From: an uncultured Bacteroidales bacterium
GTDB lineage: Bacteria > Bacteroidota > Bacteroidia > Bacteroidales > UBA932
Direction of reading: 5' to 3'
Length of the DNA stretch: 64,000 nucleotides
Assembly: GCA_900316245.1 (NCBI GenBank)
Contig: ONCE01000007.1
Span: 152,184-216,183 of the forward strand
The position numbers and the translations under genes were made by a program. Every line of letters begins with the position of its first letter. Position 1 is the stretch's first letter. Below, in pieces: positions 1-64,000 of the stretch. The notes under the pieces are model-generated. The model was not told where the DNA came from, made no database searches, and saw only the letters and a program-made list of their open reading frames with translations.

Positions 1-1926
1 ACCTACAACTACCGCTTCTACGACTATCCCTTTATGCGGGAAGACGTGGGAGCCACCTGGCTGGGCATGCCGGGTTCGGCCGTCCAGACGTACAACTGGT
101 TCCTCCGGGACAAGGAGACATCGACCTCCTTCTTCCGCGCCCTCGAAACCTGGACCTATACGCCCGAAAACCTGCCCCAGTTCAATACCAAGACCCCTTA
201 CACGGAACTGGAATATTACGGCAACCTCTTCTCCAACGAGAGCCTGGCGGCCGATGCCTTCCGCGTACTCACCACCCAGAACATCCTGCCGGCCCTCAAT
301 GTAACGGCCGAAATGAAGCGTTACGGCGGTGCCGGTATCCTCAAGAACGAGCACACGGACAACCGCAACTACTTTGTGAGCGGCAACTATCTGGGCAAGA
401 AATACCTGGCCCACGGCGGCTTCATCTATGACCACGGAACCCGCACGGAGAGCGGCGGTGCCAGAGACAATTACTGGATTCTGGATACCCTGGTGGATGT
501 TAGGGAAGTGGACGTGAACCTGGCCGCCGCCAGCAACCGCTTCCGGAAGATGACCGTCTTCTATGACCAGAGCTACCGCATTCCCTTCGACTTCATAGAA
601 AAGCTCCGCCACCGCGGAGACACCACCTGGGTGCCGTCAGATACGGTGAACACCAACATCACCACGGGCTACATAGGAACCTCCTCGGAATACTCCACCT
701 ATTCCAAGAAGTACGCAGACAATACGGACCAGTACCTGAAACAGTTCTACCGGGACCAGTTCTTCATCAATCCCAACAAGAGCGTCGATTCCCTCCGCAC
801 CATGCGGCTGGACAACCGCATTTTCCTGCGTTTCCAACCCTGGAAGGAGGACGCCCTGGTCTCCAAGATCGAAGGCGGCGTGGGTAACCGGTTCCAGACT
901 TTCTACCTCCAGACCCCCGACGACGTCCTCTACAAGAGCAAGAACCACAAGTGGAACAGTTTCTACACGTATGTAGGAGCCGAAGGCCTTCTGGGCCGAT
1001 ACCTCCAGTGGGACGCCACCGGCCTCATCAACTTTGCCGGGGCCGAAGCCGGAGACTTCTTCGTAAAGGCCAACGCCAAGGTCAGCCTGTATCCCTTCCG
1101 AAGGGATCCCAGCAGCCCCATCTCCCTAAGCGCCCATTTCGAGACCCGCCTGCAGGAACCGGAATTCTACGAGCAGCACTTCTATTCCAACCACTTCAAG
1201 TGGGAGAACGACTTCTCCAAAGTCTCCACCACCCGCATCCAGGGCCAGCTGGACATTCCCCGCTGGAAACTGCGCGCCCACGTGGGATACGCCCTGCTCA
1301 AGAACAACGTATACTACGATACCCTGGCCATCGTAAGGCAGAACACGGAGCCTATGAGCGTGCTCACAGCCGGCCTTACCAAGGATTTCGTCTTCGGGCC
1401 CGTCCATCTGGAGAATTCGGCCCTGCTGCAGTTCTCCTCCAACAAGGACGTGGTTCCGCTTCCCTTGCTGGCCCTCAACCTGCGCTGGTATGTGCAGTTC
1501 AATATCGTAGACCCCAAGACCCTGCAGATGCAGATTGGCGCCAACGTGCGGTACAACACCAAGTGGTTCGCCCCTGCCTACAACCCTGTAGCCGGGGTCT
1601 TCCACCAACAGAACGAAGAGCAATACGGCAACACGCCCATCTTTGACATCTTCGTGAATATGCAGTGGAAGAAAGCCTGCATCTTCATCAAGATGGAAAA
1701 TGCCGGCAAGGGCTGGCCTATGACGGCACACGATTACTTCACGGCCCACCACTACATCCAGGCACCTGCGATGTTCAAAGTGGGCATCAGCTGGCCTTTC
1801 TACCCCCGTTTGGGTGTAGCCAAGACCCTTTCATCCCGAGCCAGTTCCTCCTTGGGAGGCGGCAGCGGCTCCGGCGGCGGAGGAGGCAGAGGCTCCGGCT
1901 CCAACTTCGGTGGCTTAAACTTCTAA
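1..1926 (+). CDS. Putative outer-membrane porin (Porin_10 type), 5' end outside window
   Basis: The frame is open from base 1, so the true start lies upstream; about 641 residues are visible. The protein is rich in alternating aromatic and polar residues with many short amphipathic strands, as expected of a beta-barrel, and the pattern resembles the putative porin family of Bacteroidota. It should sit in the outer membrane as a diffusion channel. The last barrel-like strands (around residue 600 of the visible part, ending GISWPFYPRLG) are followed by a Ser/Gly-rich tail of about 35 residues, which is unusual because barrels normally end in an aromatic residue. The transglycosylase gene starts 4 bases after the stop, suggesting one transcript. 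The family call rests on general resemblance, not on a single diagnostic motif. Confidence 0.72.
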   Translation, partial: TYNYRFYDYPFMREDVGATWLGMPGSAVQTYNWFLRDKETSTSFFRALETWTYTPENLPQFNTKTPYTELEYYGNLFSNESLAADAFRVLTTQNILPALNVTAEMKRYGGAGILKNEHTDNRNYFVSGNYLGKKYLAHGGFIYDHGTRTESGGARDNYWILDTLVDVREVDVNLAAASNRFRKMTVFYDQSYRIPFDFIEKLRHRGDTTWVPSDTVNTNITTGYIGTSSEYSTYSKKYADNTDQYLKQFYRDQFFINPNKSVDSLRTMRLDNRIFLRFQPWKEDALVSKIEGGVGNRFQTFYLQTPDDVLYKSKNHKWNSFYTYVGAEGLLGRYLQWDATGLINFAGAEAGDFFVKANAKVSLYPFRRDPSSPISLSAHFETRLQEPEFYEQHFYSNHFKWENDFSKVSTTRIQGQLDIPRWKLRAHVGYALLKNNVYYDTLAIVRQNTEPMSVLTAGLTKDFVFGPVHLENSALLQFSSNKDVVPLPLLALNLRWYVQFNIVDPKTLQMQIGANVRYNTKWFAPAYNPVAGVFHQQNEEQYGNTPIFDIFVNMQWKKACIFIKMENAGKGWPMTAHDYFTAHHYIQAPAMFKVGISWPFYPRLGVAKTLSSRASSSLGGGSGSGGGGGRGSGSNFGGLNF

Positions 1927-1930
1927 TGAT

Positions 1931-2854
1931 ATGGATCGCAGAACCCTGGCATACGCAGCCGCGCTGGCACTGGTACTTCTGCTCATCCCCATCAGAAGTA
2001 CCAAGAATGTTGTAGCCCCCCCGCCCGAAGGAAGCCTCCGCTGCGCCATTCCTACCCACGACGACGCCTTCCACCGTTCCCTGGTCAAGAAATATGCAGA
2101 CGACAAAGGTCTGGATATGAACATTGTCCTCTGCCGGGACCTCAGCGTGCTGGATTCCCTCCGGAACGGGAACCTGGACCTGGTGGTAGCCAATGACCCG
2201 CCGGACAGCCTCCTGGACGGCCTGGCTACCTCCCGCGCCTTTGCCGACGGCAGCGTATGGGCCGTGCGGGAAGACGAAGTGGAAGCCCTCCGCCACATCA
2301 ACCAGTGGATCACCGAACTCACGGCATCGGCCCGTTTCAACCGTATGCAGAAGCGCTATTTCTCCGGGAAAACGGTGAGCCTCACCTCCATCAGCCAGTA
2401 CGACAATATCCTGCGCCAAAGTGCCGACAGCATAGGCTGGGACTGGCGCCTGCTGGCCGCCGTGGTGTACCACGAGTCCCGCTTCCACAACGACGCCAAC
2501 TCCTCCAAGGGAGCCCTGGGCCTGATGCAGATCCGCAGCAAGCGCTATACGGCCGAGATGCTGCTCAACCCTTCGGCCAATATCACCGTGGGTTCCCGCT
2601 ACCTCAAAAAGCTGGAGAATATGTTCTCAGACACCGCCTCAGACCCCGTAGAAGCCACCAAGTTTGCCCTGGCCGCCTACAATATGGGAGAAGGCAAACT
2701 GGTGCAGCTCATAGAACAGGCGCAGGAACAAGGGATGGACCCCTCCCGCTGGGACAACCTGAAGACAATGTTGCCCGAAGGACATCACACCCGCGCCTAC
2801 GTGGAGAATGTCCTCAACACTTATTCTTATTACAGTAAACTCTATCCGAGATAG
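1931..2854 (+). CDS. MltF-like lytic transglycosylase (SLT domain)
   Basis: This 307-residue protein has an N-terminal membrane anchor or signal (residues 5-22). A short solute-binding-like segment follows (about 35-130), then an SLT/GEWL-type lytic transglycosylase domain (about 165-305). The catalytic Glu is visible in YHESRF (about residue 182), followed by the family signatures GALGLMQI (about 195) and AAYNMGEG (about 249). Such enzymes cleave peptidoglycan glycan strands in the periplasm, leaving 1,6-anhydro ends. MltF proteins normally carry a full two-lobed binding domain of about 220 residues; here only about 100 residues remain, so sensing may be reduced or altered. It begins 4 bases after the porin gene and converges with the permease gene. 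Confidence 0.85.
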   Translation: MDRRTLAYAAALALVLLLIPIRSTKNVVAPPPEGSLRCAIPTHDDAFHRSLVKKYADDKGLDMNIVLCRDLSVLDSLRNGNLDLVVANDPPDSLLDGLATSRAFADGSVWAVREDEVEALRHINQWITELTASARFNRMQKRYFSGKTVSLTSISQYDNILRQSADSIGWDWRLLAAVVYHESRFHNDANSSKGALGLMQIRSKRYTAEMLLNPSANITVGSRYLKKLENMFSDTASDPVEATKFALAAYNMGEGKLVQLIEQAQEQGMDPSRWDNLKTMLPEGHHTRAYVENVLNTYSYYSKLYPR

Positions 2855-2856
2855 GC

Positions 2857-3999
2857 TCAGTCGGCCTTGACCGTCTGGGCGGGATCGATACGGGCAATTA
2901 CCCGCGTAGGAGCCCAGAGAAGCAGCAGGATGCCCAGGAAAGCGGCGGCATCGGCCCCCAGAATCCATAAGATATTTACCCGCACCGGGACCCAGGAGAC
3001 GAAGTAATTGACCGGATCCAGGGGAATCAGATGCAGGGTGCCTTGAAGCAGGCAGAAAAGCAGGGCGGCGGCGTTTCCTATGAGCATACCTTTGAGCACT
3101 GCCTTGGCGCCGATGCGCACGAAAAGGCGGCCTATAGAACGGTTGTCCATCCCCAGGGTCTTGAGGGTGCCCACGGTAGAAATGTTCCGCAGGAGCATGA
3201 TCAGAAGGCCGCTCACCATATTGAAACCGGCCACCACCGTCATCAGGATCAGGATGATGACCACATTGTAATCCAGCAGGTTCAGCCAGTCGAAAACTTG
3301 CGGATAGCGCTGCCGGGAAGAAGTCACATAATAGTCTTCCAACAGCGAGCCGATATTCAGGGCCAGGCGGTTGGCATCGGCCCCTTCCCGGAGGGTCACT
3401 TCCAGGGAGGAAGCCTCCTCCTGCGTCCAGCCATTGAGGCGCTGGATGTCTTCCAGGTTGGCATATACCAGCAGGTTGTCGTCCAGTTCCAGCAGGTCCC
3501 GGTGGACCTCCCCGATCTGGAATTTGCGCACCCGGAGTTTCTCTCCCACAAAATAGGTGGTGAGGTCGTCCCCTACCCCTACGCCCAGAATCTCGCTCAA
3601 GCGCTGCGGGATGGAGACCTGAAGGGAGGGCCGATCGGCTCCGTCATCCCCGACCCGATCGGGGATCCCCTTCACGATGACGCCGTGCACGGTTTCCCCG
3701 TTTTTCACGATGCCGGCCCGCACGGCTACGGGCTGGATGTCCGAGACCCCGGGAAGCGCCCGGATGGCCTCTTCCTCGGGAAGGTGCACGGGCAGGGATT
3801 CGGGGTCATCGGTCCCCGACGGGAACGGGGAGATGGTCACATCGCCGGCCATGGCCGCCACTCCTTTCCGGATTTCATACCGGAAACCGGAGCTGACGGC
3901 CACTGCCACGATGATGACAAAGAAACTGACGGCGATAGCTACCGCCGCCACGTTTCCTTGAAAAGTAAGTTTCCTGGATATGAAGCGATCCGCTACCAA
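2857..3999 (-). CDS. LolC/LolE-type (FtsX family) ABC transporter permease
   Basis: The 380-residue membrane protein has one N-terminal transmembrane helix (about 15-38), a periplasmic MacB-like domain (about 40-240) and three C-terminal helices (about 245-375), the LolC/E and FtsX permease plan. Lol complexes release lipoproteins from the inner membrane. The apparent start is TTG at 3999, overlapping the end of the upstream M13 gene by 7 bases, so translation is probably coupled. In the periplasmic domain, the usual stretch of about 40 residues between the KG motif and the ISxxL helix is short. It is partly encoded by a perfect palindrome at 3642-3667 (residues about 111-119, IPDRVGDDG), described separately. 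No ATPase partner lies in the window. Confidence 0.8.
   Translation of the reverse strand: MVADRFISRKLTFQGNVAAVAIAVSFFVIIVAVAVSSGFRYEIRKGVAAMAGDVTISPFPSGTDDPESLPVHLPEEEAIRALPGVSDIQPVAVRAGIVKNGETVHGVIVKGIPDRVGDDGADRPSLQVSIPQRLSEILGVGVGDDLTTYFVGEKLRVRKFQIGEVHRDLLELDDNLLVYANLEDIQRLNGWTQEEASSLEVTLREGADANRLALNIGSLLEDYYVTSSRQRYPQVFDWLNLLDYNVVIILILMTVVAGFNMVSGLLIMLLRNISTVGTLKTLGMDNRSIGRLFVRIGAKAVLKGMLIGNAAALLFCLLQGTLHLIPLDPVNYFVSWVPVRVNILWILGADAAAFLGILLLLWAPTRVIARIDPAQTVKAD
3642..3667 (+). repeat. REP-like coding palindrome, copy 1 (in lolE-like gene)
   Basis: CGTCAT, then CCCCGA, loop CCCGA, TCGGGG, then ATC. The arms ATCCCCGA (3646-3653) and TCGGGGAT (3659-3666) pair perfectly. It has the same architecture as the elements in dnaG and metG. 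On the minus strand it is read through in frame by the permease gene. Confidence 0.75.
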
Positions 4000-6002
4000 A
4001 TGTGGACGCGCTCTGCCTCAGGACGGAACATAGGATCTCCTTCGTGGATGTCGAAGGCATCGAAGAAGCTCTGGAAGTTGCGGATGGATACGTTCACGCG
4101 GTTCTTGGCCAGGGAGTGGACATCCAGGTTGGTCAGACGGGCCTTCTCCTGGTCCGTGATGTTCTGGGCCCAGATGGCGCCGTAGCTCAGGTAGAAGCGC
4201 TGGGCACGGGTAAAGCCGTCAATCATAGGGTCCTTCTTGCCGGCGGTAGCGTTCTCCATAGCGGTGAAGGCGATGGAAAGGCCACCGTGGTCGCCGATGT
4301 TCTCACCCAGGGTGTAACGGCCGTTGGCGTGTACGCCGGGGAGGATTTCCACCTCGTCAAACTGGGCCACCAGCTTGTCTCCGAGGGCGTCGAACTTGGT
4401 CTTGTCCTCGGCGGTCCACCAGTTTTCCATATTGCCGTTGGCGTCGAACATGGAGCCCTGGTCGTCAAAGCCGTGGGACATCTCGTGGCCGATGACCACG
4501 CCGATGCCGCCGTAGTTCACGGGTTCATCTGCATTGGGATCGAAGAAGGGCTTCTGGAGGATGGCAGCCGGGAAGCAAATCTCATTGGTGGTGGGATTGT
4601 AGTAGGCGTTCACCGTCTGGGGAGTCATACCCCATTCGGTACGGTCCGTAGGCTGGCCCATCTTGCTCAGGTTGTCCTTCACATACCAGGCGCTGGCGTT
4701 GCGGAGGTTCTCGAAATAGGAGTTCTCAGGATTGATCTCCAGGGTGCTGTAATCTTTCCACTTGTCGGGATAACCGATCTTCACGGTGAAGGCGGCCAGT
4801 TTCTCGCGGGCCTTGACCTTGGTCTCGTCGCTCATCCATTCCAGCTGGTCGATGTGCTCACCCAGGGCGGTACGGAGGTTCTCCACCAGGGTTACCATCT
4901 TCTGCTTGGAACTCTCGGGGAAGTAACGCTCTACGTACATCTTGCCCACGGCTTCACCCAGCAGGCTGTTGGGAACGCTCATAGCGCGCTTCCAGCGGGG
5001 AGTCTCTTCCTGGGCACCGGCCATCTGGTGGGAGAAGAACTCCCAGGAGGCGGTATAGAACTCATCGGAGAGGGCGCCGGTCTGGCCGGAAACGAACTGG
5101 CAGAGCAGATAGGACTTGAGGTCTTCCAGTTTGGTCTTGGCGAAGAGGTCGTTCAGGCCCTGGAAATAGGAAGGCTGCTGGACGATGATCTTCTCCTGGG
5201 GAGTGATACCCACGGCTTCACACAGGGTGTTGAAGCGGAGTTCGGGCCAGGCCTTGCAGATCTGCTCGGAAGACATAGGGTTGTAGATGGCCTGCATATC
5301 ACGGTTCTTCTCACGGGGCCAGGCAATCTGGGCCATGGCGGTTTCAATGGCCAGGTCCTGGGCGGCGATGGCCTCGGCATTCTGGATGCCGCAGAGGTTG
5401 AGCACCTTCACCAGGAAAGCCTCGTAACCCTCCTTGAGGGCCTTGTTGCTTTCCAGCAGGTAGTAGTCACGGTCTCCCATACCCAGACCGCCCTGGCCCA
5501 GGTAAAGGACCTGAAGGTCGCTGTTGGTAAGGTCTGCCTCTACACCGGCGCCAAAGAAGCCGCCGTCTCCGTAGAGGTTCATCTTGCCAAGAAGGGTGGC
5601 CAGTTCCTCTTTGGACTGGACGGCCTGAATCTCGGCGATATAAGGCTGAAGAGGCTGGGCACCCAGTTCGTTGCGGGTGGTGGAGTCCATAGCCATCTTG
5701 TAGAGGTCGGAAATTTTCTGGTCTACGGTGCCGAAGGCGGCTTCCGTGGAAGTCATGCTCTGGAACAGGGCATTCAGGTTCTCCTGGGCCTGCTCGCGAA
5801 GGGCGTCAAAACTGCCGTAGCGGGAGAACTCCGGCTTGAGCGGGTTCTTCACCTGCCAGCCGCCGGTGGCATACTGATAGAAATCGGCCTTGGGGCTGAC
5901 GGTGGTGTCCAGGTCTGTAAGGTCCAGTGCGGGAGCGCCGCTCTTGGGGGCACAGGCTGCAAAGGAAAGGGCAGACATCATAATAATAAGTGCTTTTTTC
6001 AT
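3993..6002 (-). CDS. M13 (neprilysin/PepO family) zinc metallopeptidase, probable lipoprotein
   Basis: The start is set at 6002, where a lipoprotein signal begins (MKKALIIMM...FAAC, Cys about residue 17); an in-frame start 72 bases upstream would precede this signal and is less likely. The 669-residue length is usual for the family. The zinc motif HEMSH is at about residues 506-510 and the second metal ligand lies in ENIGD at about 567. An NAYYNPTTNEI segment (substrate-binding region) and the family's N-terminal PxxDFYQYATGGW are also present. M13 enzymes cleave oligopeptides; this one is expected to act in the periplasm or at the cell surface. A -7 box (TAATTTTG, minus strand 6045-6038) precedes it by 35 bases. 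It overlaps the permease start. Confidence 0.93.
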   Translation of the reverse strand: MKKALIIMMSALSFAACAPKSGAPALDLTDLDTTVSPKADFYQYATGGWQVKNPLKPEFSRYGSFDALREQAQENLNALFQSMTSTEAAFGTVDQKISDLYKMAMDSTTRNELGAQPLQPYIAEIQAVQSKEELATLLGKMNLYGDGGFFGAGVEADLTNSDLQVLYLGQGGLGMGDRDYYLLESNKALKEGYEAFLVKVLNLCGIQNAEAIAAQDLAIETAMAQIAWPREKNRDMQAIYNPMSSEQICKAWPELRFNTLCEAVGITPQEKIIVQQPSYFQGLNDLFAKTKLEDLKSYLLCQFVSGQTGALSDEFYTASWEFFSHQMAGAQEETPRWKRAMSVPNSLLGEAVGKMYVERYFPESSKQKMVTLVENLRTALGEHIDQLEWMSDETKVKAREKLAAFTVKIGYPDKWKDYSTLEINPENSYFENLRNASAWYVKDNLSKMGQPTDRTEWGMTPQTVNAYYNPTTNEICFPAAILQKPFFDPNADEPVNYGGIGVVIGHEMSHGFDDQGSMFDANGNMENWWTAEDKTKFDALGDKLVAQFDEVEILPGVHANGRYTLGENIGDHGGLSIAFTAMENATAGKKDPMIDGFTRAQRFYLSYGAIWAQNITDQEKARLTNLDVHSLAKNRVNVSIRNFQSFFDAFDIHEGDPMFRPEAERVHIW

Positions 6003-6037
6003 AGGACTTGGTAAATAAGTAGTAAGAATACGGTTTG

Positions 6038-6045
6038 CAAAATTA
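6038..6045 (-). promoter_or_regulatory. Bacteroidota -7 box upstream of the M13 gene
   Basis: TAATTTTG on the minus strand, one mismatch or less to TAnnTTTG, 35 bases before the M13 start and in the divergent gap to the YczE-like gene. The -33 element is not clear. Confidence 0.4.
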
Positions 6046-6089
6046 CACAATAATGCGGATATTTGCATCCCCATACAGGAAGTTTTTCA

Positions 6090-6770
6090 ATGAATCTTAA
6101 GAATATAGCCATACGTTACGGAATCTCCACCCTGGGCCTGGTCATCGTGGCTCTGGGCGTGGGCATTTCCATCAAATCCAATCTGGGCATTGCCCCGCCT
6201 TCCTGCCCTCCCACCATCCTCAATCTGAGATGGACGGGCATCAGCGTGGGCACTTTCACCTGGATGATGCACCTGGTGTTCATCGCCACCCAGGCCCTGA
6301 TCCTGGGCAAGCGCTTCCAACTCCGTTTCCTGATGCAAATTCCGGCCGCCTTCGTATTCGGATATATGTGCGATGCCGCCATCTGGCTCTTTGACGCCAT
6401 CTCCAACCCGGCCACCAGCTACGCCGTCCAGCTCCTCCTGAGCCTGGCTTCCGTGGTGCTTACCGCCATCGGCATCAAGCTGGAAGTGGTGGGCAACGGC
6501 TGGATCCTGGCCGGCGACAAGATAGTAGCCGTACTGGCCGATGTCCTCCGCAAGCCCTTCAGCACCATAAAAATCATCGTGGATGTAACCCTGGTGGCCC
6601 TCACCGCCGCCTTTGCGTGGTTCTCCTTCGGCCTGCTCACCGGCAACGGCACCACGGTGGTCATCCGCGAGGGCACCCTCATCTTGGCCCTCCTCACCGG
6701 CATCTGCATGCGCTTCACGGACCGTTACGTAGAGCGGTTCTTCGGCCCGCTGGTTCCCCGCGATGAATAA
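6090..6770 (+). CDS. YczE/YyaS/YitT-family integral membrane protein
   Basis: The start at 6090 is preferred because AGGAAG stands 7 bases before it; an upstream TTG at 6063 would add nine poorly conserved residues. The 226-residue protein has about five to six hydrophobic helices. Its N-terminal glycine-rich helix followed by SIKSNLGIAPPSCPP resembles the YczE-like family (DUF6198 type). The substrate is not known for this family. It overlaps the following transporter gene by 8 bases, so the two are probably co-translated. Confidence 0.7.
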   Translation: MNLKNIAIRYGISTLGLVIVALGVGISIKSNLGIAPPSCPPTILNLRWTGISVGTFTWMMHLVFIATQALILGKRFQLRFLMQIPAAFVFGYMCDAAIWLFDAISNPATSYAVQLLLSLASVVLTAIGIKLEVVGNGWILAGDKIVAVLADVLRKPFSTIKIIVDVTLVALTAAFAWFSFGLLTGNGTTVVIREGTLILALLTGICMRFTDRYVERFFGPLVPRDE

Positions 6771-7713
6771 CCTGGCCTCCCTCATAAGAAAGTGGATGCT
6801 GCCCGCCGCCATCGTGCTGGGCATCTGCCTCTATTTGACGTACCATTTCTGGCCGGCGCTGCATCCGTACGGGAAGTGGCTGCATCTGGCGGCCTCGGAA
6901 GGACAGCGGCTGGTCATTGCCGCGCTCCTGTTCTTCCAGTTTGTGAAGATTTCGCCCCACGACCTCAAGTTCCGGAGCTGGCATTTCAAGGCCCTGGGCA
7001 TCCAGGTGGGCTCTTTCCTGCTGCTGGCCCTGGCCGTCTATCTGCTGGAGCCCGGCCCCGTCCGTATGCTGCTGGAATGCGCGATGCTCTGTATGATCTG
7101 CCCCACCGCATCGGCCGCCGGCGTCATCACCGACCGCCTGGGCGGCAACCTGGCCTCCACCGTCACCTACCTGGCAATGATCAACGTGGCCGGCACCTTC
7201 CTCATTCCGCTGGTAATTCCGCTGGTGAATCCATCGGCCCATATGGGGTTCTGGGCTTATGTGGGACATATTGCCTGGAAGGTGTTCCCCGTCCTCATCC
7301 TGCCCGGACTGCTGGCCTGGCTCATCCGCTATACCACGCACCGGCTCCAACGCAGCCTGATGCGCTGGGCCTCCAACTCTTTCTATATCTGGGGTGTGGG
7401 CCTTACGCTGGCCCTGGTGCTGGCCACCCGTGCGCTCCTGCTGAGCGGCCTGGGAATGGGAGCCATTGCGGGGATCGTGGTGGTTTCCCTGCTCACCTGC
7501 TTCGTCCAGTTCTTCGCCGGACACCGCCTGCACCGTGAAAAGGTGGAGAACACCACCGCCGGACAGGCCCTGGGCCAGAAGAACACCGGTTTCCTCATCT
7601 GGCTGGGCTATAACTATATGACCCCCGTCACTTCCGTGGCCGGCGGCCTCTATGCCATCTGGCAGAATCTCTACAATTCCTGGGAACTGTACCAGAAAGA
7701 AAAAGAGGCCTAA
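6763..7713 (+). CDS. Bile acid:sodium symporter (BASS)-family transporter
   Basis: The 316-residue protein has eight to ten hydrophobic helices. Two BASS-like signatures are seen: CPTASAAGVITDRLGGN (about residue 107) and GQALGQKNTGFLIWLGYNY (about 266), the cross-over helix regions that bind sodium and substrate in this family. It should be an inner-membrane sodium-coupled carrier of an organic anion; the substrate cannot be told from sequence. It overlaps the YczE-like gene by 8 bases and converges with the Nudix gene, overlapping its end by 4 bases. Confidence 0.8.
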   Translation: MNNLASLIRKWMLPAAIVLGICLYLTYHFWPALHPYGKWLHLAASEGQRLVIAALLFFQFVKISPHDLKFRSWHFKALGIQVGSFLLLALAVYLLEPGPVRMLLECAMLCMICPTASAAGVITDRLGGNLASTVTYLAMINVAGTFLIPLVIPLVNPSAHMGFWAYVGHIAWKVFPVLILPGLLAWLIRYTTHRLQRSLMRWASNSFYIWGVGLTLALVLATRALLLSGLGMGAIAGIVVVSLLTCFVQFFAGHRLHREKVENTTAGQALGQKNTGFLIWLGYNYMTPVTSVAGGLYAIWQNLYNSWELYQKEKEA

Positions 7714-8321
7714 ATTCGGGCCTCTCTAAACACTTCCTGGATGGAAGGATAGGTATTTTTAAGGAAAGGCGGCAGGGAACTCTTGGCCACCCAGGCCGCT
7801 TTGGTGATGTCCTCTTCCCGCTGGGGCGTGAGGTTGGTGGGATCCGTGTACAGCATATCGTACCACCAGGTGTGCTTGAGATGCCAGAGGTTGTTCCGGA
7901 AGTACACGTGGTCCGTGATGCAGATGAGGCGGCGGAGGTCCAGCTGGTCCACGCCGGTTTCTTCCTGCACCTCTCTCATAGCGCACACTTCAATGTCTTC
8001 TCCGGGTTCCTGATGGCCCTTGGGAAGGTCCCAGAGCCCGTTTCGGGAAATGAGGAGGAAGTCTCCGCGGCGGTTGCTCACCAGCCCCCCGGCGGCGTTC
8101 ACTTCCTTGAATTCTGCACAAATCCTCCTGTAGCTCTGCTCCATATCCGTAGAGGGGATGTAGATGCGGGAAAGGGTGTCCTGCACTTCGAACATTCTCA
8201 CCAGTGCGCCAATATCCAGCCGCTCTCCCATATGGAATTCCACGCAGTTAGGGTCCGACAGGGCTTCGTCGTCCGGAGAACAAATAATGATGCAACGTTT
8301 TTCGAAGTAGATTTTGTGCAT
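7710..8321 (-). CDS. Nudix hydrolase
   Basis: The start at 8321 gives a 203-residue protein beginning MHKIYFEK; the open frame continues upstream but would run into the promoter of the divergent gene. A complete Nudix box is present at about residues 103-125: G-x5-E (GHQEPGE), then x7, then REVQEETGV. These enzymes hydrolyse nucleoside diphosphates linked to another moiety; the substrate is not evident. The N-terminal 70 residues are not the Nudix fold and may be a small accessory domain. The gene is divergent from the SRPBCC gene and may share the control region 8322-8360. Confidence 0.85.
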   Translation of the reverse strand: MHKIYFEKRCIIICSPDDEALSDPNCVEFHMGERLDIGALVRMFEVQDTLSRIYIPSTDMEQSYRRICAEFKEVNAAGGLVSNRRGDFLLISRNGLWDLPKGHQEPGEDIEVCAMREVQEETGVDQLDLRRLICITDHVYFRNNLWHLKHTWWYDMLYTDPTNLTPQREEDITKAAWVAKSSLPPFLKNTYPSIQEVFREARI

Positions 8322-8330
8322 GGTTTTTGC

Positions 8331-8338
8331 TATATTTG
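8331..8338 (+). promoter_or_regulatory. -7 box of the SRPBCC gene
   Basis: TATATTTG matches the Bacteroidota TAnnTTTG consensus exactly and lies 22 bases before the ATG at 8361. An A-rich leader follows. Confidence 0.6.
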
Positions 8339-8360
8339 CAGCGCACAAAGATAGAAAATT

Positions 8361-8810
8361 ATGACCAATATAGAAAGCAAACACGGCATCGTATCCCGCC
8401 AGCCCTACGAACTCTATATGTCTTTCACGGACCTGAGCAACTTCGTGAAGATGCTCCCGGAAGACAAAAGGGAGATGATAACGGCCGATATGGACACCCT
8501 CACCGCCACGGTGCAGGGCTTCAACATTGGCGTCAAGGTGCACCAGAGAGTGCCCTACTCCCGCATTGAACTGGTAGACTACGGCGCCCCGTTCGCCTTC
8601 CACATCCTGGTCCATTTCGAGCCCGCCCACGAAGATCCCTACAAGACGGATTTCTGGGTGGAGATAGAGGCAGACCTCAACCTGATGATGAAAATGATGC
8701 TTTCCGGTAAAATCCAGGAGGCCCTGGACAAGATGGTCGACGGCCTGGTGGATGCTTCCAACGGCAAGATGCCGGAAGGTTTCGACGTAGAGAAATGGGC
8801 TGGGAAGTAG
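8361..8810 (+). CDS. SRPBCC (START-like) family protein
   Basis: The 149-residue protein has no signal or membrane segment. The opening SRQPYELYMSFTDLSNFVKMLP, central strand-rich region and long C-terminal amphipathic helix (LSGKIQEALDKMVDGLVDA) match the helix-grip layout of SRPBCC proteins, which bind hydrophobic ligands in a cavity. No ligand or catalytic role can be assigned. It has its own promoter box and its 3' end overlaps the RsmF-like gene by 16 bases. Confidence 0.65.
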   Translation: MTNIESKHGIVSRQPYELYMSFTDLSNFVKMLPEDKREMITADMDTLTATVQGFNIGVKVHQRVPYSRIELVDYGAPFAFHILVHFEPAHEDPYKTDFWVEIEADLNLMMKMMLSGKIQEALDKMVDGLVDASNGKMPEGFDVEKWAGK

Positions 8811-9952
8811 TGTTCCCGGAAGATTTCATAAATCTGCTGAAGGCCTCCGTGGGCCCGGCGGAGAAAGTGCTGGAGGCGCTCGGTGAAGCGCCTTCCGTTT
8901 CCATCCGCCTGAACCCTTCCAAACTCCGCGAGTGCCCCTTCCCGGATGCCCAACCGGTTCCCTGGAGCCCCTTCGGCTATCTCCTGAAAGAGCGCCCCGT
9001 CTTTACGCTGGATCCCCTTTTCCACGCCGGCTGCTACTATGTGCAGGATACTTCGGCCATGTTTGTGGGCCACGTATTCCGCCAGTTGCTGCCCCTGATG
9101 GAACCGGGAGCCACGGTGCTGGACCTCTGCGCCGCTCCCGGCGGCAAGAGCACGGACCTGGCCGCCTCCCTGCGGGAACGCTGGGGGAACGCCTTCACCC
9201 TGCTGGCCAACGAGGTTATGCGAAACCGTTTCGGCGTGCTCCGCAGCAACCTGGACACCTGGGGAGACCCCCGTACCGGCTGCGTGTCGCGGGATCCTTC
9301 GGCCTTTGGAGACAGCCCCCTGTTCGACGCCATCGTGGCCGATGTCCCCTGCTCCGGCGAGGGAATGTTCCGCAAGGACGCCCAGGCCGTGGCCGAGTGG
9401 TCGCTCCAGACGGTGGAGTTCTGCGCAGCCCGCAGCCGCCGCATCCTCCGCGACATCTGGCCCACCCTCAAGCCGGGCGGCTTCCTGGTCTATTCCACCT
9501 GCACCTTCAACCACTTTGAAAACGACGATACCGTGGAGTGGATAGCCTCCGAATTGGGGGCCGATATCCTCCCGCCCCAGGACTTCCCGCCGGCCGTCAC
9601 CACCCGCTGCGGCCAGGTGCTCCTCCCGGGGCTGGTGCCCGGAGAAGGGCAGTACGTAGCCGCTCTCCGCAAACACGGAGAGGCGTCCGGAGTAAGGCAG
9701 GCCGATGTTTTCCGCCTCTTCCAGGCGCAGTGCCCCTCGGCACCGGAGAGCGATGCCCAGAAGGTGGAAGTGGACCGTGAAACGGCGCTCCGCTACCTGC
9801 ACGGAGATGCCGTGGTACTGCCGGAAAACGCCCCGCTGGGGCCCGTCACCCTTTGCTTCCAGGGGCAGCCCCTGGGCCCGGGCAAGAACCTGGGAAAGCG
9901 CTGCAACAACCTTTATCCCAAAGCCAAACGAATTAAAATGGATATCCGATGA
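8795..9952 (+). CDS. rsmF: RsmF/NOL1-NOP2-Sun family rRNA (cytosine-C5) methyltransferase
   Basis: The 385-residue enzyme shows the SAM-binding motif LDLCAAPGGKST at about residue 108. The motif IV Cys is in DVPCSGEGMF (about 182) and the nucleophile Cys of motif VI is in YSTCTF (about 232). The C-terminal 100 residues form the RNA-binding extension seen in RsmF/YebU-like proteins. It should methylate a cytosine of 16S rRNA. The exact target base is inferred from the family only. It overlaps both neighbours (16 bases upstream, 4 downstream). Confidence 0.87.
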   Translation: MGWEVVFPEDFINLLKASVGPAEKVLEALGEAPSVSIRLNPSKLRECPFPDAQPVPWSPFGYLLKERPVFTLDPLFHAGCYYVQDTSAMFVGHVFRQLLPLMEPGATVLDLCAAPGGKSTDLAASLRERWGNAFTLLANEVMRNRFGVLRSNLDTWGDPRTGCVSRDPSAFGDSPLFDAIVADVPCSGEGMFRKDAQAVAEWSLQTVEFCAARSRRILRDIWPTLKPGGFLVYSTCTFNHFENDDTVEWIASELGADILPPQDFPPAVTTRCGQVLLPGLVPGEGQYVAALRKHGEASGVRQADVFRLFQAQCPSAPESDAQKVEVDRETALRYLHGDAVVLPENAPLGPVTLCFQGQPLGPGKNLGKRCNNLYPKAKRIKMDIR

Positions 9953-10878
9953 AACGTATCCTTGTCCTCCTTCTCTCCCTGTCGGCCCTTTGCGCCGCCG
10001 CCCAGGAAACCTACACCCAAGAAGAGTTCCTGCGCCGTTACAACAACCTCACGGACCGTGTGGGCGCGGCCGGCGTGGGCGTGGAAACCCTCCTGAACAA
10101 ATGGGAAGCCGCCTACCCCGAAGACGTGCAGCAGATGCTGGCCCACTTCAGCTTCTACTTCACCCGTTGCCAGACCTCCCACTTGGAGCAGATGGCCCAG
10201 GACCGCTATCTGGGCCGCGAGCCCATCCTCCCTATGACGGACTCGCTGGGCAACAAATGCAATTACTTCGAGGTAACCGATTACGACGAGGAACTGTACG
10301 CCCTGGCCAACCTGGCCATTGACCAGGCCATTGCCGCCAAGCCCAACCAGCTGGACTACCGCCTGGTCAAGATTGACGCCATGATGGCCTTCGAGAAGGG
10401 CTCTCCGGATATGACCCTCCAGCAGCTCAAAGCCCTGGCCGACGTTCATTTCAAACAGCACCCGGCCTGGGAATACGGCGGTATGGAGTCCGTAGACAAC
10501 GAGCAGTTCAAGGCCTTTATGCAGGACTACTGCGTGGCCCTCTTCCGCCTGGGCACCCCCGGCGGCTCCGAGGCTTTCAAAAGCTTTTCCGAGTACCTGC
10601 TCACTTACTGCAAGGACGACCCCCTGTACGTAAACAACCTGGGCAGCTACTACCTTACCAAAAAGGATTTCAAGAAAGCCCAGAAGTACTTTGACCAGGT
10701 GCTCAAGAAAGACCCCGGCAATAGCACCGCCCTCAAGAACTGCATCCTGATGGCCCGCAGCAAAAAGGACCTCAACCTGGAGAAAAAATACCTGGCCCAG
10801 ATGGCCCGTAACGGCGAAACCGAGACCGACCGCGCCAGTGCCCAGGCAAGATTGGATGCGTTCGCTATAAAAAAGTGA
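9949..10878 (+). CDS. Secreted TPR-repeat protein of unknown function
   Basis: The 309-residue protein has a clear signal peptide (MKRILVLLLSLSALCAAAQ, cleavage about residue 19). Helical repeats are seen in the C-terminal third, including a canonical TPR at about 222-255 (YVNNLGSYYLTKKDFKKAQ). The middle contains other helical repeats. It is likely periplasmic and a protein-interaction scaffold. It overlaps the end of the methyltransferase gene by 4 bases and is followed by a strong terminator. No enzymatic motif was found. Confidence 0.7.
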   Translation: MKRILVLLLSLSALCAAAQETYTQEEFLRRYNNLTDRVGAAGVGVETLLNKWEAAYPEDVQQMLAHFSFYFTRCQTSHLEQMAQDRYLGREPILPMTDSLGNKCNYFEVTDYDEELYALANLAIDQAIAAKPNQLDYRLVKIDAMMAFEKGSPDMTLQQLKALADVHFKQHPAWEYGGMESVDNEQFKAFMQDYCVALFRLGTPGGSEAFKSFSEYLLTYCKDDPLYVNNLGSYYLTKKDFKKAQKYFDQVLKKDPGNSTALKNCILMARSKKDLNLEKKYLAQMARNGETETDRASAQARLDAFAIKK

Positions 10879-10937
10879 AACAAGTTTCATTTTTGTCCAC
10901 CCTCATTTTTTTTGTCCACGTTACCCCCTCCCGAAAC

Positions 10938-10965
10938 CCCTCCCCTCGGGGGAGGGACTTTTTTT
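10938..10965 (+). terminator. Rho-independent terminator after the TPR gene
   Basis: Stem CCCTCCCC (10938-10945) pairs with GGGGAGGG (10949-10956) across a 3-base loop and is followed by a run of seven T. It lies 59 bases after the stop codon. Confidence 0.75.
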
Positions 10966-11030
10966 GTCACTTCGTGAAACTTTTATACAATAAAGGGCGT
11001 ATATAAAGAGTATCAATATTACGGCGTGTA

Positions 11031-12080
11031 ATGAAACTTTCGCAATTCAACTTTGATCTTCCGGCAGACCGCATTGCCCAGGAACCTCCCCGCTGGCGTG
11101 ACGAAGCCCGTCTGATGGTCCTCCACAAAGACACAGGCGTCATCGAGCACCGCATTTTCAAAGACATCATCGACTACTTTGGCAAAGGAGACACCTTTGT
11201 CCTCAACGATACCAAGGTCTTCCCCGCCCGCCTCTATGGCAAGAAGGAAAAGACCGGGGCCGATATTATGGTCCTCCTGCTCCGCGAACTCAACCGCGAG
11301 CAGCGCCTGTGGGATGTGATTGTGGATCCCGCCCGTAAAATCCGCATCGGCAACAAGCTCTATTTCGGAGAAGACGAGTCCCTGGTGGCCGAAGTCATCG
11401 ACAACACCACCTCCCGCGGACGTACCCTCCGTTTCCTGTTCGACGGCACCTACGAGGATTTCAAAGAAACCCTCTTCGGCCTGGGCGAACCCTACGTTCC
11501 GGAATGGGTGAAAGAGAAAACCACCCCCGAAGACGTGGAGAACTACCAGACCATCTTTGCCGCCCACGAGGGTGCCGTGAGCGCCCCCGCCGCCGGCCTG
11601 CACTTCAGCCGCGAACTGTTCAACCGCATGATCCTGAAGGACATCGAGAAGACCTTCATCACCGTCCATATGGGAATTGGCCATTTCCGCACCGTAGATG
11701 TGGAAGACCTCTCCAAGCATCGTATGGACTCCGAGCGCCTCATCATCACCGAGGAGGCCGCCGCCGTCATCAACAAGGCCAAGCGTACCGGCAAGAAGGT
11801 AGTGGCCGTAGGCGCCACCGTGATGCGCGGCCTGGAAACCTACGTGACCACCACGCACGAGGTCAACGCCTTTGACGGCTGGACCAACAAGTTCATTTTC
11901 CCGCCTTACGATTACTCCGTCCCGGATGCCATCGTGTCCAACTTCCACCTGCCCCAGAGCACCATGCTTATGAGCGTGGCCGCCTTCGGCGGATACAAGG
12001 GAGTGATGGCCGCTTACGAGGAAGCCCTGAAGGAAGGCTACCGCTTCGGCCCTTACGGAGACGCCCTCTTAATTGTGTAG
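11031..12080 (+). CDS. queA: S-adenosylmethionine:tRNA ribosyltransferase-isomerase
   Basis: The 349-residue length is normal. Typical QueA segments are present: NDTKVFPARLYG (about 58-69), HEGAVSAPAAGLHF (about 178-191), HMGIGHFRTV (about 215) and FHLPQSTMLMSVAAF (about 305). The enzyme transfers and isomerises the ribosyl group of SAM onto 7-aminomethyl-7-deazaguanine in tRNA to make epoxyqueuosine. It stands alone between two terminators. The AT-rich leader 10985-11030 presumably carries its promoter. Confidence 0.96.
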   Translation: MKLSQFNFDLPADRIAQEPPRWRDEARLMVLHKDTGVIEHRIFKDIIDYFGKGDTFVLNDTKVFPARLYGKKEKTGADIMVLLLRELNREQRLWDVIVDPARKIRIGNKLYFGEDESLVAEVIDNTTSRGRTLRFLFDGTYEDFKETLFGLGEPYVPEWVKEKTTPEDVENYQTIFAAHEGAVSAPAAGLHFSRELFNRMILKDIEKTFITVHMGIGHFRTVDVEDLSKHRMDSERLIITEEAAAVINKAKRTGKKVVAVGATVMRGLETYVTTTHEVNAFDGWTNKFIFPPYDYSVPDAIVSNFHLPQSTMLMSVAAFGGYKGVMAAYEEALKEGYRFGPYGDALLIV

Positions 12081-12111
12081 GAATCGTAAGAAACACACAA
12101 AATACCGTCTG

Positions 12112-12147
12112 AAACAACACAATCTTTTTTACGATTGTGTTGTTTTT
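12112..12147. terminator. Terminator between queA and dprA
   Basis: A 13-bp perfect stem AAACAACACAATC (12112-12124) / GATTGTGTTGTTT (12133-12145) is followed by T-rich sequence. The loop is also T-rich. It sits 31 bases after the queA stop. Confidence 0.75.
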
Positions 12148-12172
12148 CGTTATTGTACCCTATCTTGCGGGT

Positions 12173-13315
12173 ATGAGTACATACGACGAAACCGTGGCAG
12201 CTTGTGCCCTGAACAAGCTTTTTGGAGATCACCCCAAGTCCATCCTCCCGCAGGTGGAAGAGGCCGGCAGCGCCCTGGCCCTGTTTGACAATCAATTGGA
12301 CCGCTCCGAACTGGAGTGGGCGGTAAAGGAACTGGAAAACGTCCGGAAAGGCGGGTTCCGCTTCCTGTCCCTCTTTGACGAAGACTATCCGCCTTCGCTG
12401 CGGGACCTGCCCGATCCGCCCTTTGGGATTTACCTGAACGGCAGTTCTTCTCCCACCGAGATTTTCAACCTTCGGCCTATGGTGGCCTTTGTGGGAACCC
12501 GGGACCTGAGCCCTTACGGAAGGGCCTGGTGCCAAAAGTTGGTAAAAGGGCTGGCCGATGCCCACGTGCCGCCCACCATCGTGAGCGGACTGGCCCTGGG
12601 CATTGACGGGGTGTCCCACCAGACGGCCCTGGAGTGCGGTCTTCCCACCATAGGCGTCATGGCTACGGGGATTGAAGAGATTTACCCCCGCCAGCACGAG
12701 TCGCTGGCCCGGAAGATGGTCTTCAGCCCGGGGTGCGCCCTTGTCACCGACTACCCCATGCACACCACATCCATGGCCTGGAACTTCATCCGCCGCAACC
12801 GCATCATCGCCGGCCTGGCCCGGGCCGTGGTGGTGGTGGAATCCAAAACGAAAGGCGGCTCGCTGATGACGGCCCGTTATGCCAACGACTACGGCCGCGA
12901 CCTATATGCCGTCCCCGGCCGGCTGGACGACACCCGCAGCGCCGGATGCAACTCGCTGATTGAAGCCCAGATGGCACACATTATCACCTCGCCGGAACAG
13001 CTGGCAGACGCTTTGGGGCTGGGCGGGACACGCCGCTACCGCGGCCAGGGTGGCTCCTGGGTCACGTACCAGGCCGGGGATCCGCCCGAAGAGGTTCTCC
13101 GGGCCCGCCTCACCAAACGCTACGGTCCCAGTTCCCCCCTCATTCCGCTGGCCCTGGCCATCCAGGCCGACCGGGGGATTTCCGCCGAGGCCCTTTCGGC
13201 CCGCCTCCATCGGCCCTATTCCGAAATCCTTTCCTCCGTAGGCACCCTCGAGGCCGACGGAATCGTCACCACCGACCTCCTGGGCCGCTGCTCCCTCACC
13301 CTTCCGTTTATCTGA
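12173..13315 (+). CDS. dprA: DNA-processing protein DprA
   Basis: The start at 12173 is chosen because upstream in-frame codons lie in the terminator hairpin. The 380-residue protein has the Rossmann-like DprA core at about 100-310. Its signatures are VSGLALGIDGVSHQTAL, GVMATGIEEIYP, RNRIIAGLARAVVVVE and TKGGSLMTARYANDYGRDLYAVPG. A C-terminal winged-helix domain follows (about 320-375). DprA protects incoming single-stranded DNA and loads RecA during transformation. A TATCTTGC box (12161-12168) ends 4 bases before the ATG, leaving almost no leader. Confidence 0.93.
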   Translation: MSTYDETVAACALNKLFGDHPKSILPQVEEAGSALALFDNQLDRSELEWAVKELENVRKGGFRFLSLFDEDYPPSLRDLPDPPFGIYLNGSSSPTEIFNLRPMVAFVGTRDLSPYGRAWCQKLVKGLADAHVPPTIVSGLALGIDGVSHQTALECGLPTIGVMATGIEEIYPRQHESLARKMVFSPGCALVTDYPMHTTSMAWNFIRRNRIIAGLARAVVVVESKTKGGSLMTARYANDYGRDLYAVPGRLDDTRSAGCNSLIEAQMAHIITSPEQLADALGLGGTRRYRGQGGSWVTYQAGDPPEEVLRARLTKRYGPSSPLIPLALAIQADRGISAEALSARLHRPYSEILSSVGTLEADGIVTTDLLGRCSLTLPFI

Positions 13316-13348
13316 ATCCCACCTGGCCCAAGATTTCGTTTTTTTGCG

Positions 13349-13356
13349 TAACTTTG
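13349..13356 (+). promoter_or_regulatory. -7 box abutting the tatD start
   Basis: TAACTTTG fits TAnnTTTG exactly; six bases separate it from the ATG at 13363. The predicted transcript start falls at or within a few bases of the start codon. Confidence 0.55.
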
Positions 13357-13362
13357 TGGGAT

Positions 13363-14127
13363 ATGTTTGTGGACACGCATACGCACTTTTACGATGAGTG
13401 GTTGCTGGAGGACGCCGATGCGGCCGTCCGGAGGGCGTTGGATGCCGGAGTGGACAAGATGATCCAGGCCGATGTGGACAGCCACGAGCGGCCGGATATG
13501 TGGGCCATCGGCAACCGGTACCCGGGCGTTGTCTACCAGATGCTGGGCCTGTATCCCGGCTCCGTCAAAGACGACTGGCGCGAGGAACTGGATGCCTTGG
13601 AACCCTATAAGGATAAGGGTATAGTGGCCATTGGTGAAATTGGTCTGGACTACCACGAGGGACTAGAATTCGTGAAGGAGCAGAAGGAAGTGCTGCGGAT
13701 CCAGCTGGAGATGGCGGCCCGGATGGACCTGCCGGTCAATTTCCACCTCCGGGATGCCTGGGAAGACTTTTTCACCATCCTGGCCGATTGCAAACACCTG
13801 CACCTGCGGGGCAACCTGCACTGCTTCACCGCCAGCTATGAAATCTACGAGCGGGCCAACAAGTACGGGGATTTCTCCGTAGGAATTGGCGGCGTGGTCA
13901 CCTTCAAGAACGCCTCGCTGGCCAAGACCCTGGAGCGCATTCCCGTGGAGAAAATCCTCCTGGAAACCGATGCGCCCTATCTGGCCCCCGTCCCTTACCG
14001 GGGCCGCCGCAACGAAAGTTCCTATCTCCCCATCATCGCCGAAAAAGTAGCCGAGGTAAAGGGCCTTGGCATCCAGGATATAGCCCGGATAACCACCCAT
14101 AACGCAGAAACTTTATTCCAGATATGA
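13363..14127 (+). CDS. tatD: TatD family metal-dependent DNase
   Basis: Starting at 13363 (MFVDTHTHF) gives 254 residues, the usual size. Metal ligands of the TIM-barrel hydrolase are visible: HTH near the start, the Glu in GEIGLDYH (about 90), the His in NFHLRD (about 128), LHCFTA (about 153) and the Asp in LETDAPYLAP (about 204). TatD enzymes are 3'-5' exonucleases acting on DNA ends. It overlaps ansA by 4 bases and has its own -7 box immediately upstream. Confidence 0.92.
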   Translation: MFVDTHTHFYDEWLLEDADAAVRRALDAGVDKMIQADVDSHERPDMWAIGNRYPGVVYQMLGLYPGSVKDDWREELDALEPYKDKGIVAIGEIGLDYHEGLEFVKEQKEVLRIQLEMAARMDLPVNFHLRDAWEDFFTILADCKHLHLRGNLHCFTASYEIYERANKYGDFSVGIGGVVTFKNASLAKTLERIPVEKILLETDAPYLAPVPYRGRRNESSYLPIIAEKVAEVKGLGIQDIARITTHNAETLFQI

Positions 14128-15155
14128 TTTCGTCCGTATTAATCATCTATACCGGCGGTACCATCGGTATGAAGGAAGACCCCACCGACGGCACCCTCAA
14201 GCCCTTCGACTTCAGCCAGATCAAGGAAGAAGTCCCGGAGCTCAACAAGTTCGCCGTCCGGCTGGATTCCTACACTTTTGACCCCCTCATCGACTCCTCC
14301 GACGTGGAGCCGTCCCTGTGGGTCTCCCTGGCCGAACTGATCCACGACCGCTACGACGACTACGACGGTTTTGTAATCCTGCACGGAACCGACACCATGG
14401 CTTACAGCGCCTCCACGCTCAGCTTTATGCTGGAAGGACTGGCCAAGCCCGTGGTGTTCACCGGAAGCCAGCTGCCCATCGGCGTACCCCGTACCGACGG
14501 CAAGGAGAACCTCATATCGGCCGTAGAAATTGCCGCCGCCAAGGACGAAACCGGACACGCCCGCGTCCCGGAAGTGTGCATCTTCTTCGACTCCAAACTG
14601 CTGCGGGGCAACCGCTCCACCAAGTTCAGTGCAGAGGCCTTCAACGCCTTCGCATCCCCCAACTGCCCTCCCCTGGCCCAGGCCGGCATCAATATCCGCT
14701 ACAATTCGGACCTGATCCGCAAACCCGTCTACTGGGACGCCCAGCTGCGGGTACAGAGCCACCTGGACACGAGGGTCTCCATCCTCAAGGTTCACCCCGG
14801 TATGACCCCCCAGGTGATGCGCTCGATAGTGACGGATCCCGGCACCCGCGCCGTGATCCTGGAAACCTACGGTTCCGGCAATGCCCTGTCCAAGGACTGG
14901 TTTATAGATATTCTAAAAGAAGCCTGCGAAGGCGGGAAGATCATTCTCAACGTAACGCAGTGCCAGTCCGGAACGGTGAATATGGACCTTTACGCCACCG
15001 GAGCCAGCCTCAAGCAGGCCGGAGTGCTCTCTGGAGGGGATATCACCACGGAAGCGGCCCTTGGAAAACTGTTCTGCCTGCTGGGAAGGACCGAGGATAA
15101 CAAACGGGTCAAAACCCTCCTGGAAAAGGACCTTTGTGGCGAATTAAGCAAATAA
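14124..15155 (+). CDS. ansA: Type I L-asparaginase
   Basis: The 343-residue protein carries both asparaginase signatures: YTGGTIGM near the N-terminus with the nucleophile Thr, and HGTDTMAYSASTLSFML at about residue 83. It has no signal peptide, so it is the cytoplasmic type I enzyme hydrolysing asparagine to aspartate and ammonia. The 4-base overlap with tatD implies translational coupling. Confidence 0.94.
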   Translation: MISSVLIIYTGGTIGMKEDPTDGTLKPFDFSQIKEEVPELNKFAVRLDSYTFDPLIDSSDVEPSLWVSLAELIHDRYDDYDGFVILHGTDTMAYSASTLSFMLEGLAKPVVFTGSQLPIGVPRTDGKENLISAVEIAAAKDETGHARVPEVCIFFDSKLLRGNRSTKFSAEAFNAFASPNCPPLAQAGINIRYNSDLIRKPVYWDAQLRVQSHLDTRVSILKVHPGMTPQVMRSIVTDPGTRAVILETYGSGNALSKDWFIDILKEACEGGKIILNVTQCQSGTVNMDLYATGASLKQAGVLSGGDITTEAALGKLFCLLGRTEDNKRVKTLLEKDLCGELSK

Positions 15156-15157
15156 TC

Positions 15158-15189
15158 TTTGGCAGTTCCATTTTTTATTCCTAAATTGC
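15158..15189 (+). promoter_or_regulatory. Likely promoter of the ExbB-ExbD operon
   Basis: TTTG (15158-15161) and TAAATTGC (15182-15189) are separated by 20 bases, close to the Bacteroidota -33/-7 arrangement. A 65-base AT-rich leader without a strong Shine-Dalgarno precedes the ATG at 15255. Confidence 0.5.
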
Positions 15190-15254
15190 ACGACCAAATA
15201 GGAAAAATTATTTTTTAACTAATTCAACTTATAACTAACAACACAAAAACGATT

Positions 15255-16025
15255 ATGAAAAAGTTTTTCATGTTTTTGGCAGTCGCCGGTCTTCTGACCT
15301 TCACTGCAAGCATTGTCTCCGCCCAGGAAGCATCCGCTCCCGCCGATGAGCAGGAAGAGGTTGTGGATCTGTTCGCCGGTTCCGGTGAAGAAGTTCCGCT
15401 CCACCAGGCCCTCAAGACCAAGTTCATCGAAGGTGGTGCAGGCTTTATGTCCCTGATCATCATCTGCCTGATCATTGGTATGGCTCTCGCTATCGAGCGT
15501 ATCCTCTATCTGGCCTTCTCCAAGACCAACACCACCAAGCTCCTCGAAGATGTCGAGGCTGCTCTGGCCAAGGGTGGTATCGAAGAAGCCAAGAAGGTTT
15601 GCCGTGAGACCCGTGGCCCCGTTGCCTCCATCTTCTATCAGGGCCTCCTCCGCGCCGACCAGGGTGTTGACGTAGTAGAAAAGACCATCGTTTCCTACGG
15701 CGGCGTTCAGATGAGCCTCATGGAGAACGGCCTCAGCTGGATTGGTCTGTTCATTTCCATCGCCCCGTCCCTCGGATTCCTTGGTACCGTTATCGGTATG
15801 ATCCAGGCCTTCGACGCTATCCAGGCTGCCGGTGATATTTCCCCGAACGTTGTGGCTGGCGGTATGAAGGTGGCCCTCATCACCACTGTGGGTGGTCTTA
15901 TCGTAGCTATGATTCTCCAGATCTTCTACAACTACATTATTGCTAAGATCGACTCTCTGTCCATCGATATGGAAGACTCTTCCATCCGCTTCGTGGACGC
16001 TATGGTCAAATACAACAAGAAATAA
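15255..16025 (+). CDS. MotA/TolQ/ExbB family proton channel protein
   Basis: The 256-residue protein has an N-terminal signal-like helix (ending about SAQ, residue 24) and an acidic linker. Three further membrane helices lie at about 70-92, 155-180 and 200-228. The last carry the ExbB/TolQ core (SLGFLGTVIGMIQAF, TTVGGLIVAMILQIFYNY). It should form the proton-conducting stator with the two ExbD proteins downstream, powering an envelope process. Frequent GGT and GCT codons, unlike most neighbours, hint at high expression. Confidence 0.9.
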   Translation: MKKFFMFLAVAGLLTFTASIVSAQEASAPADEQEEVVDLFAGSGEEVPLHQALKTKFIEGGAGFMSLIIICLIIGMALAIERILYLAFSKTNTTKLLEDVEAALAKGGIEEAKKVCRETRGPVASIFYQGLLRADQGVDVVEKTIVSYGGVQMSLMENGLSWIGLFISIAPSLGFLGTVIGMIQAFDAIQAAGDISPNVVAGGMKVALITTVGGLIVAMILQIFYNYIIAKIDSLSIDMEDSSIRFVDAMVKYNKK

Positions 16026-16049
16026 TCAACCCCTTTAATTCCCTTTAAA

Positions 16050-16505
16050 ATGGAAAACCAGAAATACGCCAAAATAGTCAAGATCGTCCTTTGGGTTTTG
16101 ATGATACTGAGCGTGGCGGTTCTGCTCTGGGGTATGATTAAGGGTTATCCGGCTACCGTTGCCGAAGATAATGGCACCGTAGATCCGCTGCTCTATTGGG
16201 CATACATTGTCCTGGGCATCGCTCTCGTATCCGTGATTTGCGTGGGCCTGTATGTAACGGCTACCACCAACCCCAAGGGCCTTGTCAAGATCGGTATCGC
16301 AGTTGTGGCCGCAGCCGTCCTGTTCGGCGTCTGCTACCTGGTTGCTTCCGGCGCACCCGCTATCGGTTACACCGGCACCAAGCAACCTACTGCTACCGAA
16401 CTCAAGATGACCGACACCATCCTCAACCTCGCATACCTCGTTGGTGGCGCAGCTATCCTGTCCATCATCGTATCTGAGGTGTTCATGACCATCCGCAAAA
16501 AGTAA
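16050..16505 (+). CDS. Small membrane protein of the ExbB-ExbD operon, function unknown
   Basis: This 151-residue protein has about four hydrophobic helices (about 10-28, 48-68, 78-98 and 120-142) and no recognisable catalytic motif. It lies between the ExbB and the first ExbD gene with gaps of 24 and 8 bases, so it is probably an extra subunit or assembly factor of this proton-channel complex. The role is inferred from position only. Confidence 0.6.
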   Translation: MENQKYAKIVKIVLWVLMILSVAVLLWGMIKGYPATVAEDNGTVDPLLYWAYIVLGIALVSVICVGLYVTATTNPKGLVKIGIAVVAAAVLFGVCYLVASGAPAIGYTGTKQPTATELKMTDTILNLAYLVGGAAILSIIVSEVFMTIRKK

Positions 16506-16513
16506 AGGTAACC

Positions 16514-17080
16514 ATGGCAAGAAGAAAATTTGAAGCAATCGGTTCGACGGCTGACATTGCATTCCTGCTCCTGTGCTACTTCCTCATGACTACAACCATG
16601 GGTGATCAGTCAGGTCTGCAGCGCCTCCTTCCCCCTATCCCTGATGAAAAGCAGGCACAGGACCAGAAGGTGAACCGCCGTAACATCATCATCGTCAGAA
16701 TCAACTCTGCCGATAGACTGTTTGCCGGTAGCGAAGCCATGGATATCTCCCTCTTGAAAGACAAAATCAAAGAGTTCCTCACCAACCCCACCAATGACCC
16801 CAATCTCCCCGAGAAGGAGCCCATTGAGATTGACGGAAAGACCTATATGAAGTCCAAGGGCGTTATCTCCCTGCAGAACGACCGTGGTACTTCCTACCAG
16901 GCCTACATCGCCGTCCAGAACGAATTGGTGAAAGCCGTGAACGAACTCCGAGACGAGTTCTCCAGAGCCAACTTCGGCAAGAAGTTCTCTCGCCTCAACG
17001 AAGACGAGCAGGCAATTGTGAAGAAGGCCGTCCCTCAGAACATTTCCGAGGCCGAGCCTAAGGATACCGGTAAGAAATAA
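16514..17080 (+). CDS. ExbD/TolR family protein (first of two)
   Basis: The 188-residue protein opens with a basic segment. A single transmembrane helix (about 15-32) follows, with the conserved Asp in STADIAFLLLCYFLMTT that takes part in proton transfer. The rest is a periplasmic domain interrupted by an extra stretch (about 85-120) relative to short ExbD proteins. It should dimerise and sit in the pore of the ExbB oligomer. The second ExbD follows after 15 bases. Confidence 0.88.
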   Translation: MARRKFEAIGSTADIAFLLLCYFLMTTTMGDQSGLQRLLPPIPDEKQAQDQKVNRRNIIIVRINSADRLFAGSEAMDISLLKDKIKEFLTNPTNDPNLPEKEPIEIDGKTYMKSKGVISLQNDRGTSYQAYIAVQNELVKAVNELRDEFSRANFGKKFSRLNEDEQAIVKKAVPQNISEAEPKDTGKK

Positions 17081-17095
17081 TAGGAGGTAAGAATT

Positions 17096-17569
17096 ATGTC
17101 AAAATTTGGAAATTCCAGCAATAAGAAGGAAGTCCCGCAGGCATCATCCAACTCCCTGTCCGATATCGTGTTCATGCTCCTGTTCTTCTTCATGGTAACC
17201 ACCCAGATGCGTGAAACCGAGCAGAAGGTGAAAGTCACCCTGCCCGCCGCATCCGAGGTTGCCAAGTTGGAGCGCAAGGACCTGAGTGCCAACGTCAATA
17301 TCGGTAGCCCTACCCTTCAGTACCAGGCTAAATTCGGTACCGACGCCCGCATTCAGCTCAACGATTCTTTCAAGAGTATCGCCGACATCCGTGACTTCAT
17401 CGCCGCCGAGCGTGACGCTATGTCCGAGGCAGAGCGTTCTCAGATGACCGTGAACCTCCGCGTAGACGAAGACGTCCGCATGGGTATTGTGTCCGATGTT
17501 AAGCAGGAGCTGCGTCGCTGCTCCGCTCTGAAGATTATGTACGCCGCCAGAAAACCTGCGAAGGACTAA
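17096..17569 (+). CDS. ExbD/TolR family protein (second of two)
   Basis: The 157-residue protein has the same plan: short basic N-terminus, then a transmembrane helix with the proton-relay Asp in SLSDIVFMLLFFFMVTT (about 20-36), then a periplasmic domain. AGGAGG at 17083-17088 provides a clear ribosome-binding site, unusual for this genome. Two unequal ExbD proteins suggest a heterodimeric rotor in this complex. It is the last gene of the operon. Confidence 0.88.
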   Translation: MSKFGNSSNKKEVPQASSNSLSDIVFMLLFFFMVTTQMRETEQKVKVTLPAASEVAKLERKDLSANVNIGSPTLQYQAKFGTDARIQLNDSFKSIADIRDFIAAERDAMSEAERSQMTVNLRVDEDVRMGIVSDVKQELRRCSALKIMYAARKPAKD

Positions 17570-17589
17570 TCTTCACGCACACATTCTAT

Positions 17590-17621
17590 AAAAGAAGCAG
17601 CCTTTCGGGGTTGCTTCTTTT
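17590..17621 (+). terminator. Terminator of the ExbB-ExbD operon
   Basis: The hairpin AAAAGAAGCA...TGCTTCTTTT with inner GCC/GGG pairing ends in a T run. It lies 20 bases after the last ExbD stop. Confidence 0.75.
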
Positions 17622-17827
17622 GTTCTTATTCGTTCCAAATATATTGACAGACAAAGCCCTGACAACCAGATCATTACAAGAACGACTCAAATACAACCGC
17701 TATTTAGCCTGCTGATAAACAGGCTGTTAAGCAATAATTTTTTTGGCGCTCAGGTTTTTCATAGTCTTAAAACCGTTACCTAATTTTAGCGGTTTATCAT
17801 TAATAATAACTACAAATCATAGAGATT

Positions 17828-18358
17828 ATGAAAAAAAATCTTGAGATTACTCCCAAAAGCAGCGCACCGCTGATCAAAAAAAGACGCGAGCAAAGAACCC
17901 AAATGCAGATGGAACTGGCCTGTCTTGCGCCCTTCCTTTCGGAATGGTTCTGGCAAAACGAAGAGATGAAAAACGCAAAACCCTATCAAGACAAGGACTT
18001 TCTGATCTACCGCTGGAAAAAAGGAAGGTACAAGATGTTGGGCGGTCCCGGATACGGGTACGGGGAACTGCAGAAAAAGATGGACAAAGAAATGGACGGA
18101 ATCCTCACACGGCTCAAGGAGGATATGCCCTTTCTCCCGGAAAAACACTTCTATGCGTTCTCGTACTTTGCCGCGGGTTTTGACAACAAGCTGGTGGCCC
18201 ATCTGGCCGACCTTCCAACGACCAAAGATGCAACGATGCTCAAGTCTCGCCTGAAAGATGCATTCCTGAAACTGTCCTCGCCCAACAAATTTGAATATCT
18301 GGAACTCCTGCCCCAGCGGCAGTTGCCGATTTGGCAAAGAAATGCTATCTTTGCATAA
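17828..18358 (+). CDS. Unrecognised protein with a possible C-terminal helix-turn-helix
   Basis: The 176-residue protein is not clearly assignable. The segment at about 127-165 ([16 protein letters not shown]...KSRLKDAF) resembles the LuxR-like helix-turn-helix that ends many Bacteroidales regulators, with an AAGF turn and a KSRLK recognition-helix end. The N-terminal part is basic then helical, without signal or membrane segments. The gene and its 258-base upstream gap are AT-richer than the surroundings, and codons such as AAA, CAA and TTG are more common, suggesting a different history. The upstream gap (17622-17827) holds two small hairpins and no gene. Its 3' end contains the asnS promoter box. 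Confidence 0.5.
18346..18353 (+). promoter_or_regulatory. -7 box of asnS
   Basis: TATCTTTG matches TAnnTTTG exactly, lies within the last codons of the preceding gene and is 22 bases before the asnS ATG. Confidence 0.55.
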
Positions 18359-18375
18359 TTGTAGCAAAGCATCGT

Positions 18376-19779
18376 ATGGAAACTCTCAAAAGAACCAAAA
18401 TCAAGGCTCTCCTGGCCACCCAGCCGGGTGTCGAGGTCCTGGCTAAAGGCTGGGTCCGCACCAAAAGGGGCAACAAACAGGTTAAGTTCATCGCCCTCAA
18501 CGACGGTTCTACCATCAATAATATTCAGGTCGTAGCCAACGCCGAACTCTTTGACGAAGAACTCTTCAAGAGAATCACCACCGGCGCTTCCGTCTGCGTA
18601 AGAGGAAAGCTGGTGGAGTCTATGGGCAGCGGCCAGGCCGTAGAGATCCAGGCCACCGATATCCAGGTCCTGGGAGAATGCGACCCTATGCGCTTCCCGC
18701 TCCAGAAGAAGGACACCACCCTGGAGTTCCTCCGCAGCGTGGCTCATATGCGCCTCAGAACCAATACCTTCGGTGCTGTCCTGCGCATCCGCAACCAGAT
18801 GGCCTTCGCCATCCACACTTTCTTCAACCAGAAGGGCTTCGTATACCTCCACACTCCCCTCATCACGGAAAGTGATGCAGAGGGCGCCGGAGATATGTTC
18901 CAGGTAACTACGCTGGATCTTAAGAACATCCCGCTGGACAAGAAGGGCAACGTGGACTTCTCCAAAGACTTCTTTGGAAAGAAGACCTCCCTCACCGTTT
19001 CCGGTCAGCTGGAAGGTGAGCTGGGAGCCACCGCCGTTGGTGAAATCTACACCTTCGGCCCTACTTTCCGTGCAGAAAACTCCAACACGCCCCGCCACCT
19101 GGCAGAGTTCTGGATGATTGAGCCGGAAATGGCCTTCTACGACATCAACGACAACATGGAACTGGCCGAAGAATTCGTAAAGTTCCTGGTTCAATGGGCC
19201 CTGGACCACTGCATGGACGATCTTCAGTTCCTCAACGACAAGTACGACGATGGCCTCATCGAGCGTATGAAGAGCGTACTGGGCATCGCCTTCCAGAAAG
19301 TCACCTACACGGAAGCCGTGGAGATTCTGGAAAAAGCCATCGCAGACGGTGTCAAGTTCGAGTACCCGGTACACTGGGGCACGGACTTCCAGAGCGAGCA
19401 CGAACGTTATCTGGTAGAAAAGCATTTTGGCAAACCCGTCATCCTCATAGATTTCCCCAAGGACATCAAAGCCTTCTATATGAAGCAGAACGAAGACGGC
19501 AAGACCGTCCGCGGCATGGACGTCCTCTTCCCCAAGATTGGAGAAATCATCGGCGGCTCGGAACGTGAAGCTTCCCTGGAAAAACTGGAAGCCCGCATCG
19601 ACGAGCTGGGCATGTCCCGCAAGAACCTAGAGTGGTACATTGACACCCGCCGCTATGGCAGCGTTCCGCACAGCGGATTCGGCCTGGGCTTCGAGCGTCT
19701 GCTGCTCTTTGTCACCGGCATGTCCAACATCCGTGACGTGATCCCGTTCCCGAGAACCCCCAAGAACGCTGAGTTCTAG
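18376..19779 (+). CDS. asnS: Asparaginyl-tRNA synthetase
   Basis: The start METLKR at 18376 gives 467 residues, the family norm. An OB-fold anticodon-binding domain (about 15-110) precedes the class II catalytic core. Motif 2 lies around [25 protein letters not shown] and motif 3 is [17 protein letters not shown] near the C-terminus. It charges tRNA-Asn with asparagine. A -7 box is 22 bases upstream. Confidence 0.96.
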
Positions 19780-19796
19780 CACTTAACCCTCTCAGA

Positions 19797-19820
19797 TCCT
19801 CCCCTGACCGCAGGGGAGGA
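19797..19820. repeat. GC-rich hairpin between asnS and udk
   Basis: CCTCCCCTG (19798-19806) pairs with CAGGGGAGG (19811-19819) around loop ACCG. No T run follows, so it may be an attenuating or RNA-stabilising hairpin or a repeat remnant, not a classic terminator. Confidence 0.55.
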
Positions 19821-19844
19821 CTTGGGAGAAAAAGATAATGCATT

Positions 19845-20480
19845 ATGTTAGTCATTGGTATTGCCGGTGGTTCCGGTTCAGGTAAGACAACGGTGGTAAA
19901 GGCCATCGTGAACCAGTTACAGGGCCGAGTGGTGGTGATCCCGCAGGATTCCTACTACAAGGATTCCAGCCATGTGCCCCCGGAGGAGCGCAAAAACATC
20001 AACTTCGACCACCCGGATGCCATTGACTGGAAACTGATGTGCCAGCAAATCCGGGAGCTGAAAAGCGGCAAGGCCATTGAGCAACCCATTTACTCGTACA
20101 TCACCTGCTCCCGCTCCAGCGAAACCATCACGGTAGAACCGGACGACGTAGTCATCGTGGAAGGCATCCTCATCTTCACCTGCAAGGAGCTCCGGGACCA
20201 GATGAACATCAAGATCTTCGTGGATGCAGATGGAGACGACCGCCTTATGCGAATCATCATAAGGGACATAGCAGAGCGAGGCCGAACCATTGAAACCGCC
20301 ATCGAGCACTACTGCAACACCGTCAAGCCCATGCACCTGCAGTTCATCGAACCGTCCAAGCGTTACGCAGACGTCATTGTCCCGCAGGGAGGACACAACA
20401 AAGTAGCCATTGACATCATTACCAATACGGTAGAAAAGGCCTTAAGCCAAAAGAAGAAGAAGGCCAAGCACAAGAAATGA
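19845..20480 (+). CDS. udk: Uridine kinase
   Basis: The 211-residue protein opens with the P-loop GIAGGSGSGKTT (residues 5-16). DSYYKD (about 36) and the NFDHPDAIDW stretch (about 52) are typical of uridine-cytidine kinases. It phosphorylates uridine and cytidine in pyrimidine salvage. The C-terminus is a lysine-rich tail. It overlaps the TonB-like gene by 4 bases. Confidence 0.94.
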   Translation: MLVIGIAGGSGSGKTTVVKAIVNQLQGRVVVIPQDSYYKDSSHVPPEERKNINFDHPDAIDWKLMCQQIRELKSGKAIEQPIYSYITCSRSSETITVEPDDVVIVEGILIFTCKELRDQMNIKIFVDADGDDRLMRIIIRDIAERGRTIETAIEHYCNTVKPMHLQFIEPSKRYADVIVPQGGHNKVAIDIITNTVEKALSQKKKKAKHKK

Positions 20481-21190
20481 AATTAACCCCGGATCAAAAA
20501 GCAGGAATCTACATCACCGTGAGTGTCCATCTCGCGGTGATTATCGTATTGCTTTTGATCCGAATCGGCCAGGAAATCCAGCGCGAGAACAGCTTTGTCC
20601 TGGATTTCACCCAGCAGGAAGAGATGGAGAGAAGGGAAGAACAGGCCCGCCTGCAGGAGATGACGGCCGAAAGGCTGGAAGAGCTCATTGCCGCCGCCGA
20701 GTCCACCCCCATCCGCAATGTGACCGTAGACCGTGCCTCCCTCAAGGATGACCGCGGAACCAACGCCGACGAACTGTACAAGGAAGCCGAGCGCCTGGCA
20801 CAGGACTTGAAGGACGGACAGAACCGGCAGGTGGAAGATCCGGAAGCCTTTGCCGCAGCCGCCGAACCCGTCAAGCCCAAACAGGAAGAGCAGAAGGCCA
20901 AGCCCTACAGCGGCCCCTCCGTCCTTTCCTGGAGCCTGGACGGACGCAAGGCCACCCACCTTCCCATTCCGGCCTACCGTTGCTACGGAGCCGGAGAAGT
21001 TACGGTGATCATAGCGGTCAACAACCGGGGAGACGTAGTGAACGCCAAGGTTGACGAAGAACGCTCCTCCAACGACGGCTGCCTGCGCAACTTCGCCGTC
21101 CGGGCCGCCCGCCTGTCCAAATTCTCCTCATCGGCCACAGCCCCCGCCCGGCAGATGGGAACCATTACTTACGCATTCATTGCCCAATGA
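20477..21190 (+). CDS. TonB-like protein (single N-terminal helix, TonB C-terminal-like domain)
   Basis: The 237-residue protein has one N-terminal membrane helix (about 10-31) and a long charged, helical and proline-containing linker (about 40-150). A C-terminal region of about 85 residues resembles a TonB_C domain (GEVTVIIAVNNRGDVVNAKV...GTITYAFIAQ). It could span the periplasm and transmit energy to outer-membrane receptors, or act as a TolA-like envelope linker. It is not beside exbB/exbD but lies in the udk operon, with 4-base overlaps on both sides. Confidence 0.68.
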   Translation: MKLTPDQKAGIYITVSVHLAVIIVLLLIRIGQEIQRENSFVLDFTQQEEMERREEQARLQEMTAERLEELIAAAESTPIRNVTVDRASLKDDRGTNADELYKEAERLAQDLKDGQNRQVEDPEAFAAAAEPVKPKQEEQKAKPYSGPSVLSWSLDGRKATHLPIPAYRCYGAGEVTVIIAVNNRGDVVNAKVDEERSSNDGCLRNFAVRAARLSKFSSSATAPARQMGTITYAFIAQ

Positions 21191-22032
21191 AAAAGATTAT
21201 ACTCAGCCTCCTGACCCTGGTCGTTAGCCTGTCCCTGTTTGCCCAGGGGCAAGTGAGCACGCGCAAACACCGGCTACTGGACTTCCCGGACAAGATGACC
21301 ATGGTGGTGTTGAGCGAGAACGAGGTCCTTTCGGCCGCCCTCCGGCAGGAAGTCATCAATGTCTGGACAGCCACCACCTTCGAGTTCTGCACCCTGGAGC
21401 AATTTGAGAAGCTCAAAACCAGTGACAAGTATTACTTCCTCGTCCCCGTAGAAAGCCGTTTCAAGGGAGAGAAAGAACCCGGCATAACCCTCCTCACCCT
21501 GGTCAAGGGCGGGCCCGAAGCCGCCAAAGGCATAGGAGAAATGCACGAGGTGGTAAGCCTTCCCATAGGAGCCGCCATGGGCACTTCCGAAAGGGATTTG
21601 CTGTATCTGGGAGCCCTGATCCAGGCCTTCCAGGATTTCACCCAGGAAGCGATGAAGTCCGAGGCCGTGGCCTACAAAATGAGCACCTGGTTCAACGACG
21701 GCTTCCGCAAGACCGCCGAAGGCAAAGAAATCTATATCGCCCAGGAAGACCTCTCTTCGGCCTGCAGCCCCAAAGACCTGGAGAAGCTCAAAGGCAACCC
21801 CCGCTTGCATCTGGTAGAGGCCGATGAGGCCGATGAAGTATACCGCAACGGCACCCCAGGCGCCCTCGTAGGCTATGTGATCGCCCCTTTCCTCCCGGGT
21901 CCGGGCTCCCTCTGCTACAAGCTTTTCTTCGAGGCCGATACGCACCGGCTCTGCTACCTGGAACGCCACAAAATCACGGACAAGAAGAGCGAAGGGTTCC
22001 TCCCTTCCGAACTCAAATCCCTGGGTAAATGA
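21187..22032 (+). CDS. Secreted protein of unknown function
   Basis: The 281-residue protein has a signal peptide (MKKIILSLLTLVVSLSLFAQ, cleavage near residue 20) and no other membrane segment. No family motif was recognised. It overlaps the TonB-like gene and the M16 peptidase gene by 4 bases each, so all three are probably produced together and may act in the envelope. Confidence 0.55.
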   Translation: MKKIILSLLTLVVSLSLFAQGQVSTRKHRLLDFPDKMTMVVLSENEVLSAALRQEVINVWTATTFEFCTLEQFEKLKTSDKYYFLVPVESRFKGEKEPGITLLTLVKGGPEAAKGIGEMHEVVSLPIGAAMGTSERDLLYLGALIQAFQDFTQEAMKSEAVAYKMSTWFNDGFRKTAEGKEIYIAQEDLSSACSPKDLEKLKGNPRLHLVEADEADEVYRNGTPGALVGYVIAPFLPGPGSLCYKLFFEADTHRLCYLERHKITDKKSEGFLPSELKSLGK

Positions 22033-22667
22033 TTACAGGAACCTCTCCCCAAGGAATCCGCTATGCCGTGCGCCAAAGCGGCCGCGCCGTGGCGTACTGC
22101 GCCCTTACCATCGGAGCCGGCACCCGCGACGAAGCCCCCTATCCCGCCGGCATCGCCCATTTTGTAGAGCACACCCTGTTCCGGGGCACCCGCAGAAAGA
22201 GTGCTTCCGTCATCTCCTCGTACCTGGAAAGGCTGGGCGGAGAACTCAACGCCTATACCACCAAGGAAGAGATTGTCCTGCACGCCACCGTGCTCAAGGA
22301 AGACCTTCCCAAGGCTGCCAGACTCCTCTTTGAACTGGCCACGGAATCCACCTTCCCCGACAAGGAAATTGAGACCGAACGCGGCGTGGTCCTGGACGAG
22401 ATCATCTCCTACAAGGACAATCCGGCCGAAGATGTCTACGACCGCTTCGAGAGCCTCCTGTTTGAAGGAAGCCCCCTGGACCGCCCCATCCTGGGAACGC
22501 GGACCTCGGTGAAAACGATTACCCCGGAAATGCTGCGCCAGTTTGTGGCCGAAAAGTTCATTCCCTCCAAGATGGTGTTTACGGTGGTGGCCGATATCCC
22601 CGAAAAGCAGCTGGAAAAGCGCGTATTAAACCTGTTTGACCATGTCTTTCCACAAAGTAGTAGATAA
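22029..22667 (+). pseudogene. M16 peptidase, N-terminal (catalytic) half; frame broken
   Basis: The 212-residue frame contains the inverted zinc motif HFVEH (about residues 40-44, in GIAHFVEHTLFRG) and the distal metal-ligand region ETERGVVLDEI (about 117-127), so the catalytic half is intact. It ends at TAA 22665-22667. The second half of the same family continues in the +1 frame from 22636-22642. Together the halves make about 400 residues, the length of one normal M16B protease. A frameshifting deletion in the linker is most likely; translation as two coupled chains is possible. Confidence 0.75.
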
Positions 22668-23196
22668 GCGGCACCACGAGGTGAACGCCGTGGTGGGGTG
22701 CAAGGCGCCCTCCCTGTACGAAATGCCGGACCGGCTGGTCTGTGCCATGCTGGCCAACATCCTGGGCGGTCCTGCATCCAACTCGCTCCTGAACGCAGAA
22801 CTTCGGGAAAAACACGGTTGGGTCTACGGCATCGAGTGCTCCTACACCCAGTATGCCGACACCGGCATCCTGGCCATCTCCTTCGGCTGTGACCGGCCCA
22901 ACCTGGACCAATGCCTGAACGCCATTGACAAGATTCTGAGGCGCCTGCGGGAAGTCCCCTTCACGGACCGCCAGCTCAAGGCCTACCGCAAACAGCTCCT
23001 GGGCCAGCTGGCCATCAGCTCCGAGGCCGGGGAAGCCCAGTGCCTCTCCATGGGCAAGAGCATGCTCTCCTGGGGTACCATCCTCTCCCCCGCCGAAACC
23101 CGCGCCAAGCTGGAGGCCATTTCGGCCCAAGACCTACAAAAAATGGCCGAAAGGCTCTTCGCCCCCGACCAGCTGTCTTCTTTGGTGTATCTCTAG
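22636..23196 (+). pseudogene. M16 peptidase, C-terminal half; frame broken
   Basis: This 186-residue frame (TTG at 22636 or ATG at 22642) is the second M16 domain. It contains the GGPASNSLLNAELREKHGWVYG segment, bearing the Arg/Tyr pair region that contacts substrate. It overlaps the first half by about 30 bases in the +1 frame. The remainder has no stop or other damage. The linker normally found between the halves (about 25 residues) is nearly absent, which points to a deletion at 22640-22665. It converges with recQ, overlapping by 4 bases. Confidence 0.75.
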
Positions 23197-25394
23197 TTCG
23201 CTACCTCGCAGAGGAATTTGATTCGAACCAGACGGATCTCGAGTTCCTCGTATTCGTCTTCGAGGGCGGCGATGGCATCCTGAAGGGAATCTGAGGTGGC
23301 TTCCATCTTGAACCAGGTAAAGATTTCTTCCACCACGTCCGGATCCAGTTCTTCCTCTATATAATAGTTGATGTTGATGCGGGTACCGGTGGCCACGATG
23401 GCCTCGATCTCCGTGAGAAGATCCCCCATATCCAGACCGCGGGCCGAGGCAATGTCGGCCAAATCCAGCTTGCGGTCTATGGCCTGGATAATATAAACCT
23501 TGTTGCCCGATTTGGGGGCTACGGAACGGACCACGAAATCGTCCGGGCGCTCAATCTCGTTCTCCTCCACGTACTTGGCGATGAGGTCCACAAAGGGCTT
23601 TCCAAACTTGTGGGCCTTACCTTCTCCCACCCCCTGGCACTTTTCCGAGAGTTCCTTGAGGGTGAGCGGATAGACAATGGTCATATCCTCCAGGGCAGGG
23701 TCCGAGAACACCACCCAGGGCTGCAGACGGAGCTTGCGGGCCACGTCTTTGCGGAGATCCTTGAGCATGGAGAGCAGCACAGGGTCTCCCCCGCCGCCAC
23801 CGCGGGCGGCGGCACCGGCTTCATCATCATCTTCGTCTACACCTTCCGAGAATACGCGGTCTTCTACCATCAGGACCGTCTTGGGGTTCTTGATGAACTC
23901 TTCTCCGGCTCCGGTGACGAAGATGAGGCCGTAGTTTTCTATGTCCTTATCCAGGTAATGCAGGATGAGACCCTGGTGGATGACGGTGGACCAGAAGCGG
24001 ACATCGTGGTCTTTTCCGGCACCGAACAAGGGCAATTCATCGTGCCTGTAAGACTTAATCATGGCGGTGGAAACACCGGCCAGGATGGCGGCCAGATGCT
24101 CCAGTTTGAAGCGTTCCGGCAGGGACTGGATCAGTTCGATCACGAGGCACAGCTCTTCCTTTCCGTCGAAGCGCTTCTTGGGATGGAGACAGTTGTCGCA
24201 GGCGCAGCAGTTGTCCGGGGTATAGTCTTCTCCAAAGTAATTGAGAAGGAGCTTGCGGCGGCACTGGCTGGACTCCGCGTAGGCTACCGTTTCATTGAGC
24301 AGCTGCTTGCCTATCTCCTGTTCGGCTATGGGCTTGCCCTGCATGAACTTCTCCAGTTTCTGGATGTCTTTGTAACTGTAGTAGGTAATGCATCGGCCCT
24401 CCTGCCCGTCACGGCCGGCGCGGCCGGTTTCCTGGTAGTAGCCTTCTATGCTCTTGGGGATGTCGTAGTGGATGACAAAGCGGACATCCGGTTTGTCGAT
24501 GCCCATCCCGAAGGCGATGGTGGCCACAATGACGTCAATCTCCTCCATCAGGAACTTGTCCTGGTTTTCGGCCCTGGTTTTGGTGTCCAGGCCAGCGTGG
24601 TACGGAAGGGCCTTGATGCCGTTGATGGAGAGCATCTGGGCCATCTCCTCCACCTTTTTGCGGCTGAGGCAGTAGATGATGCCGGACTTGCCGGGGTTCT
24701 GGCGGATGAAACGGATGATGTCTTTCTCCGGTTCCACCTTGTCCCTCACTTCGTAATAGAGGTTGGGCCGATTGAAGGAGGACTTGAAGACCGTGGCATC
24801 CTGGATGCGGAGGTTCTTGAGAATATCGCTCTGCACCTTGGGCGTAGCCGTGGCCGTCAGGGCTATGATGGGAGCGGGCTGGATTTCATCTACGATGGAG
24901 CGGATTTTCCGGTATTCCGGGCGGAAGTCGTGGCCCCATTCAGAAATACAGTGGGCCTCATCTACCGCATAGAAGGAAATCTTCACGCCCCTCAGCAAGG
25001 CTATGTTCTCTTCCTTGGTAAGGGACTCCGGTGCCACATACAGCAGTTTGGTAACGCCGCGGCGGAGGTCTTCCTGGACCTCTGCCAGTTGGATGCGGTT
25101 CAGGGACGAATTGAGGAAGTGGGCTATTCCGGCCTCTCCGGCTTCGAAACCGCGGATGGCGTCTACCTGATTCTTCATAAGGGCGATGAGCGGCGAGATG
25201 ACGATGGCCGTTCCTTCCATAATGAGAGCCGGAAGCTGATAGCACAGGGACTTGCCGCCTCCCGTGGGCATCAGCACAAAAGCGTTGTTGCCCGCGATGA
25301 GGTGTTTGATGATTTTCTCCTGGTCGCCTTTAAACGCATCGTAACCGAAGAAAGTCTTCAACTTTTCGTGCAATATGACAGTAGGGGCGTCCAT
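23193..25394 (-). CDS. recQ: ATP-dependent DNA helicase RecQ
   Basis: The 733-residue protein has all superfamily 2 helicase motifs: MPTGGGKSLCYQLPA (about 40), DEAHCISEWGHDFRPEY (about 143), TATAT (about 176) and GIDKPDVRFVIHYDIPKSIEGYYQETGRAGRDG (about 300). A Zn-binding RQC region follows with C-x-x-C type cysteines (CRRKLLLNYF...CCACDNC). The HRDC domain is at about 540-620. A Glu/Asp then Gly-rich linker (about 515-540) precedes HRDC. It unwinds recombination intermediates. A -7 box TAGATTTG (minus strand 25440-25433) lies 38 bases upstream. Confidence 0.96.
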   Translation of the reverse strand: MDAPTVILHEKLKTFFGYDAFKGDQEKIIKHLIAGNNAFVLMPTGGGKSLCYQLPALIMEGTAIVISPLIALMKNQVDAIRGFEAGEAGIAHFLNSSLNRIQLAEVQEDLRRGVTKLLYVAPESLTKEENIALLRGVKISFYAVDEAHCISEWGHDFRPEYRKIRSIVDEIQPAPIIALTATATPKVQSDILKNLRIQDATVFKSSFNRPNLYYEVRDKVEPEKDIIRFIRQNPGKSGIIYCLSRKKVEEMAQMLSINGIKALPYHAGLDTKTRAENQDKFLMEEIDVIVATIAFGMGIDKPDVRFVIHYDIPKSIEGYYQETGRAGRDGQEGRCITYYSYKDIQKLEKFMQGKPIAEQEIGKQLLNETVAYAESSQCRRKLLLNYFGEDYTPDNCCACDNCLHPKKRFDGKEELCLVIELIQSLPERFKLEHLAAILAGVSTAMIKSYRHDELPLFGAGKDHDVRFWSTVIHQGLILHYLDKDIENYGLIFVTGAGEEFIKNPKTVLMVEDRVFSEGVDEDDDEAGAAARGGGGGDPVLLSMLKDLRKDVARKLRLQPWVVFSDPALEDMTIVYPLTLKELSEKCQGVGEGKAHKFGKPFVDLIAKYVEENEIERPDDFVVRSVAPKSGNKVYIIQAIDRKLDLADIASARGLDMGDLLTEIEAIVATGTRININYYIEEELDPDVVEEIFTWFKMEATSDSLQDAIAALEDEYEELEIRLVRIKFLCEVAN

Positions 25395-25432
25395 CCGCTA
25401 TCAGTTTTTTCGCTTGCTGGGGTTAAATATAA

Positions 25433-25440
25433 CAAATCTA
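25433..25440 (-). promoter_or_regulatory. -7 box of recQ
   Basis: TAGATTTG on the minus strand matches TAnnTTTG exactly and is 38 bases from the recQ start, in the divergent gap to the FKBP gene. Confidence 0.5.
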
Positions 25441-25492
25441 AATCGAAAAAACAAACGATGATGGAACCTTATGTAATCTGACAAAAAATGCG

Positions 25493-25500
25493 TATATTTG
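25493..25500 (+). promoter_or_regulatory. -7 box of the FKBP gene
   Basis: TATATTTG fits the consensus exactly. The transcript should begin a few bases downstream, at or next to the perfect palindrome 25507-25522. Confidence 0.6.
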
Positions 25501-25506
25501 CAGGTT

Positions 25507-25522
25507 GAGCGCTCGAGCGCTC
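25507..25522. promoter_or_regulatory. 16-bp perfect palindrome at the predicted FKBP transcript start
   Basis: GAGCGCTCGAGCGCTC equals its own reverse complement. It begins 6 bases after the -7 box. It could be an operator for a dimeric repressor or a hairpin at the 5' end of the mRNA. Confidence 0.55.
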
Positions 25523-25558
25523 CCAAACCTGATATTTAAGTATCAAAAACATAAGAAA

Positions 25559-26329
25559 ATGAAACTTCAGAAAATCCTTCTTGCCGCTTCCGCCGCTTTG
25601 CTGGTGGTTGCTTGTGGCTCTCCCAAGGTGGAGGGTTCCAAGGCTGTTCAGTCCCTCTACCCCACCAAGGGTGAAACCGACTCCACTTCCTATCTCCTGG
25701 GTGTCAACTTCGGCCTGGTCATTACCCAGAACGGTTTTGGCGAACTCAACATGGCTCAGGTAGAAAAGGGTATGAAAGACGCCCTCAACGCCAAGGAAGG
25801 CCAGCCCATGGATTCCGCTTTCGTAAAACAGTTCAAGATCAACCCCAGCACCATGAACGAGGTTATCAACGGTTACCTCCAGAAGGTTACCGCTTACGAA
25901 GGCGCCCTCAACAAGGAAAAGGGTGACAAGTTCCGCAAGGAATTCGCCGTAAAGAACAGCGCAGATTCCACCGCTTCCGGTATCGTTTACCTGATCCAGG
26001 ATTCCGGTAACGACGTCCGCGCCACCGACGACCGCGACACCGTGAAGGTGAACTACCGCGGTACCCTCATCGACGGCAAGGAGTTTGACAAGAACGAAGG
26101 CATCGAGTTCCCCCTCAACCGCGTCATCCGCGGATGGACCGAGGGTATGAAGCTCGTGGGCGAAGGTGGCAAGATCACCCTCGTCATCCCTGCCAACCTG
26201 GCTTACGGCGAGCGTGGACCCCGTGAGATCGGTGTCAACTCCACCCTCATCTTCGACGTAGACCTCCTGGAGGTTCACCCCTACAAGGAGCCCGTCGCCG
26301 AGACCGTCACCCCCATCAAGAAGAAGTAA
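25559..26329 (+). CDS. FKBP-type peptidyl-prolyl cis-trans isomerase, probable lipoprotein
   Basis: The start at 25559 gives a lipoprotein signal (MKLQKILLAASAALLVVAC, lipid Cys about residue 19) and a 256-residue protein. The N-terminal half is the helical dimerisation domain of FkpA/Mip-like proteins (about 35-150). The C-terminal half is the FKBP domain (about 160-245) with VKVNYRGTLIDGKEFD, the aromatic pocket segment VIRGWTEGMKLVGEG and LAYGERG. It should assist folding of envelope proteins. The DUF3127 gene follows after 1 base. Confidence 0.92.
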   Translation: MKLQKILLAASAALLVVACGSPKVEGSKAVQSLYPTKGETDSTSYLLGVNFGLVITQNGFGELNMAQVEKGMKDALNAKEGQPMDSAFVKQFKINPSTMNEVINGYLQKVTAYEGALNKEKGDKFRKEFAVKNSADSTASGIVYLIQDSGNDVRATDDRDTVKVNYRGTLIDGKEFDKNEGIEFPLNRVIRGWTEGMKLVGEGGKITLVIPANLAYGERGPREIGVNSTLIFDVDLLEVHPYKEPVAETVTPIKKK

Positions 26330-26330
26330 G

Positions 26331-26741
26331 ATGGCACTGGAACTGGAAGGCACTCTTCGCCAGAAGCTGGGCGTACAGTCCGGCACTTCGGCCCGCGGCC
26401 CCTGGGCCAAGCAGGAATTCATTGTGGAGTTCCCGGACGGCAACTTCACTTCCCAGGCCTGCTTCACCGCGTGGGGACAGGACAAGGTGGCCGAACTGGA
26501 CAAGTACCAGGTGGGAGACCGCGTAAAGGTTTCCTTCAACCTCAAGAGCCGTGAATTCAACGGCCGCTGGTACAACGACCTCCAAATCTGGCGCATCGCC
26601 CCCGCCGGAGAAGCCCAGCCCGCCGCTGCGGCTCCCGCCTATGCACCGGCCGCCCCTCAGGCACCGGCTCCCATGGCTCCGGCACCCACTTTGGACGACA
26701 TGCCAGCCGACAGCGGTCCCGAAGACGACCTCCCCTTCTAA
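26331..26741 (+). CDS. DUF3127 protein with SSB-like acidic C-terminal tip
   Basis: The 136-residue protein has an OB-fold-like N-terminal domain (about 1-88), as in the DUF3127 family. An Ala/Pro-rich disordered linker (about 90-122) leads to the ending EDDLPF. The last residues closely resemble the DDDIPF tip of single-stranded DNA-binding protein, through which SSB recruits repair and replication partners. The layout (OB-like domain, flexible linker, acidic tip) is that of SSB. Function is unproven. It lies between FKBP and a strong terminator, a few hundred bases before dnaG. Confidence 0.75.
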   Translation: MALELEGTLRQKLGVQSGTSARGPWAKQEFIVEFPDGNFTSQACFTAWGQDKVAELDKYQVGDRVKVSFNLKSREFNGRWYNDLQIWRIAPAGEAQPAAAAPAYAPAAPQAPAPMAPAPTLDDMPADSGPEDDLPF

Positions 26742-26746
26742 GCACT

Positions 26747-26778
26747 AAAAAACCTTCGGCTTTTCCCGAAGGTTTTTT
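26747..26778. terminator. Strong bidirectional-type terminator
   Basis: A 13-bp perfect stem AAAAAACCTTCGG (26747-26759) / CCGAAGGTTTTTT (26766-26778) with a 6-base loop. The next promoter box begins only two bases later. Confidence 0.85.
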
Positions 26779-26779
26779 G

Positions 26780-26787
26780 TATCTTTG
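26780..26787 (+). promoter_or_regulatory. -7 box of the small membrane protein-dnaG-metG operon
   Basis: TATCTTTG is an exact consensus match and ends 6 bases before the ATG at 26794, leaving essentially no leader. It is directly joined to the preceding terminator. Confidence 0.6.
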
Positions 26788-26793
26788 CGAACT

Positions 26794-27081
26794 ATGACAA
26801 ATATCAGTTTCAATAACAGATGGGTACGGATGGTCAAAGACCTTCTGTTTGCCGCCGTGGGCGCCTGGCTCGTATGGCGGGGAGGCTTCTTTTCCACCCT
26901 GCTGGGCGTATTCGCCCTGCTCTGGTACGGCCGTGACGCCTGGTACCAGATCAAGGTCCTGTGGCAGGAGAAACACTATATCCCCCAGGACAGCCCCATC
27001 TCCCGTCCCACCACAACGCCCGACGACGGAAAGATCACTGTTACCCGGGACGCCAAAGAGGTGGATTATGAGAAGGAATAA
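26794..27081 (+). CDS. Small membrane protein of unknown function upstream of dnaG
   Basis: The start at 26794 yields 95 residues. A hydrophobic region at about 16-42, probably one or two helices, is followed by a polar tail ending in acidic residues. No family was recognised. It ends 3 bases before dnaG and is first in the dnaG-metG transcript. Confidence 0.6.
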   Translation: MTNISFNNRWVRMVKDLLFAAVGAWLVWRGGFFSTLLGVFALLWYGRDAWYQIKVLWQEKHYIPQDSPISRPTTTPDDGKITVTRDAKEVDYEKE

Positions 27082-27084
27082 CGT

Positions 27085-29079
27085 ATGATTCCTAAAGAGA
27101 CAGTAGACCTCATCCTGGACACCGCCCGTGTAGAAGAGGTGGTGGGAGACTACGTGACGCTCAAACGCCGCGGGGCCTCCCTCTGGGCCTGCTGTCCCTT
27201 CCACAACGAGAAAACCCCGTCCTTTGCCGTAACGCCTTCCAAGGGCATCTACAAATGCTTTGGCTGCGGCAAGTCCGGCAGTGCGGTGGGCTTTGTGATG
27301 GATTACGAGCATATGACGTACCCCGAAGCCCTGCGTTACCTGGCCAAAAAATACAACATCGAGGTCAAGGAAGAGGAAGAAACGGCCGAACAGATAGCCG
27401 CCCGCCAGCGCAGCGAAAGCCTGATGGCGGCCTCGGAGTTTGCCTTCAACTTCTTCAAGGAGCAGCTCACGCAGCCGGAAGGAAAGGCCATAGGCTACCA
27501 GTACTTCCGCAGCCGCGGCCTGCTTCCGGAGACCATTGAGAAATACGGTCTGGGCTGGGCTCCCAAATCCAAGGAAGCCTTTACGCAGGCGGCCAAGAAC
27601 GCCGGTTACAAAGACGAGTATCTGCTGGAAACCGGCCTTTGCAGCCAGTGGGAAGACGGTTCCCTTCACGACCGCTTCTACGACCGCGTCATCTTCCCCA
27701 TCCACTCGGTAAGCGGGCGCGTCATAGCCTTTGGCGGCCGTACCCTCCTCAAGGAGAAGAGCGACAAGATAGCCAAGTACGTCAACTCCAAGGAAAGCGA
27801 GATTTACGTCAAGTCCCGCTCCCTGTACGGCATCTGGTTTGCCAAGAACGAGATGGCCAAACAGGACCGCTGCTACCTGATGGAAGGCTACCTGGACGTA
27901 CTGTCCATGCACCAGGCCGGCATCCTCAACTGCGTAGCCTCCAGCGGCACTTCCCTCACGGAGGAGCAGATCCGCATCATCAAGAAGTTCACGGAGAACG
28001 TCACCATCATGTACGACGGAGATGCCGCCGGCCTGCACGCCGCCATCCGTGCCATCGGCATGATTCTCAAAGAGGGTATGAACCCCCGCGTGGTCTTCCT
28101 GCCCGACGGGGACGACCCTGATTCCTTCTCCCAGAAACATACGCTGGAAGAGATCCAGGACTACATCAAGGACAACGAGCAGGACGGCATAGCCTTCAAG
28201 ACCAACCTCCTGCTGGAGGAAGCCGGAGACGACCCTCTCAAGAAGGCCAACCTCATCAACGAGATAGCCGATACGGTGGCCGACATTCCCGACGCCATCA
28301 AGCGCCAGGTCTACGTGGACACCGTGGCCCGCCAGTTTGGCATAGAGTCCGACATTATCCAGGACCGCGTCCGCAAGACCCGCGAGAAGAACCGCCGGGA
28401 GATGCCCGGTCGAGCCGGGCATGACGAAAGGAGTGCCGGGCCGGACGGAAGGAGTGCCGGGCCGGACCAAAACGTCATGGCCGACACCGATCGGCCATCT
28501 ACAGAGCGGAGGATTCTGGAAGAAGACCGGATTCTGGCTCCCGCCGAGCGGGAACTCCTGGGCTTCATCCTTCGCTATGGCCGCAATCCCCTGCAGTTTG
28601 AAACCGACTCCGAGTTCTACGATCCGGAAGGTTCCCAGACGGTGGCGGATTTCATAGATTCGGCCCTCTCCTCAGACGATATCCACTTTGGCAACAAGGC
28701 CTACGAGGCAACTTACAATGCCTACTTCGCCCTGTATGACCAGGGCCTGGAACAGGATGACATTGTCCTGGCCCTCCTCAATGGGGAAGACCGCGTTGTG
28801 GCCGGGGTGGCCGCAGAGCTTTCGTCCGAGAAATACGAACTCACCGTCCACAACTTTACGGACGCCCTTACCACCACGGATTCCTGGCTGGTAACCTATG
28901 TTCCCAGAGCCATCCTGGTCTATCACGACAAAAGGATAGAGGCCCAGCAGGCCGATATTGCCCGGAAACTGAAAGCCGATGTAAGCATAGAGGAGGCCAA
29001 GGAACTGATGACCCGACTCACCCGACTCAATGAATTCAAAAAGAAACTCAATATCAAACTTGGAAGACTGAAGAAATGA
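27085..29079 (+). CDS. dnaG: DNA primase
   Basis: The 664-residue protein has the N-terminal CHC2-type zinc finger ([12 protein letters not shown] at about 37, then CFGCGKSG at about 59). The catalytic Toprim core follows with [14 protein letters not shown] at about 266 and [12 protein letters not shown] at about 311. The C-terminal helicase-binding region is at about 480-664. Between core and C-terminus a 33-residue stretch (about 440-472) is encoded by two REP-like palindromes flanking a 21-bp tandem repeat. It keeps the frame and lengthens the natural linker. Primase makes RNA primers for replication. It overlaps metG by 4 bases. Confidence 0.96.
28401..28426 (-). repeat. REP-like coding palindrome, copy 2 (in dnaG, reverse orientation)
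   Basis: Arms ATGCCCGG (28402-28409) and CCGGGCAT (28415-28422) pair perfectly, followed on the plus strand by GACG. On the minus strand it reads CGTCAT-GCCCGG-loop-CCGGGC-ATC, matching the other copies. Confidence 0.75.
28426..28467 (+). repeat. 21-bp tandem repeat (two units) between the dnaG palindromes
   Basis: Units 28426-28446 and 28447-28467 differ at one base and each encode the RSAGPD-type heptapeptide. The repeat lies between two oppositely oriented palindromes, giving a mosaic resembling a BIME. Confidence 0.7.
28473..28499 (+). repeat. REP-like coding palindrome, copy 3 (in dnaG)
   Basis: CGTCAT, GGCCGA, loop CACCGA, TCGGCC, ATC. The arms pair perfectly. Relative to the lolE copy two arm positions have changed, and the opposite arm has changed to match. 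Confidence 0.75.
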
Positions 29080-31256
29080 GCTACAAGAGAACCCTTGTGA
29101 CCTGCGCGCTTCCCTACGCCAACGGTCCCGTCCATATTGGCCATCTGGCCGGCGCCTACATTCCCGGAGACATCTACGTCCGCTACCTGCGTATGCGCGG
29201 GGAGGATGTGGTCTTTGTCTGCGGCTCCGACGAGCACGGCGTGCCCATCACCATCAAGGCCCGCGCCAACGGCGTAACCCCGCAGGACATTGTGGACAAG
29301 TACCACAAGGTAATGAAAGACGCCTTCGCGGGTCTGGGAATCAACTTTGACATATACTCCCGCACCTCTTCGGCCGTGCACGAGAAGAACGCCTCCGAGT
29401 TCTTCCGCAAACTCTACGACCAGGACAACTTCATTACCCAGGAGAGCGAGCAGCTCTACGATGAAGAGGCCAAGATGTTCCTTACGGACCGTCTCATCGA
29501 GGGAACCTGCCCCAAGTGCGGCAACCCCCACGCCTACGGAGACCAGTGCGAGAATTGCGGCAGCACCCTTAGCCCCGAAGAGCTCATAGACCCCAAGTCC
29601 AAGCTCAGCGGCAGCACCCCCGTCAAGAAAAAGACCAAGCACTGGTACCTGCCCCTGAACCAGTACGAGCCCTGGCTCCGAGACTGGATCCTGGAGCAGC
29701 ACAAGGAATGGAAGACCAATGTATACGGCCAGTGCAAGAGCTGGCTGGACGGCGGCCTGCAGCCCCGCGCCGTCACCCGTGACCTGGACTGGGGCGTACC
29801 CGTTCCGGTAGAAGGAGCAGAAGGAAAGGTCCTCTACGTGTGGTTCGACGCCCCCATCGGCTATATCTCCAACACCCAGGAGCTGCTGCCCCAAAGCTGG
29901 GAGAAATGGTGGAAAGACCCCGAGACCAAGCTGGTGCACTTCATTGGCAAGGACAACATCGTGTTCCACTGCATCGTGTTCCCGTCCATGCTCAAGGCCT
30001 ACGGAGACTACATTCTCCCGGACAACGTGCCCTCCAACGAGTTCCTCAACCTGGAAGGAGACAAAATCTCCACGTCCCGCAACTGGGCCGTCTGGGTGCA
30101 CGAATACGAGCAGGAATTCCCCGGCTGCGAGGACGTGCTGCGTTACGTGCTCACCGCCAACGCCCCCGAAACCAAGGACAACGACTTTACCTGGAAAGAC
30201 TTCCAGAGCCGCAACAACAGCGAACTGCTGGCCGTCTTCGGCAATTTCGTGAACCGTGCCGTAGTCCTTACCCACAAGTACTTTGGCGGCGCCGTTCCGG
30301 AAAACAAGAAGCCGGAGGCCATTGACAAGGAGACCCTGGAGGCCTTGAAGCCCTGCCGGGAAGCCCTGGAGAAATACATCGAGACCTACCACTTCCGCGA
30401 AGCCCTCAAGGAAGCCATGAACATGGCCCGCATCGGCAACAAGTACATCTCCGACATGGAGCCCTGGAAGGTGGCCAAGGAAGATATGGACCGCTGCGCC
30501 AGCATCCTCTACACCTGCCTGCAGATCTGCGCAGACCTCGCCATCGCCTTCGAGCCCTTCACTCCTTTCAGCGCCGAAAAGCTGCGCACCATCCTCCGTG
30601 TGGGCCTCAACGCCGGAACCGACCACCGCGCCGGAGAAGGAACCCCCACCGTGAACTTCTTCAAACCCGAGGAAGGCAAGGCCGTCCATACGGCCCCGTC
30701 ATCCCCGGCTCCGACCGGGGATCTGATCCTGGACTGGAACATGCTGGGCAACGCCGAACTCCTCCCCGCCGGTCACCAGCTGGGAGAAGCCGTGCTGCTG
30801 TTCCGCAAGATTGAAGATGAGGAAGTGAATGCCCAGATTGCCAAGCTGGAAGCCATCAAGAAGGCCCGCGAAGAGGCCGAAGCCGCCAAGGCCGCCGAGG
30901 AAGCCTCCAAGAAGGTGGAGCCCCAGAAGGCCGAAGTCACCTTTGACCAGTTTGGCGCCATGGACATCCGCACCGCCACCGTGCTGGCCGCCGAGCGCGT
31001 ACCCAAGACGGACAAGCTCCTCAAGCTCACCATCGACACGGGCATTGACACCCGCACCATCGTCTCCGGCATCGCCGAGTACTACAGCCCCGAAGACATG
31101 CTGGGCAAACAGATCTGCATCCTCGCGAACCTCGCTCCGCGCACCATCCGCGGCATCGAGTCCAAGGGCATGATCCTGATGGCCAAGCAGGGAGACGGCA
31201 AGATGCGCTTCATCACGCCCCAGGAGGTCGTGACCAACGGAGCCCAGATAGGTTAA
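29076..31256 (+). CDS. metG: Methionyl-tRNA synthetase with C-terminal tRNA-binding domain
   Basis: The 726-residue protein has the class I HIGH-type motif ([11 protein letters not shown], about 15-25), a zinc knuckle ([18 protein letters not shown], about 145-162) and KMSKS replaced by KISTS (about 329), a common variant. The anticodon-binding helices follow, and a C-terminal EMAP/Trbp111-like OB domain occupies about 625-726. Between the helical domain and the DLLPAGHQ-like segment there is an added stretch (about 508-560). It contains a perfect REP-like palindrome at 30697-30723 (residues about 541-549). It overlaps dnaG by 4 bases. Confidence 0.96.
30697..30723 (+). repeat. REP-like coding palindrome, copy 4 (in metG)
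   Basis: CGTCAT, CCCCGG, loop CTCCGA, CCGGGG, ATC. The arms ATCCCCGG (30701-30708) and CCGGGGAT (30715-30722) pair perfectly. The element is in frame within the linker of metG. Confidence 0.75.
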
Positions 31257-31271
31257 TCCCTTTCAATACGG

Positions 31272-32141
31272 TTACAGATCCGCTGGAGAAATCCAGCGGA
31301 TTTCTTTATCCCTACGCCACCAGGTTAGCTGGCGCTTGGCGTAGTGGCGGGTGTTGGATTGGATATGGCGGACGGCGGTATCCCGGTCGCACTTTCCGTC
31401 AAAGTACTCGAACATTTCCCTGTACCCTACCGTCTGCAGGGCGGGAAGGTTCCGGTACGGGAGCATTTTACGGGCTTCGGCCTCCAGGCCCTGGTCCACC
31501 ATCTTGAGCACACGGGCGTTGATGCGCTCGTAAAGTTCTTCGCGGGGCCGTTCCAGGCCGATTTTCACAATCTCGAAGTCCCGCTCCTTGAACTGGCGGG
31601 TCTTATAGGAGGAGAAGGGCTTGCCGGTGTACATACTCACCTCCAGGGCACGGATGACACGCTGGCCGTTGGAAAGGTCCAGTTCTTCGTAGGAGACGGG
31701 GTCCAGTTCCTTGAGCTCATTGGCCAGCACTTCCACGCCTTCGTCCCTCAGGCATTCCATCAGGTGCTCCCTTAGCTGCAGCGGCACTTCCGGAAAATCG
31801 TCCAGGCCGTAGCAGAAGGCATCTATGTACAGCATGGAGCCGCCGCACATCACCAGGGTCTCGTGGCCTTGGTCGAAGAGCTGGTTGACCAGGTTCAGGG
31901 CTTCTACCTCATAGATTCCCGCGGTGTAGTTGCGGGTGATGGGAACCGACCTTATGAAATAATGCTTCACGGCAGCAAGCTCCCGACGGGAGGGTACTGC
32001 CGTGCCTATTCTGAGTTCTTTGTAAATTTGGCGGGAATCGCAGGAGATAACGGGGGAACCTACCTCCAGGGCGCGCTTGATGGCATAGCCGGTTTTTCCG
32101 ACAGCGGTGGGACCCAGTATGATCTCAAGGCGCCGGGGCAT
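31272..32141 (-). CDS. miaA: tRNA dimethylallyltransferase
   Basis: The 289-residue enzyme has the P-loop GPTAVGKT (about 9-16), SCDSRQIYKELRIGT (about 34-48), a GGSMLYIDAF segment (about 100) and NTRHYAKRQLTWWR near the C-terminus. It adds dimethylallyl to A37 of tRNAs reading UNN codons. The zinc finger of longer homologues is absent, as usual in this phylum. It starts 3 bases after the pRiA4b-like gene and converges with metG. Confidence 0.95.
   Translation of the reverse strand: MPRRLEIILGPTAVGKTGYAIKRALEVGSPVISCDSRQIYKELRIGTAVPSRRELAAVKHYFIRSVPITRNYTAGIYEVEALNLVNQLFDQGHETLVMCGGSMLYIDAFCYGLDDFPEVPLQLREHLMECLRDEGVEVLANELKELDPVSYEELDLSNGQRVIRALEVSMYTGKPFSSYKTRQFKERDFEIVKIGLERPREELYERINARVLKMVDQGLEAEARKMLPYRNLPALQTVGYREMFEYFDGKCDRDTAVRHIQSNTRHYAKRQLTWWRRDKEIRWISPADL
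31278..31308 (+). terminator. metG terminator embedded in the 3' coding end of miaA
   Basis: A 10-bp perfect stem ATCCGCTGGA (31278-31287) / TCCAGCGGAT (31292-31301) with a GAAA tetraloop is followed by TTCTTT. It lies 21 bases after the metG stop and on the other strand encodes the last residues of miaA. Confidence 0.7.
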
Positions 32142-32144
32142 AGA

Positions 32145-32699
32145 CTATTCTTCGCCTTCGTCGTAGATTTCTTTGCCGTCTTCGTCTTCCTCTTCTTCCT
32201 CCTCCTCTTCCAGGTCTTCGTCGTCGAAGTCTTCGTCATCCTCTTCTCCTTCTCCGGGAAGGTGACGCTGGGTTTCGGGAAGGTCTTCAAAGGCTACGTA
32301 GCCGTTTTCAAACTCGATGGGATTGGGACCCTTGGTCTCTGCCAGAACGGGGAAGTCCGGCTGGACTTTCACGCCTTCGGCCTCTCCTTCCACGAGGATG
32401 TTGACGCTCTTTTTATTGGTAACGTCGTAGAAATAGACGAAACTGTCCGTTCCGGCCTTGACGGCTTTTTCCAGGGAAATCTGGTCCACGGTACCGGCAC
32501 CCAGGTCAAAGAGACCCCAGCGGCCCACAACGTTGCCTTCTATATCCAGGCCTTTGAACATGATGAGCTGATCCTGGGGAAACTCCAGGTCTGCCCTGAT
32601 TTGCTTATGAAGAGTGTACAGTGTGGTGGCACCGTTCACGTGATAAACTCTGTAAAAACCCTTGATACCTGAGAGGGTTACTCTTAACTTGAATACCAT
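32145..32699 (-). CDS. Plasmid pRiA4b ORF3-like protein with acidic tail
   Basis: The 184-residue protein resembles the pRiA4b ORF3/IS1096 passenger family (PF07929-like). This shows in its small alpha/beta domain beginning with VFKLRVTLSGIKGFYRVYHVNGATTLYTLHKQI split by short strands. The family has no established function; despite its name, no transposase is nearby and the protein is probably chromosomal core. The last 40 residues are almost all Asp and Glu. A TATATTTG box (minus strand 32711-32704) ends four bases before the ATG. It is in one operon with miaA. Confidence 0.68.
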   Translation of the reverse strand: MVFKLRVTLSGIKGFYRVYHVNGATTLYTLHKQIRADLEFPQDQLIMFKGLDIEGNVVGRWGLFDLGAGTVDQISLEKAVKAGTDSFVYFYDVTNKKSVNILVEGEAEGVKVQPDFPVLAETKGPNPIEFENGYVAFEDLPETQRHLPGEGEEDDEDFDDEDLEEEEEEEEDEDGKEIYDEGEE

Positions 32700-32703
32700 A
32701 ATT

Positions 32704-32711
32704 CAAATATA
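32704..32711 (-). promoter_or_regulatory. -7 box abutting the start of the pRiA4b-like gene
   Basis: TATATTTG on the minus strand, exact consensus; 4 bases before the ATG at 32699. Confidence 0.5.
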
Positions 32712-32753
32712 CTGCTTTTTTCCGGTTCCGTTGCAAATTATCTTAAAAAACAC

Positions 32754-32761
32754 TACTTTCG
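32754..32761 (+). promoter_or_regulatory. -7 box abutting the start of the YigZ gene
   Basis: TACTTTCG, a near match to TAnnTTTG, ends 5 bases before the ATG at 32767. It is divergent from the miaA operon promoter, 42 bases away. Confidence 0.4.
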
Positions 32762-32766
32762 TACAG

Positions 32767-33366
32767 ATGGAATGGAACGACCAATACAAGAGCATTGAAG
32801 CCCCCTCCGAAGGCCTTTTCAAGGACAACGGTTCACGCTTCATCGCCCTGGCCTATCCGGTGGAAACGGAGGAAGAGGTGAAGACCATCGTGGCCGGTCT
32901 CCGCAAGGAGTATCACGATGCCCGTCACCACTGCTACGCCTACCGCCTGGGCTACAAAGGAGACGTCTGGAGAGCCTCCGACGACGGAGAACCTTCCGGG
33001 AGCGCCGGCCGGCCCATCCTGGGGCAGATCGATTCCATCGGCCTGAGCGATATCCTGGTGGTGGTGGTCCGCTACTTCGGCGGCATCAAACTGGGCATTC
33101 CGGGGCTCATCCGGGCGTACAAGACCTCCACGGCCGACGCCCTCTCATCGGCCTGTATCATTGAAAAAGTAGCCTCCCGGCACTTCCGGGTCACTTTTGA
33201 CTACCTTTCCATGAATGCCGTGATGAAGGTACTCAAGGATATGGACCTGCCCCAGACGGCTCAAAACTTCGCCGAGGAGTGCAGCCTGGAGACCCGCGTC
33301 AGGCTGGCTTCGGTTGAAGATTTCTTGGAAAGAACGAAGAATATTGCAAAATTGGAAGAAATATAG
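32767..33366 (+). CDS. YigZ/IMPACT family protein
   Basis: The start at 32767 (MEWNDQYKS) gives 199 residues, the standard size; upstream in-frame codons run into the promoter. The family signature is clear: DDGEPSGSAGRPIL (about 76-89) and VVRYFGGIKLGIPGLIRAY (about 101-119). YigZ proteins contain an EF-G-like fold and are related to the translation regulator IMPACT; their bacterial role is not settled. Confidence 0.9.
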   Translation: MEWNDQYKSIEAPSEGLFKDNGSRFIALAYPVETEEEVKTIVAGLRKEYHDARHHCYAYRLGYKGDVWRASDDGEPSGSAGRPILGQIDSIGLSDILVVVVRYFGGIKLGIPGLIRAYKTSTADALSSACIIEKVASRHFRVTFDYLSMNAVMKVLKDMDLPQTAQNFAEECSLETRVRLASVEDFLERTKNIAKLEEI

Positions 33367-33433
33367 GTTTTATCAATAATAATTATTAACTTTCGGAACT
33401 TAACTAGTAACAAAATTTAACTATTTAATAACC

Positions 33434-34510
33434 ATGTCTAAAAAAGTTCACGTCTTTAACGCCGGCCCCTGCCTCCTGCCCCAGGTGGCCATTGACAACG
33501 CCATTGCTGCCCTGAAAGACTTCAGCGGCACCGGCATTTCCGTCCTTTCCATCTCCCACCGTACCAAGGAGTGGGATGCCGTGATGGATGAGTGCCGCGC
33601 CCTCTGGAAGGAACTCCTGAACATCCCGGACACCCACGAGGTGGTATTCCTGGGCGGCGGCGCTTCCCTGCAGTTCCTCTATGTGGCCATGAACTATCTG
33701 GAGAAGAAGGCCGCCTATCTGGACACCGGCGTATGGGCCCACAAGGCCCTCGTAGAGGCCCAGGGCATTGGCGAGGCCTATGCCATTGCCTGCTCCAAAG
33801 ACAAGAACTACACTTATATCCCCAAGGGATTTGAAATTCCTGCGGATCTGGATTACCTCCACATCACCACCAACAACACCATCTACGGCACGGAAATCAA
33901 GAAGGATATGGATTGCCCCTGCCCCCTGATTGCCGATATGTCCTCCGACATCATGTCCCGTCCGGTGGACGTGAGCAAGTACACCCTCATCTACGGCGGC
34001 GCCCAGAAGAACGTGGGTCCTGCCGGCGTCATCTTCGCCATCATCAAGAAAGACGCCCTGGGCAAGGTTACCCGCCACATCCCTACCATGCTGGACTACC
34101 GCACCCACATTGACAAACTCTCCATGTTCAACACCCCTCCCGTGTTCAATATCTTCGTGATGAACGAGACCCTCAAGTGGATCAAGAGCATGGGCGGCGT
34201 AGAGGCCATCCAGAAGATCAACCAGAAGAAGGCAGACCTTCTCTACGGAGAAATTGACCGCAACTCCCTGTTTGTGGGCACCGCCGCCAAGGAAGACCGT
34301 TCCCTGATGAACGTGTGCTTCGTGATGGCTCCCGGCAAGGAAGACCTCCAGGACGAGTTCTTCGCCTTTGCCAAGGAGCGCGGTATGGTGGGCATCAAGG
34401 GCCACCGTTCCGTGGGCGGATTCCGCGCCTCCCTGTACAACGCCTGCACCGTAGAGGATGTCCAGGCCCTGGTAGACTGCATGCAAGAATTTGAAAAACT
34501 GAAGAAATAA
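33434..34510 (+). CDS. serC: Phosphoserine aminotransferase
   Basis: The 358-residue class V aminotransferase begins [13 protein letters not shown]. It carries [16 protein letters not shown] (about 73), the Schiff-base Lys in [13 protein letters not shown] (about 195) and C-terminal [15 protein letters not shown]. It converts 3-phosphohydroxypyruvate to phosphoserine. A TAACTTTC box (33387-33394) precedes it by 39 bases. serA starts on the last base of its stop codon, so the pair is coupled. Confidence 0.96.
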
Positions 34511-35430
34511 TGAAGGTTTTACTTGCCACCCAGAAGCCCTTCGCCGCCAAGGCCGTTGAAGGCATTGTGTCCATCCTCACCGAAGGCGGACACCAGGTAG
34601 AGAAATTGGAAAACTACGCCAGCCAGGAAGCCCTGCTTGCCAGCGTGGCAGACGCCGAGGCCCTCATCATCCGCTCGGACAAAATCACGGAGGAAGTGAT
34701 GGCCGCCGCCCCCAAGCTCAAGATTGTGGTGCGCGCCGGAGCCGGCTTTGACAATGTAGACCTGGAAGCCGCCACCAAACGCGGCATCGTGGTTATGAAC
34801 ACCCCTGGCCAGAACTCCAACGCCGTGGCCGAGCTGGCCCTGGGCCTGATGATCTTCATGGCCCGTACGCAGTTCACCCCTGCCACCGGTTCCGAACTGC
34901 AGGGCAAGCGCCTGGGCGTTCAGGCCTATGGCAACGTGGGCCGTCTTGTGGGCCAGAAGGCCAAGGCCCTGGGGATGGAAATCTGCGCCCTGGACCCCTT
35001 CCTCACCGACGAGCAGATCATCGCCGGCGGCGCCCAGCCCGTCCACTCCGTGGAAGAGCTCTACGCATCGTCCGACTACCTCTCCATCCATATCCCGGCC
35101 CTGCCCAGCACCATCGGCAGCATTGGCTACGACCTAATTACCAAGATGCCCAAGGGCGCCACGCTGGTAAACACCGCCCGCAAGGAAGTGATTGACGAAG
35201 ACGGCCTGTTCCGCGCCCTCGAAGAGCGTCCGGACCTCAAGTACGTAGCCGACGTAATGCCCGACAACTACGCCGCCCTGCAGGAGAAATTTGGCCCGCG
35301 CGTATTCGCCACGCCCAAGAAGATGGGTGCCCAGACGGCAGAAGCCAACGTGAACGCCGGCCTGGCCGCCGCCCGTCAGATTGTGGATTTCTTCGCCACC
35401 GGCAACTGTAAATTCCAAGTGAACAAGTAA
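34510..35430 (+). CDS. serA: D-3-phosphoglycerate dehydrogenase, short form
   Basis: At 306 residues this is the short form without an ACT domain, so serine feedback through ACT is not expected. The NAD-binding GNVGRLVGQKAKALG is at about residue 140 and the catalytic Arg is in NTARKEV (about 221). The usual His of the catalytic pair is replaced: the C-terminal site reads ATPKKMGAQTAEAN (about 271-284), with Lys where His is expected. The usual Glu-containing motif is ADVMPDNY. This Lys-type site is typical of Bacteroidota SerA. The start at 34510 overlaps the serC stop by 1 base. Confidence 0.93.
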   Translation: MKVLLATQKPFAAKAVEGIVSILTEGGHQVEKLENYASQEALLASVADAEALIIRSDKITEEVMAAAPKLKIVVRAGAGFDNVDLEAATKRGIVVMNTPGQNSNAVAELALGLMIFMARTQFTPATGSELQGKRLGVQAYGNVGRLVGQKAKALGMEICALDPFLTDEQIIAGGAQPVHSVEELYASSDYLSIHIPALPSTIGSIGYDLITKMPKGATLVNTARKEVIDEDGLFRALEERPDLKYVADVMPDNYAALQEKFGPRVFATPKKMGAQTAEANVNAGLAAARQIVDFFATGNCKFQVNK

Positions 35431-35431
35431 T

Positions 35432-36673
35432 ATGGTACGCGTAAAACCCTTTGCGGCCATCCGCCCGCCCAAGAACCTGGTTACCGAGGTAGCCGCCCCG
35501 CCGTATGACGTCCTCAACTCCGAGGAAGCCAAGGCCATGGCTGGAGAAAAGAGCCTCCTGCACATTACCAAGCCGGAGATTGACTTTGAGCCCATTGCCG
35601 GGGAACACGAACAGCGAACCTACGACAAAGCCGTGGAAAACTTCAAGCTCTGGAAAGAGCGCGGCTGGCTGGTACGGGAAGACAAGGAAAAGTACTATGT
35701 GTACGCCCAGACCATGGACGGCCGCACCCAGTACGGAATTGTCCTCTGTGCCCATACGGACGACTACGCAAACGGCATCATCAAGAAGCACGAACTCACC
35801 CGCAAGGAAAAGGAAGACGACCGCATGGTCCATGTCCGCATCCAGAACGCCAACATCGAGCCCGTCTTCTTTGCCTTCAAGGACCACAAGGAACTGGGAG
35901 AGATCATTGCACAAACCGCCGCCGGAGAACCCGAGTACAAGTTTGTGGACGAGAACAACTTCACCCATACCTTCTGGGTTATTGACGATGACGCCGTAAA
36001 CGCCCGCATCACGGAAATCTTCACCAAGGACATTGACGCCTTCTACGTGGCCGACGGCCACCACCGCACCGCCGCGGCCGCCCGCGTGGGAGCGGAGAAG
36101 AAAGCCCAGAACCCCCACCACACCGGCAACGAGGAATACAACTTCTTCATGGCCGTCTGCTTCCCGCAGAGCCAGCTGGCCATCATCGACTACAACCGCG
36201 TGGTGAAGGACCTCAACGGCCTCAGCACCAAGGATTTCTTCAAGGCCCTTGAGGAAGACTTCGTGATTGAAGGCAAGGGCCCGGAGATTTACCATCCCTG
36301 CGGCCTGCATAACTTCTCGATGTACATCGAAGGAGTGTGGTACAGCCTCACCGCCAAGCCCGGCCGTTACAACGACAACGACCCTATCGGCGTCCTGGAT
36401 GTGACCATCCTCTCCAATCTGGTCCTGGACAAGATCCTGGGCATCAAGGACCTCCGCACCTCCAACCGTATCGACTTCGTAGGCGGTATCCGCGGCCTCG
36501 GGGAACTCTCCCGCCGCGTAGATTCCGGAGAGATGAAGGTGGCCTTTGCCCTGTACCCGGTGTCCATGCAGCAGCTCATCAACATTGCCGATACCGGCAA
36601 TATCATGCCGCCCAAGACCACCTGGTTCGAGCCCAAGCTCCGAAGTGGCCTGGCCATTCACAGTCTTGACTAA
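35432..36673 (+). CDS. DUF1015 family protein in the serine operon
   Basis: The 413-residue protein begins with RVKPFAAIRPPKN and carries VAAPPYDVLNSEEAKAMA (about 26-43) and the VADGHHRTAAAARV segment (about 207-220), all typical of DUF1015. The family function is not established. It follows serA after 1 base, and this serC-serA-DUF1015 order suggests a role tied to serine or phosphoserine metabolism. That link is inference from context. Confidence 0.85.
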   Translation: MVRVKPFAAIRPPKNLVTEVAAPPYDVLNSEEAKAMAGEKSLLHITKPEIDFEPIAGEHEQRTYDKAVENFKLWKERGWLVREDKEKYYVYAQTMDGRTQYGIVLCAHTDDYANGIIKKHELTRKEKEDDRMVHVRIQNANIEPVFFAFKDHKELGEIIAQTAAGEPEYKFVDENNFTHTFWVIDDDAVNARITEIFTKDIDAFYVADGHHRTAAAARVGAEKKAQNPHHTGNEEYNFFMAVCFPQSQLAIIDYNRVVKDLNGLSTKDFFKALEEDFVIEGKGPEIYHPCGLHNFSMYIEGVWYSLTAKPGRYNDNDPIGVLDVTILSNLVLDKILGIKDLRTSNRIDFVGGIRGLGELSRRVDSGEMKVAFALYPVSMQQLINIADTGNIMPPKTTWFEPKLRSGLAIHSLD

Positions 36674-36676
36674 ACG

Positions 36677-36704
36677 AAAAAGCCTCCCGGCCGGGAGGCT
36701 TTTT
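36677..36704. terminator. Perfect palindromic bidirectional terminator
   Basis: AAAAAGCCTCCCGG (36677-36690) is followed directly by its reverse complement (36691-36704), giving a stem of up to 14 bp with A and T runs on both sides. It serves the convergent serine operon and SpoU gene. Confidence 0.85.
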
Positions 36705-37231
36705 TACTTTCGAATACCCCAGAGGACAACCCCCACGGAAACGCTCACATTGAGGGAATGCTTGGTTCCCTGCTGGGGAATTTCCAGGGCAAAGTCGCAG
36801 GCATCCACTACAGCCTGCTGCACGCCGTCCACCTCATTGCCGAAAACCAGGGCATAACGGGCCGAAGGATCCCGCCGGAAAGCATCCAGTTTGACGGAGT
36901 TCACCGTCTGCTCCACCGCCACTGGGGTATAGCCATCAGCCTTCAACTTTTTCACCAGCGCCACTACATCCTGCACGTGCTCGAAGGGCACCACTTCTTC
37001 GGCCCCCAGGGCTACTTTGCGGAGTTCCGGGGACGGGGGCACCGGGCAGATGCCGCCCAGGTAGACCTTGTCCACGCCAAAGGCGTCGGCCGTGCGGAAG
37101 GCGCTGCCCACATTGTGGGCGCTGCGGATGTTGTCCAGCACCAGCACCACGCCACTCTCCGGGCGGTCATGCACGTACTCATCGGCCGACATCCGGCCCA
37201 GTTCTATGTTCAGCAGTTTGCGGTCTTTCAT
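36704..37231 (-). CDS. SpoU/TrmH family RNA 2'-O-methyltransferase
   Basis: The 175-residue protein is a compact SPOUT domain. Motif 1 is LDNIRSAHNVGSAFRTADAFG (about 32), motif 2 YALVFGNEVDGV (about 125-136) and motif 3 IPQQGTKHSLNVSVSVGVVLW (about 150-170), forming the knotted SAM site. It methylates ribose in tRNA or rRNA; the target is not evident. It starts 2 bases after the glycosyltransferase gene and ends in the shared terminator. Confidence 0.9.
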   Translation of the reverse strand: MKDRKLLNIELGRMSADEYVHDRPESGVVLVLDNIRSAHNVGSAFRTADAFGVDKVYLGGICPVPPSPELRKVALGAEEVVPFEHVQDVVALVKKLKADGYTPVAVEQTVNSVKLDAFRRDPSARYALVFGNEVDGVQQAVVDACDFALEIPQQGTKHSLNVSVSVGVVLWGIRK

Positions 37232-37233
37232 TC

Positions 37234-38397
37234 TTATTTCAGCGTAGCGGCCAGGGCGTCCCGGAAAGCTATGGCCGACTTTTCAATGTCGTATTGCTCC
37301 ATGGACTGGGCGTGACGAAGGCCCATCTCCCAGTGCTCCTGGGGATGATCCAGCCAGAAATCTATGCGTTCGGCCAGGGCCTCGGGGTTCTGGGCAGGGA
37401 ACTTGCAGTGGCGGTCCAGGGCAAACTGGGAAGTACCGCTGTACGGGCTGACGGCGATGATGGGGCAGGCACCCTGCTGCATGGCTTCCATAATGGAAAG
37501 GCCTTCTACCTCGATGGGGGCGCAGTGGGGGCACAGGTCGGCCTTGGCGGCCATCTGGCGGAGTTCGTCCCGGGTGTTGAAGCTGAAGACGGGCTCATAG
37601 GCAAGCACGCCTTCCTGATACAGTTTCTTTGCCAATTTCTTGTAACGCTTGCCCTGGGGGCCATTGCCGGCAAAATGCAGGCGGATGCGTTTGGCGTATT
37701 TGCTGTAACGCATGGCTTCCATCAGCGTGGGCTGGTCTTTCTCATGGGAAAGCCGCCCAATGTAGAGGATGTCAAAGACGCGCTCCGGATCCAGATAGCT
37801 TTCCGGGGGCGTCTGCGGCCGTAGGCACTTGTCCGGGATGATGCCGTTGGAAATGACCCCCAGCTTGGCTTTGAAGTGATACCGGCGCAGGCGGTCCAGC
37901 ACCGTTTCGGTGGGGCACTGCACAAAAGAGCATTCGTTATAGATATGTTTTCTCCAGGCCTTGAGGAGGGTACGGTTGATCCACTTCCAATTGCGGAGCG
38001 GACCAATTCCCAGCGAATAAATCAGGTTCTCGGGGAACATATGGAAAGTGGCCGTAAGGGGTTTGCCCATTTTTTTGGCCGCCTTGATAGCTTTCCACTG
38101 CAGCACGAAGGTTTCCTCCAGGTGTACTACATCGGCCCAGCGGACCGCTTCCTCTATCACCTTCATGTCTCCGTCGGCATAGGAGAAGCCGCTGGATTCA
38201 ATGATGGGCTGGAAGATGGGAAATTTGAATTCTTTCAGCGGAAAATCGGGCTGAGGACCCTTGGGGTCCGGATTGGGACCGGCCAGGATGCGTACGTCTT
38301 CACCAATGGCTTTCAGGGCTGCCACGGTGCGGCGGGCCGATGCCGATATCCCGTTACCCGGAATATAATAGTTATTGATTACAAAAAGTATTTTCAT
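37234..38397 (-). CDS. Glycosyltransferase family 4 (GT-B) protein
   Basis: The 387-residue protein has the GT-B plan. The N-terminal Rossmann half opens MKILFVINNYYIPGNGIS. The donor-binding half begins at FDILYIGRLSHEKDQPTLMEAM (about 209). The E-x7-E element lies in PIEVEGLSIMEAM (about 297-309), where the first Glu binds the sugar nucleotide. The donor and acceptor are unknown; it probably builds a surface glycan or glycolipid. The box TACCTTTG (minus 38413-38406) lies 8 bases before the ATG. Confidence 0.88.
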   Translation of the reverse strand: MKILFVINNYYIPGNGISASARRTVAALKAIGEDVRILAGPNPDPKGPQPDFPLKEFKFPIFQPIIESSGFSYADGDMKVIEEAVRWADVVHLEETFVLQWKAIKAAKKMGKPLTATFHMFPENLIYSLGIGPLRNWKWINRTLLKAWRKHIYNECSFVQCPTETVLDRLRRYHFKAKLGVISNGIIPDKCLRPQTPPESYLDPERVFDILYIGRLSHEKDQPTLMEAMRYSKYAKRIRLHFAGNGPQGKRYKKLAKKLYQEGVLAYEPVFSFNTRDELRQMAAKADLCPHCAPIEVEGLSIMEAMQQGACPIIAVSPYSGTSQFALDRHCKFPAQNPEALAERIDFWLDHPQEHWEMGLRHAQSMEQYDIEKSAIAFRDALAATLK

Positions 38398-38405
38398 AGC
38401 GGGTG

Positions 38406-38413
38406 CAAAGGTA
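38406..38413 (-). promoter_or_regulatory. -7 box next to the glycosyltransferase start
   Basis: TACCTTTG on the minus strand, exact consensus, 8 bases before the ATG at 38397. Confidence 0.5.
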
Positions 38414-38433
38414 TAAAAAAACCGTCACATGGA

Positions 38434-41259
38434 CTAATGGCTCCGACGGCTCACGAGCAGCGGGTCCAGGGCGGCCAGCACGCCGGGCAGCACGAAGAGG
38501 ATGAGGATCAGCACGGCAAGAGCGCCGATGGACAGGCTCCGGAGGATGGCGGAGATCATGGGATCCTTCATGATGATGTGCATCACGAAAGGTACGATGG
38601 TAAGGATGAGCCCGGAGGTAAGGATGGAGTGCGAGGAATCCTGGTAGGCCTTGGAGAGGGCCGAAGGGATATCGGCCTTCCCGCGATACTCCAGGTAATA
38701 GTGTGTAAAGAGGATGGTATAGTCAATGGTGGCGCCCATCAGGATACCCTGGATGATGAGGTAGGACAGGTAATACATAGTATTGCCGCCCAGGCCGCTG
38801 GCCCAGATATTCACGTAGACGCCCGCCATAATGGTCATCACCAGCGGGATGGGAACCAGCACCGAGCGGAAGTTGAAGGCCACGATCAGGAAGATGGACA
38901 GCACGGTGAGGACGGTCAGAAGCAGGAGTTCGGAAGGGAAACCGTCCTGGAGTTCCTTGTACATTTCGGCCTCGCTGATCCAGTAGTGAGGGCCCTGGAG
39001 GCCTTCATCGGCCAGCTTTCTGATCTGCGCCACCATCACGGAAGTGCTGTCTCCCTCTACCGGCAGGTGGTTGAGTGCGATGGCGCCGGAATAGTTCGGG
39101 CCCTTGAGCTGACCCAGACCCAGCAGAAGCTCTTCGCGGGCTTCCGTGATAAGGGTGCGGGAACTGTCGGGCACAAAGGCGCTCAAGGTGGGATTGGTCA
39201 GCAGCGTATCGGCCACGAAGTCCAGCAGTTCGCCGGGAGACATCTTCCAATTGGGATCGGCTCCCTTCTGGGCGCCGGAATACAGGAACAGCAGGTCCAG
39301 CTGGTCTTTGGAAACGGAAATGCCGGCGGCGGAAAGGGCTCCATAGACCCGGGCCGATGAGTATTTCATAGAAGAAAAAGCCATCTCTGCCAAAACCTCC
39401 AAGGGAGTGGGAGCCGCTTCTTCCTCAACAACCGGCTCCACCAGGGCAACCGGTTCTGCCACTTCTACCACTTCTACCGGCACGGCTACAAGTGTATCGG
39501 CCTGTACCGGAACCACCTCGACGGGAACGATGGAAACCGTATCCACCTGGGCTGTCCGGCGAGGTCCGGCGGCCAGGATGGAATCTATCTGCGGGGCCAT
39601 CTGCTCCATCTGCGCCTTGGCATCTTTGGGAATGAAGGCGGCATAACGGCGGTTGGTGAGAATCTTTTCCCGTACGTAGGTAAGCATTTCGGCGGCGCTC
39701 ATCGTTTGGCCGCGCCGGCCGGCCAGACGGTACAGGGTGGCCACCTGGCTGGGGTTCATATCCACAAGGGCGGCCATCTCCGCTGCCGTGCGGGGCGCGG
39801 TGAGCTGCTCGTAGGTAAGGAAATCTTCTTCTTCGGGAGCGGGGGCCACGGCAACCGTGTCAACGGGAGCGGCCACGGCCAGGGAGTCCGGGACCGGTAC
39901 CCAAACGATGGTATCGGCCTGAACTTTTAAAGTATCTTCCAGTACGGGAACGGGCTCCGGTTCAATTACGGGTTCAGGTTCGGGTTCCGGCTCGGGCTCC
40001 GGTTCCAGTTCCGGTTCCGGGAACAGGACCTTGGGATCAAATCCTTCCGGCACCAGCCCCTGGGCCGACAGTTCCTCCACCAGGTCCATCATTTCCTGGA
40101 AACTCATCCTTTCGCTGCGCTGGGGATGGAAACGGGCATAGTACACCAGGGAAAGCATCTCCTCGGGGAGGGCGCCGGCTTCGTCCGGAGCAAAATCGGA
40201 AAAGAGTTCCAGCATCTGGGACACCGTCCGGGGCCGGAGCACCAGCGAAGGGTAACTCAGGGTCCGGGTAACGCCCGGAACCGTACTCAGCGTATCCATC
40301 AGGTCCGTCACGGAATCTTCATCCGCATTGGAATACAGCAGCAGGGAGGCGTTGCTGGTGGCGTCCTTCTGGTCCAGGGCGGTACTGCTCCAGGTGGGGG
40401 CAAAGGAAAGGACGGTCTTGTTTTTCAAATAAGCGAAGCCGGCAAAGATGGCCACAAACAGCACCAGCAGCAGATAACGGAACTGATGCTGGAAGCGGGC
40501 AATAGGGCCGAAGGGCAGCCGGGGAATCTTCTTTCTGGTAGCTTCCACCGCCCGGTCTCCGGCAATGATGAGGAAAGGAAGGACGGTGAAGATGCAGATG
40601 AGGGAGAAGGTGACGCCTTTGGAGAGCACCAGTCCCAAATCGGCCCCTATCTTTATCTTGATGAAGCAGAGCATCAGCAGGCTCACGATGGTGGTGAAGG
40701 CGCTGCTGAGGATGGACGACGCCGCTCCCCGGATGGCCCCCTCCATAGCCGCTTCCTTGTCTTTCCCCAGGGCTTTTTCCTGCCGGTACCGGTTCATCAG
40801 GATGATGCAGTAATCCATGGACAGCACCATCTGCAGCACCGGCGAAAGCATATTGGTCATCATGGAGACGCTGGGCAGGAAGGCATTGGTGCCCATATTC
40901 AGCGCCACGGCAAAACCGGTGGTCAGCAGGAACAGCACCACTTCCATCACGGAAGAGCACATAATCAGCAGCACCACGAACAGCATGGCAACGCCTATGG
41001 CCAGAATGCGGGGCAGATCGGTGGGCATCAGGTCGTTTCCGTCGGCAAACAGGGAACCGAATTCCTGCATCCTGCCCTGCAGGGAGGGCAGTTCCTGCTC
41101 CATAATGTCCAGTCCCTGCTTCATCGGATAACTGTCCGGCAGGTACTGGGTCATGTCCGTGTTGATGTTGATACTGGGAATCATAAGAGCACTGGCCACC
41201 ACCAGGATGGTCATCAGGGCAAAGATCCCTTTTCGATATTTCACCAGAAAGCGCGACAT
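38434..41259 (-). CDS. MMPL/RND-family exporter with expanded second periplasmic region
   Basis: The start at 41259 (MSRFLVKYRKGIF) gives 941 residues. The protein has one helix at about 12-32, five at about 85-250, one at about 290, and a second set of five from about 770 to 935, the RND duplication. The first periplasmic loop is only about 50 residues instead of the usual 150 or so. The second is about 450 residues and contains a Pro-Glu repeat (EPELEPEPEPEPEP, about 415-430) and Val/Pro-rich linkers between two helical repeats (about 460-560 and 630-690). It probably exports a lipid or other envelope molecule by proton flow; the substrate is unknown. Confidence 0.82.
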   Translation of the reverse strand: MSRFLVKYRKGIFALMTILVVASALMIPSININTDMTQYLPDSYPMKQGLDIMEQELPSLQGRMQEFGSLFADGNDLMPTDLPRILAIGVAMLFVVLLIMCSSVMEVVLFLLTTGFAVALNMGTNAFLPSVSMMTNMLSPVLQMVLSMDYCIILMNRYRQEKALGKDKEAAMEGAIRGAASSILSSAFTTIVSLLMLCFIKIKIGADLGLVLSKGVTFSLICIFTVLPFLIIAGDRAVEATRKKIPRLPFGPIARFQHQFRYLLLVLFVAIFAGFAYLKNKTVLSFAPTWSSTALDQKDATSNASLLLYSNADEDSVTDLMDTLSTVPGVTRTLSYPSLVLRPRTVSQMLELFSDFAPDEAGALPEEMLSLVYYARFHPQRSERMSFQEMMDLVEELSAQGLVPEGFDPKVLFPEPELEPEPEPEPEPEPVIEPEPVPVLEDTLKVQADTIVWVPVPDSLAVAAPVDTVAVAPAPEEEDFLTYEQLTAPRTAAEMAALVDMNPSQVATLYRLAGRRGQTMSAAEMLTYVREKILTNRRYAAFIPKDAKAQMEQMAPQIDSILAAGPRRTAQVDTVSIVPVEVVPVQADTLVAVPVEVVEVAEPVALVEPVVEEEAAPTPLEVLAEMAFSSMKYSSARVYGALSAAGISVSKDQLDLLFLYSGAQKGADPNWKMSPGELLDFVADTLLTNPTLSAFVPDSSRTLITEAREELLLGLGQLKGPNYSGAIALNHLPVEGDSTSVMVAQIRKLADEGLQGPHYWISEAEMYKELQDGFPSELLLLTVLTVLSIFLIVAFNFRSVLVPIPLVMTIMAGVYVNIWASGLGGNTMYYLSYLIIQGILMGATIDYTILFTHYYLEYRGKADIPSALSKAYQDSSHSILTSGLILTIVPFVMHIIMKDPMISAILRSLSIGALAVLILILFVLPGVLAALDPLLVSRRSH
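39942..40026 (-). repeat. Pro-Glu coding repeat in the exporter
   Basis: A run of alternating Pro and Glu codons on the minus strand encodes EPEPEPEP-type sequence, likely a rigid periplasmic spacer. Confidence 0.75.
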
Positions 41260-41266
41260 GCGTCTG

Positions 41267-41274
41267 CAAAGGTA
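41267..41274 (-). promoter_or_regulatory. -7 box next to the exporter start
   Basis: TACCTTTG on the minus strand, exact consensus, 7 bases before the ATG at 41259. Confidence 0.5.
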
Positions 41275-41296
41275 AGGCTTTTCCAACAAAAAAGCG

Positions 41297-41304
41297 TATA
41301 TTTG
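41297..41304 (+). promoter_or_regulatory. -7 box of glyA
   Basis: TATATTTG, exact consensus, followed by a 55-base leader to the ATG at 41360. It is divergent from the exporter promoter. Confidence 0.55.
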
Positions 41305-41359
41305 TAAGTCCTTTCAACAAAAGGATATCCAAGTTATATAAGGTACTATCATATTATTC

Positions 41360-42703
41360 ATGAAAAACGATCTTCAAGTATTTGACCTCATCAAGAAGGA
41401 GCAGGAACGCCAGTCTTCCGGTTTGGAGCTGATTGCCTCCGAAAACTATGTCTCTGACCAGGTTCTCGCCGCCATGGGTTCCGTCTGCACCAACAAGTAT
41501 GCAGAAGGCTATCCCGGCAAGCGCTATTACGGCGGTTGCGAGGTGGTGGACCAGATTGAGCAGCTGGCCATTGACCGTCTCTGCGCCCTCTTCGATGCAG
41601 AATATGCCAACGTGCAGCCGCACTCCGGCGCCCAGGCCAATATGGCCGTGACCATGGCCATCCTCAAGCCCGGAGATACCTTTATGGGTCTGGACCTGTC
41701 CATGGGCGGTCACCTTACCCACGGTTCTCCCGTGAATGCCAGCGGTCTGCTCTATCACCCCGTGGCATACGGCCTCAATCCGGAAACCGGACGCGTAGAC
41801 TACGATGAAATGGAGCGCAAGGCCCTCGAGTGCAAGCCCAAGCTCATCATCGGCGGCGCATCGGCCTATTCCCGCGAGTGGGACTATGAGCGTATGCGCG
41901 CCATCGCAGACAAGGTAGGTGCCATCCTCTGGATCGATATGGCCCACACCGCCGGCCTCATTGCCGCCGGTCTGCTCAAGAACCCCGTCAAATACGCCCA
42001 CATCGTCACTTCCACCACCCACAAGACCCTGCGCGGACCGCGCGGCGGCATCATCCTGATGGGCAAGGACTTCGACAACCCCTGGGGCCTCACCACTCCC
42101 AAGGGAGAGATCAAGAAGATGAGCGCCATTCTCAACGGCAGCGTCTTCCCCGGCATCCAGGGCGGTCCGCTGGAGCACGTGATTGCCGCCAAGGCCGTGG
42201 CCTTCTTCGAGGCCTCCCAGCCGGAGTATGTGGAGTACCAGAAGCAGGTAGTGGCCAACGCCGCCACTATGTGCCAGGCCTTCATTGACAAGGACTACAA
42301 GATCATCTCCGGTGGAACGGACAACCACCTTATGCTCATTGACCTCCGCACCAAGTTCCCGGATCTGACGGGCCGTGTGGCAGAAAAGGAGCTGGTCAGG
42401 GCCGATATCACCGTGAACAAGAATATGGTTCCCTTCGACAGCCGCAGCCCGTTTGCCACCAGCGGTCTCCGCATCGGCACTCCGGCCATCACCTCCCGCG
42501 GCTTCGAGCAGAAGGATATGCTGGCCATAGTGGAACTCATCGACACCGTTCTGGCTTCGTCCAACGAGCACTTCGCCGCCCTCACCGCCAAGGAACCCAC
42601 TGCAGAGCAGGCCGAAGAACTGGCCGCTCACCAGCAGGTTCTGGAAGAGGTCAAGCGCAAGGTCCATATGATGACCGCCGGTCGCCCGCTCAACCGCTAT
42701 TAA
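41360..42703 (+). CDS. glyA: Serine hydroxymethyltransferase
   Basis: The 447-residue enzyme has [17 protein letters not shown] (about 50-66), [10 protein letters not shown] (about 88), the cofactor Asp in [15 protein letters not shown] (about 191) and the PLP Lys in [15 protein letters not shown] (about 215-229). It interconverts serine and glycine with tetrahydrofolate, linking to the serC-serA operon 6 kb upstream. It is monocistronic, with its own promoter. A terminator-like hairpin follows at 42746-42776, better suited to the opposite strand. Confidence 0.96.
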
Positions 42704-42745
42704 CAGCCGTGAGACAGAAGTCTCTGACTGACAACAATTTATAAA

Positions 42746-42776
42746 AATCCTCCTCCGCTATTTACGGAGGAGGATT
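42746..42776 (-). terminator. truA terminator
   Basis: A 12-bp stem AATCCTCCTCCG (42746-42757) / CGGAGGAGGATT (42765-42776) immediately follows the truA stop on the minus strand and ends in a T run (ATTTTTAT). It may also stop glyA transcripts weakly. Confidence 0.8.
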
Positions 42777-42777
42777 A

Positions 42778-43659
42778 TTAATACTCCACCTTGTTCAGGA
42801 ACAGGGCGTTGCCGGGGACGGACTCGCCGGCGTCACCGCGGGTACCGCTCTCGATGAGTTCCGCCACCCATTCCGGAGCGTGCTTGCCCCGACCCACTTC
42901 AATAAGCGTCCCAACAGTAGCCCGAACCATGTTCCGTAAGAACCTGTCCGCAGCAATCCGGAAGTACCAATAAGAAGAGTCTGAGGTAGGGAATGCAGTC
43001 CTGGGGGACTCCGTTCCGCTTCGCTCCACTCCGGCCCCTCCCATTGCCTCCGGCAGCGGGGGTGGACAAGCCCCCAGGACTGCATTCCCTACCTCAGAAT
43101 CCATCACTTGGATATGAGAGGGAGTATAGGGAGCCCAGAAGGCTTCGTAGACGGTACAGATGGAGGTTTTGTTGTCAGTCCCCGTTTTTTCGAAGCAGGA
43201 GAAGTCGTGGGTTCCGAGGAGGAACTGACAGGCTTTGTTCATTGCTTCGAAGTCCAGACCGGGATAACCGCATTGCCAGGAAAAGGCCCGTACGAAAGGG
43301 TCTTTCTGCCTATGGATGAAGTAGGTATATTCGCGGCGTTTGGCGCTGAAGCGGGCGTGCAAATCATCGGCCACCGGAGAGACCGAATGAACGGCCACGC
43401 CGTGGGGCAAAATGGCATTTAATTTGTAGGTAAAGTCGGATGCCTCAAAGGGAAAAATACCGTCCCAATCAAAGTGAGCCACGTAGTGGTAAGCATTGAC
43501 GGCGGTATCCGTACGGCCCGCACCGGTAACCGGAACCGGACGGCCCAGCAGCCGGGAAAGGGCACTTTCCAGACACTGCTGAACGGAGGGCGCGGAGGGC
43601 TGGATTTGCCAGCCGCAGAAAGCCGAACCGTCGTAAGAGAGGCAAAGGAAATAACGCAT
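42778..43659 (-). CDS. truA: tRNA pseudouridine38-40 synthase with in-frame palindromic insertion
   Basis: The start at 43659 (MRYFLCLSYDG) gives 293 residues, about 40 more than a normal TruA. The catalytic Asp is in GAGRTDTAVNAYHYVAHFD (about residue 50) and the C-terminal RIAADRFLRNMVRATVGTL is intact. Between HIQVMDS (about 188) and YWYFR (about 229) lies an extra stretch of about 40 residues. It is encoded by an element with 28-bp perfect inverted repeats (42980-43098). The reading frame is kept, so the enzyme may tolerate the insertion as a surface loop. A -7 box ends 3 bases before the ATG. Confidence 0.9.
   Translation of the reverse strand: MRYFLCLSYDGSAFCGWQIQPSAPSVQQCLESALSRLLGRPVPVTGAGRTDTAVNAYHYVAHFDWDGIFPFEASDFTYKLNAILPHGVAVHSVSPVADDLHARFSAKRREYTYFIHRQKDPFVRAFSWQCGYPGLDFEAMNKACQFLLGTHDFSCFEKTGTDNKTSICTVYEAFWAPYTPSHIQVMDSEVGNAVLGACPPPLPEAMGGAGVERSGTESPRTAFPTSDSSYWYFRIAADRFLRNMVRATVGTLIEVGRGKHAPEWVAELIESGTRGDAGESVPGNALFLNKVEY
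42980..43098. repeat. 119-bp palindromic element inserted in truA
   Basis: The terminal arms 42980-43007 and 43071-43098 are perfect 28-bp inverted repeats. The 63-base centre is GC-rich and contains GGAGCGAAGCG on the minus strand (43027-43017), a string also present at 44677. The TruA protein reads through in frame. Confidence 0.8.
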
Positions 43660-43662
43660 ATG

Positions 43663-43670
43663 CAAAATTA
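43663..43670 (-). promoter_or_regulatory. -7 box abutting truA
   Basis: TAATTTTG on the minus strand; 3 bases before the truA ATG, and within the 20-base gap to the divergent moxR. Confidence 0.4.
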
Positions 43671-43679
43671 ACAATTTAT

Positions 43680-44672
43680 ATGGAATCTGTTAACATCAGA
43701 GAATTAAACGAGCGCATCCAGAAGGAGAGCTCCTTCGTAGATCTCCTGACCCTGGAAATGGGAAAAGTGATTGTGGGCCAGAAGCAGCTGATTGACAATC
43801 TGCTCATCGGCCTGCTGAGTGGCGGCCACATCCTGCTGGAAGGCGTTCCCGGTCTGGCCAAGACCCTGGCCATCAACACCCTGTCAAAGGCCGTGGATGC
43901 CCAGTTCAGCCGTATTCAGTTTACCCCTGACCTCCTGCCTGCAGACGTTGTGGGTACCCTGGTTTACTCCCAGAAGAGAGAAACCTTCGAGGTGCACAAG
44001 GGCCCCATCTTCGCCAACTTCATACTGGCCGATGAAATCAACCGTTCCCCGGCAAAGGTACAGAGCGCCCTGCTGGAAGCCATGCAGGAGCATCAGGTCA
44101 CCATCGGCGACAATACCTACAAGCTGCCGGAGCCTTTTCTGGTAATGGCCACCCAGAACCCCATCGAGCAGGAGGGCACCTATCCCCTGCCGGAAGCCCA
44201 GGTGGACCGTTTCATGCTCAAGGTGGTGGTCTCCTACCCCAAGAAGGACGAGGAGCGCCAGATTATCCGAATGAACAATACCGGAGAGTTCCCCTCGGCC
44301 CAGGCCGTGGTCAAGCCCGAAGACATCATCCGCGCCCGCAGCGTGGTGCGTGACGTCTATATGGACGAAAAGATTGAGCGTTACATCGTGGACATCGTGA
44401 ACGCCACCCGTACTCCCGCAGAATACGGCCTCCCGGAACTGAAGAACTTCATTTCTTACGGCGGCTCCCCGCGTGCCAGCATCTCCCTGGCGATGGCGGC
44501 CAAGGCCTACGCTTTCATCAAGCGCCGCGGCTATGTGATTCCGGAAGACGTCCGTGCCGTTTGCAACGAGGTCCTGCGTCATCGTATCGGCCTTACCTAT
44601 GAGGCCGAAGCCGAGAACGTCACCCCTGAGCAGATTATCGAAAAGATCATCAACGCCGTCATTGTTCCGTAA
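43680..44672 (+). CDS. moxR: MoxR family AAA+ ATPase
   Basis: The 330-residue ATPase has Walker A GVPGLAKT (about 55), Walker B with ILADEINRSPAKVQ (about 118) and the sensor-1 region MATQNPIEQEGTYPLPEAQVDRF (about 156). MoxR proteins act as chaperone-like partners of VWA proteins. Here it heads the Bat aerotolerance cluster. The next gene starts 77 bases later, after a G-rich repeat element (44676-44722), so coupling may be reduced. Confidence 0.94.
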   Translation: MESVNIRELNERIQKESSFVDLLTLEMGKVIVGQKQLIDNLLIGLLSGGHILLEGVPGLAKTLAINTLSKAVDAQFSRIQFTPDLLPADVVGTLVYSQKRETFEVHKGPIFANFILADEINRSPAKVQSALLEAMQEHQVTIGDNTYKLPEPFLVMATQNPIEQEGTYPLPEAQVDRFMLKVVVSYPKKDEERQIIRMNNTGEFPSAQAVVKPEDIIRARSVVRDVYMDEKIERYIVDIVNATRTPAEYGLPELKNFISYGGSPRASISLAMAAKAYAFIKRRGYVIPEDVRAVCNEVLRHRIGLTYEAEAENVTPEQIIEKIINAVIVP

Positions 44673-44675
44673 TCC

Positions 44676-44722
44676 GGAGCGAAGCGACCCAGGGGGTCTG
44701 GGGGGGTAGCCCCACAGTATGT
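44676..44722 (+). repeat. G-rich repeat-like element between moxR and the DUF58 gene
   Basis: It begins GGAGCGAAGCG, shared with the truA element, and contains long G runs and a GGGGTAGCCCC hairpin. The T- and A-rich remainder up to 44749 shows no gene. Confidence 0.5.
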
Positions 44723-44749
44723 TTAAACGAATTAGGTCATTTTGAAAAA

Positions 44750-45631
44750 ATGACTCCCGAAGAGTTAATAAAGAAGGTCCGGAAAATTGAGATCCGCACC
44801 AAGGCGCTGAGCCACCAGGTCTTTGCCGGAGAATACCACTCCGCGTTCAAGGGCCGCGGTATGGCGTTCAGCGAGGTGCGCGAGTACCAGTGGGGAGACG
44901 ACGTCCGCAATATGGACTGGAACGTGACGGCCCGTATGAGCGCCCCGTACGTAAAGGTCTTTGAGGAGGAACGTGAACTCACCGTGGTGCTGATGGTGGA
45001 CATCTCCCGTTCCGGCCTGTTTGGAACGGCCGTCAAGACCAAGCGGGAGCAGATTGCAGAAATTGCCGCCACGCTGGCCTTCAGCGCCATCCTCAACAAC
45101 GACAAGGTGGGCTGCATCCTGTTCAGCGACCACGTGGAGAAGTTCATCCCGCCGGCCAAGGGCCGCACCCACTTCCTGCACATAGTCCGCGAGATTCTGG
45201 AGTACCAGCCCCAGTCCAACGGAACCGACGTAGGAGAAGCCCTCCGCTACCTCACGGGCGCCATCAAGAAAAAGTGCACCGCCTTTATCCTCAGCGATAT
45301 GCTGGACGTTCAGGCCGATGGCACCCCGCGTTACGAGGAAGCCCTGAAGGTAGCCGCCAACCGGCACGACGTGTCCGTCATCCGCATCAGCGACCCTCGC
45401 GAGAAGAGCCTTCCCAACGTGGGCCTGGTCCACGCCAAAGATGCAGAGACCGGCGCCTCCCGCTGGATCAACACCGCCTCCGGCAGCGTCCGCAGCGCTT
45501 ATGAGAACTGGTTCCGCACCAGCACCCAGGCCGCCGACCGCCTGATGCTCCGTTACCACGTAGACCACGTAGACATTTCCACCAACGAGGATTATGTCCG
45601 CGGCCTGCTGTCCTTATTCCACAGAAGATGA
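44750..45631 (+). CDS. DUF58 domain protein of the Bat operon
   Basis: The 293-residue protein has the DUF58 signature YQWGDDVRNMDWNVTARM (about 46) inside a VWA-like fold (about 80-260) with a DISRSG metal-site-like motif (about 85). There is no signal or membrane segment, so it is cytoplasmic, unlike BatA and BatB. It likely works with MoxR. It overlaps the next gene by 4 bases. Confidence 0.9.
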   Translation: MTPEELIKKVRKIEIRTKALSHQVFAGEYHSAFKGRGMAFSEVREYQWGDDVRNMDWNVTARMSAPYVKVFEEERELTVVLMVDISRSGLFGTAVKTKREQIAEIAATLAFSAILNNDKVGCILFSDHVEKFIPPAKGRTHFLHIVREILEYQPQSNGTDVGEALRYLTGAIKKKCTAFILSDMLDVQADGTPRYEEALKVAANRHDVSVIRISDPREKSLPNVGLVHAKDAETGASRWINTASGSVRSAYENWFRTSTQAADRLMLRYHVDHVDISTNEDYVRGLLSLFHRR

Positions 45632-46590
45632 AGTTGAAACTGATCATACCGGCCCTTCTCCTCACGACGCTGCTAGGCGCCCAGGGCATTCGTAAAGAGG
45701 CCGGAAATACCTTCCTGGAACCCCTCCAGAAGCGGGATTCGGTGCTCATCGCAGACCAGTTCCGCTACGGCATCATCCTGGAGAACGTACCGGAAGGAAC
45801 GCCGCTCGCTTTCCCCGAATTCAAACCGGAGAAAGACAGCCCGCTGGAAATCCTGGGCGAGTGGCAGCTGGACTCCACCCGCATCAGCAAGAAAAAGGAA
45901 GTCCCCGCCCGCTACAACATCAAGGCCTCCATCCTCCTTACCGCCTTTGACGGCGGTATCTACGAGCTGCCGGACATCCCCGTGCTTATGGACGGAGACA
46001 CCCTGGTGTTCCACGGCCCCGAGGAGCCCCTGGAAGTGAAGGAACTCCCCATCGATATGGAGACCTTCCAGGCCCACGACATCAAGCCCCAGGTCAAATT
46101 CCCCTACACCTTCAAGGAAATCTTCCCCTGGGTGCTGGGCGTGCTGGTTTTCATCGGCCTGGTCTATCTCCTGGTCCGCTTCATCCAGAGCCGGAGAAAG
46201 GCTGCACAGGAAAAGGAAAAGGCCGAACCGGCCCATATCAAGGCCCTGCGCAAGCTGGACAAGTACCGCTCAGACAAGTACTGGAAGCCCGAAAACCAGA
46301 AGACCTTCTATTCCGGCGTCACGGATGCCCTTAGGGAATACATCGTGTCCCGCTTTGGCGTGGCCGCCATGGAAATGACCACGGCCGAGATATTTGACGG
46401 CCTCAAGGGAAGCGACATCCCCGAAGACCTCTACGCCCAGATGAAGGACCTCTTTGAAAGGGCCGATTTCGTCAAATTCGCCAAGTTCACCGCCACCGAC
46501 GAGGAGAACGCCACCGTCCTCCCCCGCGCCGTGAACTTTGTCACCACCACCTACCAGGTCCAACTGGAAGAAGAGATGAAGGAGGAGTAA
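45628..46590 (+). CDS. Bat operon membrane protein (between DUF58 and batA)
   Basis: The 320-residue protein has a signal peptide (MKLKLIIPALLLTTLLGAQG), a periplasmic beta-rich domain (about 25-160), one membrane helix (about 168-188) and a basic cytoplasmic helical domain (about 195-320). The BatD-like order (beta domain, helix, then FYSGVTDALREYIVSRFG) suggests a short paralogue of BatD. The exact role in aerotolerance is unknown. It overlaps the DUF58 gene by 4 bases and batA follows after 3. Confidence 0.75.
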   Translation: MKLKLIIPALLLTTLLGAQGIRKEAGNTFLEPLQKRDSVLIADQFRYGIILENVPEGTPLAFPEFKPEKDSPLEILGEWQLDSTRISKKKEVPARYNIKASILLTAFDGGIYELPDIPVLMDGDTLVFHGPEEPLEVKELPIDMETFQAHDIKPQVKFPYTFKEIFPWVLGVLVFIGLVYLLVRFIQSRRKAAQEKEKAEPAHIKALRKLDKYRSDKYWKPENQKTFYSGVTDALREYIVSRFGVAAMEMTTAEIFDGLKGSDIPEDLYAQMKDLFERADFVKFAKFTATDEENATVLPRAVNFVTTTYQVQLEEEMKEE

Positions 46591-46593
46591 GCC

Positions 46594-47577
46594 ATGTTCT
46601 TTGAGTATCCCAAGCTTCTTTTCCTGCTCATCATTCCCCTCCTCCTGGTGGGCCGATACCTCTATATCGAACTGAGGGACCGCCGGCCGCATCTGCGCGT
46701 ATCCAAGCTGGAGGCCTGGACTTCCGGCGGCCGGTCGGCCATGGAAATTGTAAGGCACATTCCCTTTGTGCTGCGCACGGCTGCGCTGGTGCTCATCATC
46801 ATCGCCATCGCGCGTCCCCGCTCCTCCTCGCAGGTGGAAAAGATTGATACCGAAGGCATCGACATCATCTTTGCGATGGACGTGTCCACCAGTATGCTGG
46901 CCCGCGACTTCGAGCCCGACCGCCTGAGCGCCGCCAAGGACATTGCCATAGAATTCATTGCCCAGAGGCCCTCGGACCGTATGGGTATCGTGGTGTTTGC
47001 CGGAGAAAGCTACACCCAGTGTCCCCTTACCACGGACCGCGCCACCCTCATCAACCTGATGAAGGAGGTGCAGACGGACCTGATAGAGGACGGAACCGCC
47101 ATCGGCAACGGCCTCGCCACCGCCGTGGCCCGTATGAAGGACTCCGACGCCAAGAGCCGCGTGGTCATCCTGCTCACGGACGGTGTGAACAATATGGGTG
47201 AGATAGACCCCGGTATGGCCACGGAGATTGCCAAGACCTACGGCATCCGCGTCTACACCATTGGCGTGGGCGCCAACGGAACGGCTCCCTACCCCGTGCA
47301 GACGCCCTGGGGCATTGAACTCCGCAATATGCCCGTGGAGATTGACGAAGACCTGCTGAAGAACATAGCAGACGGTACCGGCGGCCGCTATTTCCGCGCC
47401 ACCGACAATACCAAACTGAGTGAAATTTACGCCGAAATCGGTCAAATGGAGAAGACCCGCACCAGTGTGGATTCCTTCCCCGTATACAAGGATTTGTTTA
47501 AGAATTACGCGCTGGCAGCCCTGGTTTGCCTGTTACTGGAACTGCTGCTGAGCGCCGCTTTAAGGAGGATGCCGTGA
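46594..47577 (+). CDS. batA: VWA domain protein BatA
   Basis: The 327-residue protein has an N-terminal membrane helix (about 5-22), a second at about 55-72, a VWA domain with MIDAS DVSTSML (about 95) and LTDGVNNMGEID (about 195), and a C-terminal helix (about 308-325). BatA and BatB are thought to form a membrane complex supporting oxidative stress tolerance. The stop overlaps the start of batB (GTGATG at 47574-47579). Confidence 0.92.
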   Translation: MFFEYPKLLFLLIIPLLLVGRYLYIELRDRRPHLRVSKLEAWTSGGRSAMEIVRHIPFVLRTAALVLIIIAIARPRSSSQVEKIDTEGIDIIFAMDVSTSMLARDFEPDRLSAAKDIAIEFIAQRPSDRMGIVVFAGESYTQCPLTTDRATLINLMKEVQTDLIEDGTAIGNGLATAVARMKDSDAKSRVVILLTDGVNNMGEIDPGMATEIAKTYGIRVYTIGVGANGTAPYPVQTPWGIELRNMPVEIDEDLLKNIADGTGGRYFRATDNTKLSEIYAEIGQMEKTRTSVDSFPVYKDLFKNYALAALVCLLLELLLSAALRRMP

Positions 47578-48581
47578 TGTTGATGTTTGCCGACTACAAA
47601 TTCTTGTACCTGCTGCTCCTCATTCCCGTGGTGCTGGTGGGCTATGCCGTGCTGCGCTACCTGCGCAGCCGCCGCGTCAAAGCCTTCGGAGACCCTGAAC
47701 TCACCGAGGCCCTGATGCCGTCCCGTTCCCGCTCCAAGGGATGGGTGCGCCTGGCTTTCTGGTGCCTGGCCTTCGCCTTCTTCGCGGTGGGCCTGGCCCG
47801 TCCCAGAAGCGGCGCCAAACTGGCGGAGCATACCACCCGCGGTGCAGAAATCATCGTGGCGCTGGACGTATCCAACTCCATGCTGGCCCAGGACTATTCC
47901 CCCAACCGCCTGGAGCGCGCCAAACTGGCCATCTCCCGCCTCACGGACAAACTCCAGGACGACCGCATCGGCCTGGTCATCTTTGCCGGAACTTCCTTTG
48001 TGCAGCTGCCCGTCACCACGGACTACGTGAGCGCCAAGATGTTCCTCTCCAGCATAGACACCGGGTCCATTCCCGTCCAGGGAACGGCCATAGGAGACGC
48101 CATTAACCTGAGTATCAAGAGCTTCAGCGCCCAGAGCGAAAAGAGCCGCGTAATCGTGGTCATCTCCGACGGTGAAAACCACGAAGACGACCCTGTAGCC
48201 GCTGCCAAGCAGGCGGCAGAGCTGGGCATCAAGGTCTACACCATCGGTGTGGGATCGGCCGAAGGCCAGCCCATTCCCGTGGAAGGCGGCCTCCTGCGGG
48301 ATAAGGACGGAGAGATTGTGGTTACCCGCCTGGACGAAGAGACCCTCCGCAATGTAGCCCGCGCCGGAGGCGGGGCGTACATCCACGCCGGAGGCGAAGA
48401 ATTCGGCCTGAATCCCATTGTGGACGACATCCGCAAAATGGAAGACGAGGAGTTTGGCTCCCTGGTCTTTGAAGAGTACGACGAGGAGTATATGTACTTC
48501 TTTGGCATCGCCCTCTTCTTCCTGGTGCTGGAAATGCTCATTGGCGAGCGAAAGCCCCGCCGCAGACTGTTTGAAGTATGA
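47577..48581 (+). CDS. batB: VWA domain protein BatB
   Basis: The start at 47577 (MLMFADYKFLY) is chosen because AAGGAGG stands 8 bases before it; a longer frame would overlap batA by 52 bases. The 334-residue protein has helices at about 10-26 and 60-77, a VWA domain with MIDAS DVSNSML (about 98) and ISDGENHEDDP (about 196), and a C-terminal helix (about 305-322). It is a paralogue of BatA. It overlaps batC by 4 bases. Confidence 0.92.
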   Translation: MLMFADYKFLYLLLLIPVVLVGYAVLRYLRSRRVKAFGDPELTEALMPSRSRSKGWVRLAFWCLAFAFFAVGLARPRSGAKLAEHTTRGAEIIVALDVSNSMLAQDYSPNRLERAKLAISRLTDKLQDDRIGLVIFAGTSFVQLPVTTDYVSAKMFLSSIDTGSIPVQGTAIGDAINLSIKSFSAQSEKSRVIVVISDGENHEDDPVAAAKQAAELGIKVYTIGVGSAEGQPIPVEGGLLRDKDGEIVVTRLDEETLRNVARAGGGAYIHAGGEEFGLNPIVDDIRKMEDEEFGSLVFEEYDEEYMYFFGIALFFLVLEMLIGERKPRRRLFEV

Positions 48582-49333
48582 GAAAGTTCCTCTGCATATT
48601 GATGCTTATGGTTAGCTACAGCGTAGCCTTTGCCCAGAAGGCAGACCTCCGCCGCGGCAACCGGGAGTTTAAGAAAGGCCAGTACGCCAAGGCCGATATC
48701 AGTTACCGCAAGGCCATTATGCTGGACACGTCCTCCGTGGCGGCACGCTACAACCTGGCCAACAACCTCTACCGCCAGGAGAATTACGACGAAGCCGCCA
48801 AGCAGCTGGACGACTGCCAGCTCACGGCCTCGGAAGTGGATTTTGCCTCCGACTACTACTACAACCGCGGAGACGTGGCCATAGCCAAGGAGGATTGGCA
48901 GACGGCCGTGAATATGTTCAAGGAGGCCCTGCGCCGCAGCCCCGGAGACCTGGACGCCAAGGAGAACTACCTCTACGCCCGCAACAAGCTCCAGGAACAG
49001 CAGCAGAACCAGGATCAGAACCAAAACCAGGATCAGAACCAAAACCAGGACCAGAATCAGGACCAAAATCAGGACCAGGATCAAAATCAGGATCAGAACC
49101 AAAACCAGGACCAGAATCAGGACCAAAATCAGGACCAGAAGAATCAGGATCAGAATCAGGATAACAAGAAAGACCAGCAGCAACAGCCGCAGGGACAGCA
49201 GCCCCAGATAAGCCCCCAACAGGCTCAGCAGCTGCTGCAGGCCATTCAGGACAAGGAAAAACAGACCCAGGAAAAGGTGGACGAGAAAAAGGCCCAGGCC
49301 CTCAAGTCCCGCAAGAAGGATAAGAATTGGTAG
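48578..49333 (+). CDS. batC: BatC, TPR protein with Gln/Asn/Asp repeat region
   Basis: The 251-residue protein has a signal peptide (MRKFLCILMLMVSYSVAFAQ), two to three TPR repeats (about 25-135), a 50-residue block of QNQDQNQ-type sequence (about 145-195), a Gln-rich stretch, and a charged C-terminus ending KSRKKDKNW. The TPR part should bind partners in the periplasm. At DNA level the block contains a 60-bp tandem duplication with 51 identical bases (49028-49078 and 49088-49138). It overlaps batB by 4 bases and batD follows after 3. Confidence 0.9.
   Translation: MRKFLCILMLMVSYSVAFAQKADLRRGNREFKKGQYAKADISYRKAIMLDTSSVAARYNLANNLYRQENYDEAAKQLDDCQLTASEVDFASDYYYNRGDVAIAKEDWQTAVNMFKEALRRSPGDLDAKENYLYARNKLQEQQQNQDQNQNQDQNQNQDQNQDQNQDQDQNQDQNQNQDQNQDQNQDQKNQDQNQDNKKDQQQQPQGQQPQISPQQAQQLLQAIQDKEKQTQEKVDEKKAQALKSRKKDKNW
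49008..49170 (+). repeat. Low-complexity Gln/Asn/Asp repeat DNA in batC
   Basis: The region is built of 6-base and 12-base units such as CAGGAT and CAGAACCAA. The segments at 49028-49078 and 49088-49138 are identical, offset by 60 bases. Length variation between strains is likely. Confidence 0.75.
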
Positions 49334-49336
49334 CGT

Positions 49337-51955
49337 ATGAAGAAACTGTTTGCTATACTCATAGCCCTGCTGGGCAGCGTGGCCGTTTGGGCCCAGCAGA
49401 GCATCCGTGTGGAAGTACACAATATCGTTGAACTCTCCGAGCGTTTCAACCTGGTATTCATCATCGAGGGCCAGCACGACCTCTCGGACTTCCGGTGGGA
49501 TGCGCCCGAAGACTTTACCGTTGTGTGGGGCCCTCAGAAGGGCACCTCTACCAGCATCCAGATGATCAACGGTAAAACCTCCCGCTCCACCCAGACTTCA
49601 TACACCTACATCCTGCAGGCCCGCAAGACGGGCAACCTCACCATTCCGGCCGCCACGGCCAAGGTGAAGGGAGACGAAATCCGCTCCAGGGCCGTCACCA
49701 TCCAAGTAGTGGATGACGGCAGTTCCGCCTCCGCTCCGGCCGGTTCCACCGGCGGCAGCGAAGACCGGCAGGGCGGCAATGCATCGGCCCGGACAACTTC
49801 CAACAACCAGTCCGACATTTTTATGCGCCTCACCCTGAGCCGCAATTCCGTAGTGGTGGGAGAGCCCGTGACGGCCACTCTCAAGATTTACCACAGGACC
49901 AATCTGGTGGACTTTGAGAACGTCCGCTTCCCTTCCTTCAACGGCTTCTGGAGCCAGGAGGTGGAAAGCCCCGCCAACATTGAATTCCAGCGCGAACAGG
50001 TAGACGGGACTATGTACAACAGCGCCGTCCTCCGCCGCTGGGTCCTGATTCCGCAGAAGGCCGGAGACCTGGCCATAGAACCGGCCGAGATTGTGTGCCT
50101 GGTCAATGTCCAGCAGCGCCGCTCTACCGGCTCCATCTTTGACGATTTCTTTGGCAGTGACTATGTGACCACCCGGCAGCGCGTGACCGCCAAGGCCGGT
50201 CCGCTGCACGTATCCCCCCTGCCCGGCGGCGCCCCGGCCTCCTTCGGCGGCGGCGTGGGTGATTTCCAGGTAGAGGCCCGTCTGAGCAAGGATTCCATCA
50301 AGACGCACGATGCCGCTTCCCTCATCCTCACCGTTTCCGGCAAGGGTAACATTGCCCTGCTGGAAGCCCCCAAGATCAGTTTTCCGCCGGACTTTGAAGC
50401 CTACGACGTCAAGACCAGCGTGAATACGGACAAGAGCGGAACTTCCGGCTCCAAAACCTTTGAGTACCCGTTCATTCCCCGCAGTCCGGGGAACTTCGAG
50501 ATAGGTCCCGTCCAGTACAGTTACTACGACGTCAAGCAGCGCCGCTACCACACCGTCTCTACCGGTGTACTGCCGCTCACCGTGGCCCGTTCGGCCTCTT
50601 CCGCAGCCGGCGCCCCCCAGCAGGGCAACACCCTGGTGGTGGACCGCAAGGGCGTCAAGAACCTGGGAGAAGACATCCGTTTCATCCGCACCAAGACCAC
50701 TTTGGGTACGGACAAGGGCTTCTTCGTGTACTCGCCGCTTTGGATCAGCACCATCTTCATCCTGTTGGCCATCGGCGTAGGTATCTGGCTGGCCTTCCGA
50801 AAGATAGCCGCCAGAAGGGCCGATGTCACCGGAACCCGCAACCGCCGCGCCACGCGTCAGGCCCTGAAGCGCCTGGCCCAGGCCAAGGACTTCCTGGACA
50901 AGAACCTGTATACGGCCTTCTATGAAGAGCTGCACCGCTCCCTCATTGGCTTTGTGGGAGACAAGCTGGCCATGGATATGGCAGACCAGAACAAAGAGAA
51001 TATTTCGGCCTCCCTCATTGCCGGTGGCGTACCGGAGAGCGTGGCCCAGGACTTCACCGAACTCCTGGATGCCTGCGAGTTTGCCCGCTACTCCCCCGAC
51101 GCCGGACACGACGCTATGAACGCCCACTATGAGAAAGCCGTTTCTACCATTACCGCTATCGATGCCTCTATGAAGAAAACTCCTTCCAAGGCCCCTGTGC
51201 TAGCCCTTTTGCTGCTGCTGGCCCTGCCGCTGAGCCAGGCCCGCGCCGCCGAATCCTACCCTGACTCCCTCTGGAATGCGGGTGTGGCGGCCTATACGGA
51301 AGGCGATTTTGCATCGGCCCTTAAAGACTGGGAAGAAGTCCGCAGCGCCGGGCTTATGTCCCGCGAACTCTACTACAACCTGGGCAACGCCTACTTCAAG
51401 AACGGGGAGATTGCCCCGGCCATCCTCTGGTACGAGCGTGCCCTCAAACTGGACCCGTCCGACGCCGATGTGCGCCACAACCTGGAGTACACCCGCAGCC
51501 TCACGCAGGACCGCATTGAGGAGGTCCCTGAGTTCTTCCTCCGGCAGTGGGGCCACGCCCTGTGCTACCTGCTGCCGTCCAACACCTGGGCTGTCCTGTG
51601 CCTGGTGTTCCTGGCCGCCACCATTGCCCTGGCCCTCCTCTACCTGCTGGGCAGCACGGCCGGACGTCGCCGCGTAGGTTTCTTTGTGGGAATAGCCTGC
51701 CTCATCCTTGCAGTCATGAGCTGGGATTTTGCCCAGTGGCAGCGCAAGGAGGCCCTGGCCCAGGACCGCGCCATCGTGATGCGGCCCGTCTCCTCCGTCA
51801 AGAGTTCGCCTTCGGCCGAAAGCGCCAAAGACCTCTTCATCCTGCACGAAGGCACCCGCGTCAAAATCCTTGACAACGTGGGCTCCTACACCAACATCGA
51901 ACTGGGCGACGGCCGCCAGGGCTGGATTCCCGCCGCCGATATCGAGGTAATCTAA
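49337..51955 (+). CDS. batD: BatD-BatE fusion protein
   Basis: This 872-residue frame joins two usually separate genes. Residues 1-611 are BatD: signal peptide MKKLFAILIALLGSVAVWAQ, tandem beta domains (about 22-440), a membrane helix (about 470-490) and a cytoplasmic tail. From Met612 (ATG 51170) a new signal-like segment (MKKTPSK...LPLSQARA) begins BatE: TPR repeats (about 635-715), two membrane helices (about 737-755 and 765-782) and a C-terminal SH3-like domain (about 800-872). No stop separates them. An ATGA overlap of the usual type is visible at 51170 in a shifted frame. It may be one fused protein, cleaved at the internal signal, or re-initiated at 51170. Confidence 0.88.
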   Translation: MKKLFAILIALLGSVAVWAQQSIRVEVHNIVELSERFNLVFIIEGQHDLSDFRWDAPEDFTVVWGPQKGTSTSIQMINGKTSRSTQTSYTYILQARKTGNLTIPAATAKVKGDEIRSRAVTIQVVDDGSSASAPAGSTGGSEDRQGGNASARTTSNNQSDIFMRLTLSRNSVVVGEPVTATLKIYHRTNLVDFENVRFPSFNGFWSQEVESPANIEFQREQVDGTMYNSAVLRRWVLIPQKAGDLAIEPAEIVCLVNVQQRRSTGSIFDDFFGSDYVTTRQRVTAKAGPLHVSPLPGGAPASFGGGVGDFQVEARLSKDSIKTHDAASLILTVSGKGNIALLEAPKISFPPDFEAYDVKTSVNTDKSGTSGSKTFEYPFIPRSPGNFEIGPVQYSYYDVKQRRYHTVSTGVLPLTVARSASSAAGAPQQGNTLVVDRKGVKNLGEDIRFIRTKTTLGTDKGFFVYSPLWISTIFILLAIGVGIWLAFRKIAARRADVTGTRNRRATRQALKRLAQAKDFLDKNLYTAFYEELHRSLIGFVGDKLAMDMADQNKENISASLIAGGVPESVAQDFTELLDACEFARYSPDAGHDAMNAHYEKAVSTITAIDASMKKTPSKAPVLALLLLLALPLSQARAAESYPDSLWNAGVAAYTEGDFASALKDWEEVRSAGLMSRELYYNLGNAYFKNGEIAPAILWYERALKLDPSDADVRHNLEYTRSLTQDRIEEVPEFFLRQWGHALCYLLPSNTWAVLCLVFLAATIALALLYLLGSTAGRRRVGFFVGIACLILAVMSWDFAQWQRKEALAQDRAIVMRPVSSVKSSPSAESAKDLFILHEGTRVKILDNVGSYTNIELGDGRQGWIPAADIEVI

Positions 51956-54279
51956 AAATCCCGGGACAGGGAATACGGAAGATCGGCCGGGGAAGGAATG
52001 GACTTCTTCCGCGGTTTGGAGGTCATTTCGAACTCCAGGGTACCGCCGTCAACTATGTCCTCGCGGGTGAGGTAGCGGCGGGTGAGGCGGCGGCCGTTGA
52101 GCTTGACGGAACGGACGTAACGGTTCTTGGAACTCACGTTCGGGGCCAGGACCGTGAAGGTTTTGCCGCCCTCGAGGGTTAAGGTCATCTCGGGCAGATA
52201 AGGGGCACCCAACACAAATTCACCGGAACCGGGGCAGACGGGATAGAAGCCCAGGGCCGAAAAGACATACCAGGCACTCATCTGGCCGCAGTCGTCGTTG
52301 CCGCCCAGGCCTTCCCGCTCCGGCCGGTACATCCGCTCCATAATCTCGCGGAGCCAGTACTCCCCTCTCCAGGGCTCGGAAGTCCACTGGAACAGGTACG
52401 GAATGTGGTGCGAGGGTTCGTTGCCGTGGACATAACCGCCAATGAGGCAGGAGGCCTCGATGTCTTCGTTATCCTCGTAATACTTGGGATCCAGCGGCTG
52501 GGAGAAAAGGGTGTCCAGAATATGCAGGAAGCGCTTTTCTCCGCCCATCAGGCCGATAAGCCCCTCCACATCCTGAGGCACGTGGAAGGAGAAGTTGTAG
52601 GAGTTGCCTTCGATGAAGCCTTCCCCGTAAGTCTGTCTGGGGTCGCTGGGATTCTTCCAGCGGCCATCCCTATAGCGGGCCCGGGCGAAGGGCTCCCCGG
52701 AAGGGAAGAGCGGACGGTAGTTGAAGGCCCGCTTCCGGTATTCTTCGGCCAGGGAATCCCGGCCCAGGAACTTGGCCGCCTTGTAGATGGTCCAGTCATC
52801 GTAGGCATACTCCAGGGTGGTGGAAGCGCCGGTGGAAGAATCTTCCAGCGGCACGTAGCCCAGTTTCATATAGGAACCCAGTCCTTCCAAATAAGGAACG
52901 GTGGAGGTGGCCACCATCGCTTCCAGCACCCGGTCTCCATCCAGGTCCAGTCCGGCCTGCAAGGCATCGGACAGCACGGAGACGGCGTGGTAACCGCTCA
53001 TACACCACCCTTCGTTGGCCATCAGGGACCAGATGGGCAGCAGGCCGTGGGCGCTCTGCTTCTGGTGCTCCAGCATAGAGAGGACCATATCGCGGGCCCG
53101 CTGGGGATGCATCAGCAGAAGCAGCGGATGCTCGGCCCTATAAGTATCCCACAGGGAGAAAACGGTATAGTTGTTCCAGCCTTCGGCCTTGTGGACGGCT
53201 CCGTCCAGGCCGCGGTAACGGCCATCTACATCGCTGTACACGGAAGGGTTGATCATCGTGTGATAGAGCGAGGTGTAGAGCATCTTCAACTGGTCCGGAG
53301 TGCCCTGAGCCTTGATCTTTCCCAGCTCGACATCCCAGGCCTTAGTGGCCTGCGCCCGCACCTGCTCGAAAGGTTTTCCTTCGGCCCGTAAATTGGCCAG
53401 TGCGCCCTCTACGGAAGCGGAACTCAGCGCTACCTGCACCGTAAGTTCGGAGGCTCCTTCCCAGTCAAAATCCAGCCAGCACACCAGGCCCCGGCCGGCC
53501 TGTTCCGGGAAGTTCTGAACCCGGGCAAACTTGCGCCAGAAGCCCTGATAGTTGGACTTTACGCTCTCCTTTCCGCCAAAACCGCTAACCGGGCGGGAGA
53601 AACGGATGGCAAAGTAGGTATAGTGCTCGCGGGCCCAGCCCTGGGTGATGCGGTAGCCGGTGAGAAGGCTGTCCCCCACCATCCTCACGCTGGCCCAGAG
53701 GGTCTTTCCTTCATAGTTGTAGAGGCCGTGCGAAAGGTCCAGGATCAGGTGCCGCTCCCCCTTAGCCGGGTAGGTGTAGCGGTGGACGGCTGTGCGGGTG
53801 GTAGCAGAAACTTCGGCCCTCACGCCATAGTCTTCCAAAGTGACGGCATAGTAACCGGGAGAGGCCGTCTCCGTCCGGTGCGAAAAGCGGCTGCGGTAGC
53901 CCTTTTCGGGGGCATCGGCCGTGCCGGGATTCAGCTTCAGCGGGCCGATGGTGGGCATCAGGAGGATATCTCCCAGGTCCGAATGGCCCGTTCCGCTGAG
54001 GTGCGTATGCGAGAAGCCCACGATGGTGGGATCATTATAGCGATAACCGGCGCAGAGGGTGTACACTTCCGGCACGTAGGCGCCGCCCACATTGTGCGGG
54101 ATGGTATCTGTATCCGGACTCACCTGGACGCCTCCGAAGGGCACGCAGGCCCCGGGGAAGCAATGTCCCATGCCGGATGTTCCAATGAAAGGGTCCACAT
54201 AAGCGGAAGGGTTCTGGCCCCATGCGGGCCCCGTAACCAGCAGAAGCAGAGCCGCCAGGCTCCGGAAACACTTTTTCAT
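51952..54279 (-). CDS. GH92 alpha-mannosidase, secreted
   Basis: The start at 54279 gives a signal peptide (MKKCFRSLAALLLLVTGPAWG) and 775 residues, the family size. GH92 landmarks are DPFIGTSGMGHCFPGA (about 29), the catalytic-region CLIGGYVHGNEPSHHIPYLF (about 611) and GGNDDCGQMSAWYVFSALGFYP (about 656). GH92 enzymes remove alpha-mannose from glycans by inversion and need calcium. No SusC/SusD genes are nearby, so it stands outside a polysaccharide-utilisation locus. The box TATTTTTG (minus 54308-54301) is 21 bases upstream, divergent from the ExbB promoter. Confidence 0.93.
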   Translation of the reverse strand: MKKCFRSLAALLLLVTGPAWGQNPSAYVDPFIGTSGMGHCFPGACVPFGGVQVSPDTDTIPHNVGGAYVPEVYTLCAGYRYNDPTIVGFSHTHLSGTGHSDLGDILLMPTIGPLKLNPGTADAPEKGYRSRFSHRTETASPGYYAVTLEDYGVRAEVSATTRTAVHRYTYPAKGERHLILDLSHGLYNYEGKTLWASVRMVGDSLLTGYRITQGWAREHYTYFAIRFSRPVSGFGGKESVKSNYQGFWRKFARVQNFPEQAGRGLVCWLDFDWEGASELTVQVALSSASVEGALANLRAEGKPFEQVRAQATKAWDVELGKIKAQGTPDQLKMLYTSLYHTMINPSVYSDVDGRYRGLDGAVHKAEGWNNYTVFSLWDTYRAEHPLLLLMHPQRARDMVLSMLEHQKQSAHGLLPIWSLMANEGWCMSGYHAVSVLSDALQAGLDLDGDRVLEAMVATSTVPYLEGLGSYMKLGYVPLEDSSTGASTTLEYAYDDWTIYKAAKFLGRDSLAEEYRKRAFNYRPLFPSGEPFARARYRDGRWKNPSDPRQTYGEGFIEGNSYNFSFHVPQDVEGLIGLMGGEKRFLHILDTLFSQPLDPKYYEDNEDIEASCLIGGYVHGNEPSHHIPYLFQWTSEPWRGEYWLREIMERMYRPEREGLGGNDDCGQMSAWYVFSALGFYPVCPGSGEFVLGAPYLPEMTLTLEGGKTFTVLAPNVSSKNRYVRSVKLNGRRLTRRYLTREDIVDGGTLEFEMTSKPRKKSIPSPADLPYSLSRDF

Positions 54280-54300
54280 ACGCACGACCGTTGTTTTACA

Positions 54301-54308
54301 CAAAAATA
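54301..54308 (-). promoter_or_regulatory. -7 box of the GH92 gene
   Basis: TATTTTTG on the minus strand, exact consensus, 21 bases from the ATG and 13 bases from the divergent ExbB box. Confidence 0.45.
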
Positions 54309-54321
54309 GCGGAAATTTTTG

Positions 54322-54329
54322 TATCTTTG
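54322..54329 (+). promoter_or_regulatory. -7 box of the ExbB-ExbD-TonB operon
   Basis: TATCTTTG, exact consensus; a 35-base A-rich leader leads to the ATG at 54365. Confidence 0.55.
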
Positions 54330-54364
54330 TAGGTTAGTTAGAAAAAACGCAAAAAAGAAGATAT

Positions 54365-55078
54365 ATGTTATTCCAACTCCTTCAAACAGACACGCTGGCA
54401 GCCGCTGCGGAACAGCTCTCCCAGACGCCCGTGCAGCCCACGGAAATGAGCGCCAGCCTCTTCTCCATGTTCACTATGGGCGGTCCCCTGATGTGGGTTC
54501 TCCTGGCCCTGAGCATCCTGGCCATTTACCTCATCGGCCGCAAGTGGTGGATGATCAAGAACGCCTCCAAGATTGACCCTCACTTCATGCAGGACATCCG
54601 TGACTATATGAACGAGGGCAAGACCATGAGCGCCATCACCCTCTGCCGCAAGTACGACAATCCCGTGGCACGCATGGTCGAGACCGGTATCCACCGTATG
54701 GGCCGTCCCATGTCCGATATCCAGGGCGCCATCGAGAACATCGGCAACGTGGAAGTGGCCCGTCTGGAAAAGGGACTTCCCCTGCTGGCCACCATCGCCG
54801 GCGGCGCTCCCATGATTGGATTCCTGGGCACCGTGATGGGTATGGTGAAGGCTTTCTTCAACATGTCCAAGGCTGGCAATAACATCGATATCACCCTCCT
54901 CAGCGACGGTATCTACACCGCCATGCTCACCACTGTGGGCGGCCTTATCGTAGGCATCATCGCCTACTTCGGCTATAACTGGCTCACCTCCCAGGTAAGC
55001 AACCTGGTGTACAAGATGGAAAGCTCCACCCTGGAGTTCATTGACATTGTCCTGAACGAACCCGGCGAAGAGGAATAA
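54365..55078 (+). CDS. exbB: MotA/TolQ/ExbB family proton channel protein (second set)
   Basis: The 237-residue protein has three membrane helices (about 38-57, 135-158 and 180-200). The conserved core is GGAPMIGFLGTVMGMVKAFFNM and TTVGGLIVGIIAYFGYNWL. It lacks the cleavable N-terminal segment of the first ExbB homologue at 15255. With the ExbD and TonB-like genes that follow after 3-base gaps, it should energise TonB-dependent outer-membrane transport. Confidence 0.92.
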   Translation: MLFQLLQTDTLAAAAEQLSQTPVQPTEMSASLFSMFTMGGPLMWVLLALSILAIYLIGRKWWMIKNASKIDPHFMQDIRDYMNEGKTMSAITLCRKYDNPVARMVETGIHRMGRPMSDIQGAIENIGNVEVARLEKGLPLLATIAGGAPMIGFLGTVMGMVKAFFNMSKAGNNIDITLLSDGIYTAMLTTVGGLIVGIIAYFGYNWLTSQVSNLVYKMESSTLEFIDIVLNEPGEEE

Positions 55079-55081
55079 GCT

Positions 55082-55492
55082 ATGGCCCTGAAACGCAATA
55101 CCAAAGTAGATGCACAGTTCTCGGTATCCAGCATGACGGATATCGTGTTCCTGCTGCTCATCTTCTTCCTGGTAACATCCACGCTCATCAACCCCAACGC
55201 CCTCAAGCTCCTGCTGCCCAAGTCCACGGGCCAGGTCAGCGCCAAGGCTACGGTGAGCGTGAGCATCAAGGACTGGGGCAACGACACGTACACCTACCAC
55301 GTGAACGGGGACAAGAACCCCGTGAGCTACGAGCAGGTGGAAGACGAGCTCATCGGCCTCCTCTCCGCGGAAGAAGACCCCACCTTCTCCATCTACAGTG
55401 ACCAGAGCGTCCCCGTTGGAGAAGTAGTACAGATCATGAACATTGCCAAGAGGAACCACTACAAGGTAATCCTGGCAACGCAACCGGAATAA
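55082..55492 (+). CDS. exbD: ExbD/TolR family protein (second set)
   Basis: The 136-residue protein has the standard ExbD plan: one membrane helix (about 16-35) with the proton-relay Asp in VSSMTDIVFLLLIFFLVTST, then a small periplasmic domain. It lies 3 bases after exbB and 3 before the TonB-like gene. Confidence 0.92.
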   Translation: MALKRNTKVDAQFSVSSMTDIVFLLLIFFLVTSTLINPNALKLLLPKSTGQVSAKATVSVSIKDWGNDTYTYHVNGDKNPVSYEQVEDELIGLLSAEEDPTFSIYSDQSVPVGEVVQIMNIAKRNHYKVILATQPE

Positions 55493-55495
55493 TCC

Positions 55496-56284
55496 ATGCA
55501 GCCCTACCAGCGCAGCAGAATCAAGGGAGAGAAAGCATCCAACGTGACCGGCATCCTGGTTACGCTGGTTTTCCACGCCCTGGCGCTGGTGGTCCTGCTT
55601 ACCAGCGGTCTCAAGTACCTGGATCCACCGCCGCCGGAGCGCACCTCCCTGCTCATTGAGTTTGAGGTGGAGCAGGAGCCCCTGAAGCCCACGCCCACCC
55701 GCACGGGCCGGCAGCCCCAGGCAGAGACGGTAGACAAAACCAAACCAGTGGAATTGGTGCAGAAGGCCCAGTCGCCCTACGTGAACGACCGCCCCAACAC
55801 CACGCCCGAAACCGTTCCCGACACCCACGGAGACGTGGAGGTCCCCGCCCCGGAACCGGAAGAACCCAAACTGGACCCCCGGGCCTCCTTCCCCGGTATG
55901 GCCAAGAAGGATGACAGTGCCACCGCACCGCACAGCGCCACCGAAGCCGGAGAAGGCTTCAAGGCCGGCCAGCCGGACGGAAATACCCCCGAAGGCAAAA
56001 CGGAAGGCAGCGCCAACGCCCACGTCAAGGGCCGCAACGTGGTGGGTTCCCTGCCCAAACCCTCCTACAACTCCCAGACGGAAGGCATAGTGGTGGTGCA
56101 GGTGAAGGTGGACCAGTACGGCACCGTAACGGAAGCCATCCCGGGAGCCGAAGGCACAACAGTAACAGACAAAAACCTTTGGAGCGCCGCGCGTAGCGCC
56201 GCCCTCAAAGCTCACTTCAATCAAAGCGCCAATGCTCCGGCCTTGCAAACCGGAACCATAACGTATATCTTCAAACTTAAGTAA
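55496..56284 (+). CDS. TonB/TolA-like energy transducer
   Basis: The 262-residue protein has one N-terminal membrane helix (about 18-36) and a long Pro/Glu/Lys-rich linker (about 55-175) that would span the periplasm. The C-terminal TonB-like domain (GIVVVQVKVDQYGTVTEAIPG...GTITYIFKLK) follows. Its place after exbB-exbD supports TonB function. It resembles the stand-alone TonB-like protein at 20477 in overall plan. Confidence 0.85.
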   Translation: MQPYQRSRIKGEKASNVTGILVTLVFHALALVVLLTSGLKYLDPPPPERTSLLIEFEVEQEPLKPTPTRTGRQPQAETVDKTKPVELVQKAQSPYVNDRPNTTPETVPDTHGDVEVPAPEPEEPKLDPRASFPGMAKKDDSATAPHSATEAGEGFKAGQPDGNTPEGKTEGSANAHVKGRNVVGSLPKPSYNSQTEGIVVVQVKVDQYGTVTEAIPGAEGTTVTDKNLWSAARSAALKAHFNQSANAPALQTGTITYIFKLK

Positions 56285-56317
56285 ACCGACGACGTGAGTC
56301 GCGAAAAGTAGTGTATT

Positions 56318-57505
56318 ATGGAAGACAACAAAAGAGGTACGAGAAAACGCATCGTACGAAAGGCCTCTGAAGGCCAAGCAGAAAAAGTAGATTACAGCAC
56401 CAGCCGCAGCTTCGGATCCTCCGAGGACCGTTCCCGCCGCCCCTATGGCGCCGGCCACTCCCAGGGTAACAACAGCCATCGCGGTCCCCGCCCTGAGGGA
56501 GGCTACTCCTCCCATCGGCCCGACGGAGAGCACCGCAGCAGCTTCGGCAACAAACCCCGCACCGAGAGACCGTACGGCGAGAAGACGTCCTACGGAGACC
56601 GTCCCCGCCGCAGCGGTTACGGCAAACCCTCCTTCGGTTCCAAGCCGGGCTACGGCAACAAACCCGGTGGCCGCAAGCCTTTTGCCAAGCGCAACCAGGC
56701 CGATGAAGGCATGAAAGCCATGCTCAGCCGCAAGCCCCAGGTGAACGGCCGTTACTCTGACGACGATACCGCCCCCACCGAGATCCAGGAGGTAGTACGC
56801 CTGAACAAGTTCATCGCCAACTCCGGCGTATGCTCCCGCCGCGAAGCCGACACCCTCATCCAGAGCGGTGTGGTAACCGTGAACGGAGAAGTGGTAACCG
56901 AACTCGGCACCAAGGTGAACATCCTCACGGACGACATCCGCTTCAACGGACAGCGCCTCAAGGGCGAAGAGAAAGTGTACATTGTGATGAACAAGCCCAA
57001 GGGCTATGTAACCACCGCCAGCGACCCTCACGCAGAAAAGACCGTGATGGATTTGCTGAAGGGCTGCCCCACCCGCGTATTCCCGGTGGGCCGCCTGGAC
57101 AAGAACACCACCGGTGTGCTTATGTTCACCAATGACGGAGAGATGGCCGAGCGCCTCACCCATCCCTCCTACAACAAGAAAAAGATTTACCAGGTGGTAC
57201 TGGACGCTCCTCTCAGCGACGAAGACCAGCAGAAGATTCTGGCCGGCATCGAGCTGAGTGACGGCATCGTATCCGCCGATGAACTCGAGTTCATCGACGC
57301 CCACGACCACCGCCAGCTGGGCATCGAGATCCACTCCGGCAAGAACCGCATCGTCCGCCGCATCTTCGAGAGCCTGGGCTACGAGGTCCGCGCCCTGGAC
57401 CGCGTGTACTTCGCCGGCCTTACCAAGAAGGGCCTCAAGAAGAGCGACTGGCGCTACCTCACGGAAGGTGAAGTGAACATCCTCAAGATGGGAGCATACG
57501 TATAA
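56318..57505 (+). CDS. rluB: RluB/RsuA-family pseudouridine synthase with basic disordered N-terminus
   Basis: The first 145 of 395 residues are a disordered Arg/Ser/Gly-rich tail, perhaps for RNA binding. An S4 domain follows (VVRLNKFIANSGVCSRREAD, about 151). The catalytic core carries the nucleophile Asp in PVGRLDKNTTGVLMFTNDG (about 256) and KNRIVRRIFESLGYEV (about 343). It isomerises a uridine in rRNA; RluB is the likely subtype but RluE or RluF cannot be excluded. era begins on the last base of its stop codon. Confidence 0.88.
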   Translation: MEDNKRGTRKRIVRKASEGQAEKVDYSTSRSFGSSEDRSRRPYGAGHSQGNNSHRGPRPEGGYSSHRPDGEHRSSFGNKPRTERPYGEKTSYGDRPRRSGYGKPSFGSKPGYGNKPGGRKPFAKRNQADEGMKAMLSRKPQVNGRYSDDDTAPTEIQEVVRLNKFIANSGVCSRREADTLIQSGVVTVNGEVVTELGTKVNILTDDIRFNGQRLKGEEKVYIVMNKPKGYVTTASDPHAEKTVMDLLKGCPTRVFPVGRLDKNTTGVLMFTNDGEMAERLTHPSYNKKKIYQVVLDAPLSDEDQQKILAGIELSDGIVSADELEFIDAHDHRQLGIEIHSGKNRIVRRIFESLGYEVRALDRVYFAGLTKKGLKKSDWRYLTEGEVNILKMGAYV

Positions 57506-58386
57506 TGGCACACAGAGCAGGATTCGTCAATATCATCGGCAACCCCAATGTGGGCAAGTCCACGCTGATGAACGCCCTGGTAGGGGAAAAGCTGTCCATA
57601 GTGACGGCCAAGGCCCAGACCACCCGGCACCGCATTATGGGCATCGTAAGCGGAGAAGACTATCAGATAGTCTACTCCGACACGCCCGGCATCCTCAAGC
57701 CCAATTACCGGCTGCAGGAGAATATGCTGGCCTTCGTGGACACCGCCATCGGTGATGCCGATATCATCCTGTACGTGACGGATACGGTAGAGAAAGGAGA
57801 CAAGAACGAGGCTTACATCGAGAAACTCCGCCAGGTAGACTGCCCCGTGGTAGTGGTCCTCAACAAGATTGACCTCTCCACCCAGGAGAAGGTGGTGGAA
57901 CTGATGAACTGGTGGCACGAGCAGCTGCCGGGAGCGGAGATCATTCCCGCATCGGCCCAGGAGAAATTCAACCTGGAAAGCATCCTGGAAGCCGTTTCCA
58001 GCCGCCTGCCGGAAGCTCCGGCCTGGTTTGACAAAGACCAGTTCACGGACAAGAACCTCCGCTTCTTTGCCTCCGAGATTATCCGTGAGAAGATCTTCCT
58101 AAACTACAGCGAGGAAATCCCCTACAGCTGTCAGGTTGAGATTGAAGCCTTCCACGAGGGTGAAGACCGGTATGAGATCAGCGCCGTCATTTACGTGATG
58201 CGCGAGTCCCAGAAGGGCATCATCATTGGCAAGGGCGGCTCCATGCTCAAGAAAGTGGGCACCGAAGCCCGCCTGGAAATGGAAGACTTCTTCCAGAAGA
58301 AGGTCTTCCTTTCCACTTTTGTAAAAGTGGACCCCGACTGGCGCGAAAGCCGCAAGGAACTTCGCCGATTTGGATATGAATTTTAA
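57505..58386 (+). CDS. era: GTPase Era
   Basis: The 293-residue protein carries G1 GNPNVGKSTLMNALVG (about 12), an effector region with TTRHRIMG (about 40), G3 DTPG (about 59), G4 NKID (about 119) and a C-terminal KH domain with IIIGKGGSMLKKVG (about 238). Era binds 16S rRNA and assists small-subunit maturation. It starts 1 base before the end of the pseudouridine synthase gene, linking two rRNA maturation functions. Confidence 0.96.
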   Translation: MAHRAGFVNIIGNPNVGKSTLMNALVGEKLSIVTAKAQTTRHRIMGIVSGEDYQIVYSDTPGILKPNYRLQENMLAFVDTAIGDADIILYVTDTVEKGDKNEAYIEKLRQVDCPVVVVLNKIDLSTQEKVVELMNWWHEQLPGAEIIPASAQEKFNLESILEAVSSRLPEAPAWFDKDQFTDKNLRFFASEIIREKIFLNYSEEIPYSCQVEIEAFHEGEDRYEISAVIYVMRESQKGIIIGKGGSMLKKVGTEARLEMEDFFQKKVFLSTFVKVDPDWRESRKELRRFGYEF

Positions 58387-58400
58387 AAGAACGCTATTTT

Positions 58401-61166
58401 ATGGCCGAAGATTGGGAAGATATTGAACCGCAGGAACAGGAAGAAGAACTGGGTGAAGACGCCGTTGCCAGTGGGAAGTTTGACAAACTGCTCACCAGCG
58501 ACAGCCGGAAGTTCAAGCTCTCCGGTATGTTCAAGGACTGGTATCTGGACTACGCCTCCTATACCATCCTGGACCGTGCCGTTCCCCACATTGTAGACGG
58601 ATTCAAGCCGGTACAGCGCCGTGTGCTGCACACTATGTTCACGATGGACGACGGCCGCTACACCAAGGTGGCCAACATCGTGGGTCAGGCCATGCAGTAC
58701 CATCCGCACGGAGACGCCTCCATCCTGGGCGCCCTGGTCACCCTGGGTCAGAAAGGCCTTCTGATTGACTGCCAGGGAAACTGGGGTAACATCCTCACAG
58801 GAGACTCCAACGCCGCGCCCCGTTACATCGAGGCCCGCCTGTCCAAGTTTGCCAAGGAGGTGGTCTTCGACCCCAAGGTAACCCCTTGGATGACCTCCTA
58901 CGACGGCCGCAACCAGGAACCCACCGAACTCCCGGTGCGTTTCCCGCTGCTGCTGGCCCAGGGAACGGAAGGCATTGCCGCCGGTCTCAGTTCCAAGATT
59001 CTGCCCCACAACTTCAATGAACTCCTGGATGCTTCCATAGCCATCCTGAAGGGAGAACCCTACACCCTCCTGCCGGACTTCCCTACCGGAGGTATCGCAG
59101 ACTGCTCCAAGTACAACCAGGGCGGCCGCGGCGGTATGGTCAAGGTACGTGCCCGTATCAACAAGGTGGACAAGTCCACCATCACCATCACGGAGATTCC
59201 TTACGGCAAGACCTCCCAGGGCATCATTGACAGCATCCTCAAAGCCAAGGACAAGAAGAAGATCAATATCAAGAAGATTGACGATATGACCACCGAGAAG
59301 GTGGAAATCATCATCCATCTTCCGGCCGATGTTTCCCCGGACAAGACCATAGACGCCCTCTACGCCTTCACCGAGTGCGAGACCAAGATAGCCCCCAACG
59401 CCTGCGTGATCCGGGACAACAAGCCCGCCTTCCTCACGGTCAACGAGATTCTGGAATACGACACGTATCACACCAGGGACATCCTGAAGGCCGAACTGGA
59501 AGTCAAACTGGGAGAACTGGAGAACGACTGGCACTACAGCTCCCTGGAGCGCATCTTCTTCGAGAACCGCATCTACAAGGTGTTGGAGCAGAACCAGAAG
59601 ACCTGGGAAGAACAGCTGGAAGACATCCTCTCCCAGATGAAGCAGTACCAGGATCTCCTGCGCCGGCCCATCCTGATGGAAGACATCAACAAGCTGGTGG
59701 AAAAGCCCGTCCGCAAGATCTCCAAGTTTGACACCAAGGCCCTGGACGAGAAGATCTACGCCCTGGAAGACCAGATGAAGGACGTGAAGGACAAGCTGGA
59801 GCACATCACCGAATACACCATCGAGTGGTTCCGCAACCTCAAGAAGAAATACGGCAAGGACTGGCCCCGCCTCACGGAAATCTCCTCCCTGGAGAACATC
59901 ACCGTCACCAAGGTGGTCTCCAACAACGCCAAGCTGTATGCCAACCTGGCCGAAGGCTTCGTGGGCATTGGCCTCAAGCGTGACGAGGGAGCCGAGTTCG
60001 TGGGAGACTGCTCGGACCTCAGCGAAATCATCGTGATTGGCCGCGACGGCAAGTACCGCGTAACTAAGGTGAGCGACAAGGCCTTCTTTGGCAAGGACCT
60101 CCTCTACGCCGGCGTCTTCAACCGCAGCGACGAACGGACCATCTACAACGTCATCTACCGCGACGGCAAGGGCCCGGCCCACTACGCCAAGCGCTTCAAT
60201 ATCACCTCCGTTACCCGCGACAAGGAGTACGACATCACCACCGGTGCCCCGGAATCCAAGATTCTCTGGTTCACGGTGAACCACAACGGTGAGGCCGAAA
60301 CGGTGAGAATCCATCTCCGTCCCAAGAAGGGCCTCAAGAAGACCCAGTTGGAATGGGACTTCGCCGGCCTGGCCATCAAGGGACGCAGTTCCCGCGGTAA
60401 CCTGGTAACCAAGAACGCCATTGCCAAGATCCAGCTCAAGTCCAAGGGCGTCACCACCCTGGAGGGCAAGGACATCTGGTACGACCCCGATATCCAGCGC
60501 CTCAACGAAGAAGGCCGCGGACAGCATCTGGGCAAGTTTGCCGGAGAAGACAAGGTACTGGCCATCTTCGCCGACGGCAGCTACTACACCACTTCCTACG
60601 ACCTGGTGAACAAGTACCAGGGAGACGTGGTGCGCATTGAAAAGCTGGATCCGGGCCGCGTTTACACGGTAATCTACTGGGACAATGCCGCCAAGGCCTA
60701 TTACGTCAAGCGGTTCAGCTTCCCCGAGAGCAACAACACACCCGTGCTGTTCATCTCCGACGCCAAGGGTTCCCGCCTGGTGGACCTTTCGGCCGACAGG
60801 CACCCGCAGCTGGTCCTCACCTTCGGAGGCAAGTACGAGCACCGCGAGGCCGAAACCATAGACGTGGAAGAGTTCATTGCCAAGAAAGGCATCACCGCCA
60901 AGGGCAAGAAGTGCTCCCCGTACGACGTAAAGAAGGCCGAATTCGGAGAGCCCCTGGTAAAGGAAGAGGATGAGGAAGAAGAGGTGCCGGCCGAAGCCAT
61001 AGCCACCGAGGATGCCATCGACGTGGATTTTTCGGCCGACGAATTCCTGAATGAAGAGCCCCAGGCCGAAATTGAGCAGACCGGTCAGTCCACGGAACTC
61101 CTGAAAGGCGGCGAATCCCCCGACGAGCCCGTAGACATGGGAGACTGGGAACCTACGCTGTTCTAG
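58401..61166 (+). CDS. parC: DNA topoisomerase IV subunit A
   Basis: The 921-residue protein opens with an acidic tail. The type IIA topoisomerase A domain follows, with YASYTILDRAVPHIVDGFKPVQRR (about 53) and the active-site Tyr in NAAPRYIEARLS (about 139). A tower/coiled-coil region (about 360-500) and a beta-pinwheel C-terminal domain (about 530-830) come next, then an acidic end. The pinwheel lacks an obvious GyrA-box, so ParC is preferred to GyrA. It decatenates chromosomes with ParE, whose gene is not in the window. Confidence 0.9.
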   Translation: MAEDWEDIEPQEQEEELGEDAVASGKFDKLLTSDSRKFKLSGMFKDWYLDYASYTILDRAVPHIVDGFKPVQRRVLHTMFTMDDGRYTKVANIVGQAMQYHPHGDASILGALVTLGQKGLLIDCQGNWGNILTGDSNAAPRYIEARLSKFAKEVVFDPKVTPWMTSYDGRNQEPTELPVRFPLLLAQGTEGIAAGLSSKILPHNFNELLDASIAILKGEPYTLLPDFPTGGIADCSKYNQGGRGGMVKVRARINKVDKSTITITEIPYGKTSQGIIDSILKAKDKKKINIKKIDDMTTEKVEIIIHLPADVSPDKTIDALYAFTECETKIAPNACVIRDNKPAFLTVNEILEYDTYHTRDILKAELEVKLGELENDWHYSSLERIFFENRIYKVLEQNQKTWEEQLEDILSQMKQYQDLLRRPILMEDINKLVEKPVRKISKFDTKALDEKIYALEDQMKDVKDKLEHITEYTIEWFRNLKKKYGKDWPRLTEISSLENITVTKVVSNNAKLYANLAEGFVGIGLKRDEGAEFVGDCSDLSEIIVIGRDGKYRVTKVSDKAFFGKDLLYAGVFNRSDERTIYNVIYRDGKGPAHYAKRFNITSVTRDKEYDITTGAPESKILWFTVNHNGEAETVRIHLRPKKGLKKTQLEWDFAGLAIKGRSSRGNLVTKNAIAKIQLKSKGVTTLEGKDIWYDPDIQRLNEEGRGQHLGKFAGEDKVLAIFADGSYYTTSYDLVNKYQGDVVRIEKLDPGRVYTVIYWDNAAKAYYVKRFSFPESNNTPVLFISDAKGSRLVDLSADRHPQLVLTFGGKYEHREAETIDVEEFIAKKGITAKGKKCSPYDVKKAEFGEPLVKEEDEEEEVPAEAIATEDAIDVDFSADEFLNEEPQAEIEQTGQSTELLKGGESPDEPVDMGDWEPTLF

Positions 61167-61170
61167 TTTT

Positions 61171-61280
61171 CCCCTTTCTGCCACCCGTTACACGTTTTAG
61201 GCCCCCAGTGCGTAATGCCTGGCTCCCCTGAGCCACTAGTTACGCATTTTGGGGGTCTAATGCGTAGTGGGTGGCAGGGG
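61171..61280. repeat. 110-bp imperfect inverted repeat between parC and glycerate kinase gene
   Basis: Two arms of about 50 bases are imperfectly complementary, with long paired blocks (CTGCCACCC with GGGTGGCAG; GGCCCCCA-type with TGGGGG; TGCGTAA with TTACGCA). They meet in GGCTC-CCCT-GAGCC (61221-61234). It fills the gap between convergent genes and could be a bidirectional terminator or a small mobile palindrome. Confidence 0.75.
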
Positions 61281-61287
61281 TAATAGG

Positions 61288-62298
61288 TTAGAAGAGGGTC
61301 TTGACGGCCGATTGGATGTTGCGGCGGGCGACGGAGGGGATGAGGGCCTCGCGAAGGGGAAGGTTACGGGGAGAAACTTCCACTACGGGATGGAAGCCGG
61401 CTGATTCCAAAGCCGGACGGTCGACGATGCGGCCGGAAAGAAGGGCTACGGGTGTTCCTTTAGCGTTTTGAAGCACACCGTAGGGCACTTTTCCTTGCAG
61501 AGTCTGGGCATCGGACTGGCCTTCACCGGTTATCACCAGGCTGGCGTCTTCCACGGCATCGGAAAAATGGACCAGTTCCAGGATACGGCCGATACCGGAA
61601 ACCTTCCGGGCCCCGAAATAAGCCATGAAGGCGCCTCCTAGGCCACCGGCCGCTCCGGCGCCGGGCAACTCTCTCACATCCACGCCGGTCTCTTCCTGCA
61701 TAATGGCCGCCCGGTCCAGCATACGCTTTTCCAACACCTCCACTTCTTCCGGCGAGGCTCCTTTCTGCGGACCAAACGCCCGCGCCGCGCCTGTGGGGCC
61801 CACAAAGGGAGCGTTTACATCACAAAGAAGTTCTACGGAGGCCAGGTCCCGGATGCCGGGAACGGACATCATACCCGCACCGCCGTCACAGATGGCGCTG
61901 CCGCCAAGGCCCACGAGAAAGTGCCGGCAGCCTTCGGCATAGGCGGCCATCAGCAGTTCTCCCACGCCCCGGCTGGAGGCTAGGAGCGGATTGCGTTCGG
62001 CCGGTTTCAAAAGCTGAAGCCCGCAGGCCCGGGCCACTTCGATGATAGCCGTTTCCCCGGCCACACCATATCGGGCCCGTACCGGACGGCCCAGCGGATC
62101 CGAAACCGTAACTTCACGGAGGGTCGCCCCCAGGGCCGGAACCAGCACCTCTAAAGTGCCTTCCCCGCCATCGGCCAGGGGAATAGGAATGACCTCGGCG
62201 GAGGGGTACGCCTGATGCACAGCCTGGGCCATAGCCCGGGCCACTTGAGCGGCTGTAAGACATTCCTTGAACGAATCCGGTGCAAGGACGATTTTCAT
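61288..62298 (-). CDS. glxK: Glycerate kinase
   Basis: The 336-residue protein begins with the family opening MKIVLAPDSFKECLTA. It carries GGEGTLEVL (about 46), LVGLGGSAICDGGAGM (about 128), the FGPQKGAS stretch (about 174) and LVITGEGQSDAQTLQGKVPYGV (about 255). It phosphorylates D-glycerate, usually to 2-phosphoglycerate. Compared with the usual 370-380 residues, about 40 are missing after GGAGM, where the normal helix-loop is replaced by a short join to ELLCDVNAPF. Whether activity persists is unknown. It follows recJ after 7 bases. Confidence 0.88.
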   Translation of the reverse strand: MKIVLAPDSFKECLTAAQVARAMAQAVHQAYPSAEVIPIPLADGGEGTLEVLVPALGATLREVTVSDPLGRPVRARYGVAGETAIIEVARACGLQLLKPAERNPLLASSRGVGELLMAAYAEGCRHFLVGLGGSAICDGGAGMMSVPGIRDLASVELLCDVNAPFVGPTGAARAFGPQKGASPEEVEVLEKRMLDRAAIMQEETGVDVRELPGAGAAGGLGGAFMAYFGARKVSGIGRILELVHFSDAVEDASLVITGEGQSDAQTLQGKVPYGVLQNAKGTPVALLSGRIVDRPALESAGFHPVVEVSPRNLPLREALIPSVARRNIQSAVKTLF

Positions 62299-62305
62299 AA
62301 GAAAG

Positions 62306-64000
62306 TTAAATGAGTTCGTCCCGCTCGCGGATGTCCTTGAGGCGGAGCTGCACGGTGGAAGAACCCCGGTAGAAATTCTCCACGATGGAATAGCAGATAT
62401 CTATGGGGTTGCCGGCCTTGATGTGGTCGAAATATTCGGCCATATTGAAACCGATGGCGGCAATCTGCCGGTAAGGCTGGGATTCCTGCATCAGGTCCAG
62501 TTTGAGGTGGAGGCCGCCGGCGCCCACTTTTCTGCCGTTGCCGGCATCGTACACATCTTCCGTGAGGAAGACCGGATTGTTGTTACCCGGGCCGAAGGGC
62601 TGGAACTGCTTGAGGAGGCGGGTGAACTTGGGCGTGATCTGGGAGAAATCCAGCCGGGCGTCAATCTCCACCACGGGGGTGAGTTCCTCGCGGGTGATGT
62701 TGCCGGAAACGAAGCTGTCCATCCGGCGGCAGAACTCCTCCAGGTGCTCTTCCTTCATAGTGAGGCCGGCGGCACACACGTGGCCGCCGAAGTTTTCCAG
62801 GAGGTCTGCGCAGCTCTCGATGGAGGCGTAGAGGTCAAAGCCCTGCACGCTGCGGGCGCTGCCCGTGACAAAACCGTTGCTCTTGGTGAGCACCACGGTG
62901 GGCTTGTAGAAGGCTTCCACCAGACGGGAGGCCACAATGCCAACCACACCCTTGTTCCAGGTGGGGTTGTACACGATGGTCACGTTCTCGGTGGCCAGGG
63001 CGGTGCCGTCCTTGACCATATCCAGGGCTTCCTGGGTAATCTCGCGGTCTATGGACTTGCGCTCGTTGTTGTTGTCGTTGATCTGTTCTCCAATGCGGAA
63101 GGCGGTGCGGTCGTCGGCTGCAGTGAGCAGTTCCACGGCCAGGCGGCCGCTTTCCATTCGGCCAGCGGCGTTGATGCGCGGGCCTATCTTGAAAACGATG
63201 TCGTCTATGGTAATGTGGCCGGGCTCCAGCTTGGCCAGGTTGATCATAGCCAGGAGACCCTTCCGGGGATTCTCATTGAGGCGCTTGAGGCCGTAGTGGG
63301 CCAGGATGCGGTTTTCTCCGGTCATCGAAACCAGGTCCGAAGCAATGGAGACCACCTGCAAATCCAGCAGGGGTTCCAGCAGTTCCCAGTCCAGGCCGTA
63401 CTTCTGTACATAGCCCTGGGCCAGTTTGAAGCCCACGCCGCAGCCGCAGAGGTCGTCAAACGGGTAGTGGCAGTCTTCGCGCTTGGGATCCAGGATGGCC
63501 ACTGCCTTGGGAAGGACTTCTTCCGGCAGATGGTGGTCGCAGATGATGACCTCGATGCCTTTGTTGCGGGCATACTCCACTTTGTCAATGGCCTTGATGC
63601 CGCAGTCCAGCGTAATGATGAGGTCTACGCCGTTGTCTCCGGCCCAGTCCAGGGACTTGTAGGAGAGGCCGTAGCCTTCGTCGTAACGGTCCGGGATGTA
63701 GAAGTCTACCTTCTGGGTAAAGTGGCGGATGAAGGAGTATACCTGGGCCACGGCGGTGGTTCCGTCTACGTCATAGTCTCCGTAAACCAGAATCTTTTCT
63801 CCTCCGGTGATGGCCTGGTGCAGCCGCTCCACGGCTTTGTCCATATCGGTCATCAGGAAGGGATCGTGGAGGTCTTCCAGGCGGGGGCGGAAGAAACTGC
63901 GGGCCTGCTCAAAGGTCTCCACACCGCGCTGGACAAGGAGATCTGCCAGAACCCGGTCAATGCCCAGTTCGGCCGCCAGCTGCGATGCCTTCTCAGGATC
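62306..64000 (-). CDS. recJ: Single-stranded-DNA exonuclease RecJ, 5' end outside window
   Basis: The frame is open to the window edge, so the start lies beyond base 64000; about 564 codons are visible. The DHH phosphoesterase motifs are present: YGDYDVDGTTA (about 70), LDCGI (about 132), CDHHLP (about 155, the DHH motif) and ILDPKREDCHYPFDDLCGCGVG (about 170). DHHA1 GGHVCAAGLTM lies at about 400. A C-terminal OB-like domain follows. RecJ degrades 5' ends in recombination and mismatch repair. Confidence 0.95.
   Translation of the reverse strand, partial: DPEKASQLAAELGIDRVLADLLVQRGVETFEQARSFFRPRLEDLHDPFLMTDMDKAVERLHQAITGGEKILVYGDYDVDGTTAVAQVYSFIRHFTQKVDFYIPDRYDEGYGLSYKSLDWAGDNGVDLIITLDCGIKAIDKVEYARNKGIEVIICDHHLPEEVLPKAVAILDPKREDCHYPFDDLCGCGVGFKLAQGYVQKYGLDWELLEPLLDLQVVSIASDLVSMTGENRILAHYGLKRLNENPRKGLLAMINLAKLEPGHITIDDIVFKIGPRINAAGRMESGRLAVELLTAADDRTAFRIGEQINDNNNERKSIDREITQEALDMVKDGTALATENVTIVYNPTWNKGVVGIVASRLVEAFYKPTVVLTKSNGFVTGSARSVQGFDLYASIESCADLLENFGGHVCAAGLTMKEEHLEEFCRRMDSFVSGNITREELTPVVEIDARLDFSQITPKFTRLLKQFQPFGPGNNNPVFLTEDVYDAGNGRKVGAGGLHLKLDLMQESQPYRQIAAIGFNMAEYFDHIKAGNPIDICYSIVENFYRGSSTVQLRLKDIRERDELI

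Follow-up and report, generated by a model that had tools for sequence, protein, structure and literature searches.

Four hairpins inside three genes

The window, the whole 64,000-nt stretch of DNA analysed, comes from an uncultured Bacteroidales bacterium and carries four short hairpins placed inside a permease gene, dnaG and metG. Genes and hairpins are listed by position, with bit scores from the covariance model.

2857..3999, minus strand: MacB_PCD/FtsX permease gene (PF12704, PF02687), holding the copy at 3642
3642..3668, plus strand: CGTC-REP copy, 5-nt loop, arms CCCCGA/TCGGGG, 43.0 bits
27085..29079, plus strand: dnaG primase gene, hosting a repeat pair
28400..28426, minus strand: CGTC-REP copy, 5-nt loop, arms GCCCGG/CCGGGC, 47.4 bits
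28473..28500, plus strand: CGTC-REP copy, 6-nt loop, arms GGCCGA/TCGGCC, 46.7 bits
29076..31256, plus strand: metG, hosting the copy at 30697 from residue 540
30697..30724, plus strand: CGTC-REP copy, 6-nt loop, arms CCCCGG/CCGGGG, 48.3 bits

All four share one layout, consisting of CGTCAT, a 6-base arm, a loop of 5 or 6 bases, a perfectly complementary arm and ATC, and the stem reaches 8 bp once the flanking AT/AT is counted. The earlier note had placed them at 3642–3667, 28401–28426 (reversed), 28473–28499 and 30697–30723 in these same three genes, calling the permease LolE-like, and its description is exact. The copy at 3642 is antisense to the permease gene, which has a positive coding score to either side of it, and encodes the peptide GIPDRVGDD in the frame favoured by the family. 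The two dnaG copies form a head-to-head pair with a 46-nt spacer, the first half being antisense to the gene (peptide EMPGRAGHD) and the second sense (VMADTDRPS), and lie downstream of the DnaB_bind match (residues 382–422) and upstream of the C-terminal part. The sense copy in metG is read in a rarer frame as SSPAPTGDL and falls between the Anticodon_3 (407–508) and tRNA_bind (631–723) matches. When the window was scanned less strictly (head GTCAT or CTCAT, 5-base arms, one mismatch, loop of 4–13), the four known elements and one degenerate match at 5752 came up, with no matches in the reversed control, and an Rfam search of the window found no family at the gathering threshold.

A genome-wide family and its published relatives

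For the whole-genome search proposed in the earlier note, we used a strict pattern in which four of the six arm pairs were unconstrained; it found 38 matches, and none in the reversed control. At the free arm positions, 147 of 152 pairs were Watson–Crick, whereas 1,000 shuffles of the partners averaged 107 and never exceeded 119. The four palindromes are confirmed as real and as members of a genome-wide family. The high GC content (57.6% in the window) could speak for chance palindromes or a codon-usage artefact, but the empty control and the complementarity at the free positions refute this reading, to which we attach practically no probability. A scan of the window and the first loci, which had been chosen for holding copies, found 38 distinct copies and none in the reversed control. 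Among 38 copies, the loop has 6 nt in 24 and 5 nt in 14.

With a covariance model we found at least 116 places in the window's genome, the best 150 of 2,590 candidates having been scored; in a later multi-genome search the best 37 of 2,374 candidates were scored for this genome. Copy numbers are lower bounds, and multi-genome counts near 37–42 are saturated. For most comparisons we used the 72 best copies, those of at least 42.3 bits among the 116, a cut-off of our own choosing. An alignment of 33 distinct copies shows eight stem pairs with 99.2% of cells paired, beginning with A–U and then U–A in 33/33, but these copies had been pre-selected for the head, the AT and at most one arm mismatch; as their pair statistics are partly circular, we prefer the free-position shuffle test. 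The unpaired CGTC head is present in all 33 and one further copy starts with TGTC, a variation under-sampled by search patterns that fixed GTCAT. The CGTC-tagged class admits TGTC or CCTC as alternative heads and a stem of 8 or 9 bp.

Copies often come in pairs. Neighbours within 150 bp (n = 31) are head-to-head in 17 cases, head-to-tail in 13 and tail-to-tail in one, and 13 of the 17 head-to-head pairs join one hairpin with a 5-nt loop to one with a 6-nt loop. The 72 best copies divide into 36 within predicted genes, 30 intergenic ones and 6 that overlap a gene end (50, 58 and 8, respectively, for all 116). Predicted coding sequence makes up approximately 89% of the fetched DNA, so the copies are depleted in genes. 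The absence of intergenic copies claimed in the earlier note is thus true of the window and fails genome-wide, and with 36 coding and 30 intergenic copies among the best 72 the idea of a gene-restricted element has to be abandoned. The 36 best copies outside genes comprise 19 between co-directional genes, 9 between convergent and 1 between divergent genes, and 7 at segment ends. Around the gene-internal ones, the coding signal is present on both sides in 32 cases and absent on one side in 4.

By design, the elements match the CGTC-tagged REPs, a kind already known (Di Nocera 2013, PMC3733652). In the available text of that paper, the CGTC-1 to CGTC-4 REPs have, as here, a CGTC head, an 8-bp stem starting with AT, and a short loop and tail; they likewise form mostly head-to-head pairs, sit between co-directional or convergent genes when intergenic, and also occur within ORFs, many of these in replication, repair and RNA-modification genes, and the hosts named include Bacteroidetes. 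Our elements differ in having loops of 5 or 6 nt rather than 4 or 5 (other sizes are allowed in some species' CGTC REPs), a tail of CT or CC rather than CCA, and 13/31 head-to-tail neighbours where the published proportion is negligible (PMC3733652). The same text, from 2013, states that CGTC REPs apparently have no transposase of their own, and assigns the Rickettsia elements RPE-6 and RPE-4 to the CGTC-1 and CGTC-4 REPs. The earlier note had judged the palindromes closer to Rickettsia elements than to REP/BIME sequences; the likeness stands, but the contrast is false, the two being in part one class (PMC3733652). According to the available parts of PMC3767692, RPE-4, RPE-6 and RPE-7 very often contain ATGAC, which is complementary to GTCAT, lie in frame within conserved genes, and give way to other elements or none at the same site in sister species, all as here; unlike our elements, they belong to Alphaproteobacteria, and the tabulated inserts measure 84 to 192 bp. 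RPE-1 to RPE-3 form separate groups there.

Orientation, reading frame and orthologous sites

Inside genes of the window's genome, the copies are strongly biased. The favoured orientation is found in 35 of the 36 gene-internal best copies, against 12 of 19 between co-directional genes when copies overlapping a gene end are included (Fisher P value 0.0016) and 9 of 14 strictly intergenic ones. The favoured frame is used by 31 of the 36, against an expectation of 8.1 under equal use of every stop-free placement. Counting by gene with the first-listed copies gives 27/27 for orientation and 24/27 for frame. When all 116 copies are considered, 47 gene-internal ones have a loop of 5 or 6 nt, and 43 of these show the favoured orientation. 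Replication direction is an improbable cause, since it cannot yield 35/36 relative to the gene strand. Peptides of the favoured frame (MPGQAGHD..., VMPGSDRAS...) are cysteine-free, glycine/proline-rich and near-neutral; two other open frames, giving VMPGLTGH and DARSEPGMT, seem just as harmless but rarely occur. We found no evidence that the encoded peptides do anything useful.

Outside the window's genome the trend is weaker. Using 44 of 60 matches at Y1 transposase loci and 8 of 12 at relative loci, the weakest being left out, we counted the favoured orientation in 20/25 copies inside genes and 6/13 between co-directional genes (P value 0.064), and the favoured frame in 15/25.

The hosts include conserved genes such as dnaG, metG, dnaX, mutL, clpX, truB, mnmA, ftsK, atpG, purL and alkD. 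In dnaG, metG, mutL, ftsK, dnaX and clpX, the copies are located between Pfam domain matches or beyond them; in atpG, alkD, mnmA, an RNA methyltransferase, a glycosyltransferase and a GDP-mannose dehydratase, they fall within a match. For one host gene there is no Pfam match. Copies are mostly absent from the orthologous sites examined. The clpX pair, which occupies the linker between zinc finger and AAA domain in the window's genome, is missing from 29/29 aligned congeners, as the covariance model confirmed, and at dnaG the model matches only 2 of 19 relative loci (L032–L050). In sister species the same linker holds different palindromes or none. The comparison with sister species that the earlier note had called for thus shows absence at clpX and variability at dnaG and metG. 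It also bears on that note's own refuting condition, the same peptides encoded without the palindrome: L049 and L032 encode a near-identical metG peptide although their DNA retains just the hairpin's inner stem and loop and no CGTCAT head. Because clpX, dnaG and metG gain little or no net length, we saw no clean insertion with precise boundaries there. The window and L049 share the same stems at the dnaG site, with changed loops, but those of L033 differ, a pattern to be expected of copies that are paired from the outset. The matched arm changes emphasized in the earlier note are therefore real across copies, but upkeep of the pairing in place is not necessary to explain them.

A Y1 transposase family and possible origins of the bias

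A search for a RAYT/IS200-like transposase, also suggested in the earlier note, was successful: the window's genome contains nine longer Y1 matches (one with three stop codons) and two short ones with stops. The family is approximately 300 residues long with the motif MSNHVH ... YVQMNC, the latter being the commonest tyrosine motif among 35 rows from 37 loci, mostly best matches and so favouring one subgroup. Among 200 congeneric genomes, at least five copies of the repeat were found in 81 of the 170 with the RAYT-like Y1 family and in none of the 30 without it, the latter holding at most four; 89 of the 170 Y1-bearing genomes have fewer than five. This co-occurrence is uncorrected for kinship beyond a 30-species clpX tree with only four species lacking Y1. 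A DDE transposase showed no link to copy number in the same 200 genomes. PF01797, applied first to 61 genomes, had under-detected the Y1 family and was replaced by a genus profile. G058, a 99% complete genome from another genus of the order, has 35 model matches and no PF01797 match, which would speak against a Y1 mobiliser; PF01797, however, likewise overlooked the Y1 genes that the genus profile detects in G001 and G014.

Two further findings speak against a Y1 mobiliser: the repeat lacks the GTAG tag that known RAYT substrates carry, and it does not regularly border Y1 genes, just 3 of 62 loci having a copy within 250 bp (55 of 68 repeat matches kept, at least 25.8 bits; L200 omitted for its overlap with L199). 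The repeat rate within 1.5 kb of Y1 is only about twice that further out, and 9 of the 19 near-Y1 matches come from two loci; the 54 stretches from outside the window's genome were chosen from listed matches in repeat-rich genomes and are not random. We rejected a REPtron, a Y1 gene flanked by repeats: C22 in the window's genome, contributing 5 of the 14 repeat matches in a first scan of 30 Y1 loci, and G212:C92 resemble one, but the 62 loci disagree. BIMEs and GTAG REPs with RAYTs resemble our system in being hairpin repeats, often in inverted pairs, and in the Y1 HUH family, which here tracks copy number, and differ in that the head here is CGTC with no GTAG tag and the Y1 gene is not regularly flanked (Quentin et al. 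2018, PMC6006769). YVQMNC matches none of the TnpA-REP subclass tyrosine motifs in the table of that source, although the NHVH part does occur; subclass 2.6, from Bacteroidetes, has NH[LIV]H and YIH[QN]NP (PMC6006769). The near-fixed intragenic orientation and frame and the co-occurrence with Y1 go beyond the CGTC REPs as described in the available text of PMC3733652.

Taken as a whole, the data are probably best explained by CGTC-tagged REPs spread by the Y1 family and filtered, inside genes, at the protein level. Non-autonomous repeats of 27–28 bp, often in head-to-head pairs of a 5-nt- and a 6-nt-loop hairpin, would spread through the genome, with a RAYT-like Y1 HUH transposase copying the hairpins in folded, single-stranded form; we infer this mobiliser because genus genomes without the Y1 protein have at most four copies. 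Insertion would occur into genes as well as spacers, and the survivors in genes would be those in tolerant places, such as linkers and loops, and in the frame giving a benign peptide. The bias points to such a filter rather than to a property of insertion, since copies in co-directional gaps show it weakly or not at all, but the filter leaves the scarce use of the equally harmless frames unexplained.

The bias could also originate in the insertion itself, if the enzyme targeted codon-phased or transcription-strand-biased DNA, with no selection needed. The near-absolute intragenic orientation in the window's genome and the E, K or Q found just before 17 of the 18 favoured-frame 5-nt-loop copies, a residue that follows in part from the element's own AG tail, are in its favour, but orientation between co-directional genes, at 12/19 here and 6/13 in other genomes, makes it improbable. 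Domestication is a further alternative: as linker cassettes, the copies could provide a useful peptide or an mRNA hairpin, slowing translation or adding a flexible linker, with selection favouring one frame. The strong orientation and frame bias, the positions between or outside domain matches in six genes and the dnaG stems preserved in L049 despite changed loops agree with this, but orthologues mostly lacking the element, a linker with different palindromes or none in sister species, functionally unrelated hosts and the copies within domain matches render it unlikely. More speculatively, and only as a tentative suggestion, the Y1 family (MSNHVH ... YVQMNC) may act in trans, not from flanking copies, as the so far missing mobiliser of CGTC REPs, with the hairpin pair shaped such that one orientation encodes a benign two-part linker, MPGQAGHD...VMPGSDRAS; mobile DNA would then be a steady source of in-frame linker peptides, which would let the element colonise genes.

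Under the filtered-spread explanation, the near-fixed intragenic frame is a quantitative case, outside Rickettsia and Wolbachia, of a selfish repeat adding peptides to essential proteins: approximately half of the best copies are inside working genes, nearly all of them in the single frame by which the protein gains a soft, glycine-rich segment. The genus has more than 200 sequenced species, some with more than 100 copies and many with none found, and because copy number varies and Y1 absence goes with near-absence of the repeat, the question of a CGTC REP transposase is testable here.

A family of CGTC-tagged hairpins

The four palindromes of the window (3642-3667, 28401-28426 reversed, 28473-28499 and 30697-30723) agree exactly in position and make-up with the description in the earlier note. 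We searched the whole genome (2.24 Mb in 35 contigs) with a pattern in which only the GTCAT head, a CG in each of the arms, a loop CG and the final AT were fixed, and found 38 places, 19 per strand, in comparison with none when the pattern was read backwards. At the four free arm positions, 147 of 152 pairs were Watson–Crick, against a mean of 107 and a maximum of 119 in 1000 trials of partner shuffling. A covariance model built from 33 distinct copies gave at least 116 places at E ≤ 1, all except one below 0.01. A chance origin of the palindromes is excluded.

Each repeat consists of CGTC, an 8-bp stem starting with AT, a loop, the complementary arm and a tail of CT or CC, with loops either of 5 nt (CTTGA, CCTGA, CTCGA and others) or of 6 nt (CTCCGA, CACCGA and others). 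Among 31 pairs of neighbors at most 150 bp apart, 17 were head-to-head, 13 head-to-tail and 1 tail-to-tail; 13 of the head-to-head pairs, including that in the window's dnaG, joined a 5-nt-loop with a 6-nt-loop copy. CGTC-tagged REPs have been described as a class, Bacteroidetes are among their published hosts, and copies within genes of DNA repair and RNA modification are on record (PMC3733652).

Related repeats were seen alongside. A third palindrome has the head CTCAT and a CCCGGG stem (CTCATCCCGGGCTCTGACCC...); it adjoins CGTC copies at G000:C31:6615-6640, in the window's genome, and upstream of several others. A second GTCAT-type family, GTCATTCTGAGCG...GAATCT, lies in frame within genes, at L056:8396-9103 (+) and in metG of two relatives (loci L034 and L035), and encodes CHTERSE or CHSERSEES. 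A composite repeat of ~0.5-1 kb, which contains REP copies as well as internal repeats, occurs about nine times in the fetched stretches of the window's genome:

C31:5640-6780 (locus L071), composite repeat with only short ORFs listed
C1:4347-5158, relative
C13:48493-49321, relative
C22:34218-34773, relative
C23:34983-35894, relative
C33:47012-48089, relative
C33:62710-63441, relative
C34:38851-39843, relative
C34:74921-75429, relative

Placement, orientation and reading frame

Genes were predicted in 45 segments around all matches (547 kb) with an uncurated hexamer caller trained on their long ORFs, giving 483 genes and 89% of bases coding. The impression from the window that the palindromes keep to genes did not hold genome-wide: the 72 best copies lie inside a gene in 36 cases, between genes in 30 and across a gene end in 6, and the corresponding numbers for all 116 model places listed are 50, 58 and 8. 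As 89% of the fetched bases are coding, copies are in fact depleted in genes. Of the 36 best inside copies, 32 have same-frame coding signal on both sides. The 36 best copies outside genes lie between co-directional (19, five overlapping an end), convergent (9) or divergent genes (1) or at segment ends (7). The 50 inside copies fall in 33 host genes, most named by Pfam, names finer than the family being our own reading:

Replication and repair: primase, clamp-loader DnaX, MutL, DNA alkylation repair
RNA-related: methionyl-tRNA synthetase, TruB, a second pseudouridine synthase, MnmA-type enzyme
Further hosts: ClpX, FtsK, PD-(D/E)XK nuclease, ATP synthase gamma, FGAM synthase, two methyltransferases, PBP1C-like transglycosylase, MatE, GDP-mannose dehydratase, two glycoside hydrolases (in one of them just a weak copy) and others

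Some copies avoid the Pfam domain matches, falling between or outside them, in dnaG, metG, mutL, ftsK, dnaX and clpX; others fall within a match in atpG, alkD, mnmA, an RNA methyltransferase, GDP-mannose dehydratase and a glycosyltransferase.

Among the 72 best copies, those inside genes are strongly oriented: 5-nt-loop copies are antisense (19/20) and 6-nt-loop copies sense (16/16). Between co-directional genes the same orientation was found in 12 of 19 (9 of 14 without those overlapping gene ends; Fisher P value 0.0016, using 12/19). Stop codons are not the cause of the bias, since the consensus has at least two open frames in each orientation of each loop type. With stop-free placements counted for each of the 36 inside copies, the favored orientation was seen 35 times (19.2 expected) and the favored frame 31 times (8.1 expected). 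Because pair partners are not independent, we also counted by gene, taking the first-listed copy (n = 27): orientation was canonical in 27 and frame in 24. The favored peptide is mostly M-[PA]-G-Q-A-G-H-D for 5-nt loops and V-M-[PA]-[GD]-x-D-R-[AP]-S for 6-nt loops, or a near variant; three of the window's copies have the favored reading, and the metG copy is in a rarer S-x-P-A-P-T-G frame. Inside copies of other genomes, with genes called by training on their own DNA, showed the same but weaker trend (orientation 20/25, frame 15/25; co-directional gaps 6/13; P value 0.064 for orientation; the 25 include orthologous sites and are thus not all independent). In the parts of the literature covered, we found no frame or orientation bias reported for CGTC REPs; novelty of frame bias in general is not claimed, as a Rickettsia paper by Ogata and colleagues may discuss frame choice.

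Turnover among relatives and a possible mechanism

A search by name gave 21 loci of dnaG relatives, of which 19 come from metagenome bins of Bacteroidales or Bacteroidia, rumen or gut samples being named in many of the titles; the other two are titled Akkermansia and Verrucomicrobia. Of 19 relative loci, two had a model match in the dnaG linker: L049, where the stems are those of the window but the loops differ, and L033, where the stems are different. The element was absent from 8 of 10 aligned relatives. In metG, a pair is present in L036, and L033, L034 and L035 carry, by eye, other GTCAT-type palindromes in the same linker. The earlier note would have been refuted by sister species encoding the same peptide without the palindrome, and metG of L049 and L032 bears on this: the peptide is nearly the window's and the head is gone, while the inner stem and loop are kept. 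This speaks against the window's lineage having simply gained its metG copy by a recent insertion. The clpX pair of the window's genome is located in the linker that joins the zinc finger to the AAA domain; all 29 aligned congeners lack both the peptide and a model match within clpX (sampled from 61 genomes searched, 41 with a match at threshold, 30 made into loci). The net gain, ~8 residues, is less than the pair's own length, so trimming or overwriting of the linker took place as well. Judged from these alignments, the sister species picture is one of hairpin turnover in tolerant stretches, resembling that reported for RPE-4, -6 and -7, where orthologues have different elements or none.

We propose that the repeat, a REP-type hairpin, would be copied via a folded single strand, which would account for copies being paired from the start and for arms differing in matched fashion, and would insert into genes and spacers. 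Gene copies would then persist at sites where the protein can accommodate additional residues and the frame yields a soft, cysteine-free peptide, a filter suggested by the bias being strong inside genes and weak in spacers. No result here points to usefulness of the encoded peptide.

Y1 transposases as candidate mobilizers

A search for a RAYT-type gene, suggested in the earlier note, was productive: the window's genome has nine longer matches to a Y1 HUH family, each of which lies in an open frame of ~300 codons or more (one match also crossing stops), and two short ones. A profile built from three of these members matched 170 of 200 congeneric genomes, of a genus that we presume may be GTDB Cryptobacteroides, and the repeat model found at least one copy in at least 132. 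Five or more copies, among the matches listed, were present in 81 of the 170 genomes with Y1 and in none of the 30 without (Fisher P value 5e-8), the latter having at most four; the control DDE_Tnp_1 showed no such link (27/73 with, 54/127 without; P value 0.46). These co-occurrence statistics are uncorrected for kinship, GC content and completeness. The four Y1-less species on a small clpX tree (30 species) require three changes, so these four do not form one clade.

Two results speak against a Y1 mobilizer. Across 62 loci, regular flanking of Y1 genes by the repeat was not found: four matches lie within 250 bp, and they come from three loci. Matches were denser within 1.5 kb of Y1 than at 1.5-8 kb (19 in 178.6 kb vs. 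36 in 665.2 kb; P value 0.005), two loci supplying 9 of the 19. In other genera of the order, 2 of 24 genomes had model matches. One of them, G058, has 35 and no match to the Pfam model of Y1, PF01797; as PF01797 also missed two copy-rich congeners that do have Y1 by the genus profile, G058 is a possible rather than a clear counterexample and is a good place to test the idea. It is plausible but unproven that Y1 mobilizes the repeat. In the literature covered in part, no association of Y1 with CGTC REPs was found.

Most of the sampled Y1 proteins (L140-L176) carry MSNHVH (26/34) and the tyrosine motif Y-x-x-x-N-C (25/34), whereas TnpA-REP subclasses, in the published descriptions covered, have N-P tyrosine motifs; by these motifs, the proteins possibly form an undescribed subclass. 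The DNA-alkylation-repair gene at L056:4290-6236 (G000:C22) contains three palindrome copies or remnants and adjoins a Y1 transposase-like gene near further copies. Among the loci covered, the one that most resembles a REPtron is in another genome, at G212:C92:203-2173 (L214), where a Y1 gene (458-1330) is accompanied by five CGTC-REP copies within ~0.85 kb.
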